DNA of 32,957 nt from positions 1 to 32,957 of the forward strand of contig JAFUUE010000020.1 in NCBI GenBank assembly GCA_017483945.1. Reading direction: 5' to 3'. The position numbers were made by a program, and so were the translations under genes. The notes beneath the pieces are model-generated. The model saw nothing but the letters and a program-made list of their open reading frames with translations, made no database searches and was not told where the DNA came from. This document shows, in pieces, positions 1 to 32,957 of this stretch (the first letter of the stretch is position 1; each line of letters starts with the position of its first letter). The DNA is from Paludibacteraceae bacterium (lineage in GTDB: Bacteria; Bacteroidota; Bacteroidia; Bacteroidales; Paludibacteraceae).

Positions 1-350
1 CCGGATACGATTCGGCGTAATGGAAGAACGGGGACGGAAAGGCACGGAAGGGCAGGGGAGGACGCGTATAGAGACGCGCTCGCGGGCGAGCCGCCCGCGT
101 CCCAGATTGGGCGAAGGCGGCTCAGAGAGCCGTGCCGGATACGATCCGGCGTAATGGAAGAAAGGGGACGGAAAGGCCCGGAATGGCACGGAAGGGCAGG
201 GGGAAGGACGCGTATAGAGACGCGCTCGCGGGCGAGCCGCCCGCGTCCCAGATTGGGCGAAGGCGGCTCAGAGAGCCGTGTCGGATACGATCCGGCGTAA
301 TGGAAGAAAGGGGAGAGGGAAAAGCGGCGGGGAAGGGGGATACAGGAAGG
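1..350. repeat. Tandem repeat of about 134-146 bp carrying the dispersed palindrome
   Basis: Two nearly complete units (1-134 and 135-280) and the start of a third (281 to about 320) follow one another. Each begins with a CGGATACGAT-type sequence, continues through purine-rich GGAAGGGCAGG-like sequence, and ends with the dispersed palindrome GCGGGCGAGCCGCCCGC followed by GATTGGGCGAAGGCGG. The second unit is 12 bp longer because the GGCACGG-like stretch is duplicated. The array may extend beyond the left edge of the window. Open frames across it are chance products of high G+C. I see no gene between 1 and 565. Confidence 0.85.
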
Positions 351-390
351 GGGATATCAAGAGAAAATATGCAGAAAAAGAGAGGAAGTG

Positions 391-421
391 TTGCGTATGT
401 GCATTTTTTTTTGTACTTTTA
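391..421 (+). promoter_or_regulatory. Bacteroidetes-type promoter for the acetyltransferase gene
   Basis: TTGCGTATG starts at 391 and TACTTTTA starts at 414, exactly 20 nt after the TTG, with a T-tract between. This fits the TTG-N20-TAnnTTTG pattern seen at other genes here, except that the last base is A rather than G. The transcript would start near 428, giving a leader of about 140 nt. Confidence 0.7.
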
Positions 422-455
422 CGGACGATTTGGCGCATCTGCGGGCAAGAGAACA

Positions 456-565
456 AAGCACCATCAAGCACCAACAAGCACCAAGAGGGTAAAGCGCCAA
501 GAGAACAAAACACCAAGAGAGCAAAGCGCAGAGAGAACGAACAGAGAGAGAACGAACAGGGAACA
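456..565 (+). repeat. Degenerate decamer repeats in the leader of the acetyltransferase gene
   Basis: AAGCACCATC, AAGCACCAAC and AAGCACCAAG follow one another at 456-485. Looser AAAGCGCCAAGAGAAC-like and AGAGAGAACGAAC units run up to the ATG at 566. The leader is almost free of T and purine-rich. Similar repeat-built leaders occur before other genes in this window. Confidence 0.7.
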
Positions 566-1120
566 ATGAAGACAGAGAAAGAGAAGATGCTGGCGGGGGA
601 GTTGTACAACGCCAACGATGAGGAACTGAAGGCTGAACTGAATGTCGTTAAGACGCTGTGTCAGCAGTATAACAATCTGCCTCCCACGGATTTGGAGGCG
701 CGGAGTGCACTGCTGCAGCGGTTGCTTGGTACGGCCGACGAGGACACGTTCGTCAACCAGCCGTTCTACTGCGACTACGGGCGGCATATCCACGTGGGCA
801 AGCGGTTCTTTGCCAATTTCCACCTGACAATCCTGGACGAGGCGTTTGTGCGTTTCGGGGACGACTGTTTCCTGGGCCCGAACGTGAGCATCTATACCGC
901 CTGCCACAGCACTGACCCGGTGCAGCGCAACACACGCGAGGAGTGGGCGAAGCCGGTGACGGTGGGTAACAACGTGTGGATAGGCGGCAGCGTGACTATC
1001 CTGGCCGGTGTGACCATCGGCGACAACTGCACCATCGGGGCCGGTGCGGTGGTCACGCACGACATCCCCGCCAATAGCGTCGCTGCGGGTGTGCCGGCGC
1101 GAGTGATAAAGAGACTATGA
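566..1120 (+). CDS. Maltose/galactoside O-acetyltransferase family protein
   Basis: This 184-residue protein has the length and layout of Maa/LacA-type sugar O-acetyltransferases, which transfer acetyl from acetyl-CoA to a sugar hydroxyl in the cytoplasm. The N-terminal 55 residues match the Mac helical domain (KMLAGELYNANDEEL). The rest is a left-handed beta-helix of hexapeptide repeats, clearest in NNVWIGGSVTILAGVTIGD and IGAGAVVTHDIPANSVAAG. The H of YTACHSTDP is the expected catalytic histidine. The frame is open much further upstream, but the true start is the ATG at 566 (MKTEKEKM): it begins the family homology and follows the promoter and repeat leader. The natural substrate cannot be read from the sequence. 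The ybaK-type gene follows after 39 nt and may be co-transcribed. Confidence 0.92.
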   Translation: MKTEKEKMLAGELYNANDEELKAELNVVKTLCQQYNNLPPTDLEARSALLQRLLGTADEDTFVNQPFYCDYGRHIHVGKRFFANFHLTILDEAFVRFGDDCFLGPNVSIYTACHSTDPVQRNTREEWAKPVTVGNNVWIGGSVTILAGVTIGDNCTIGAGAVVTHDIPANSVAAGVPARVIKRL

Positions 1121-1159
1121 CGGATGTCGGCGGGTTAACACGAATAGGTTGATACGGTT

Positions 1160-1639
1160 ATGGCGCAGAAGATACAGAAGACGAACGTGTGCCGGCTGCT
1201 GGATGCGGCGGGGATAACGTATGAGACGGTGGAGTATGCCGTGGATGAGTCGGACCTGAGCGCGACGCATGTGGCGGCGCAGTTGGGCGAGGACATTGAC
1301 ACGGTCTTCAAGACAATCGTGCTGGAGGGAGACAAGACGAAGCATTTCGTCTGTGTGGTGCCGGGGGCGTGCGAGGTGGACCTGAAGAAAGCGGCGCGGG
1401 CCAGCGGCAACAAGTCGTGTAAGCCCATCCCGCAGAAGGAGTTGCTGCCGCTCACCGGCTATATCCGCGGCGGCTGTTGCCCGATAGGTATGCGGAAACC
1501 GTTCCCGTCGTATATCGACGAGACCTGTCTGCTACATGAGCGTATCTATGTGTCTGCCGGTCAGCGCGGTATGCAGATTCGTCTGGCGCCGCAAGACCTG
1601 ATTGACTACGTGCCGCTGGAAGTGAGTGACTTGATATGA
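1160..1639 (+). CDS. ybaK: Cys-tRNA(Pro)/aminoacyl-tRNA deacylase, YbaK/EbsC family
   Basis: This 159-residue protein has full YbaK length. YbaK enzymes hydrolyse mischarged Cys-tRNA(Pro) in the cytoplasm as a trans-editing step. The N-terminus (TNVCRLLDAAGITYETVEY) matches the family start. The segment EDIDTVFKTIVLEGDK carries the conserved lysine of the active site, and GYIRGGCCPIGM matches the conserved glycine-rich loop. The context (an acetyltransferase upstream, a convergent unknown gene downstream) gives no further clue. YbaK and the related ProX-type editing domains are hard to separate without comparison, but the GCCPIG loop favours YbaK. Confidence 0.92.
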   Translation: MAQKIQKTNVCRLLDAAGITYETVEYAVDESDLSATHVAAQLGEDIDTVFKTIVLEGDKTKHFVCVVPGACEVDLKKAARASGNKSCKPIPQKELLPLTGYIRGGCCPIGMRKPFPSYIDETCLLHERIYVSAGQRGMQIRLAPQDLIDYVPLEVSDLI

Positions 1640-1690
1640 CCGGTGAGGGGATACTCTTATTTATTGTCCGGGGGATGGGCGGAGGTAGTG

Positions 1691-1723
1691 TCGACCGTCG
1701 GTCGACCGTCGGCCGACCGTCGG
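1691..1723. repeat. Three tandem 11-bp units (TCGACCGTCGG type)
   Basis: TCGACCGTCGG, TCGACCGTCGG and CCGACCGTCGG lie back to back. Neighbouring units form small inverted repeats (CGACC-GTC-GGTCG). The same three-unit array recurs at 19603-19635, upstream of the Clp ATPase gene. Confidence 0.9.
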
Positions 1724-1774
1724 CGGAGGTACGGGCCGCGTCACGTTCGGCATGGGGAGCGGGGAGAGAAAGAA

Positions 1775-1802
1775 CCGACGCCGAGGGAGGCCTCGGCGTC
1801 GG
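1775..1802. terminator. Perfect 12-bp hairpin between convergent genes
   Basis: CCGACGCCGAGG, loop GAGG, CCTCGGCGTCGG. It lies between the convergent ybaK gene and the gene at 1845-2240. There is no T-tract on either side, so bidirectional termination is inferred only from position and stem strength. Confidence 0.5.
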
Positions 1803-1844
1803 CGGCAGTGATACAGTCAATCAGCCGGTTAAGAGGCTGGCGGA

Positions 1845-2240
1845 TTAGGCGAGGAATTGGCAGAGGGCGCGGGCGGAGGCGCCGGTGAGGAAGCGCACGT
1901 CGGTGATGGGGTTGTAGAGCAGGGAGGAGAACTGCGAGAGTCGTATGGCGACGAACTGCAGGTCCTCGGAGAAGGCTGTCTCCAGGCGGAGGTTGCCGTT
2001 TTGGGTACTCCGGGGCCGGTCGGTGCGTGCGGCGAGTCGGGTGAGTGCGTCCTCGCTGCAGGCGAACAGGTTCTTGATGTCGGCACTCTGCTGCGGTCCG
2101 TAGTAGTGGTCGCGGAAGCGCAGTTTGCTGCCGGTGGGTTTATAGACGAGGTCGGTGATGAGTCCGAGGAAACGTTTGCGGGGCTCGATGTCAGTATGTT
2201 GTGCTACAAGTGCTTGCAGCGTGCTATTTTCATTTTCCAT
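1845..2240 (-). CDS. Conserved-looking hypothetical protein, 131 aa
   Basis: I do not recognise this protein. It has 131 residues with no signal peptide or membrane segment. The sequence is mixed alpha/beta-like, with blocks such as RKRFLGLITDLVYKPTG and LRFRDHYYGPQQSADIKN, a polar middle (RTDRPRSTQNGN), and a C-terminal part rich in short hydrophobic stretches. The start MENENSTLQ is taken because an A+T-rich stretch without GC skew lies immediately upstream. It lies 110 nt downstream of the secreted-protein gene on the same strand and could share its transcript. The amino-acid composition looks like a real cytoplasmic protein rather than a shadow frame. Confidence 0.65.
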   Translation of the reverse strand: MENENSTLQALVAQHTDIEPRKRFLGLITDLVYKPTGSKLRFRDHYYGPQQSADIKNLFACSEDALTRLAARTDRPRSTQNGNLRLETAFSEDLQFVAIRLSQFSSLLYNPITDVRFLTGASARALCQFLA

Positions 2241-2350
2241 AAGTTGTATATATTGAATAAGTTAATAAAGAGAATGTCCATACGCGGGATGCGGCGCATA
2301 GACGGTGATGAGGTGGTCCCGCACGGTTGCGGGAGCTGGGGAGAGGTCGG

Positions 2351-2761
2351 CTAACAGAGGATGCGCCGGAGTGCGAAGATATAGTATGCACTGCCGGTGG
2401 CCGTTGCGAACGGTCCGGTCTCGCGGCGGGGTATGCCGTGATAGGTGGTCAGGTAGGACTGGCAGCGGCGGAGCATATGACGCAGGAACGCGGTGCGTGT
2501 GCGGTTCTTATTGACCGGTACGCGGGACTGACCGACGGAGAACTGTGTGGGCGTGGGCGAGCTGAAGGTGCTGCCGCTGAGTGTGATGAGTGACTCGCCC
2601 TGAAGGCCGAGCCATGTGTGCGTGTCCGCGGGGCGCAGAGCGTAGGCGGACGACTCCTGCGGGGCAGGGCCGTCGTTGGTGTACCGGGCGCCGCCTGTCG
2701 CCGAGAAAGCAGGCAGGCAGACGTGGAGGAGCAGCAGGAGTATGTAGCACCAGCGTGTCAT
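2351..2761 (-). CDS. Hypothetical exported protein, 136 aa
   Basis: I do not recognise this family. The start at 2761 gives MTRWCYILLLLLHVCLPAFSA, a clear Sec signal peptide with cleavage probably after FSA. Longer in-frame starts would place the signal sequence internally and cross the promoter, so they are rejected. The mature part of about 115 residues begins with a low-complexity linker (TGGARYTNDGPAPQES). It continues with THTWLGLQGESLITLSGS and a basic stretch near RTRTAFLRHMLRRCQSYLT, and ends in a short hydrophobic, cysteine-terminated tail (YYIFALRRILC). A Bacteroidetes promoter ends 21 nt upstream of the start codon. It probably acts in the envelope; the function is unknown. Confidence 0.65.
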   Translation of the reverse strand: MTRWCYILLLLLHVCLPAFSATGGARYTNDGPAPQESSAYALRPADTHTWLGLQGESLITLSGSTFSSPTPTQFSVGQSRVPVNKNRTRTAFLRHMLRRCQSYLTTYHGIPRRETGPFATATGSAYYIFALRRILC

Positions 2762-2781
2762 GGTCGGTCGTATTGACAATG

Positions 2782-2812
2782 CAAAGGTACTGCTTTTTTT
2801 CGACATGGGCAA
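2782..2812 (-). promoter_or_regulatory. Promoter of the exported-protein gene
   Basis: On the minus strand TTGCCCATGTC begins at 2812 and TACCTTTG spans 2789-2782, with exactly 20 nt between TTG and TACCTTTG and an A-tract in the spacer. It fits the Bacteroidetes -33/-7 consensus. Confidence 0.8.
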
Positions 2813-2842
2813 GTCATTGTGCAATAAAATAACCGTATGTTC

Positions 2843-2873
2843 TTGCATATGTCGCATCTTTTTTGTACCTTTG
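2843..2873 (+). promoter_or_regulatory. Orphan rightward promoter
   Basis: TTGCATATGTC starts at 2843 and TACCTTTG at 2866, with a 20-nt spacing and a T-tract. It is the best consensus match in the window, yet no rightward gene follows. The transcript would run from about 2880 into the palindromic element at 3008 and then antisense to the 3' end of the gene at 3102. Confidence 0.75.
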
Positions 2874-3007
2874 CGGTCACGCATACACGTACACGAAGAA
2901 GGAGACGTACTAAGGACGTTGTTTTTTACATTGGAAACTCTTTTTGTTTTTACGCCCTTGTCCGCCCGCGTCCGGGTCGTAAGACACGGAGGTGCCGATG
3001 ATGTCCT

Positions 3008-3052
3008 GCGCCTTGTGGCGCAATCGCGGGCGAGCCGCCCGCGTCCCAGGTG
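3008..3052 (+). repeat. Dispersed palindromic element, short-loop form, complete copy
   Basis: Hairpin 1 is GCGCC-ttgt-GGCGC, then AAT, then hairpin 2 GCGGGCG-AGC-CGCCCGC, then GTCCCAGGTG. This is the most complete copy and is used here as the reference. It lies just past the 3' end of the FISUMP-like gene. Confidence 0.9.
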
Positions 3053-3101
3053 GGCGCGGGCTTAATGTGTGGCGGCGTTGGGGGATTACGTGCGTTTGGG
3101 A

Positions 3102-4511
3102 TTAGGGGCGGAGGGGTTGGCCGGTGAGGGTGTAGGCGTGACCTTGGCGGAAGATGAGTATTCTGCCGTTCAAGAGAACCTTGCTATTCGGACATATACC
3201 ATTTGGGCATGTACCATTGGGGCATGTACTATTTGGACATGTACTATTTACCATTGGGTTGTTGAGGTCTGTGGGGGTGTCGGGCGGTGTGGCGGCATTC
3301 TCGTCCGTGAGTGTGCAGAAGTTGCCATCCAGCGACTGCAGTGTCTGTCCGTCGGCATCCTCTGCGGAGAGGGTGTACCAGTACTGCGTGGCGGATTGCA
3401 GGCCCTCGAGGGTGTAGAAGAACATGCGCGGAGCGTCATCTTGTTCGCCGGCAGAGATGCGTGCAATACCGGGTTCGCCGGCAGGGGTGCGCGCCGGGGC
3501 GTGAGAGATAAAATGCAGTCCGGTGACCACACCGTCGCGGTCGAAGGTGACATAGCAGACCTCTTCGGTCTTGGCACTATCGGCAAAGACATGCAGCGTG
3601 TAGGTCTCCGCGTCGGGGACTGACTCCCAGTGCAGCAGGGCGTCGTTTGCGCCCTCCATCACAGGGAAGAGTTCGCTGCCGTCATGGGGCTGTACGAGCC
3701 GCACCGCCTTGCCGACATAGCGGTTGTCCAATAGGTTAGCCGGCGTACCATAGACACTATAGTAGTAGGCTCCATTGGTTCCGTTCGGTGTGGCAGTCCA
3801 GTAGCGTGCTGTTTGCGTGGCATAGACGGCGGTGCAGTACTCCTGTCTCTGCCAGTACATAGAGCGCTCGTAGGTGATGGGGAGGAAGACCGCTCCGGCC
3901 ATCTCCATGCGTATCCACTCGTCGGCGGTGTAGGTGTTGGGCGCCAAGGCGGAGTCGGTGCTGTTGGAGGGTCGGAAATGCAGTCCGGCGGGGATGACCC
4001 AGTTCACGGGCAGCAGGATAGAGCCGTTCACGCCGTTCACGGAGCCGTTGGCATAATGCTCAGCCGCATTCGCACGGCCGTGATAGAGATAGTCCCACTC
4101 GTTGCTGTTGAGCGTCCGCCACCGGTTACGGGCGTTTCCGCCGTTGGCGATGGTATTATTGCCCCACTCGTTGTAGGAGCCGTAGTTGCTGTTGTCGGTC
4201 GTGCTGGTCGTCGGGTTATTGCCGGTTCCCCAACCGAAGAGGTCGAGCCATCCGTCGTAGGTCCATGCCCAGCCGCCGGAGGTGTACTGGTAGCTGCGGA
4301 TGCGCGAGTTGGGTGTGCCGACGAAGTCCCACTGGTTGTCGGCGAAGCACCATGTGGCGGTGCTCGGTTGGTAACGGAGGTTGCCTCGGGAGAAGGCGAC
4401 GGTGTCCGTGGCACTGACGGCGAAGCGTCCGCGCAGGGCGCCTTCCGCGGCGTAGGTGCTGACTGTAGAGAGCAAGAGAGCGGTCAATAGACAGAACAGA
4501 TTCTTTCGCAT
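3102..4511 (-). CDS. FISUMP-like secreted surface protein with C-terminal sorting-like tail
   Basis: This is a 469-residue exported protein. Residues 1-21 (MRKNLFCLLTALLLSTVSTYA) are a signal peptide. From about residue 30 the sequence FSRGNLRYQPSTATWCFADN, then DNQWDFVGTPN and GWLDLFGWGTG, matches the Bacteroidales FISUMP/DUF1566-like surface module, which continues to about residue 270 (RYWTATPNGTNGAYYYSVYG). A fibronectin-III-like segment follows at about residues 285-410. Residues 422-443 are TCPNS/TCPNG pentapeptide repeats encoded by 15-bp DNA repeats. The last 26 residues (KVLLNGRILIFRQGHAY onwards) resemble the tail of the neighbouring BspA-like protein and look like a cell-surface sorting signal. 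It starts 18 nt after the BspA-like gene and is surely co-transcribed with it. The ligand is unknown. Confidence 0.85.
   Translation of the reverse strand: MRKNLFCLLTALLLSTVSTYAAEGALRGRFAVSATDTVAFSRGNLRYQPSTATWCFADNQWDFVGTPNSRIRSYQYTSGGWAWTYDGWLDLFGWGTGNNPTTSTTDNSNYGSYNEWGNNTIANGGNARNRWRTLNSNEWDYLYHGRANAAEHYANGSVNGVNGSILLPVNWVIPAGLHFRPSNSTDSALAPNTYTADEWIRMEMAGAVFLPITYERSMYWQRQEYCTAVYATQTARYWTATPNGTNGAYYYSVYGTPANLLDNRYVGKAVRLVQPHDGSELFPVMEGANDALLHWESVPDAETYTLHVFADSAKTEEVCYVTFDRDGVVTGLHFISHAPARTPAGEPGIARISAGEQDDAPRMFFYTLEGLQSATQYWYTLSAEDADGQTLQSLDGNFCTLTDENAATPPDTPTDLNNPMVNSTCPNSTCPNGTCPNGICPNSKVLLNGRILIFRQGHAYTLTGQPLRP
3189..3248 (-). repeat. 15-bp minisatellite inside the FISUMP-like gene
   Basis: Four 15-bp units of the type GGGCATGTACCATTT (plus strand) encode TCPNS/TCPNG pentapeptides just before the C-terminal tail. 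One unit of the same repeat occurs at 4614-4628, at the same place in the neighbouring BspA-like gene. Unit number could change without a frameshift. Confidence 0.9.
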
Positions 4512-4529
4512 AAGAGTATGATTTGGGGA

Positions 4530-6572
4530 TTAGCGGATAGGTCGGCCCATGGTGTCGAACAGCCGACCCCGGTAGCGTATATATAGGCGGCCGTCCAAGA
4601 GGCATTTACCATCTGGACATGTACCATTTACCATTGGGTTGTCGAGTGTGCCGGGTGTGTGTGCTTCAGGGTCGGCAGGTATGATGGGCGGAGTGGGGAT
4701 TACTTCGTCTCCTCCTCCGTGGACGACGCCTGGGTAGCCGGTGGTGGCGAAGTCGCCTATGTAAACATGCAGGGGCGTGCCGTCGGCGTCGAGCACGGAG
4801 AGGACGTAGTTATAGCGCGACGCCTCGTCGAGGCCGGTGACCATAAAAGAGAGGGTGTAGGGCTGAGAGCTGTCGGCCGTGTTCTGTTGCGGCATCCGTC
4901 TGCCGGGGGCGGCAAAGTTGATGGCCAGGAGTTGTCCGCGGTTGCCGAGTGTGAGCCGGCAGAAGACGGTGCCATCCTTGTAGATGTCTATCTGATACGA
5001 GTGGGCGGCGGAGTCTGTCGGCCATGTGAAGTCCGCTGTTGTCTCGGCGGGTTCGACGGTGACGGTGCGCTGAATCATGGCAGAGTCCGGTGTGTCGTTC
5101 ATGCGAAACCGTCCCCAGTAGGGGTGTTCGCGGTATAGTTTCCGGCTGTCCGGCAGGACGGAGAGCAGCGCGCTGTCAGGTATGTCCGCCAGTGTGCCTT
5201 CGGAGACAGCAGGCGGTGTGGCCGCCCAGACGGTTATATGCGTTACGGCACTATCACCCTTGAAGGCGTTGTCGCCAATGAGCACAACGTTCTTGCCTAT
5301 AGACAGTTCCGTGAGCGCCGACCAATTCTCAAACGCATTCGTGCCGATGGATATGACTTTGTCGGGAATGATGAGTGTGTCCTGAAGCTTGATGCCGCTA
5401 AACGCACTGCCGCCAATCATGGTAAGTTCTTTCGGCAGGACAACCGAGTCCAACGCGGGGCATCCGGCAAAGGCATTATCGCCGATGGTTGTTATGCTGT
5501 CAGGCAGATGGACGCGTGCGAGGGAGCTACAGCCGTTGAAGACGGATGAACTGACGGCCGTCATCCTCTCAGGCAGAACGATTTGCGTGATTTTCGTACA
5601 CCCTTTGAAGGCCTCCTGGTGAATCGCCGTCAGTGTGGAAGGCAGGATGACGGTATCCAAACTGTTGTTGGAAGCAAACGCTCCTGCACCGATATATTGG
5701 CAGCCTTCGGGGAGCACCACTTTCTTCATGCGCACCTGCTGGCATAGTTTGGCCGGCACAAACTCCACATCCGGACCGAAGATAAAATCCCCGTTCCAAT
5801 AATCATACAGATTATAGAATACGGACGATGAGGCAGGCGGGTTCTTGGCATTCCATACAATAACGGGGTTGTTATGAATGCACCAGGAAATCTGTTTGCC
5901 GGAGCGGAAGGTGGCAGGGAAGAAGAGCGTGTCGCGGAGCGGAATAGTAGCCACGCTGTTCTGGTCGTATTCCGCGCGATTGGGCTCGCCGTCAAAGATA
6001 CTGCCGTCAATCTCCTCCAGACAATCCGACCAGCGGACGGAAGTCAGTCTATAGCAGTTCATGAACGCCATCTGACCAATGTATTTGACACCTTTCCCGA
6101 GGTCGCACTTGACCATCGTTGTGCAGTTCTCGAAGGCATACGGCCCGACGGTGTCAATGGAGTTGGGCAACGTAATCTGCTTGAGGGCGTAGCATTCGGC
6201 AAAAGCATATTGGGGCAGTCGGGTGACTCCTGCGGGGATATCGCAAGCGGTGAGGTTCCACCAGTCGCGGAAGACTCCGTTGGGCAGTTTGGTCAGCCCC
6301 TCCGGCAGACTGATGGTCTTGGCGGAGTTGTAGGGGTAATAGGTCTTGTAACTCGTTGACCAGGAAGAGGCTTGTATCACCTGTTTGTTCCACCAGAGGC
6401 TGTCCGCGATGTTCTTTAGTTCGCCGTAGCCTTCGATGGCCATGTGTGCTGTCTCGGTGTCATACGACCAAGTCAGGTGCTCGCCGCACACGCCTGTATA
6501 GACGGTGGCGCGGAGGGGAAAGAGAGCCGTCATCAACGCGGCTGCGGTCAGGAGGAAGAGGTGCTTTTTCAT
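4530..6572 (-). CDS. BspA-like leucine-rich-repeat surface protein
   Basis: This is a 680-residue exported protein. MKKHLFLLTAAALMTALFPL is the signal peptide, and the start at 6572 is chosen because the eight residues upstream would precede it. From about residue 90 to 470 it carries LRR_5 (BspA/Treponema pallidum) repeats of about 23 residues, for example ITLPNSIDTVGPYAFENC, VVLPEGCQYIGAGAFASN and IVLPERMTAVSSSVFNGC. Two non-LRR inserts occur near residues 205-270. A fibronectin-III-like domain follows (about 510-625). The tail (NPMVNGTCPDGKCLLDGRLY and the following RGRLFDTMGRPIR) parallels the tail of the downstream FISUMP-like protein. BspA-type proteins bind host matrix or other bacteria; a surface-adhesion role is inferred. 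Its promoter lies at 6604-6634. Confidence 0.9.
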   Translation of the reverse strand: MKKHLFLLTAAALMTALFPLRATVYTGVCGEHLTWSYDTETAHMAIEGYGELKNIADSLWWNKQVIQASSWSTSYKTYYPYNSAKTISLPEGLTKLPNGVFRDWWNLTACDIPAGVTRLPQYAFAECYALKQITLPNSIDTVGPYAFENCTTMVKCDLGKGVKYIGQMAFMNCYRLTSVRWSDCLEEIDGSIFDGEPNRAEYDQNSVATIPLRDTLFFPATFRSGKQISWCIHNNPVIVWNAKNPPASSSVFYNLYDYWNGDFIFGPDVEFVPAKLCQQVRMKKVVLPEGCQYIGAGAFASNNSLDTVILPSTLTAIHQEAFKGCTKITQIVLPERMTAVSSSVFNGCSSLARVHLPDSITTIGDNAFAGCPALDSVVLPKELTMIGGSAFSGIKLQDTLIIPDKVISIGTNAFENWSALTELSIGKNVVLIGDNAFKGDSAVTHITVWAATPPAVSEGTLADIPDSALLSVLPDSRKLYREHPYWGRFRMNDTPDSAMIQRTVTVEPAETTADFTWPTDSAAHSYQIDIYKDGTVFCRLTLGNRGQLLAINFAAPGRRMPQQNTADSSQPYTLSFMVTGLDEASRYNYVLSVLDADGTPLHVYIGDFATTGYPGVVHGGGDEVIPTPPIIPADPEAHTPGTLDNPMVNGTCPDGKCLLDGRLYIRYRGRLFDTMGRPIR

Positions 6573-6603
6573 ATCAGAGAGTCGTGTGTAGCCCAAGGCC
6601 GGG

Positions 6604-6634
6604 CAAATTTACTATATTTTTGCGATATATGCAA
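6604..6634 (-). promoter_or_regulatory. Promoter of the BspA-like / FISUMP-like unit
   Basis: On the minus strand TTGCATATATC begins at 6634 and TAAATTTG spans 6611-6604, with a 20-nt spacing. It sits directly after the stop codon of the gene at 6636, so the two surface-protein units are separately promoted. Confidence 0.8.
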
Positions 6635-6635
6635 G

Positions 6636-7538
6636 TCAAAAGATACCATAGCAGTGACATAGATCCGTATTCCGTTTGGCGGGGTCATAGGGGGCGATAC
6701 GGTAGGCGAGTTTGAGTCCGAGGTCGAAAGGGCAATAGTCCGTGACCAGTTGTTGTCCCGCGCGCCGGGCCGTTACGACGGTGGTCATGAGTCGTCGGAG
6801 CGGGAATCCGTCCCGCGTGTCGGAGAGCATGAGCAGGGAGGGGCGGTCCGAGGGGAGACAGACGGTGCGTGTGAGAGCATAGTCCGCGTAAAGCCCCACC
6901 GAGATATAAGAGCGAGAGCGGCGGGCGGTGTGGACAAGGATGTCATAACTCACTTCGGCGGACAGCCACCACCGGATGGTGCGCGACGGTTGTGTCCCGT
7001 CTTGCTGCTCTCGGAAGTGGCGGGATGCCGCGAGCGGGAAGGACTCCAGGACGCGGTTGTCCTGCAGGGGGTAATAGACGGACAGCTCTGCATCCTCGGC
7101 AGTCTCTTGCCAAGCGGAGCTGAGCGGCAGGACGGGCATCGGCCCCAAGTACAGGTTCAGGTGGCGCCACGAGACAGCCACCTGCAGCGGCAGGGCCACG
7201 GACCACACCGTATAATGCTCGTGCAGATAGCCGATGGTATAGTCCACCTGCATCGGGGCGTTCTCGACGTCGATGGTGGTATAGCTGTCGGTGTAGCCGA
7301 CCTTGGCGAACCCGGCCCGGTGGCGGTCTGCCGTGGCGCCGATACGGAAGCCGATGACATAAGGCGAGTGGTAGTTATAGGTCAGCAGGAGGCCGGCGTG
7401 CAAGTCCGGCACCGCCGTGACATAGGTGCACTGCGCATCATAGGCGGCAAGACCTGCCCGCAGGCCGGCCTCGAAGAGGTGCTCTGCGAAGGTCGGCAGG
7501 GTTGTCAACAATAGTATGACTAACAGGTGCTTCCTCAT
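6636..7538 (-). CDS. Putative outer-membrane beta-barrel protein, 300 aa
   Basis: This is an exported 300-residue protein that I cannot place in a named family. MRKHLLVILLLTTLPTFA is a signal peptide. The mature part alternates hydrophobic and polar residues with many aromatics (LHAGLLLTYNYHSPYVIGF, SVALPLQVAVSWRHLNLYLG, SYISVGLYADYALTR) and closes with GLKLAYRI, as expected for an outer-membrane barrel with about ten or more strands. Its ATG overlaps the stop codon of the 1014-residue adhesin gene (ATGA, 7535-7538), so the two are translationally coupled. An assembly or anchoring partner for the adhesin is possible, but this is inference from the coupling only. Confidence 0.7.
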   Translation of the reverse strand: MRKHLLVILLLTTLPTFAEHLFEAGLRAGLAAYDAQCTYVTAVPDLHAGLLLTYNYHSPYVIGFRIGATADRHRAGFAKVGYTDSYTTIDVENAPMQVDYTIGYLHEHYTVWSVALPLQVAVSWRHLNLYLGPMPVLPLSSAWQETAEDAELSVYYPLQDNRVLESFPLAASRHFREQQDGTQPSRTIRWWLSAEVSYDILVHTARRSRSYISVGLYADYALTRTVCLPSDRPSLLMLSDTRDGFPLRRLMTTVVTARRAGQQLVTDYCPFDLGLKLAYRIAPYDPAKRNTDLCHCYGIF

Positions 7539-10500
7539 GGTACCATTCGTTTTTCGGTTCGGACATGGGCGCCCTGCTCGTAGCGGAAGAGGTAGATGCC
7601 GTGTGCGATGCGGTCCTCAGGAACCCGTTCTCCCCGGCTGTTGTAAACCTGCAGCAGGAGGGGCTGCGGCTCCTCTTCTGCCTCCGCGTCCTCCAGGACG
7701 ATGATGTTGGACCATATAGGCAGATTGCCGTCCAGCGTGACGCGCAACTGGAAGCGGCCGTGCAACTCGTTCTGCTCGGCATAGTCGTCCCATGTGGCGC
7801 CGGGGACCGGTTGCTCGTTCTTATACCAGAGGAAAGCGGTGGGCGTACGGTCGGGGAAATAGCGGCGCAGGGCGACGTTGTCGCAGAGCAGTTGCCAGTT
7901 GTATTTGTTCACGATGATGGGCCATAGCCGTTCGCAATGGACGGTGTCCAGGGTGTAGATGTGGAGGATGCTGTCACATCCGCGGGGACTAAGCTCGACG
8001 GCCTGTTGTTCAGCGGGGTCGGAGAACAGCAGACCATGCCAGAGGAAAGGCATGAGCGTGTCGCAGACGACGGTGTCGTGTGTGGCATACCGCAGGTCGG
8101 GGCAGCATAGCTCAGTCGCGAGGGTCCAACGGGTCTGTAGGATGTCGCAGCCGCGGCTGTCCCGGTCGGTCGTGAGTTGTTCGCCGGGCTCGGTGAAGAG
8201 CATTCCCCGCCAAGTGAAGGGCATGAGTGTGTCGCAGACGACGGTGTCAACCGCGGCGTGGCGCAGGTCGGGACAGCATATGTCAGTGCGGAGTGTGTAT
8301 GTGGTGAGCAGGCTGTCGCAACCGCGCCGGTCGTGCAGGGTGCGGGTGAATGAGCCCGGCTCGGTGAAGAGTGTGTCGCGCCAAGTGAAGGGCATGAGCG
8401 TGTCGCAGACGACGGTGTCAACCGCGGCGTGGCGCAGGTCGGGGCAGCATAGCTCAGTGCGGAGTGTGTACGTGGTGAGCAGGCTGTCGCATCCGCGCTG
8501 ATTGTACAGGGTGCGGGTGAAAGAGCCCGGCTCGGTGAAGAGCGTGTCGCGCCAAGTGAAGGGCATGAGCGTGTCGCAGACGACGGTGTCAACCGCGGCG
8601 TAGTGCAGGTCGGGACAGCATAGTTCTGTGCGGAGTGTATACGTAGTGAGCAGGCTGTCGCATCCGCGCCGGTCGTGCAGGGTGAGGGTGAATGAGCCCG
8701 GCTCGGTGAAGAGCGTGTCGCGCCATGTGAAGGGCATGAGTGTGTCGCAGACGACGGTGTCAACCGCGGCGTAGCGCAGGTCGGGGCAGCATAGTTCTGT
8801 GCGGAGTGTGTACGTGGTGAGCAGGCTGTCACATCCGCGCCGGTCGTGCAGGGTGCGGGTGAATGAGCCCGGCTCGGTGAAGAGTGTGTCGCGCCATGTG
8901 AAGGGCATGAGTGTGTCGCAGACGACGGTGTCGATGGTGAGCACCCGCGCCTCGGGGCAGCACAGCTCTGTGCGGAGTGTATATACGGTGAGCAGGCTGT
9001 CGCATCCGCGCCGGTCGTAGTAGAGTCGGCTGAACGAGCCCGGTTCGGTGAAGAGCGTGTCGCACCAAGTGACGGGCATAAGGGTGTCGCAGACGACGGT
9101 GTCGATAGTGAGTACCTGCACGTCGGGGCAAGGAGTGCAGTCGCGGACAACCAGGTGGAAAGGCTCGCTCATCGCGCGGCAGTAGCGTTCTGTGCGCACA
9201 TCTACGCCATTGGATGTCACGCACAGCCGGTACCACCCCTCCGCCGCCAGAGGAATAGAGTCGTAGGAGAGGATGCGCTCTTCGGCAACATCGGTCCAGT
9301 CGTCACTATTGAACGGCAGGCTGTCCTGCGCATATTGCCAGAGGTAGTTGTACGGCTGCTGAAAACTGCCGTCTGTGGTCACCTCGCCGGTAAACGTATA
9401 GGCGGAGTCCATGCATATCTCGTGCTCCCCCTCCACCGTCACTACCGGTTGGCACAGGCGTATCTCTATATCGTCCATGGCGAAGTCATTGCCCATGCCC
9501 GTGTTCACATCGTTGAAGATGGAGAGGCGTATCATGCTGACTCCCGGGGGCACATGGAACGATGCACCGACCAGATGCCATGGGGCGGACTGCACTGTCG
9601 GGTAGCCATTGGTCAGATAGTCCTCCGGAGCCGGGGCTATCTCGCCGGACGACTGCTCCAGAATGGTGTCCCCCGTGGCTTCGTTCTGTATCAGGAAGCG
9701 CACCTTGGGCTTGGCAAACGCATGCCCCGGCTCCAACACGTTCGCTACATAGGCGGAGAAAGAGAGGTCTAACTCGTGGCAGACGGGGAACGTGGTGGTG
9801 TAGAAAGCGTCGTTACCGCCGATACCGTCCACCTCCAGCAGGTATCCGCGCGTGTAGTCGTTGGGGTAGGTGTGGTCGTCCTGAATGAACCACTGGGAGA
9901 ACATGTTGTCCGTTGTGCTTGTGTTAAGACCGTTCTGCCACCCCTGCTTGGCTACGATGAATCTGCCGCTTGACGGTCCTGTACGTAGGACATCGTTGTG
10001 CTGGTAGTACCGGCTGCTCATGGTGGTGAGGCGCGTCGAACGCGTGAGCGGGTCCGACGGGCTGTTGCCTCCGAAATCCTCGCGGAAGAGCAGGGTGCCG
10101 CGGGGGCATACTTCGTCGGAGACCTCGTCCGGCCATGGATGGGCAAAAGGTGTGCAGCCGCCGTCCACTCGGGACAGATAGACCGGCTCACTCGTCACGT
10201 AGAGCGTCGGGTTACCGATATTCTCTACGCGCGTCATAGACACACGGTACCAGCCTTCCCACAGGTTCGTGGGACGCTGGGTATAGTGAATGCCGGATGT
10301 CGCAAACGTGCGCCACGTTGTGCCGTCCGACGAATACTCATACAGGAAACGCCGGGAGTTGCCGTACGTGCCGTCATCCGTGTAGCGGGGGATGAACGAG
10401 AGGAACGGATTGGAGATACAGATTGCCTCTGCCGACGTCTCCAGACGCACCGACGCCGCTTCGACCGATTGACCCCGCACCGGACATGCAATCATGCACA

Positions 10501-10579
10501 ATACTCCGAGGAGAAAAGCTCCGCCTGCCCGGCGTGCCCGATTGATGTATTCTCCTATAATATTGCCTGCAATTTGCAT
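7535..10579 (-). CDS. Large repeat-containing secreted adhesin-like protein, 1014 aa
   Basis: MQIAGNIIGEYINRARRAGG precedes a hydrophobic stretch (FLLGVLCMIACPVRG): a signal peptide with a long n-region. Residues of about 40-480 form an Ig-like and jelly-roll-like region (LLFREDFGGNSPSD, MDDIEIRLCQPVV). Residues of about 484-880 are seven 57-residue repeats with the pattern DTVVCDTLMPFTWRDTLF, then GCDSLLTTYTLRTELCCPD. Each is encoded by an exact 171-bp period, and the last two have diverged. After an Ig-like segment (LWYKNEQPVPGATW), the C-terminus (LLLQVYNSRGERVPEDR, GIYLFRYEQG) resembles a type IX secretion C-terminal domain. The DTxVCDxLxPFxW...GCDS repeat is common in Bacteroidetes adhesins. 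A dedicated promoter lies at 10632-10662, and a TPR/HTH regulator gene diverges from it. Confidence 0.88.
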   Translation of the reverse strand: MQIAGNIIGEYINRARRAGGAFLLGVLCMIACPVRGQSVEAASVRLETSAEAICISNPFLSFIPRYTDDGTYGNSRRFLYEYSSDGTTWRTFATSGIHYTQRPTNLWEGWYRVSMTRVENIGNPTLYVTSEPVYLSRVDGGCTPFAHPWPDEVSDEVCPRGTLLFREDFGGNSPSDPLTRSTRLTTMSSRYYQHNDVLRTGPSSGRFIVAKQGWQNGLNTSTTDNMFSQWFIQDDHTYPNDYTRGYLLEVDGIGGNDAFYTTTFPVCHELDLSFSAYVANVLEPGHAFAKPKVRFLIQNEATGDTILEQSSGEIAPAPEDYLTNGYPTVQSAPWHLVGASFHVPPGVSMIRLSIFNDVNTGMGNDFAMDDIEIRLCQPVVTVEGEHEICMDSAYTFTGEVTTDGSFQQPYNYLWQYAQDSLPFNSDDWTDVAEERILSYDSIPLAAEGWYRLCVTSNGVDVRTERYCRAMSEPFHLVVRDCTPCPDVQVLTIDTVVCDTLMPVTWCDTLFTEPGSFSRLYYDRRGCDSLLTVYTLRTELCCPEARVLTIDTVVCDTLMPFTWRDTLFTEPGSFTRTLHDRRGCDSLLTTYTLRTELCCPDLRYAAVDTVVCDTLMPFTWRDTLFTEPGSFTLTLHDRRGCDSLLTTYTLRTELCCPDLHYAAVDTVVCDTLMPFTWRDTLFTEPGSFTRTLYNQRGCDSLLTTYTLRTELCCPDLRHAAVDTVVCDTLMPFTWRDTLFTEPGSFTRTLHDRRGCDSLLTTYTLRTDICCPDLRHAAVDTVVCDTLMPFTWRGMLFTEPGEQLTTDRDSRGCDILQTRWTLATELCCPDLRYATHDTVVCDTLMPFLWHGLLFSDPAEQQAVELSPRGCDSILHIYTLDTVHCERLWPIIVNKYNWQLLCDNVALRRYFPDRTPTAFLWYKNEQPVPGATWDDYAEQNELHGRFQLRVTLDGNLPIWSNIIVLEDAEAEEEPQPLLLQVYNSRGERVPEDRIAHGIYLFRYEQGAHVRTEKRMVP
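7937..9130 (-). repeat. Seven tandem 171-bp repeats within the adhesin gene
   Basis: The marker CAGACGACGGTGTC recurs at 8064, 8235, 8406, 8577, 8748, 8919 and 9090, exactly every 171 bp. The inner units are nearly identical in DNA, so they expanded recently or are kept alike by recombination; the two units nearest the C-terminus have diverged. Confidence 0.95.
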
Positions 10580-10604
10580 ATGTCCGATTTTTGTTGTAAT
10601 TTTG
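10574..10604 (+). promoter_or_regulatory. Promoter of the TPR/HTH regulator, overlapping the adhesin start codon
   Basis: TTGCATATGTC starts at 10574 and TAATTTTG at 10597, with a 20-nt spacing and a T-rich spacer. Its -33 box covers the adhesin start codon (10577-10579, minus strand). The transcript would begin near 10611, giving a leader of about 120 nt. Confidence 0.75.
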
Positions 10605-10631
10605 CCGTTGATTTGCTTCCGAATGACGATG

Positions 10632-10662
10632 CAAAGGTACTGCTTTTTTTTGATATATGCAA
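10632..10662 (-). promoter_or_regulatory. Promoter of the adhesin operon
   Basis: On the minus strand TTGCATATATC begins at 10662 and TACCTTTG spans 10639-10632, with a 20-nt spacing and an A-tract. The start of transcription would be near 10625, about 46 nt before the adhesin ATG. Confidence 0.82.
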
Positions 10663-10730
10663 ATTATGCAGTTGTACGACGTGTGTTTTTGCATATTTGT
10701 AATAGGCACTAAATCAAACAATTTTGAAAT

Positions 10731-12236
10731 ATGCGTAAAAATATAGTTGTATGCACCCTCTTTTGCGGACTGGCAGTCCTGCTTTTAACGTCGGCGGGGT
10801 GCACCTCCCGTGCCCGAGAGGAGGCCGGGCAGCTCCGGCAAGCCGAGGAATACTACCGGATGGGTACTGCCTCCAACCGGCATAGTGACTATGAGGAATC
10901 GACACGCTACCTCAAGCAGGCGGAGGAGTTGTTAGTTGAGAGTCAGAAGTCAAAAGTCGAAAGCATTGCGGCACGGAGCGGGGAGCTGCTCGGGTTGGTG
11001 CGCTTCCACCTGGGCAATACCTCCGAGAGCGAGATGCTCTATGAGATAGCACAGATGTATTACCGCAAGGCTATACCGCTGCTTGAGCAGGGGGATAATA
11101 CGGTCTATCTGGCTTGCGCCTATCGGGATATAGCGCGTACGATGGCACTGACCGGCGGAGAACGAGACAGTGTGCTGTGGTTCTTCGCACAAGCCGAGAG
11201 ATGCTTGGTTGAAAAGCGTGTGGCGCACACCGACGAAACAGGAAGCTCAGGGATGGACTATGAGGTCCTCTTGTCGGATATAGACGCCTATCGCTACCAA
11301 CTCTGCTATCCTGACAGCGTGGCACAACGGTTGGCCGTATGCCGCGAACTGGCCGAGAAACACGGTGCACACGCACGCTACTCGGAGATTGTTGAGATAT
11401 TCCTCTCGCAGAACAGCATCGACTCTGCGGCTTACTACCTGGAGCGACTCCGGCCTCAAGACTCTGCTTATGCCTACTGGTTCGAACAGAGTTATGCCTA
11501 CCTGCTAAGCAAGGTGCTCTGCCGACAGGGACAGCCGAGACGGGGATACGAGGTGCTGCTCGACCTCTATGACCGCAAGATAGAGGAACTGCAGCGGCAC
11601 GCAGGTGCACGGACCTATGCCCTCTCGCTCCATTATGACGTTGCGCGGCAACAACAACTCGCCGACGAAGCACAACGCGAACGACGCTGGCAACGCACTA
11701 TCTCCACCGTGCTTGTCCTGCTCCTCGCTATGGTCGTCGCACTCTCGCTCGTCCTCTGGCGCTACTGGCAGCACCGACGGCGCGAACAGGCCGCCGCCAT
11801 GCAGGCACTCAGAGACAAGTACACTCAACAACTGCAACTCGCACTCGAACGACTCAAACAGAAAGTTAACCTCACACGCGAGATCGAGCTTCAACGACTC
11901 CGGGGGGACAAACCGGAGTTCCCTCGCTGGCTCCAGACCTACCGCGACGAACAACTCACACTCAGCAAGGAAAGCATCGACGAACTCATCGCTTCTGTCG
12001 ATGCTTCACTCGACGGAGCTATCAGCCGGCTCCGACACGACTACCCCGCACTCACGGAGTCTGACATGCAGTTCGCCATCCTCACCATCATCGGTGCCTC
12101 CGATAGCGACATGGGCATACTGCTCAACGTCCGCAAACAAACAATCTACCACCGGCGACAACTCGTCCGAAAACACATCAATCCCCAAATAACCCATATA
12201 GACACCTTCCTCCGTAACTATGCAATCAGTTGTTAG
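10731..12236 (+). CDS. Lipoprotein-type TPR sensor/regulator with transmembrane helix and C-terminal HTH
   Basis: This 501-residue protein belongs to the Bacteroidetes group that joins a periplasmic TPR domain to a cytoplasmic DNA-binding domain. Residues 1-24 are a lipoprotein-like signal ending LLTSAGC. Residues of about 35-300 form helical TPR-like repeats (LRQAEEYYRMGTASNRHSDY, AQMYYRKAIPLLEQGDN). Residues of about 323-346 are a transmembrane helix (TISTVLVLLLAMVVALSLVL). A coiled coil follows (LQLALERLKQKVNLTREIEL). Residues of about 435-485 are a LuxR-like HTH (LTESDMQFAILTIIGASDSD, ILLNVRKQTIYHRRQLVRKH). It diverges from the adhesin operon and probably regulates it or itself; that is inference. 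Heptad DNA repeats at 10934-10961 lie inside its coding region. Confidence 0.85.
   Translation: MRKNIVVCTLFCGLAVLLLTSAGCTSRAREEAGQLRQAEEYYRMGTASNRHSDYEESTRYLKQAEELLVESQKSKVESIAARSGELLGLVRFHLGNTSESEMLYEIAQMYYRKAIPLLEQGDNTVYLACAYRDIARTMALTGGERDSVLWFFAQAERCLVEKRVAHTDETGSSGMDYEVLLSDIDAYRYQLCYPDSVAQRLAVCRELAEKHGAHARYSEIVEIFLSQNSIDSAAYYLERLRPQDSAYAYWFEQSYAYLLSKVLCRQGQPRRGYEVLLDLYDRKIEELQRHAGARTYALSLHYDVARQQQLADEAQRERRWQRTISTVLVLLLAMVVALSLVLWRYWQHRRREQAAAMQALRDKYTQQLQLALERLKQKVNLTREIELQRLRGDKPEFPRWLQTYRDEQLTLSKESIDELIASVDASLDGAISRLRHDYPALTESDMQFAILTIIGASDSDMGILLNVRKQTIYHRRQLVRKHINPQITHIDTFLRNYAISC
10934..10961 (+). repeat. 7-bp tandem repeats inside the regulator gene
   Basis: AGTTGAG, AGTCAGA, AGTCAAA and AGTCGAA are four adjacent heptads. 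They encode part of VESQKSKVES in the TPR region. The same heptad family occurs between genes at 12235, 14928 and 31045. Confidence 0.85.
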
Positions 12237-12290
12237 TCAAGAGTCGAAAGGTGCGTAGTCGCACTCCATATTATTAGTCGGAAGGTGCGT
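12235..12290 (+). repeat. Heptad (AGTCGAA) repeats and a 15-bp duplication after the regulator gene
   Basis: AGTCAAG and AGTCGAA follow the stop codon directly (the TAG is part of the first unit). AGTCGAAAGGTGCGT at 12242 recurs as AGTCGGAAGGTGCGT at 12276. No gene lies in 12237-12357; the rest is one copy of the dispersed palindrome. Confidence 0.75.
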
Positions 12291-12306
12291 ATGGAGCCGG
12301 CTGACC

Positions 12307-12345
12307 CACCTGGGACGCGGGCTATCCGTCTCGGTCACAGACCGC
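12307..12345 (-). repeat. Dispersed palindromic element, long-loop form
   Basis: Read on the minus strand: GCGGTCTGTGACCGAGACG, then GATAGCCCGC, then GTCCCAGGTG. The left half (hairpin 1 and GCGGGC) is missing. It ends 12 nt before the start codon at 12358, so it forms the leader of the winged-helix gene. Confidence 0.88.
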
Positions 12346-12357
12346 ATCTATGGTTGG

Positions 12358-13068
12358 ATGCGTCATGCGCCGTACGGCCTCCGGGGTACGACCCTGGAGG
12401 TGTACGCGGCGTTGTACGACCTGACCCGGAAGGAGGAGAAGGTGTATAGTCGTGCGTGGTTGTGCGAGTGGTTGGAGATGCCGACTTCGAGTGTCTCAAA
12501 AGCCCTCCGCGACCTCGAAAAACGAGGGCTGCTGTCCGTCTCCGAAGATAGTCGCGGCGTATATGCTCTACAGGCTCTTGAACTGCTAAAAATTAGCAAA
12601 AGTTCTGCTAAAAATGAGCAGAGTTCTGCTAAAAATGAGCAGAGTTCTGCTAAAAACGAGCAGAGTTCTGCTAAAAATGAGCAAACACACCTTATATATG
12701 GTGATACTAACGTATCACTAATAAGAAAGCAGATAAAGAATACAGGAGAGAGGGCAACGCGAGATGCGTCGCCAAGAGAGGCGGAAAAAATTCCGCCCTC
12801 GCGCGCCGAGGAAGAGGATTTAAGATTTAAGATTCAAGATTCGGCTCCTCTGCCCCTCCAGGTCACTCGCGGGCGAGCCGCCCGCGTCCCAGGTGAGGCG
12901 AATGGTGTCCGGCATAAACTTCGGTCATTATATGGTCTAAGATTATTGAACAGTACGGCGGCTCCCGCAAAGTTGGATTGTAGAAGACGAAAAACAACAC
13001 CGAACTCTTGCATATGTCCGTTTTTTTTACTACTTTTGTACCGCAAAACTAACAACCACAGCAGATGA
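12358..13068 (+). CDS. Winged-helix protein resembling mobile-element replication initiators; 3' end uncertain
   Basis: Residues 1-75 form a winged helix ([40 protein letters not shown]) like the N-terminal domain of phage/plasmid replication initiators in Bacteroidetes and Firmicutes. Those proteins also carry a short repeated linker after this domain. Here residues 82-109 are four SSAKNEQ repeats, encoded by 21-bp DNA repeats that are each a hairpin. After about residue 125 the reading frame runs through heptad repeats, a copy of the dispersed palindrome (about residues 171-179), and the promoter of the next gene, stopping at 13068. The second half is therefore probably decayed or read-through sequence rather than a functional domain. 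In-frame codons upstream encode IYGW, typical for the family, but no ATG is there, so the N-terminus may have been rebuilt by the element at 12307. Confidence 0.6.
12601..12684 (+). repeat. Four 21-bp iteron-like hairpin repeats in the winged-helix gene
   Basis: The unit starts at 12601, 12622, 12643 and 12664. Each holds the inverted repeat TCTGCT-aaaaatg-AGCAGA. A degenerate fifth unit (TGCTAA-aaa-TTAGCA) lies just before at 12583-12597. A 21-bp period puts all units on one face of the helix, as in replication iterons. Confidence 0.9.
12817..12844 (+). repeat. Four heptads (GATTTAA/GATTCAA)
   Basis: GATTTAA, GATTTAA, GATTCAA and GATTCGG are contiguous. They belong to the 7-bp repeat class scattered through this window, in the 3' half of the winged-helix open frame. 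Confidence 0.85.
12867..12895 (+). repeat. Dispersed palindromic element, short-loop form
   Basis: TCGCGGGCGAGCCGCCCGC followed by GTCCCAGGTG. It is read in the frame [11 protein letters not shown] within the 3' half of the winged-helix open frame. Hairpin 1 is absent. Confidence 0.9.
13008..13038 (+). promoter_or_regulatory. Promoter of the DUF2130 gene
   Basis: TTGCATATGTC starts at 13008 and TACTTTTG at 13031, with a 20-nt spacing and a T-tract. The ATG at 13065 follows after a short leader. Confidence 0.82.
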
Positions 13069-14303
13069 AAGAGTTACGGTGCCCGCAATGCGGGAAAGTG
13101 TTTCAGGTCGATGACGCTGACTACGCGTCCATCCTCACACAGGTCAAGAACGCCGAGTTCGACACAGAGCTGCATCAGCGACTGGCCGACGCACAGGAAC
13201 GTATGCGCATGGAGCAGCAGACACGCAGCCTGCAGCAGGAGAGCGTCTACCGGGCTGAACTCGGCAAACGAGACCTCGCGCTACAACAACGCGAAGGACA
13301 ACTGCGCGCACTCCAAGAGAAACTGGCGGCCTTCGAACAACTCAAAGCCGCTGAACTGACCTCCGCACTCGCCGAGCGGGACAAACATATACAGGAACTC
13401 GAGAACAACGGCAAGCTCTCCCTATTCGAACTACGGCAGAAAGCACAGGAAGCCCTCACACGCAAGGATAACGAACTGCAACAAGTGCGACAGGACTATG
13501 AGGGGCGACTGCGAATGGCGCAGGAGCAGGTGGCCTACTACAAGGACATGAAACTCCGACTAAGCACCAAAATGGTCGGCGAGACACTCGAGCAACACTG
13601 CTCCACCCAGTTCAACACACTCCTCCGACCACTCATGCCTAACGCCTATTTCGAGAAAGACAACGACGCCTCCGAAGGCTCCAAGGGAGACTTCATCTTC
13701 CGCGACAGCGACAGCGGACTGGAGTATATATCCGTCATGTTCGAGATGAAAAACGAAATGGACGAGACCGCTACCAAACACCGTAACGAGGATTTCCTGC
13801 GCAAACTGGACGCCGACCGTAACGCCAAGCACTGTGAGTACGCCGTACTCGTCAGCCTGCTCGAGCCCGAAAGCGAACTATACAACACCGGCATCGTCGA
13901 TATGTCCCACCGATATGAGAAGATGTACGTCATCCGGCCGCAGTTCTTTATACCGCTCATCACTCTGCTCGTGCAGACAGCCAAACGGAGCCTCGATTAC
14001 CAACGGCAACTGGCTGTCGCGAGACAACAGTCTGTCGATGTAACCAATTTTGAGAGCCAACTCAACGACTTCAAGGAACGATTCGGCAAGAACTACCGAC
14101 TCGCCTCCGACAAGTTCCGCACCGCTATAGATGAAATAGACAAATCCATCGCACACCTCCAGAAAATCAAGGAGAACCTCATCGGCTCCGAGAACAACCT
14201 CCGACTGGCGAACGACAAGGCCGAGGCGTTGACCATCAAACGACTCACTAACAACAACCCGACCATGCGACAGATGTTCGACCAAGCACGGATAAGTGAG
14301 TAA
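13065..14303 (+). CDS. DUF2130 domain-containing protein
   Basis: This 412-residue cytoplasmic protein has the full DUF2130 architecture. It has an N-terminal zinc-ribbon-like motif with one visible pair ([14 protein letters not shown]), then a long coiled coil at about residues 30-165 ([20 protein letters not shown]). The conserved C-terminal domain contains [39 protein letters not shown] and [20 protein letters not shown]. The E-x-K and Asp residues in the latter recall PD-(D/E)XK-like nuclease folds, but the function of DUF2130 is not established. The start at 13065 is set by the promoter at 13008-13038. It overlaps the last codons of the upstream frame by 4 nt, which supports read-through there. 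Confidence 0.9.
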
Positions 14304-14358
14304 GTGACAAAGGGACGATGTACGATGTACAAAGGAGAAACTATAGGCTAACTTAAAT

Positions 14359-14919
14359 ATGAATCAACCGACTATCCTTATTGCAGAGGAAGGTGAGCGG
14401 TCGCTCATCGAGAAATACCTGCGTCTGACAGACTGCCCGGTCATCGTGACCGGCGTGGGAGCACTCAACATCATCCGCGCACTGCGCGATATACCACGCG
14501 ACACACCGTTGCTCAATATAGGCTACTGCGGCAGCAGTAACTTCGCGATAGGAGCCGCGGTCGTGGTCAGCGAGGCACGGCTCAACCACCCCAATGTGAC
14601 GTATCCCGAACCGGTGCTTCCGCTCCGCCCGTGCCCCGAGGAGTGGCTGCGGAGTGCGGTCTGTGAAGGCGCGTCTGATGCCGCAATCGCGGGCGCGGTC
14701 TGTGACCGAGACGATAAGCCCGCGTCCCGGGCGGTGCTGCAGGCGGTGTGCTATTCCAATACGGATTTTGTCCTGCAGTCGGACTACCGCGACTGCGTGT
14801 TCGACATGGAACTTGCCTATATAGCGGCACTGGGCTTCACGCACCTGAGCGCGCTCAAGATAGTGTCGGACAACCTGTCGCTGCATGCGTATCATGAGCA
14901 TACGCACGGGGTGGAGTAG
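14359..14919 (+). CDS. Nucleoside phosphorylase/MTAN-like protein with a palindrome-encoded insertion
   Basis: This 186-residue protein is of the PNP/UDP phosphorylase superfamily, most like short MTA/SAH nucleosidase-type proteins. Supporting motifs are PVIVTGVGALNIIRAL, LLNIGYCGSS (phosphate/ribose loop region), CVFDMELAYIAALG (the ribose-binding DME) and LKIVSDNLSLHAYHE (the VSD catalytic region). It would cleave or phosphorolyse purine nucleosides; the substrate is unclear. Residues 109-124 (AIAGAVCDRDDKPASR) are encoded exactly by a long-loop copy of the dispersed palindrome at 14683-14731, within a surface-loop region between strands. The frame is kept. Whether the protein remains active cannot be told. 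A 55-nt spacer follows the DUF2130 gene, so co-transcription is likely. Confidence 0.8.
   Translation: MNQPTILIAEEGERSLIEKYLRLTDCPVIVTGVGALNIIRALRDIPRDTPLLNIGYCGSSNFAIGAAVVVSEARLNHPNVTYPEPVLPLRPCPEEWLRSAVCEGASDAAIAGAVCDRDDKPASRAVLQAVCYSNTDFVLQSDYRDCVFDMELAYIAALGFTHLSALKIVSDNLSLHAYHEHTHGVE
14683..14731 (+). repeat. Dispersed palindromic element, long-loop form, inside the nucleosidase gene
   Basis: GCAATCGCGGGC, then GCGGTCTGTGACCGAGACG, then ATAAGCCCGC and GTCCCGGG. Read in frame as AIAGAVCDRDDKPASR. A short partial match (GCGGTCTGTGA) lies just upstream at about 14656. Confidence 0.92.
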
Positions 14920-14927
14920 TAAGTATT

Positions 14928-14955
14928 AGTCGAAAGTCCATAGTCGATAGTCGAA
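14928..14955 (+). repeat. Four AGTCnnn heptads after the nucleosidase gene
   Basis: AGTCGAA, AGTCCAT, AGTCGAT and AGTCGAA are contiguous, in the gap between convergent genes. Confidence 0.88.
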
Positions 14956-14963
14956 AGCAGTTG

Positions 14964-15025
14964 TGCCTTGAAGCGCAATCGCGGGCGCGGTCTGTGACCG
15001 AGACGTAAAGCCCGCGTCCCAGGTG
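14964..15025 (+). repeat. Dispersed palindromic element, long-loop form, complete copy
   Basis: TGCCTTGAAGCGCA (degenerate hairpin 1), ATCGCGGGC, GCGGTCTGTGACCGAGACG, TAAAGCCCGC, GTCCCAGGTG. It lies between the convergent nucleosidase and lptE-like genes, where it could act as a two-way terminator. Confidence 0.92.
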
Positions 15026-15040
15026 GGTCAGGTAACGGGT

Positions 15041-15553
15041 TTACCAGCGGGCGACGGTGTCGTTGTAGATATTCTCCGCTATTTCGGTAATCATGGTGGC
15101 GCAGAGTTCTTCCTGCACATCGGTCAGCATGCGTGAGGAGTCGAACGTCTGGTAGGCCGTATAGGTCTTCTCAAAACTCTCTTCGGGGGCGATATTGTTC
15201 GTGAAGCGGACACGCACCGTGATGGTCAACTTGGTCTCGGCCGAGTAACTGTCGGCAGCGATGGCCATCGGGGTCAGCGTGTAGCCGGTGATTTCGCCTT
15301 CCAGCTCGAGGTGGCCTCCCTTGCGCAGTATCTGGAGACGGGTCTGGCGCTGGTAGATGTCGCGGATGCCTTCGCTCAGGTTATTGCTGAGCGGAGGATA
15401 AACGAGCGGCGCATTGTTGGGAAAGTCGGCGATGCTGATACTTTGTATCTTGGCATAGTCGATGCTGGCTCCGTTGAACTTGTAACTGATGCTGCAGGCC
15501 GCGAGCAGCATGGCCAGGGCAGTGAGCAGCAGGCGGACGCGGGGCGGTGTCAT
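15041..15553 (-). CDS. LptE-family lipoprotein
   Basis: This is a 170-residue lipoprotein. MTPPRVRLLLTALAMLLAAC is a signal with a lipobox at LLAAC. The mature start (SISYKFNGASIDYAKIQSIS) and the body (IADFPNNAPLVYPPLSNNLS, IRDIYQRQTRLQILRKGGHL, LELEGEITGYTLTPMAIA) match the Bacteroidetes LptE family. LptE helps LptD insert lipopolysaccharide into the outer membrane. The C-terminal helices (TDVQEELCATMITEIAENIY) also fit. The start overlaps the stop codon of the sigma-54 activator (ATGA, 15550-15553), the order usual for this pair in Bacteroidetes. The usual next genes (a TPR gene and secG) are absent here; a palindromic element and a convergent gene follow instead. Confidence 0.85.
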   Translation of the reverse strand: MTPPRVRLLLTALAMLLAACSISYKFNGASIDYAKIQSISIADFPNNAPLVYPPLSNNLSEGIRDIYQRQTRLQILRKGGHLELEGEITGYTLTPMAIAADSYSAETKLTITVRVRFTNNIAPEESFEKTYTAYQTFDSSRMLTDVQEELCATMITEIAENIYNDTVARW

Positions 15554-16806
15554 AGGCCGTATTCTTTGATTTTGCGATAGAGCGTGCGCTCGGACAGCTG
15601 CAGCTCCTGTGCCGTCGCTTTGCGGTTGCCATGGTTGCGGAGCAGCGCCTGCCGGATAGCGTCCCGCTCGACCTGGGAGAGAGTCTCGGGTTGCTCGGGT
15701 TGCGCCGGTTGTGCAGGAGCGTCCGTCACCACTTCCGCCAGTTGGAACTCCTCCTCCGGCTCGAGGTTGTGCTGCGGCTCGTTATGCACGTCCGGCGCGG
15801 GAGCGGTATGTAAAACCGCGGACGGTGCCACCTGGGACGCGGGCGGCTCGCCCGCGAGTGCGCCGCCAAGGCGCAGGGGGGCAGAGGCTATCTGCTGCTT
15901 GAGTTCGTCCACCTCGCGCTTGAGTTCGAAGAGCATCTTGAGGAGCATCTCCCGCTCGGCCTCGTAGGCGGAAGAGTTGCCGTGGTCCGAGGTCAGTGTG
16001 AGCGCGTTCTGCGCCTCGTTGCGGGGCAGGTATTTCTGCAGGACGTCCGCCTGTATCTCCCGGAGCGGCTCGAGGATGCTTATCTGCTCGGCTACGTGCT
16101 TGAGTTGGCGCACGTTACCGTTCCAATAGTAGTTACGCAGCAGTTGAGTCGCCTCGTCCGTCAGACGGATGGGGGGGATGCGGTAGCGCTCGGAGAAATC
16201 CACGGCGAACTTACGGAAGAGCAGCGGGATATCCTCACGCCGTTCGCGCAGGGCAGGCACGCGTATCTCGACCGAGTTGAGGCGGTAGTAGAGGTCTTCG
16301 CGGAAGCGGCCCCGGCTGATGGCGCGTTGCATGTCGATGTTGGTGGCGGCCACGACGCGGACATTGGTCTTGAGCACCTTACTGCTACCCATGCGTATGT
16401 ACTCTCCCGTCTCGAGCACGCGCAGGAGGCGCGCCTGAGTGGCCAGCGGCAGTTCGCCGACTTCGTCCAGGAAGAGCGTACCTCCGTCGGCTATCTCGAA
16501 ATAGCCCTTGCGCTCGGCCCGTGCGTCGGTGAAGGCTCCCTTCTCGTGCCCGAAGAGCTCGCTGTCGATAGTGCCCTCGGGGATAGCGCCGCAGTTGACG
16601 GCGAAATAGGGGCCGTGCTTGCGTGCGGAGAAGTTATGTATAATCTGGGGGAAGTGCTCTTTTCCCACTCCCGATTCACCGGTGATGAGTACGCTCAGGT
16701 CGGTTTTGGCGACCTGTACGGCGATTTCTATATCATGGTTGAGCAACGGGCTGACGCCGATAATGCCGAAGCGTTGTTTGATGGATTGTATCTCTTGCGG
16801 AGTCAT
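15550..16806 (-). CDS. Sigma-54-dependent transcriptional activator (AAA+ and Fis HTH) with altered GAFTGA loop
   Basis: This 418-residue protein lacks a receiver domain; the start at 16806 (MTPQEIQSIKQRFGIIG) begins the family homology. The AAA+ domain runs from about residue 15 to 255: Walker A GESGVGKE (43-50), Walker B region GGTLFLDEVGELPL, sensor RVVAATN, and REDLYYRLNSVEIRVPALR. The sigma-54-contacting loop reads GAFTDA (90-95) instead of GAFTGA. Residues of about 311-326 ([16 protein letters not shown]) are encoded by a copy of the dispersed palindrome in the linker. The C-terminus (ERDAIRQALLRNHGNRKATA, LQLSERTLYRKIKEYGL) is a Fis-type HTH. It would act with RpoN, but the signal input is not visible. 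It is translationally coupled to the LptE-like gene. Confidence 0.9.
   Translation of the reverse strand: MTPQEIQSIKQRFGIIGVSPLLNHDIEIAVQVAKTDLSVLITGESGVGKEHFPQIIHNFSARKHGPYFAVNCGAIPEGTIDSELFGHEKGAFTDARAERKGYFEIADGGTLFLDEVGELPLATQARLLRVLETGEYIRMGSSKVLKTNVRVVAATNIDMQRAISRGRFREDLYYRLNSVEIRVPALRERREDIPLLFRKFAVDFSERYRIPPIRLTDEATQLLRNYYWNGNVRQLKHVAEQISILEPLREIQADVLQKYLPRNEAQNALTLTSDHGNSSAYEAEREMLLKMLFELKREVDELKQQIASAPLRLGGALAGEPPASQVAPSAVLHTAPAPDVHNEPQHNLEPEEEFQLAEVVTDAPAQPAQPEQPETLSQVERDAIRQALLRNHGNRKATAQELQLSERTLYRKIKEYGL
15829..15874 (-). repeat. Dispersed palindromic element, short-loop form, inside the sigma-54 activator gene
   Basis: On the minus strand: GCGCC-ttggc-GGCGC (hairpin 1), ACTC, GCGGGCG-AGC-CGCCCGC, GTCCCAGGTG. 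It is read as [15 protein letters not shown] in the linker between the AAA+ and HTH domains. Confidence 0.93.
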
Positions 16807-16875
16807 AAGCTTTGGGTAGTGTTTTGCTACGTGTAATGGGCTAATCTCCCTCTCTGCTGTGTGTGCGAGGGGGGG

Positions 16876-16907
16876 CATCCGGCCGGGAGCATGGTCCCGG
16901 CCGGATG
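16876..16907 (-). terminator. Perfect 13-bp hairpin after the thioredoxin gene
   Basis: CATCCGGCCGGGA, 6-nt loop, TCCCGGCCGGATG. It lies 20 nt past the trxA stop codon and before the sigma-54 activator gene. There is no T-tract, but the stem is very strong. It probably ends or attenuates trxA transcription. Confidence 0.6.
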
Positions 16908-16926
16908 TGCGGGGACGGGCGACTGC

Positions 16927-17238
16927 TTAGAGTTGGTCCAGCAGTGCGGCCAGGTCGGCCTTGCGGCATGCGCCGATGTGGCGGTTGACCAGTTGGCCGT
17001 CCTTGAAGAAGAGCATCGTGGGGATGTTCATGATACCGTATTGCTCGCAGGTATCGGGGTTCTCATCCACGTTCAGTTTGCCGATGCGCACCTTGCCTTC
17101 GTATTCGGCAGACAGTTCCTCTACGATGGGGAGCATCATCTTACACGGACCGCACCAGGGGGCCCAGAAATCAACTACGAGGGGTGTTCCCTCCGCCAAC
17201 AGCGATTGGATGTTGGCATCTGTTACTTCGATTGTCAT
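16927..17238 (-). CDS. trxA: Thioredoxin
   Basis: This 103-residue thioredoxin is a cytoplasmic disulfide reductase fed by thioredoxin reductase. The active site is WAPWCGPC with Cys29 and Cys32. The buried Asp (VVDFW, Asp23) and the cis-proline segment (IMNIPTMLFFKDGQ) are present, and the length is typical. The frame is open upstream through the decamer repeats into the clp gene, but translation begins at the ATG at 17236-17238 (MTIEVTDANIQ). It follows the Clp ATPase gene on the same strand by 70 nt. The gap is filled by AAACCATTTT-type decamers that run to within about 12 nt of the start. Confidence 0.95.
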   Translation of the reverse strand: MTIEVTDANIQSLLAEGTPLVVDFWAPWCGPCKMMLPIVEELSAEYEGKVRIGKLNVDENPDTCEQYGIMNIPTMLFFKDGQLVNRHIGACRKADLAALLDQL

Positions 17239-17250
17239 AAGGATATTGTT

Positions 17251-17310
17251 TATAGGGTTTGAAATTGTTTGAAATAGTTTAAAATGGTTTAAAGTTGTTT
17301 GAAATGGTTT
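17251..17310 (-). repeat. Six A-rich decamer repeats in the trxA leader
   Basis: On the minus strand, read towards trxA: AAACCATTTC, AAACAACTTT, AAACCATTTT, AAACTATTTC, AAACAATTTC, AAACCCTATA, all in an exact 10-bp register. The first unit overlaps the stop codon of the clp gene (17309-17311). Confidence 0.9.
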
Positions 17311-19552
17311 AGGGCTGTTTTTGTTTTTCGTGGAGGACGAGCCGTTTGCGTTCGGGGTGGTTGAGCATGAGGTCGGTGATGCGGTCCTCCAGGGTGTTCT
17401 GCACGGCCCGGCGGAGGGGACGTGCGCCGTACTGCTTGTCCACGCTGTCCACCATGCGTCGGCGGAGCGGCGCGTCCACGGTGAGTGTATAGCCTTGCTC
17501 ACGGAGCCGTTTCTTGAGGCGGTCTATCTCGATGTCGAGTATGCGTTGGAGCGACTCGGGCGAGAGCGGGCCAAAGGTGATGACGTTGTCGATGCGGTTG
17601 ATGAACTCGGGCGGGAACGTCTTGTTGAGCGCCTTGGTGAGCATGGCGTGGGTCGTCTTGCTGTCCGGTTCGGTCGCCGCAAAGCCGATGCCGGCGCCGA
17701 ACTCCTTGAGCTGGCGCGTGCCGACATTGCTGGTGAGGATGATGATGGTGTTGCGGAAATCCACGGAGTGGCCTTGGCGGTCGGTGAGTCGTCCTTCGTC
17801 GAGCACCTGCAGGAGGACGTTGAAGATGTCCGGATGTGCTTTCTCTATCTCGTCAAAGAGGACGATGCTGTAGGGCTTGCGGCGCACGGCTTCCGTGAGT
17901 TTGCCTCCTTCCTCGTGTGCTACGTATCCCGGAGGCGCTCCGACGAGCAGGGAGGCGGTGTGCTTCTCTGCATACTCGGACATGTCGAATCGGATGAGGG
18001 CGTCGCGTGAGCCGAACATCTCCTCGGCGAGGCATTGTGCGAGGTGGGTCTTGCCGACTCCTGTCGGTCCGAGGAAGAAGAAGGTGCCGATGGGGCGTCT
18101 GGGGTCGCGCAGTCCGAGTCGTGAGCGTTGGATAGCCCGTACAACGGTGCGTACAGCCTCGTCCTGGCCGATGACCTGTCGGAGGAGTTCGTCGGCCATG
18201 GTGCGCAGCCGTTCGCTCTCGGCGCGTTGTACGCGTTGTACGGGCACGCCGCTCATCATGCTGACCACCGAGGCGATGTCGTCGGGTGTGATGAGTCGTC
18301 CGCGGCAGCGCGCGCCGGCCTCGTCCATGACGTCTATTGCCTTGTCGGGGAAGGCGCGGTCGGTGAGGTAGCGCTCGGCCAGGTCCACGCATGCCTGCAG
18401 TGTCTCGTCGGGATACTGCACATGGTGGAAGTCGGCGTAGTGCGCGGCGAGCCGCTCGAGTATGGCGAGTGTCTGTGTGCGGTCGGTAGGCACGACGGGC
18501 ACTTTCTGGAAGCGTCGTTCGAGGGCGCCGTCTTTCTCGATGGACTTGGCATACTCGCCGGTGGTGGTGGCGCCGATGCAGCGCACCTCGCCGCGCGCGA
18601 GGGCGGGCTTGAGGATGTTAGCCGCATCGAGTGAGCCTTGGGCATTGCCGGCTCCGATGATGGTGTGTATCTCGTCGATGAAGAGGATAATCTCGGGATG
18701 GTCGGTCAGCTCCTGAATCAGAGAACGCATGCGTTCCTCGAACTGCCCGCGGTAGGTGGTGCCGGCGACCATGGCCGCGATGTCGAGCGTGAAGATGCGC
18801 TTGCCCTGCAGCTCGGGTGCTTCGCCGCTTTGGATACGCAGGGCGAGTCCCTCGACGATGGCGGACTTGCCGACTCCGGGGTCGCCGATGAGTATGGGGT
18901 TGTTCTTCTTGCGTCGTGCGAGGATCTGGATGACGCGCGTTATCTCGACATCCCGTCCGACGACGGGGTCGAGCCGTTTCTCCTCGGCCATGCGCGTGAG
19001 GTCATGGCCGTACTTGTCGAGTGCGGGTGTGTCGGACTTGCTCTTCTCGAGGGGCTTCTTGCGCTCTTTCTTGGGTTGTGCGTCGGGCGTGTCGCTGTCG
19101 AGGTTGGAGCCGTTGCGCGGTGTGTTCTGCGTCTGCTGTTTGGGGAAGAGGCGAAGCATGGAGTCGTAGGTGATGTTCCATTGTTGTTCGAGGTAGGCTG
19201 CGGCGTGGTTGACCCGTTCGCGCAGGAGTGCCATGAGCAGGTGTGCCGAGCCGATGGTGTCGGTCTGGTACTCGCGTGCCTCGCTCTCGGCGATGCGCAG
19301 TATGCGCTCGACGCGGTAGCTGTAGGAGATAGCCTGTACGAGTTCGGGTTCGGGCTGTGCGAGGTCGTCGTCGAGTTGGCGTTTGGCCTCTTCGGGTCGC
19401 AGCCCGGCCCGGAGGAGTAGGTCGTAGGCCGTACCTTCCTCGAGGCGGATAATGGCGAGCAGCAGGTGCTCGGGCAGTATCTCGGTGTTAAAGAGGCGCT
19501 CCGCTTCGTTGCGGGCGTAGAGTAGGATTTTGTTGAATCGTATTGTTTGCAC
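17309..19552 (-). CDS. Clp ATPase (ClpA/ClpC type) lacking the middle coiled-coil domain
   Basis: This 747-residue AAA+ unfoldase has an N-terminal double Clp_N domain (about 1-145; [20 protein letters not shown]), a charged linker ([17 protein letters not shown]), AAA+ domain 1 with Walker A GDPGVGKS near residue 221, and AAA+ domain 2 with Walker A GPTGVGKT near residue 494. Domain 1 ends [20 protein letters not shown], followed at once by [10 protein letters not shown]. The roughly 60-residue M/UVR coiled coil usual in ClpC is therefore missing, giving a ClpA-like layout. The GIGF segment before the last part of domain 2 matches the ClpP-docking IGF/IGL loop, so it should feed ClpP. The start is a GTG at 19552. 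Four A-rich decamers end 3 nt upstream. Confidence 0.9.
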
Positions 19553-19555
19553 TAT

Positions 19556-19595
19556 GACGTTGTTTAAAGTGGTTTGACGTTGTTTAAAGTGGTTC
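19556..19595 (-). repeat. Four A-rich decamer repeats before the Clp ATPase start
   Basis: On the minus strand: GAACCACTTT, AAACAACGTC, AAACCACTTT, AAACAACGTC, then ATA and the GTG start. They have the same orientation and 10-bp register as the trxA, DUF4250 and sufS leaders. Confidence 0.9.
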
Positions 19596-19602
19596 CCTTG
19601 CT

Positions 19603-19635
19603 TCGACCGTCGGTCGACCGTCGGCTGACCGTCGG
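19603..19635. repeat. Three tandem 11-bp units (TCGACCGTCGG type), second copy of the array
   Basis: TCGACCGTCGG, TCGACCGTCGG and CTGACCGTCGG. This is the same three-unit array as at 1691-1723, here in the gap between the porin and Clp ATPase genes. Confidence 0.9.
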
Positions 19636-19663
19636 CTCCGCTCCGTGTTTGGTCCGTCTTTTC

Positions 19664-21673
19664 TTACTTATAGAAGTGGAAGGCGAGGCCTGCCCGGAAG
19701 ACGTCGGGGTTGTATGGGTATCCGGGCATGATGAGGGCGTTGGTGTGGTCGGTCGTGAAGAGCCGGTTGATATGTGTGTATTGCGCGTAGAAGCGCAGGT
19801 GTAGCAGTTTGACGTAGAAAGAGGCATAGACGTTGAGGACAGGGTAGTTGCCGACGAGTACGTCATCCTGGACGCAGAACTGCGCGAGTGCGGGATTGAG
19901 TACGGGGGCTTTGTAGCGTGTGTGGTAGCGCATGTCGGCGCCAATCTGTGCCTCCATGGCGCGTCGGAACCAGCGTCCGTGGTAGTAGAGGTTGTGGTAG
20001 AGGACGAGGTCGGGCAGGGGAATGGCTGCGTCGGAGCTGTACTGCCAGATGACGTTGTTCTCGAGGTTAATCCACGGAGTGGTGAGGTCGAGGCGCAGGT
20101 CGGCGCTGATGACCTGTATATTACCGCCGTGCTGGTGTATGCCGTCCATGCCGTACCAGATATAGTTGGTCAGGTTCTCGAATCCGGCGCGTAGCCGTGT
20201 CTTGACCCATCGGGTGGGGTAGGCTATCTCCCCTCCGACATAGAAGCGGTAGGTCTTGGTGAAGGCGTTGTCCCAGCGGTAGTGGTTGGTGAGCAGGTGC
20301 TGCTGGTAGTAGGTGGGTGTCTCGTTGCGGACGTAGGAGCGGACGCTGATGAACATCGAGTCTTTGCCGACGGGGAAGTCGGTGTCCACATGTCCGTCCA
20401 CGTGGAACTCGCCGAGTTTGTACCCGAGCAGGCATACGTCTCCGTTGACGGCATAGCGTACCCATCGCCCGTTGCGCTTGTAGATAGAGCCTCCGACGAA
20501 GGTGTTGTTGGTCCATTGGCCGCGGAAGAGCGAGTCGGGATTGGCGTTCAGGGGGGTGATGCGGAGCTGCTCCGGTCGGTATCCGAATCCGGGCTCGAGC
20601 GTGATGAAGTCGGCCTGCCCGACGGCGTTGAGGAACTGCTGGCACTCGTTGACGGCATAGACGTTGGCGCCGAAGCGCAGATGGCGGTTGAAGGCCTCCT
20701 CGAACGTGACGGAGAGGGTGTTGCGCACGGTCAGGACGTTGGTGGAGTCGTTGGTGGCGGCGGTGTTGCGCCAGATGTGCTCGTAGAAGCCCTGGTCGGC
20801 CGTGTGCTCGACATAGCGCCGGACGGAGTTGTTGGTCTCGAAGGTGTGGGCAAAGGTGATAACGGGTATGTACTCGGTGGTCACGGAGTCGCGCATCTCG
20901 TTCTCTCCGAAGTCGTTACGGACGAGCACGGAGTCGTGCCGCTCGCGCGTGGTGGTGATGCTGTAGTAGTGGTTGAGTAGGGCTGAGATATAGCTGTAGC
21001 CGGACATGCCCTGCATGCGGACGGGCATGTCTTCGGCATTGAGCGACCCTGCGAGGTCCGCTACATCGACCAGTCCTCCGTTGTCGAAATTGCTGAGACT
21101 GTTCCATGTGACGGTGGCCTGCAGTGAGTAGTTATCGCCGTTGTAGGAGCCGAAGACGGAGCCGTTGAAGAGTTTGCCCTGCTGGTTGAGGTAGTGGCCG
21201 TCGCCGGAGAGGTAGTTGATTTGTGTGCCGAGGTTGGTGCGTCGTGTGAGGTTGCCGGTGAAGAGAAAGTTAATCTCGTACTCGGAGTGGTAGGTGGTGA
21301 AGCCTCGGTTGTAGGCGATGCGTGAGTAGGGGACGGTGGTGTTATAGAAGCGTACATCGTTGGTAGTGAGGATGTACGGCGCATAGGCGTCGGCAAAGAT
21401 GTCGTCCACTTTATGGCGTCGGTCGAACCATAGTCGCGACTGTGCGGGGCTGACGTGGTTGGCGTTCCAGACATTGCTGACGGACCATTCGTTGAGGAGT
21501 TCTCGTTGGGGGTAGTTGAGGAATGGTGTATCGACGGGCAGTGTGTCGGGGACAAAGGCCGGAAGAGGCAACTGCCAAGACCGGAGTACGGTCTTGACAG
21601 TTTTCTCCTTAGCCGCGCAGACGAGCGCACTCCATAGGAGTAAACAGACTATGATACCTTGTCTTATGCGCAA
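19664..21673 (-). CDS. Bacteroidetes putative porin (Porin_10-like)
   Basis: This 669-residue exported protein matches the large Bacteroidetes putative-porin family. A signal peptide (RQGIIVCLLLWSALVCAA) is followed by the conserved region WNANHVSPAQSRLWFDRRHK and VRFYNTTVPYSRIAYNRGFT. Many amphipathic strands follow (INFLFTGNLTRRTNLGTQIN, YSLQATVTWNSLSNFDNGG), and the barrel ends with VFRAGLAFHFYK, an aromatic C-terminus typical for outer-membrane insertion. No ATG fits; the only start with a full signal peptide is TTG at 21671-21673, 12 nt after the GH57 gene. It closes the glycogen-cluster transcript, though a functional link to glycogen is not obvious. Confidence 0.82.
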   Translation of the reverse strand: MRIRQGIIVCLLLWSALVCAAKEKTVKTVLRSWQLPLPAFVPDTLPVDTPFLNYPQRELLNEWSVSNVWNANHVSPAQSRLWFDRRHKVDDIFADAYAPYILTTNDVRFYNTTVPYSRIAYNRGFTTYHSEYEINFLFTGNLTRRTNLGTQINYLSGDGHYLNQQGKLFNGSVFGSYNGDNYSLQATVTWNSLSNFDNGGLVDVADLAGSLNAEDMPVRMQGMSGYSYISALLNHYYSITTTRERHDSVLVRNDFGENEMRDSVTTEYIPVITFAHTFETNNSVRRYVEHTADQGFYEHIWRNTAATNDSTNVLTVRNTLSVTFEEAFNRHLRFGANVYAVNECQQFLNAVGQADFITLEPGFGYRPEQLRITPLNANPDSLFRGQWTNNTFVGGSIYKRNGRWVRYAVNGDVCLLGYKLGEFHVDGHVDTDFPVGKDSMFISVRSYVRNETPTYYQQHLLTNHYRWDNAFTKTYRFYVGGEIAYPTRWVKTRLRAGFENLTNYIWYGMDGIHQHGGNIQVISADLRLDLTTPWINLENNVIWQYSSDAAIPLPDLVLYHNLYYHGRWFRRAMEAQIGADMRYHTRYKAPVLNPALAQFCVQDDVLVGNYPVLNVYASFYVKLLHLRFYAQYTHINRLFTTDHTNALIMPGYPYNPDVFRAGLAFHFYK

Positions 21674-21685
21674 ATCGGGGTGCCT

Positions 21686-22963
21686 TTACTTTTTCTTGGC
21701 TTTAGCGGCCTTGAGTTCTTTCTCGAGTCGCTGTATCTCCTTCTCCTGGTTATTGATGGTCTTGAGCAGTTCGTTGAGTTCTTCGTTCTCGATGGTCGTG
21801 GGGTACTGCTCCTCGACGCACTGCAGGAAGTCGGAGAGGATGTTCATGTAGTTGATGAAGGCGTCGTATGCCGATTCGTACCATGTCTCGCCCTGGTCGA
21901 TATGGTTCATCTGGTGCAGGTAGTTGATGTCCTGCAGCAGGAGCCAGTCGCGCTTGAGGTTCTTGTCCTGACAGAGGTGTACGCGTTCGGCTACGGCGTA
22001 GAGTTTCTGTAGTGCTTCCTGTTGGAGGTCGTTGCCGTTGTAGGCGCTGAGGTCTTTGGCCTCTCCTGACCATGTGAGGGGGTAGGGCGCGCTCATGGTG
22101 TCGGCTGCGGGCATCTTCTTGGCGGCTTCGGAGGGCGTGAGGAATCCCATCTCGCGCTCCATGACGTAGTAGGGGAGTGCCTTGAGGAAGTCGAAGATGC
22201 CGCTCGTGGCGTGCTGGCGTATGCCGAAGGTCTCCGCCCCGAGCCATATGTTGATGAGGTCTTCGCCCTCGGGCAGTGCCTTGAGACGGTCCGCATATTT
22301 CTCGGCGTCAATGGGGTAGTTGCCCCAGTTGGTGTCGGAGAAGTGGAAGCTGAGCTCGTCGCTCAGGGCGGTGTTGCGCAGCAGCACTTTCATCTTGGGC
22401 GCGCCGGCGGACTGGTACATGTAGTTGGGTGATTTCCAACTGAGTACATGCTTGGCGCCCTCGGTGAGCATGGTCTTGTAGCCCCATTTGTTGAGGTCGT
22501 AGGCCAACTCGTCGGTGTAGAGCAGGTCGGTGTTCCATATGGCAGCGGGTTTCTGCCCGAACAGGCTCTCCACGGCTGCGGCATGTTTGTCGAGTTGGTC
22601 GCGGAAGTCGTTGGTGTTATACTCGGCGGCGAGAGAGTAGGCGTAGGGGACGGCGAGGAACTCGACGCACTTGGTGGCTGCCAGTTCCTTGAGCGCGTCA
22701 ATCATCTCGGGCGCGAACTGCTGGAACATCTCAAGCATGGTGCCGCTGACGGCGAAGGCGCAGTGGAACTTGCCTTTGGACAGGCTTATCATCTCGCTGA
22801 CGGTCTTGCAGAGGGGCAGGTAGGATGTCTGTACCAGCCATGCCACATGGTCCTCGGTGGCCATGTCGTCGTAGTAGTAATGGTCTTGTCCGATATCGAA
22901 GAAGCGGTAGCGTTTCAGGCGATAGGGGGCGTGCATTTGGAATACGAAACTTATGTTTTTCAT
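21686..22963 (-). CDS. GH57 alpha-amylase-like protein with altered catalytic residues
   Basis: This 425-residue protein matches GH57 'alpha-amylase-like' proteins of Bacteroidetes glycogen clusters. It begins MKNISFVFQMHAPYRLKRYR (first conserved region, HAP in place of HQP), followed by FFDIGQDHYYYDD and CAFAVSGTMLEMFQQFAPEM. The nucleophile region reads IWNTDLLYTDELA, with Asp where active enzymes have Glu. The acid/base region reads INIWLGAETFGIRQ, where active members have DYETFG, so the catalytic Asp is Gly. TEGAKHVLSWKSPNYMY is conserved. The C-terminus (after residue 390) is a coiled coil ending in a lysine-rich tail (KELKAAKAKKK). It probably binds or regulates alpha-glucan rather than hydrolysing it; this is inference. 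It lies 32 nt after the glycosyltransferase gene. Confidence 0.88.
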   Translation of the reverse strand: MKNISFVFQMHAPYRLKRYRFFDIGQDHYYYDDMATEDHVAWLVQTSYLPLCKTVSEMISLSKGKFHCAFAVSGTMLEMFQQFAPEMIDALKELAATKCVEFLAVPYAYSLAAEYNTNDFRDQLDKHAAAVESLFGQKPAAIWNTDLLYTDELAYDLNKWGYKTMLTEGAKHVLSWKSPNYMYQSAGAPKMKVLLRNTALSDELSFHFSDTNWGNYPIDAEKYADRLKALPEGEDLINIWLGAETFGIRQHATSGIFDFLKALPYYVMEREMGFLTPSEAAKKMPAADTMSAPYPLTWSGEAKDLSAYNGNDLQQEALQKLYAVAERVHLCQDKNLKRDWLLLQDINYLHQMNHIDQGETWYESAYDAFINYMNILSDFLQCVEEQYPTTIENEELNELLKTINNQEKEIQRLEKELKAAKAKKK

Positions 22964-22995
22964 AATTGTAATGTTTTATTCGTTAGTGTGTTGTG

Positions 22996-24255
22996 TTACC
23001 GGTGGTTGATGACTTTATCGTAGATGGCGCGCACTTTGAGTCCTGCGTCGTACCACCGGATATTGTTCACCTCCTGTTGCCCGAGTTCGTGCAGGCTCTT
23101 GTACATGGCGGGATACTTGACGATGGCGTATATGGCGTCGGCCATCGCGTCGATGTCCCAGTAGTCGGTCTTGATGGCGTGCTGCAGTATCTCGGCGCAG
23201 CCGGACTGATGGCTGATGATGCTGGGGCATCCGACCTGCATGGCTTCGAGGGGCGATATACCGAACGGCTCGCTGACGGAGGGCATGATATATACATCGC
23301 TCTCGCAGAGCATCTCCTGCACCTGCTTGCCCCGCATGAAGCCGGGGAAGTGGAACTTGTCGGCGATGCCTCGGCGGGCGGCCAGGTCTATCATCTCGGC
23401 CATCTTGTCGCCGCTGCCGGCCATGACGAACCGTACGCCGTCGGTCTTGGCCAGAACGCGTGCGGCGGCTTCGACGAAGAACTCCGGCCCCTTCTGCATG
23501 GTGATACGTCCCAGAAAGGTGACCACCTTGTCTTTGCGCGGGTGCTTAACGAACTCCTCCGGGTGGGGCAGTGGCTCCACGGCGTTGTGGACGGTGCTGA
23601 CCTTGGCGGGGTCCTGGCCGTATTTCTCGATGACGGTCCGGCGTGTCAGGTTGCTCACGCACATGATGTGGTCCGCCTCGTCCATGCCCCGTTTCTCGAT
23701 AGCATAGACGGTGTGGTTGACGTTGCCGCGGCTGCGGTCGAAGTCTGTCGCGTGGACGTGGATGACGAGCGGCTTGCCGCTGATATGCTTGGCGAACACG
23801 CCGGCGGGGTAGGTGAGCCAGTCATGGCTGTGGATGATGTCGAAGTCCAGACTGTGTGCAAGGACGCTGGCCACAGCCTCGTAGTTGCCTATCTCCTCGA
23901 TGAGGTTGTCGGGGTAACGGCCGGAGAACTGTACGCAGCCCAGGTCGTCGGTGCCGATACGGCGGTAGTCGTAGCGGATGCCGTCGCGCAGGTGGTAGTA
24001 CTCCTCGGGTGACATCTTGCCCTCCATGCGGCGGCGGATGTATTCGTAGTCGTTATCTTTCCATACGACGGGCACACTGTTGGCGCCGATGATGCGCAGG
24101 AATGACTGGTCCTCGTCGCCCCACGGCTTGGGGATGACAAAAGTGATGTGCATGTCCTCTTGCTGCGCCATGCCGCGGGTCAGACCGTAGCTGGCTGTAC
24201 CGAGACCTCCGAGGATGTGGGGAGGGAACTCCCAACCAAACATTAACGCCTTCAT
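22996..24255 (-). CDS. GT4-type glycosyltransferase, glycogen synthase-like
   Basis: This is a 419-residue GT-B glycosyltransferase. The start at 24255 gives MKALMFGWEFPPHILGGLGT, the usual beginning of this group, with the GGLG donor-binding loop. The acceptor domain includes IIHSHDWLTYPAGVFAKHIS. The C-terminal domain holds VVTFLGRITMQKGPEFFVEA and the E-x7-E motif EPFGISPLE (about residues 328-336). In Bacteroidetes this gene sits between the debranching enzyme and the GH57 gene and is taken to make alpha-1,4-glucan; donor specificity (UDP- or ADP-glucose) cannot be read here. The ATG overlaps the stop codon of the debranching enzyme (ATGA, 24252-24255), so the two are translationally coupled. 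The long open frame further upstream is a shadow. Confidence 0.9.
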   Translation of the reverse strand: MKALMFGWEFPPHILGGLGTASYGLTRGMAQQEDMHITFVIPKPWGDEDQSFLRIIGANSVPVVWKDNDYEYIRRRMEGKMSPEEYYHLRDGIRYDYRRIGTDDLGCVQFSGRYPDNLIEEIGNYEAVASVLAHSLDFDIIHSHDWLTYPAGVFAKHISGKPLVIHVHATDFDRSRGNVNHTVYAIEKRGMDEADHIMCVSNLTRRTVIEKYGQDPAKVSTVHNAVEPLPHPEEFVKHPRKDKVVTFLGRITMQKGPEFFVEAAARVLAKTDGVRFVMAGSGDKMAEMIDLAARRGIADKFHFPGFMRGKQVQEMLCESDVYIMPSVSEPFGISPLEAMQVGCPSIISHQSGCAEILQHAIKTDYWDIDAMADAIYAIVKYPAMYKSLHELGQQEVNNIRWYDAGLKVRAIYDKVINHR

Positions 24256-26222
24256 AGTTGTACCTCCTTTTCTTCGTTTTGATATTTCCTGAGCGTGTCG
24301 ATGACGGATATGACGGCAGCCACGCTGGGTGCGTAACTCATGCCGCCGTGTCCTTTGTAGGGCGGGTTGCCGTCGTATAGCTCGTTGAGTGTGCCGATGC
24401 ACAGCTCGGCCATCTCGGCCTCGAAGCCCACGAGCAGCCGTTCCATGAAGCCCCGGCCGCTGTACTTATAGACATTCATGTAGGCGCGGGCATAGGCGGC
24501 GATGGTGAAGGGCCATACGGGGCCGTTGTGGAAGTTGCGGTCGCGCTCCAACTGGCCGCCGATATAGACCGGGCGGTAGTCGCCGCTCTTGGGCGAGAGG
24601 GTGCGCAGACCCTTGGGCGTCAGCAGCTCCTTCGTACAGATATCGACCACGGCTTTCTGCTGCTTGCGGTCCAGCGGGCTGTAGGGCAGACCGGCCGCCC
24701 AAATCTGGTTGGGGCGCACCTCGCGGTTATGGTAGTCGCCGACCACGTAGTCGTCCAGATAAACGCCGTTCCAGAAGGTGCTGACGAAGGCGTCGCGTGT
24801 TATCTCGGCCTGATAGTCCATCAGGTCCGCACTCGGCTCCTTGCCCAACTCCCGCAGCATCTCGCCGGCGAAGCGCAGGGCGTTGTACCACAGGGCGTTT
24901 ATCTCCACCACGTAGCCTGTACGCGGCGTGATGGGACGTCCCCACTCGCTGGCGTTCATCCATGTGGCGGGGCGTTGTGTGCCGTCCACCCACAGCAGAC
25001 CGTTCTGGTGGAGCAACGCACGCGGGTGATGCTGCTTGCGGTAGAAGGCGATGATATCCTGCACCAGCGTGCCGTATTTCTTGGCCGCATCGGCGGGCGT
25101 GTATTTATGGGCATATTTCTGGAATGCGCGCACCAGCCACAGCAACGCGTCCGGCTCGTCCAGTCCCCGCAGACGCAGGGCGCGGCGTGCTTCGTCGTCG
25201 CCGCTCATGAACGTCCGCACTTCCTCCACGGCCGTCTTGTCGATGATGGCGTCCCAGTATTCGGGACGGTCGATGTCCAGCGTGCAGCTCGGTGTGGCGA
25301 AGAACTCCTCCCGGGCGGTGGCGCCGAACCAGGGGTAGCCCGCCAGCAGGTGGCACTTGTCACCCTCCCTGCGGTAGAACTGCGCAGCCGAGTTCTTCAG
25401 ACAGGCGAACATGTCGTCACGCGAGTTGCGGCGCTCTGTCTCTTTGTTCCACAGCGCCTTGAGCGATGTCGGCTTCACCTCGCTGATGCCGGCCGAGAAG
25501 ATGACGCTCTCGCCCTGACGCATCGGCAGTTCGAACCAGCCCGGCACGAGCAGGTCCTCCTTGTACTCGAAACCACGCTCCTGCTCCTTCTGGTACTCGA
25601 TGTTCTTGTACCAGTGCGGCTCGTGGCAGTAGTCCGCTTTCTTGCTGAACTGCATGTACAACTGCGGGAACTCGGGGTACATCTGCGCCACGCGGCCGTT
25701 CGCGCACTCGTCCATGTTGGCACATGCGCGGTCGTTCTCGTGCGTCAACTCGTTCACGCTGCGGAACGCCAGGAACGGACGGAAACGCAGCGTCGTCGCG
25801 CTGTGCGCCTGCACCAGCGTGTAGCGAATGAGCACACGCGGCTCAAAGCTCACCAACATGCGCTCCTTGGTCAGGATGACACCGCCCACACGGTACGTCG
25901 TCTTCGAGATGACGATGCAGTCAAACTCGCGGATGTACTTGTGACCGTTGGGGGAGAACTCGTTGTGCCCGTACTTATGGATGCCCAGGTTGAACTCGGC
26001 CCCGTGCTGGATAACGGTCTCGTCCAGCGAGCTGAGCAACACGTAATTGTCCTCACTCAGGTGAGGCAAGGGCATGACCAGCTGGCCGTGGTATTTGCGT
26101 GTGTTACAGTCCACCAACGTGGTGCTGTTGTACACACCGGCACGGTTGGTGCGAATCATCTCTTTCGAGAGTGACCGCTCCAGATTGACCAGCAGTGTCT
26201 TGTCAAAATTGAGGTAACTCAT
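24252..26222 (-). CDS. Glycogen debranching enzyme (amylo-alpha-1,6-glucosidase type)
   Basis: This 656-residue protein removes alpha-1,6 branches from glycogen in the cytoplasm. The N-terminal domain (about 1-260) carries NRAGVYNSTTLVDCNTRKYH and GQLVMPLP; the C-terminal (alpha/alpha)6 domain carries LLHQNGLLWVDGTQRPATWM, GYVVEINALWYNALRFAGEM, QIWAAGLPYSPLDRKQQ and FHNGPVWPFTIAAYARAYMN, all typical of archaeal/bacterial GDE proteins. The start at 26222 (MSYLNFDKTLLVNLERSLSK) is chosen by homology; the frame extends 30 residues upstream without matching the family. It is first in the operon with the glycosyltransferase, GH57 and porin genes, and has a promoter at 26340-26370 and a leader of about 110 nt. 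Confidence 0.93.
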   Translation of the reverse strand: MSYLNFDKTLLVNLERSLSKEMIRTNRAGVYNSTTLVDCNTRKYHGQLVMPLPHLSEDNYVLLSSLDETVIQHGAEFNLGIHKYGHNEFSPNGHKYIREFDCIVISKTTYRVGGVILTKERMLVSFEPRVLIRYTLVQAHSATTLRFRPFLAFRSVNELTHENDRACANMDECANGRVAQMYPEFPQLYMQFSKKADYCHEPHWYKNIEYQKEQERGFEYKEDLLVPGWFELPMRQGESVIFSAGISEVKPTSLKALWNKETERRNSRDDMFACLKNSAAQFYRREGDKCHLLAGYPWFGATAREEFFATPSCTLDIDRPEYWDAIIDKTAVEEVRTFMSGDDEARRALRLRGLDEPDALLWLVRAFQKYAHKYTPADAAKKYGTLVQDIIAFYRKQHHPRALLHQNGLLWVDGTQRPATWMNASEWGRPITPRTGYVVEINALWYNALRFAGEMLRELGKEPSADLMDYQAEITRDAFVSTFWNGVYLDDYVVGDYHNREVRPNQIWAAGLPYSPLDRKQQKAVVDICTKELLTPKGLRTLSPKSGDYRPVYIGGQLERDRNFHNGPVWPFTIAAYARAYMNVYKYSGRGFMERLLVGFEAEMAELCIGTLNELYDGNPPYKGHGGMSYAPSVAAVISVIDTLRKYQNEEKEVQL

Positions 26223-26339
26223 GGTATATATGTTGTTAATTTCTGAATCGTCGAATCCTATAGTTCTTGCGGGCGACTGAAGACGGAACAGATAACCTGT
26301 TTCCGATGTCACGTATCCGACTCCTTTTTTATCGCGCTA

Positions 26340-26370
26340 CAAAGTTACGCTTTTTTTCTGACCCGTGCAA
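26340..26370 (-). promoter_or_regulatory. Promoter of the glycogen operon
   Basis: On the minus strand TTGCACGGGTC begins at 26370 and TAACTTTG spans 26347-26340, with a 20-nt spacing and an A-tract. It overlaps the last codons of the gene at 26345-26812. Confidence 0.8.
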
Positions 26371-26812
26371 ATTTATTTGCATTTTTGTCTTCTTCCTGAG
26401 CCCGAATCGCTCGGTAGATGCTTACATACACGTAGTTATAGAAACGATACGGTTTGTCTGCATAAGCTGGCGAATGCCGATAGGCTTCGTACTGAGCAAC
26501 CCACCATGCGCCTTCTTCAGCCTTCTCTTTCGGACAATCTTCAGGATGAAGTGCTGCATGCTCTATGTCATGTGCCGTTCGCTGCGCGGCCTTTATCATC
26601 GCACGGTTCTTCGTCGCACCTTCCGACCACGCACCTTCGTGCATGGGATACCGATATAACTCATGCAACTTGCGACCATCCGGCGCATAACTCTTCTCTC
26701 CATAATCGTGCCATCGGCTCACCACTCGATAGCGGTTCGCTTGTCCGTCTTTTACACTGTCTATGGCACCCCGCACCGTGTCTATCGGACGATTATACAA
26801 TACTCTTGTCAT
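26345..26812 (-). CDS. Hypothetical protein, 155 aa
   Basis: I do not recognise a named family. The start at 26812 (MTRVLYNRPIDTVRGAIDSV) follows the repeat leader; the 34 upstream in-frame residues are the repeats themselves and are rejected. The N-terminus 'VLYNRPIDTVRGAI' followed by a basic, aromatic stretch resembles small hypothetical proteins often seen in Bacteroidales genomes. The middle has RRYRVVSRWHDYG-like sequence and KLHELYRYPMHEGAWSEGAT. The C-terminal helical half (EGAWWVAQYEAYRHSPAYAD, YNYVYVSIYRAIRAQEEDKN) is rich in aromatics and charge. No signal peptide or membrane segment is present. The 3' end overlaps the glycogen-operon promoter. The function is unknown. Confidence 0.65.
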   Translation of the reverse strand: MTRVLYNRPIDTVRGAIDSVKDGQANRYRVVSRWHDYGEKSYAPDGRKLHELYRYPMHEGAWSEGATKNRAMIKAAQRTAHDIEHAALHPEDCPKEKAEEGAWWVAQYEAYRHSPAYADKPYRFYNYVYVSIYRAIRAQEEDKNANKFARVRKKA

Positions 26813-26835
26813 ACAATGTGATTTTAGTTTAATTC

Positions 26836-26915
26836 CAAATTCCTGTCCCTCCAACTTTCTGTCCCTCCAATTCCAACTTCCTGTCCCTCCAATTCCAATT
26901 TCCTGTCCCTTCATT
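26836..26915 (-). repeat. 22-bp purine-rich repeats in the leader of the gene at 26345
   Basis: On the minus strand, units begin GGACAGGAAATTGG, GGACAGGAAGTTGG, GGACAGAAAGTTGG and GGACAGGAATTTGG. Two are 22 bp long and the third has a 6-bp deletion. They end about 24 nt before the start codon and contain no C-rich stretch or obvious stop signal. Confidence 0.88.
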
Positions 26916-27070
26916 TCCGGATTCTTCTCGGCCTATGTCCGTACCAATCCTAGACATTGTAGCATGTCCTACGCTACCTACACACTACTTTCGCGCCACC
27001 TCCGCTATCGTGGAAAAAGAGACTCCGGTGCGCATTCAGTCTGCACGCGTTCGCCGTCGAAAATCCAATG

Positions 27071-27101
27071 CAAAGATATAAAAATATATTGACATATGCA
27101 A
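27071..27101 (-). promoter_or_regulatory. Promoter of the gene at 26345-26812
   Basis: On the minus strand TTGCATATGTC begins at 27101 and TATCTTTG spans 27078-27071, with a 20-nt spacing. The leader is about 250 nt and contains the 22-bp repeats near its 3' end; the rest of 26916-27070 shows nothing I can name. Confidence 0.8.
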
Positions 27102-27147
27102 TATTCTCTCCATTGAATCGTAAAAAAATGGAAAAAGCGCTCTTTTC

Positions 27148-27178
27148 TTGCATAAACCAAAATAAAGTTGTATCTTTG
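27148..27178 (+). promoter_or_regulatory. Promoter of the A+T-rich lipoprotein operon
   Basis: TTGCATAAACC starts at 27148 and TATCTTTG at 27171, with a 20-nt spacing. It diverges from the promoter at 27071-27101. The transcript would begin near 27185 and carry a leader of about 370 nt. Confidence 0.82.
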
Positions 27179-27297
27179 CAATCGGTTAACTGCCGGATGA
27201 TAGAAAACAAATAATAACAAAACATAAATACACAGCCTATGAAGCATAGCAACTAAAAGGCAATATACATAAATTATAGCGTTTTAGCTCAAATACT

Positions 27298-27434
27298 TGG
27301 GTCTGTAAAAAGCTGGACACTTATTATAGACTTATGATATACCAAGGAACAAGCCGAAATGCTCACGTTGAAGCGTGGGCTTTGTTCATGTAGATTTGGT
27401 ATATCAAGGTAGTCCAGCAAATCCTTCAGACCCA
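27298..27434 (+). ncRNA. Structured RNA element in the operon leader
   Basis: Nested pairings fold 137 nt into one long hairpin: TGGGTCTG (27298) with CAGACCCA (27427); GCTGGAC (27312) with GTCCAGC (27412); TGATATACCAA (27335) with TTGGTATATCA (27396); GAACAA (27347) with TTGTTC (27382); and at the tip GCTCACG (27361) with CGTGGGC (27374). The tip pairs perfectly only with a G-U wobble on the plus strand, which favours a plus-strand RNA. A second hairpin, TTAGCGCC (27448) with GGCGCTAA (27491), follows. It could be a cis-regulatory leader, a processed small RNA, or a transposed palindromic element. I cannot match it to a named RNA family. Confidence 0.6.
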
Positions 27435-27556
27435 GATTGAAAGCAACTTAGCGCCACGCTCTTTTTATGTGCCTACTTCCCGATTCTTACGGCGCTAACG
27501 GAGTATTCGAAAAGCCGATAAGTGAGTAGAGATACTATAACAAACAAAATGCATTT

Positions 27557-28120
27557 ATGTTAAACAAAAAGTTGATTATTGCATCCATGACGATGGCATG
27601 CATGTTCACAATGACATCTTGCTTTGGCCCGAGAAAGATGACGCAGCGAGTTGTCCCGACTGCCGTTAACACAATCAATTCTGTCGGGTTGTCAGAGTTA
27701 AATCTCAAACACGGAACAGATTACACGATTGTAAATACTGTCACGGCAGAAGCTACTGTTCTGTATAGAGAACAGAAGAAAGGAACAAAAATTACGATTA
27801 AAGAGGAAAACAACGAGTTTGAAATAACTTTTGAGTTCGATAGCGAACAGGAAAGATGGTATCGCACCGATTTTGAAGGTATTGCGCGTTTTGGTTTCTT
27901 CTCCAATGATGATTACTACCAGAACTACTCCATGATTTATCCCGAAAACGTAGTACGTAATCTTGCTATGTATCGTATTATTAATCAGGCTAAAGTTCGC
28001 GGAGCAGATGGTATTATTGAACCGGTTGTTTCTACTAATGTAGAACAGCAAGGTAAAGACATCGTATTTAAGACTACAGCAACTGCCAAACTTATCAAAT
28101 TGAAAACTGACGCTAAATAA
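27557..28120 (+). CDS. Lipoprotein of unknown function, 187 aa
   Basis: MLNKKLIIASMTMACMFTMTSC is a lipoprotein signal with the lipid-bearing Cys at residue 22. The mature part has a short linker (FGPRKMTQRVVPTAVNTINS), then a beta-rich segment (YTIVNTVTAEATVLYREQKK, KITIKEENNEFEITFEF). It ends with a stretch in which IINQAKVRGADGIIEPVVST resembles the 'ADGII.P' segment of periplasmic lipoproteins in curli/CsgG-like and DUF-type operons. It is the first gene of a three-gene A+T-rich unit, 8 nt upstream of the next. Codons end in A/T far more often than in the flanking operons. Function unknown; envelope location is well supported. Confidence 0.8.
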   Translation: MLNKKLIIASMTMACMFTMTSCFGPRKMTQRVVPTAVNTINSVGLSELNLKHGTDYTIVNTVTAEATVLYREQKKGTKITIKEENNEFEITFEFDSEQERWYRTDFEGIARFGFFSNDDYYQNYSMIYPENVVRNLAMYRIINQAKVRGADGIIEPVVSTNVEQQGKDIVFKTTATAKLIKLKTDAK

Positions 28121-28128
28121 AAACTATC

Positions 28129-29109
28129 ATGAAAACTAAATTTATTCTTGCCGTAATGGCTTTAGTGGCTTTAACAACCACCTCTTGTTCTTCTATGCGC
28201 AAGGCAGCACCCGCTCCTGCTCCTGCTCCTCAGCCGCAAGTACAAACAATCAACCTTGCTCTTGTAGAGAATCCGCAGGCTGACAAGTATGCTAATTTGG
28301 AGTACGGTATCCGCCTGAATGTCCAAGACGGTCGATCTGACAAACGCCTTATCCAAGTCTATGACGCGGCTGCAACAAGCAAGCCCACAGTTAATGTCAA
28401 TCCGGGTATCGGCTCCTTCGTGCCCGAAAGTATGCGTCGCTATATGCGTACTATGGGCTTCAACATGGACGCAGATGTAGCTACGGATTATTTGATGCAA
28501 ATCACGATTAAGGAGTTCCACACCGACTGGCTGTCTGGTATAGGATGGAACGGAACGGTTATCATGGATGTGAAAATCTTTGACCACAATCGTGCTATCG
28601 TTTATCCGACTACCGAGGTCGCAGGTCGCGCCAGTGTTTATGGTAGTGCACAATCCATTTCGTACGCTCAGCAAGCCATCAACAAAGCTTATGCTGCCGC
28701 ACTTGCCGACATCGACTGGGATCGCGTTGCCTACTTCCTCCATCGTGCTAAAGACCCGAAACAAGAGGCTAACAAGAAAGTCACAGGCGAAGGTAATACC
28801 GCTTTGGAGCACATCGCTGTGCATTGGAATGTCAATTCGCGCCCGCAAGGAGCTGATGTATCATGGCGTGTTATTTCTCAAACACCCGAAGTAAAGAACC
28901 AGAACTACAAATATCTGGAGACCACTCCGTACGAGGGAACTGAGACAATTAACATCAAAGGCTTGACATATAACAATGCCGGAAATGTGCAAATCGAAAT
29001 CAAGTGTGAGAAGAAAGGTTACTACTCCCAAACCAAGAAGTTGCCTATCCTTTCTATAATTGATGACAATGATGTAAGTTACATGTTCCGCTTAGTTCCC
29101 GAAGACTAA
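28129..29109 (+). CDS. Lipoprotein of unknown function, 326 aa
   Basis: MKTKFILAVMALVALTTTSC is a lipoprotein signal (Cys20), followed by a proline/alanine linker (APAPAPAPQPQVQ). Residues of about 40-215 form a domain with YGIRLNVQDGRSDKRLIQVY, ESMRRYMRTMGFNMDADVAT and LMQITIKEFHTDWLSGIGWN. This resembles YajG-type outer-membrane lipoproteins in layout (a variable-strand then a helix carrying the 'Y' segment), but I am not sure of the assignment. The C-terminal region of about 95 residues (TTPYEGTETINIKGLTYNNA, IEIKCEKKGYYSQTKKLP) looks PEGA/Ig-like. Its stop codon overlaps the start of the next gene by one base (TAATG). It probably forms an envelope complex with its neighbours. Confidence 0.78.
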   Translation: MKTKFILAVMALVALTTTSCSSMRKAAPAPAPAPQPQVQTINLALVENPQADKYANLEYGIRLNVQDGRSDKRLIQVYDAAATSKPTVNVNPGIGSFVPESMRRYMRTMGFNMDADVATDYLMQITIKEFHTDWLSGIGWNGTVIMDVKIFDHNRAIVYPTTEVAGRASVYGSAQSISYAQQAINKAYAAALADIDWDRVAYFLHRAKDPKQEANKKVTGEGNTALEHIAVHWNVNSRPQGADVSWRVISQTPEVKNQNYKYLETTPYEGTETINIKGLTYNNAGNVQIEIKCEKKGYYSQTKKLPILSIIDDNDVSYMFRLVPED

Positions 29110-29630
29110 TGAAACGGATTCTATTGGCCTTGTGCACAATAATTCCTGCGTTTGCTTTTGCAGACATCATTGCCACATACAACAATGGAAACATTGAGGA
29201 TGTGACGGTGGTGTCTGTGGGAGCGGATGAGGTGGTGTACAAGAAGGGCAACGCTCAAAAATCTATTGCTTCCTCTGAAGTAGAAGGAGTACTTTACGAT
29301 GACGGCCGTTTTGTCTCTCCACCCAAGAAAGCTGCAGTAACTGAATCATTCGAATCTACTTCTGATGATTCATGGGCTGTTGATGATGCTGCCACTGATG
29401 ATTCTCAAACAGCGTCCTCTAACCGCCAAAAACGGGAGAAGAAAGAACGTAGTGGAGGAAACTCTGAGGTCGGGCAGGCATTCAAAGAAGCAGGCTCTGC
29501 TATCAAAGATGCATTTACCACTATGTTTGATGCAATAGGTAAGAAGAAAGACAAGAGTCCTTCTGAAAGTTCGACAACAGAAACAGATGCTAATCAATCT
29601 TCCCCTTCCGCTTCTGATGATGGCTGGTAA
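29109..29630 (+). CDS. Exported protein with low-complexity acidic/serine region, 173 aa
   Basis: MKRILLALCTIIPAFAFA is a Sec signal peptide. The mature N-terminus (DIIATYNNGNIEDVTVVSVG, ADEVVYKKGNAQKSIASSEV) is a small beta-domain like those that follow lipoprotein partners in Bacteroidetes, with the sense 'expression at position' rather than an enzyme. The rest is low complexity: SDDSWAVDDAATDDSQTASS, then a basic patch (NRQKREKKERS), a possible amphipathic helix (GQAFKEAGSAIKDAFTTMFD), and a serine-rich tail ending DDGW. It is the last gene of the A+T-rich unit, followed 24 nt later by a strong terminator. I do not recognise it. Confidence 0.75.
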   Translation: MKRILLALCTIIPAFAFADIIATYNNGNIEDVTVVSVGADEVVYKKGNAQKSIASSEVEGVLYDDGRFVSPPKKAAVTESFESTSDDSWAVDDAATDDSQTASSNRQKREKKERSGGNSEVGQAFKEAGSAIKDAFTTMFDAIGKKKDKSPSESSTTETDANQSSPSASDDGW

Positions 29631-29653
29631 AGATACGTAGCAACATTATTTAT

Positions 29654-29692
29654 AAAGAAGAGTGTGCAAGTATTTATGTCACACTCTTCTTT
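29654..29692 (+). terminator. Rho-independent terminator of the A+T-rich operon
   Basis: AAAGAAGAGTGTG, 13-nt loop, CACACTCTTCTTT, followed by TTATTATTC. A perfect 13-bp stem with a T-rich tail, 24 nt past the last gene. Confidence 0.9.
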
Positions 29693-29888
29693 TATTATTC
29701 TCACCCGTAATCGCCGTTAATCCGCTCGGCGATTGCATCGCCGTCAATGAGTCTCGTCCATTTCCCGAAATACTATTCGGGGCTTCGTCCATTACAGGCG
29801 GATATTATCAGCCGCTCTCTATGTTCTGGAAAGGGTTGCACTCCATGCGCCTAAGGATGTTGTTTCTTGCTGCAAAATTCTTGAAGAA
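29693..29888. other. Gene-free stretch with consecutive small hairpins
   Basis: CGGCGAT-tgc-ATCGCCG (29727-29743) and CCCGAA-atacta-TTCGGG (29764-29781) are perfect stems. A weaker GCGG...CCGC pair lies at 29798-29815. TCGTCCATT occurs twice (29754 and 29786), flanking the second hairpin. A 92-residue open frame crosses this region but overlaps the terminator and shows no protein-like pattern. The following gene's promoter starts at 29890. Confidence 0.5.
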
Positions 29889-29889
29889 T

Positions 29890-29920
29890 TTGTACAATCC
29901 AAAATATTATACTACCTTTG
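29890..29920 (+). promoter_or_regulatory. Promoter of the DUF4250-phosphatase operon
   Basis: TTGTACAATCC starts at 29890 and TACCTTTG at 29913, with a 20-nt spacing. The leader of about 145 nt is largely the decamer array. Confidence 0.8.
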
Positions 29921-29960
29921 CATTGATTTTGATGTTATAAAAGAGAAACCTTTGCATCCC

Positions 29961-30070
29961 TAACCATCTTAAACAACTTCAAACCATTTTAAACAACTTC
30001 AAACCATTTTAAACAACTTCAAACCATTTTAAACCATTTTAAACAACTTCAAACAACTTCAAACCACTTC
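29961..30070 (+). repeat. Eleven A-rich decamer repeats directly before the DUF4250 start codon
   Basis: Eleven units in perfect 10-bp register, mostly alternating AAACAACTTC and AAACCATTTT, with variants TAACCATCTT (first) and AAACCACTTC (last). The array ends 2 nt before the ATG at 30073. It is the largest member of the leader-repeat family seen also before sufS, trxA and the Clp ATPase gene. Confidence 0.95.
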
Positions 30071-30072
30071 CG

Positions 30073-30261
30073 ATGGACCGATTACCCCAAACCCCTGCCA
30101 TACTGGTCTCCGCGGTGAATATGTTGCTCCGCGACGGCGAGTTCGACTCGCTGGAGGCACTCTGTTACAACTTCGACACTACCGCCGACGAACTACAAAC
30201 CTACCTCCTCCGCAACGGCTACCGCTTCGACGAGGACCAGCAGCAGTTCAAAGCATGGTGA
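30073..30261 (+). CDS. DUF4250 domain-containing protein, 62 aa
   Basis: This small cytoplasmic protein matches DUF4250 over its whole length: LPQTPAILVSAVNMLLRD, then FDSLEALCYNFDTTADEL, then LRNGYRFDEDQQQF. The pattern 'P-ILLS-VN-LRD ... LC ... GY-YD---NQF' is the family signature; its function is not known. The start at 30073 follows the decamer array. The next gene begins inside this one (7-nt overlap, 30255-30261), and the third overlaps the second, so the three are one translationally coupled operon ending in a tyrosine phosphatase. Confidence 0.85.
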   Translation: MDRLPQTPAILVSAVNMLLRDGEFDSLEALCYNFDTTADELQTYLLRNGYRFDEDQQQFKAW

Positions 30262-30527
30262 GTCGTCCGAGCATCGAGATTGCCTACAGCTTCTTCCACC
30301 AGAAGCTGCGGGTCTATGAGCACTCTGCGCTCGATTGGCAACGTGATGATATAGAGGTCGCTATCGCGGATTTTGTGGCGCAGATGAATGGCGAGCTCTA
30401 CCGCCTGCTGGCGCACGGACGGGCCGACTACCTGCTCGACCATGAACGCTTTGCCGACGACCTCCGTGACGCCGTCCGCCAACTGGAGTCTCTCAGCCTT
30501 TTGTCCCTTAATACTGACCCTATATGA
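30255..30527 (+). CDS. Hypothetical small protein, 90 aa
   Basis: I do not recognise this 90-residue protein. It has no signal peptide or membrane segment and is predicted mostly helical (RDDIEVAIADFVAQMNGELY, LLDHERFADDLRDAVRQLES), with an N-terminal SIEIAYSFFHQKLRVYEH. It overlaps the upstream DUF4250 gene by 7 nt and the downstream phosphatase gene by 4 nt (ATGA, 30524-30527), which strongly supports it as a real coding sequence. Its position suggests a role together with the phosphatase or DUF4250 protein; nothing more can be said. Confidence 0.75.
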   Translation: MVSRPSIEIAYSFFHQKLRVYEHSALDWQRDDIEVAIADFVAQMNGELYRLLAHGRADYLLDHERFADDLRDAVRQLESLSLLSLNTDPI

Positions 30528-30970
30528 CCCGAATACTATTCCTTTGTCACGGCAATATATGCCGTTCTCCCATGGCGGAGTACTTGATGCGCTATCTGGT
30601 TGAGCAGCAGGGGCGGACGCGCGATTTCGACATTGCCTCGGCGGCTGTCTCCGACGAGGAGACCGGCAACGATATCTACCCGCCGGCTAAGCGCAAACTG
30701 ACCGAGAAGGGCATACCTTTCGGCCGGCATGCAGCGCGCCGCGTCACGTCGCAGGACTACGACCGCTACGACCGCATCGTCTGCATGGACCACAGCAATA
30801 TCCGCCTGCTCACGTACCGTATCGGTGCCGACACGGCGGGCAAGGTCTCGCTCCTGCTGGACTGGGCGGGCGAGTCGCGGGACGTCGCAGACCCCTGGTA
30901 CACAGGTGATTTTGAGGCCACCTACCGCGACCTCCTCCGTGGATGCAGCGCCATGCTCCGGCAACTGTGA
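30524..30970 (+). CDS. Low-molecular-weight protein tyrosine phosphatase
   Basis: This 148-residue enzyme removes phosphate from phosphotyrosine in proteins. The phosphate-binding loop LCHGNICRSP (C8-x5-R14) is intact, as is the general-acid loop DVADPWYTGDF (Asp123). VSDEETGNDIYPPAKRKLTE and FGRHAARRVTSQDYDRYDRI match the family body (the usual 'H-AR-' and 'YDLI--MD' segments), as does CMDHSNIRLL. Length and motif order are typical. No tyrosine kinase or capsule genes are in the window, so the substrate is unknown. It is third in the DUF4250 operon and is followed by a small hairpin (GCGCC-tctt-GGCGC, 30973-30986) that may end the transcript. Confidence 0.93.
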   Translation: MTRILFLCHGNICRSPMAEYLMRYLVEQQGRTRDFDIASAAVSDEETGNDIYPPAKRKLTEKGIPFGRHAARRVTSQDYDRYDRIVCMDHSNIRLLTYRIGADTAGKVSLLLDWAGESRDVADPWYTGDFEATYRDLLRGCSAMLRQL

Positions 30971-30972
30971 CG

Positions 30973-30989
30973 GCGCCTCTTGGCGCTTT
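30973..30989 (+). terminator. Short hairpin after the phosphatase gene
   Basis: GCGCC-tctt-GGCGC followed by TTT. It is only a 5-bp stem, but it lies 3 nt past the stop codon and just before the sufS promoter. It resembles hairpin 1 of the dispersed palindrome. Confidence 0.45.
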
Positions 30990-30993
30990 CCTC

Positions 30994-31024
30994 TTGCGTA
31001 TCTCGTAAAAATGTTGTACCTTTG
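30994..31024 (+). promoter_or_regulatory. Promoter of sufS
   Basis: TTGCGTATCTC starts at 30994 and TACCTTTG at 31017, with a 20-nt spacing. The leader of about 120 nt contains a reverse-oriented heptad pair (31045-31059) and five decamer units (31094-31143). Confidence 0.82.
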
Positions 31025-31044
31025 CAGTCAGTACCATACTCGGC

Positions 31045-31059
31045 TTTCGACTTTTGACT
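31045..31059 (-). repeat. AGTCAAA/AGTCGAA heptads in the sufS leader
   Basis: On the minus strand TAGTCAAAAGTCGAAAG is one pair of the 7-bp family seen at 10934, 12235 and 14928, here in reverse orientation. Confidence 0.7.
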
Positions 31060-31093
31060 ATAGCGCAGCGACTTTTTAGTGTCTTTCCGTCTC

Positions 31094-31143
31094 AAACAAT
31101 CTTAAACAATTTTGAACCATCTCAAACCATCTTGAAGTAAGTC
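31094..31143 (+). repeat. Five A-rich decamer repeats before sufS
   Basis: AAACAATCTT, AAACAATTTT, GAACCATCTC, AAACCATCTT and GAAGTAAGTC in exact 10-bp register, ending 6 nt before the ATG. Same family and orientation as the arrays before trxA, the Clp ATPase and DUF4250. Confidence 0.9.
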
Positions 31144-31149
31144 CTCTAT

Positions 31150-32406
31150 ATGAACCGAACAGATTTCCCTATATTGACCGAGACGGTGCACGGGCGCCCG
31201 CTCGTGTACTTGGATAATGCCGCGACGAGCCAGAAGCCGCAAGCCGTCCTCGACGCCATGACCGAGGCTTATGCGCACTGGAACAGCAATATACACCGGG
31301 GTGTGCACCACCTCAGCCAACTGGCTACGCAGCACCATGAGGAGGCCCGGCGGGCCGTGGCCGACTTCATCGGCGCCGGCTCGCCCGACGAGATAATCTT
31401 CACCCGTGGCACGACCGACAGTCTCAACGCCTTGGCGTTCTGCTTCGGCGAGGCCTATGTCCGCGAGGGGGACGAGATACTCGTCTCCGCCATGGAGCAC
31501 CACTCCAACATCGTCCCGTGGCAGATGCTGTGCGAACGCAAGGGGGCGGTGCTGCGGCCTATCCCCTTGCGCGCCGACCTGACGCTCGACATGGAGGCTT
31601 TCCGTGACATGCTCAACGAGCGTACACGGCTCGTCAGCATCGCACAGGTGAGCAACGTGCTCGGCATCGTCAACCCGGTGGAGGAGGTCATCCGCCTTGC
31701 GCACGAACGCGACATCCCCGTATGCATAGACGGTGCCCAGTCTGTGCCGCATATGCCGGTCAATGTCAGTCGTTTAGACTGCGACTTTCTGGCCTTCTCC
31801 GGACATAAGATGTACGCCCCGACGGGTATCGGTGTGCTCTACGGCAAACGCCGTTGGCTGGAGGCGATGCCGCCTTATCAGGGGGGCGGGGAGATGGTGG
31901 ACCATGTCCGCTGGTCGGGCACAACCTACAACGTCCTCCCCTATAAGTTCGAGGCGGGGACGCCGGACTTCGTCGGCTCCTATGGCCTGCACTGCGCTAT
32001 CCGTTATATACAGTCGCTCGGGTGGGACACGGTCACTGCCCACGAGCACGACCTGACCGCCTACTGCGAGCAGCGACTCACTGCTGTCCCGGGGCTGCAT
32101 GTCTATGCCGCCGGGCAGCCCAAGGAGGGCGTCATCAGCTTCAACCTCTTCGCCCCTGCCTGGGGCGCGGGCTTATCGTCTCGGTCACAGACCGCGGCTG
32201 CGCGACTGATACACCCCTTTGATGTCGGCACGCTCCTGGACCGGCAGGGCGTCGCCGTCCGCACGGGACACCACTGCGCCCAGCCCCTCATCGACCACCT
32301 TGGCGTCCCCGGCACCGTGCGCGTCTCTTTCGGGCTCTATAACGACCGCGCCGACGTGGACGCCCTGCTCGCCGCCCTCGACCGCGCCCGCCTCATGCTG
32401 ACTTGA
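31150..32406 (+). CDS. sufS: Cysteine desulfurase, SufS type, with a palindrome-encoded insertion
   Basis: This 418-residue PLP enzyme takes sulfur from cysteine for Fe-S cluster assembly. The N-terminus (GRPLVYLDNAATSQKPQAVL) and HWNSNIHRGVHHLSQLAT are typical. The PLP lysine is K220 (FSGHKMYAPTGIG), and the persulfide Cys is C376 (VRTGHHCAQPLIDHLG). Residues of about 336-350 (AWGAGLSSRSQTAAA) are encoded by a long-loop copy of the dispersed palindrome and replace the usual short turn before HPFDVGTLLDRQGVAVRT. The Lys-Cys spacing is 156 residues against about 138 in E. coli SufS, consistent with an insertion. The insertion lies shortly before the active-site loop, so an effect on activity or on SufE docking is possible. 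No sufBCD genes are in the window. Confidence 0.93.
   Translation: MNRTDFPILTETVHGRPLVYLDNAATSQKPQAVLDAMTEAYAHWNSNIHRGVHHLSQLATQHHEEARRAVADFIGAGSPDEIIFTRGTTDSLNALAFCFGEAYVREGDEILVSAMEHHSNIVPWQMLCERKGAVLRPIPLRADLTLDMEAFRDMLNERTRLVSIAQVSNVLGIVNPVEEVIRLAHERDIPVCIDGAQSVPHMPVNVSRLDCDFLAFSGHKMYAPTGIGVLYGKRRWLEAMPPYQGGGEMVDHVRWSGTTYNVLPYKFEAGTPDFVGSYGLHCAIRYIQSLGWDTVTAHEHDLTAYCEQRLTAVPGLHVYAAGQPKEGVISFNLFAPAWGAGLSSRSQTAAARLIHPFDVGTLLDRQGVAVRTGHHCAQPLIDHLGVPGTVRVSFGLYNDRADVDALLAALDRARLMLT
32159..32195 (-). repeat. Dispersed palindromic element, long-loop form, inside sufS
   Basis: On the minus strand: GCGGTCTGTGACCGAGACG, ATAAGCCCGC, GCCCCAGG. In the sense frame it encodes WGAGLSSRSQTA. The GTCCC end has drifted to GCCCC. 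Confidence 0.92.
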
Positions 32407-32446
32407 CACGTCCGGGACCGTTACCTGACCGTTACCTGAGGCGTTC

Positions 32447-32505
32447 GGGACGCGGGCTTATCATCTCGGTCACAGACCGCGCCCGCAGATTGCGCCATAA
32501 GGCGC
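32447..32505 (-). repeat. Dispersed palindromic element, long-loop form, with hairpin 1
   Basis: On the minus strand: GCGCC-ttat-GGCGC, AATCTGC, GGGCGCGGTCTGTGACCGAG, ATGATAAGCCCGC, GTCCC. It shows that the long-loop form also carries hairpin 1. Confidence 0.92.
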
Positions 32506-32526
32506 GCCACCACAGGGCATGACTGT

Positions 32527-32560
32527 CACCTGGGACGCGGGCGGCTCGCCCGCGGTCGGG
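32527..32560 (-). repeat. Dispersed palindromic element, short-loop form
   Basis: On the minus strand: CGACCGCGGGCGAGCC, GCCCGC, GTCCCAGGTG. It lies 22 nt from, and inverted relative to, the next copy at 32583. Confidence 0.92.
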
Positions 32561-32582
32561 ACGTAAGACCCGGTTTATTTCT

Positions 32583-32628
32583 GCGCCCTTCGGTCGCATC
32601 CGCGGGCGAGCCGCCCGCGTCCCAGGTG
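32583..32628 (+). repeat. Dispersed palindromic element, short-loop form, with degenerate hairpin 1
   Basis: GCGCCCTTCGGTCGCA, TCC, GCGGGCG-AGC-CGCCCGC, GTCCCAGGTG. Confidence 0.92.
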
Positions 32629-32716
32629 TGTCAGTCAGTGCGCCTTAATCGCTTCACGTCCTAGGTGGGGCGTCCCGGGTGGCTGTCGTGTCCTATGTCG
32701 GTCGGTGTTATAGCTA

Positions 32717-32771
32717 CAAACAAAAAAGGAGAGTCGTGTGACTCTCCTTTTGCGGTGCCGACGAGACTCGA
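32717..32771. repeat. 55-bp direct repeat, outer copy (terminator and tRNA-Asp 3' end)
   Basis: Identical to 32848-32902, offset by 131 bp. It contains the hairpin AAAAGGAGAGTC-gtgt-GACTCTCCTTTT and the last 19 nt or so of tRNA-Asp (GGTGCCGACGAGACTCGA on the plus strand). A duplicated tRNA 3' end is the usual trace of site-specific integration or of an unequal tRNA duplication. Confidence 0.9.
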
Positions 32772-32847
32772 GAATTTCTCCTCACAGGAGAACTAATCGT
32801 TCGAACCGTCAGGTGAGATAAGACCTCGCGAGCGAGTTTGGGAACGT

Positions 32848-32902
32848 CAAACAAAAAAGGAGAGTCGTGTGACTCTCCTTTTGCGGTGCCGACGAGACTC
32901 GA
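32848..32902. repeat. 55-bp direct repeat, inner copy, joined to the intact tRNA
   Basis: Same sequence as 32717-32771; here the tRNA part continues into the full tRNA-Asp gene. The hairpin is the natural terminator of the leftward tRNA transcript (stem followed by T-rich sequence on the minus strand). Confidence 0.9.
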
Positions 32903-32957
32903 ACTCGCGACCTCCGGCGTGACAGGCCGATATTCTAACCAACTGAACTACAGCACC
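32885..32957 (-). tRNA. tRNA-Asp (GTC)
   Basis: A 73-nt cloverleaf on the minus strand ending at the window edge. The acceptor is GGTGCTG paired with CGGCACC, the D-arm region reads AGTTCAGTTGGTTAGAAT, the anticodon loop is CCTGTCACG with anticodon GTC (Asp), and the T-arm is CGCGAGTTCGAGTCTCG. CCA is not encoded. A terminator hairpin follows at 32855-32882. Confidence 0.95.

Follow-up and report, generated by a model that had tools for sequence, protein, structure and literature searches.

A REP/REPIN family of a Paludibacteraceae bacterium, probably spread by one chromosomal RAYT whose relatives are in part nested in frame in other genes, mostly of defense

TnpAREP is an HUH nuclease that cuts and rejoins single-stranded REP hairpins. 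REPs lying in frame within genes have so far been described as exceptions, and the maintenance of RAYTs is an open question. In PMC6006769, TnpAREP subclass 2.4 is described as abundant in Cyanobacteria and Bacteroidetes and as having REPs in frame within tnpAREP genes, the GT[AG]G tetranucleotide is missing in classes 2.6 and 3, and the retention of tnpAREP genes is a stated puzzle. PMC3733652 reports whole GTAG and CGTC REPs read in frame within genes for repair, tRNA modification, and other functions, although most copies are intergenic; there, CGTC repeats occur in Bacteroidetes, apparently have no dedicated transposase, and include the Rickettsia palindromic elements RPE-4 and RPE-6.

The window analyzed here is the whole 32,957-nt stretch of JAFUUE010000020.1, from a Paludibacteraceae bacterium, in which a first-pass annotation had located twelve copies of a dispersed palindromic element that enters coding genes in frame. 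All twelve coordinates carry a REP copy. The short form (GCGGGCG-AGC-CGCCCGC-GTCCC) is preceded by a further hairpin, hairpin 1, in both copies of a tandem duplicate (64..108 and 210..254, plus strand; listed at 81 and 227), in a full unit at 3008..3052 (plus), and at 15829..15876 (minus); it also occurs at 12867..12895 (plus) and twice in a REPIN, 32527..32628 (plus), composed of two inverted short REPs with tails outward, at 32527 (minus) and 32583. The long-loop form, which has GCGGTCTGTGACCGAGAC within a GCGGGC...GCCCGC stem, is found at 12307..12345 (minus), 14683..14733 (plus), 14965..15025 (plus, extragenic; listed at 14964), 32157..32203 (minus; listed at 32159), and 32447..32505 (minus, extragenic, with hairpin 1). 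An Rfam scan of the window returned one tRNA and nothing else.

The family extends well beyond the window. The 1.99-Mb genome of this gut bacterium, 89% complete, contains 139 perfect cores, compared to none for a reversed-pattern control, and the 16-base tail with up to two mismatches gave 111 + 87 matches against 3 for its control. The well over one hundred copies are thus not a chance occurrence. The first-pass annotation had taken the form with hairpin 1 as the full one; a stem 5 bp or longer lies directly 5' of the core in 67 of 105 short copies (mean of 1.5 in mononucleotide shuffles, which preserve base composition alone) but is missing from the other 38. Where present, it is a genuine feature, with 49 different hairpins and compensatory stems. 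Among 107 short copies there are 12 inverted pairs facing outward, spaced 69 to 86 nt, and none facing inward; these pairs hold only 24 of the 107, 9 neighboring pairs are in tandem, and most copies are single. The mobile unit would be a GC-rich hairpin of constant sequence that terminates in CGTCCCAGGTG and in many cases is accompanied by a second hairpin of variable sequence.

The first-pass annotation had also described the short core as lacking stop codons in every frame. It is indeed open in all six, but 37% of composition-matched shuffles perform equally well, and we therefore rejected a stop-free design; the open frames follow from the G+C content. The long core, said to be open in five frames, is so in three of the five window copies, whereas the remaining two have four and three.

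A single Y1_Tnp gene was found in the host genome, beyond the window (contig C9 of our G000, 468-1280, minus strand). Three inverted REP pairs lie around this RAYT and in its 5' frame, and an alignment with the TnpArep structure 4er8 spans its HUH and Tyr motifs (NHVH and YIDHNP). RAYTs of this type (E < 1e-70) were found in 2 of 178 genomes of the genus, the second (G107) having YIDNNP as its Tyr motif, and each of the two genomes has a private high-copy REP family. Of 151 genomes of the genus, 2 contain the REP of the host genome (142 and 1 copies), and of 178, 3 contain that of G107 (17, 1, and 1 copies), so that REP and RAYT occur together within the genus. Against the NCBIfam model for REP-associated tyrosine transposases (cut-off, 80 bits), the G107 protein scored 91.3 bits and that of the host genome 79.6, the latter falling 0.4 bits short.

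Like known REP/REPIN-RAYT systems (REPtrons), the family consists of many GC-rich palindromes with inverted pairs, has a single cognate HUH-Tyr transposase with copies of the repeat beside it, and is patchily distributed. Unlike them, it adds a variable hairpin 1 in many copies and a long-loop subform, and by inspection the canonical GT[AG]G foot 5' of the hairpin is absent, CCTGGGA or CTGGGAG standing in its place, so that it is not a canonical GTAG REP. CGTC stands at the 3' foot of the host REP but in the center of the G107 REP; in contrast to the CGTC REPs of PMC3733652, which apparently lack one, the present repeat has a dedicated transposase. Judged by motifs and by the description of subclass 2.4 (PMC6006769), the likeness includes NH[IFV]H (NHVH here), YIxNNP (YIDNNP in G107), REPs in frame in the transposase gene, and abundance in Bacteroidetes, while YIDHNP of the host RAYT departs from it. 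By these sequence hallmarks, the repeat is classed as a REP/REPIN family, and its cognate RAYT is probably the motor of its spread. We consider it highly probable that the family owes its dispersal to this one chromosomal gene, and that RAYTs of the same clade are in part nested in frame in other genes, mostly of defense.

The first-pass annotation had counted four copies inside open frames of the window. Three of these were verified: those in sufS (31150..32406, plus), in a putative nucleosidase-like gene named from its sequence only (14359..14919, plus), and in a sigma-54 activator gene (15550..16878, minus), where the REP lies in the linker that joins the AAA+ part to HTH_8. The fourth lies in the C-terminal tail of a winged-helix ORF (12358-13068) that the gene finder did not call; its Pfam helix-turn-helix match covers residues 11-65 only, and the tail is unsupported. 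In the stretches picked around listed copies, which means that the counts are not genome-wide, 129 of 166 copies lie outside predicted genes, though called coding regions make up 87% of the sequence, and 24 lie in frame within 15 well-supported genes, including SufS, MnmA, GluQRS, and PorW/SprE. Our home-made, unbenchmarked gene finder detects unbroken frames only, so that this count cannot show insertion as such to be in frame. At the protein level, the insert is absent from all 28 other rows of the SufS alignment and all 29 of the nucleosidase alignment, these orthologues being empty at that level. Empty sites had been expected to define the exact mobile unit, but no base-exact one was found, nor was any transposition observed; the SufS orthologues, at 57 to 76% protein identity, are too distant. 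In the hosts matching LPG_synthase_TM and GH43_C2, the Pfam alignment showed no clear extra length, and four of the five PorW copies lie beyond the end of the family model.

The interpretation in the first-pass annotation is partly supported, the observation itself being confirmed. A dispersed palindromic element that is found in frame within coding genes, and whose residues the SufS and nucleosidase orthologues lack, is supported; a Rickettsia-type element with no described counterpart is not. In-frame copies in both orientations and in unrelated genes, together with the Rickettsia precedent (PMC3733652), would fit a class of its own that has insertion into proteins as its function. The likeness, drawn from descriptions, concerns the outcome only: the present repeat belongs to a different phylum, is linked to a RAYT, and is mostly extragenic, and its frames are open no more than composition yields. 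Such a class is very unlikely, and in-frame REPs have been published (PMC3733652, PMC6006769); the resemblance to the intragenic REPs of the former, again by description, extends to whole REPs in frame and a mostly intergenic distribution. A second alternative is that the repeats are structural RNAs or terminator hairpins retained for a role in gene expression, the in-gene copies marking dead genes or miscalled ORFs. The mostly extragenic location, the strong hairpins, and the fact that 12 of 36 in-gene calls are weak ORFs are in line with this, but coding scores are good for the 15 hosts, and the family matches of SufS, MnmA, GluQRS, and PorW remain strong, making it highly improbable. For a REP family spread by its RAYT, gene-breaking insertions would presumably be lost, and those that persist would be intergenic or in frame within loops, linkers, and protein ends.

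Relatives of the host RAYT are themselves nested in frame within other genes at 25 of 80 loci, and some have adjoining REPs. The hosts are restriction, methylation, or defense genes in 20 of the 25; the other five are four WYL genes and one purH. HUH and Tyr motifs are present in all 25. An ATG, the only start codon counted, occurs close to where the RAYT begins in 4 of the 25 nested genes, compared with 38 of the 55 that are not nested (Fisher, p = 1e-5). RAYT sequence splits the PurH host at 206/232 of 4ehi_A, and the HmaB, HmaA, PglX, and type IIG families are matched in separate stretches on either side of it. Nearly all records are MAGs, and the nested RAYTs could in principle be assembly chimeras or ordinary RAYT genes in a chance open frame. 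We regard this as extremely improbable: they occur in unrelated assemblies and phyla, one (L194) on a 2.2-Mb contig; separate assemblies yielded the near-identical L184 and L185 and likewise the four WYL cases; and for PurH, HmaA, HmaB, Eco57I, MmeI, and PglX, the sequences on the two sides correspond to two parts of a single family.

Inteins likewise place a nuclease gene in frame within a host gene. Unlike inteins, the nested proteins that were scanned against Pfam (E up to 0.001 or 0.01) gave no match to a splicing domain, and the insert presumably remains in the protein; the REP/RAYT chimeras would be translated, and some same-clade RAYTs with their REPs would form internal domains of mostly restriction, methylation, and defense proteins. 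Titles and abstract openings from our literature searches revealed no report that we recognized as describing in-frame nested RAYTs.

Within the favored explanation, nested RAYTs might be old fusions inherited or transferred with the host gene, as the occupation of the same HmaB linker in several phyla suggests. However, a quick RAYT tree (33 open forks; L218, with a broken frame, excluded; L189 labeled nested though outside the 25, and L227, cut by a contig end, labeled free) has at least 15 nested/free changes and 18 changes of host type, one clade (SH-aLRT 90) combines Eco57I, MmeI, and WYL hosts, and seven same-genus HmaB loci are empty. None of these offers a base-exact empty site, the linker itself being different. 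Old fusions alone are a possible but rather doubtful account; nested genes may be inherited whole, and inheritance and repeated insertion may both act.

An evenly balanced proposal is that a frame-invading RAYT clade enters genes in frame together with its REPs as a unit, without a start or stop of its own, and persists as an internal domain, chiefly of restriction, DNA-methylation, and Hma defense genes. Such a RAYT would rely on the host gene for its expression and would be protected from loss, given that this gene is hard to lose or moves between genomes, which may also underlie the preference for defense genes. A plasmid-collection search with one nested RAYT (L188) gave two remote matches only (28-33%). 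If confirmed, a transposase can colonize genes without breaking them, REPtrons are able to move as units, and restriction-modification or Hma genes are a harbor for them; the proposal, if true, bears on the retention puzzle stated in PMC6006769. That study discarded a few unexpectedly long TnpAREP proteins as fused genes or misannotations, which is a warning for annotation. In a phylum-wide sample, where one nested RAYT frame (G496) had no HUH-like motif, all seven nested hosts were restriction, methylation, or defense genes, with one genome shared.

All twelve positions at which the first-pass annotation had placed copies of the palindromic element do carry one, seven of the short form (GCGGGCG-AGC-CGCCCGC) and five with a long loop. 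The host genome assembly is 89% complete, with 1.99 Mb on 93 contigs, of which C28 is the window. It contains 139 instances of the core GCGGGCG-n3-CGCCCGC compared to 0 for the reversed control, and the 16-base tail, allowing at most 2 mismatches, was found 111 + 87 times compared to 3 for its control. A survey of 529,817 bases, comprising the window and 58 stretches picked around listed copies, yielded 166 copies, of which 107 have the short form and 59 the long one. A 5' hairpin with a stem of 5 bp or more immediately precedes the core in 67 of the 105 short copies having enough upstream sequence, whereas mononucleotide shuffles gave a mean of 1.5 and a maximum of 6. There are 49 different 5' hairpins among the short copies, with stems including TGCGCC/GGCGCA, TGCGTC/GACGCA, CGCGTC/GACGCG, TCGCCG/CGGCGA, and TGACCG/CGGTCA; these varied paired stems indicate that pairing is kept while the sequence changes. 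Single copies are the majority among the 107 short ones, which also include 9 tandem neighbors and 12 outward-facing inverted pairs, 69 to 86 nt apart (one at 32527-32628 in the window), but no inward-facing pairs.

The element lies in frame in genes, and to that extent the earlier comparison with Rickettsia palindromic elements stands; however, its best home is the REP/REPIN-RAYT system, with a non-canonical foot. It is a new member of that system, and many of its copies have an additional hairpin that covaries. The host genome has one Y1_Tnp match, on contig C9, where its HUH-Tyr transposase (RAYT) gene is located. Inverted REP pairs flank this gene, one downstream, one in the 5' frame, and one further upstream, and the N-terminal frame of the RAYT runs through REPs (AGEPPASQ). 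The NCBIfam model for REP-associated tyrosine transposases scored this RAYT at 79.6 bits, just below the cut-off of 80, and that of G107, a relative in the same genus, at 91.3 bits; a profile of the two aligns with the solved TnpArep 4er8 over the HUH and tyrosine motifs. Some match to the protein exists in 14 of 178 genus genomes, and the same RAYT type is confined among these 178 to the host and G107 (E value of 4e-77, 59% identity; next best, 1.5e-9). The window's REP is present in 2 of 151 genus genomes (142 and 1 copies), and the G107 REP is present in 3 of 178 (17, 1, and 1 copies), with 11 of the 17 copies on the same contig as the G107 RAYT. Each of the two RAYTs has its private REP family, and the host's RAYT probably moves the repeat.

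According to PMC3733652, REPs occur within genes of several species, and two Rickettsia palindromic elements, RPE-4 and RPE-6, count as CGTC REPs. Although 86.7% of the surveyed bases were called coding, 129 of the 166 copies lie outside predicted genes, 1 is on the edge of one, and 36 are within them; the gene finder calls unbroken frames only, so that this tally could return none but in-frame copies, and gene-breaking ones would appear extragenic. Among the 36, 12 belong to weak ORFs (score of at most 25). The remaining 24 occupy 15 genes, each scoring at least 117. These genes encode the RAYT, an HU/IHF-like protein (copies in the tail), a 389-aa product without a name (copy at the C-terminal end), MnmA, GluQRS, an LPG-synthase-TM protein and a GH43 enzyme (both without clear extra length in the Pfam alignment), an RlmI-type methyltransferase (N-terminal copy), AroA (148 bits over three stretches, below the AroA cut-off), a TtcA-like protein, a chromate transporter, PorW/SprE (five copies, four past the end of the family model), a nucleosidase (as named in the first-pass annotation), a sigma-54 activator, and SufS. 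Among these 24, the frame encoding WDAGGSPA is used by 8 of the 12 short copies and that encoding SRSQTA by 11 of the 12 long copies (equal-frame p values of ~0.0009 and 2e-7, respectively), but copies within one gene do not count as independent, and stops occur in at least one sense frame of the long core, whereas its antisense frames are all open. A separate 21-bp tandem repeat (12580-12704) encodes in-frame SSAKNEQ within the winged-helix ORF.

Comparison with orthologues, as proposed earlier, did reveal proteins lacking the insertion. The SufS insert, in a variable loop ahead of HPFDVG, is absent from all 28 other genus rows (some of which share a genome), and the nucleosidase insert is absent from 29 of 29 (27 genomes; two rows repeat another); these are empty sites at the protein level. 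Other repeat-like peptides (VNYQLTTINYPLST, SNHKSQITN, and SRQPSEVSRQPSE) are found in the same SufS loop in further members of the genus (loci L107, L092, and L118). It is conceivable that this loop is a hot spot where repeat DNA becomes protein.

With the RAYT alignment as the query, we analyzed the 80 best-matching of 362 related GTDB genome stretches. In 25 of these 80 loci the RAYT is nested, meaning that the open frame around it extends 150 codons or more to either side. The hosts are DUF1156/HmaB-type (9, including L226, which has no DUF1156 match and is placed here by its sequence), MmeI-type (4), WYL regulators (4, one clade), SNF2-NOV_C or HmaA-type (3), Eco57I (2), N6_N4 methylase (2), and PurH (1). 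Restriction, methylation, or defense hosts account for 20 of the 25, which include several close relatives, making the independent number smaller. When PADLOC was run on seven of the nested frames, the matches to HmaA (1645 and 1635 bits), HmaB (1502 bits), and three type IIG enzymes were each split into two stretches, and that to a type III methylase into four. In the PurH host, residues 25-206 and 232-534 of 4ehi_A align on opposite sides of the RAYT. The 1290-aa frame of G107 encodes an Eco57I-type enzyme; the match to its Eco57I domain falls into two parts, of which the stronger follows the RAYT. Besides the RAYT, this gene (L070, 7326-11195) contains multiple in-frame REPs and REP pairs (SASVPLA...RERDAHAP). 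Among the other 55 loci, L164 and L196 have a RAYT in frame at the C terminus of a HAD hydrolase.

The HUH and tyrosine motifs are kept in 25 of 25 nested RAYTs and in 54 and 53 of the other 55. An ATG lies near the beginning of the RAYT match (from 25 codons before it to 5 codons past it) in 4 of 25 nested RAYTs versus 38 of 55 others (Fisher p value of 1e-5). We infer that chimeras of host and insert are translated. The RAYT tree (80 rows) requires at least 15 changes of the nested label and 18 of host type; one clade (SH-aLRT of 90) contains MmeI, Eco57I, and WYL hosts, the latter two joined at 97. L175 and L181, from differently titled MAGs, have near-identical RAYTs, one MmeI-nested and the other behind a long REP-coded peptide array, a pair that may represent a recent move. 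HmaB is present in 11 of 65 genomes in the genus of G535, and at readable loci its linker is occupied in 2 genomes and empty in 7 (L306, L307, and L309 are unreadable). Occupied sites start with CTGGGAG and end with CTCCCAG, resembling the foot of the REP in the window, CCTGGGA.

In a second, less biased sample of 395 genomes from across the phylum, the RAYT type (E value of at most 1e-20) was present in 65, with 80 places listed. Seven of these have an open frame of at least 1000 aa; the other 73 have shorter frames, mostly 112 to 330 aa. The seven host genes without exception fall into the same categories as before: three HmaB (642, 1166, and 1436 bits, each over two or three stretches), two type I restriction, one type IIG, and one PglX-like methylase (1435 bits in two stretches). 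The length criterion favors long genes, so the apparent host bias is provisional, as is any reason given for it. One gene is common to both samples (that of G220 is the L194 gene), the nested frame of G476 extends to its contig end, and a regex did not find an HUH-like motif in the nested RAYT of G496. In the mostly open-access literature searched, no description of RAYTs nested in restriction or defense genes was found. RAYTs embedded in frame in defense genes are the wider result and merit follow-up.

The window has other repeats. Gene 7535-10579 (minus strand; 1014-aa protein) contains at least six 171-bp tandem units (8012-9166) of 57 aa each (TVVCDTLMPFTWRDTLF...). Arrays of a 10-base unit (AAACCATTTT/AAACAACTTC) occur in both orientations, at 29942-30081 and 31085-31144 and, inverted, at 17240-17329 and 19545-19604, and an 11-base tandem unit (TCGACCGTCGG) is found at two distant places, 1680-1735 and 19592-19647. 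A 55-bp sequence with a terminator-like hairpin is perfectly duplicated at 32717-32771 and 32848-32902, the second copy overlapping the end of a tRNA gene (32884-32957, minus strand).
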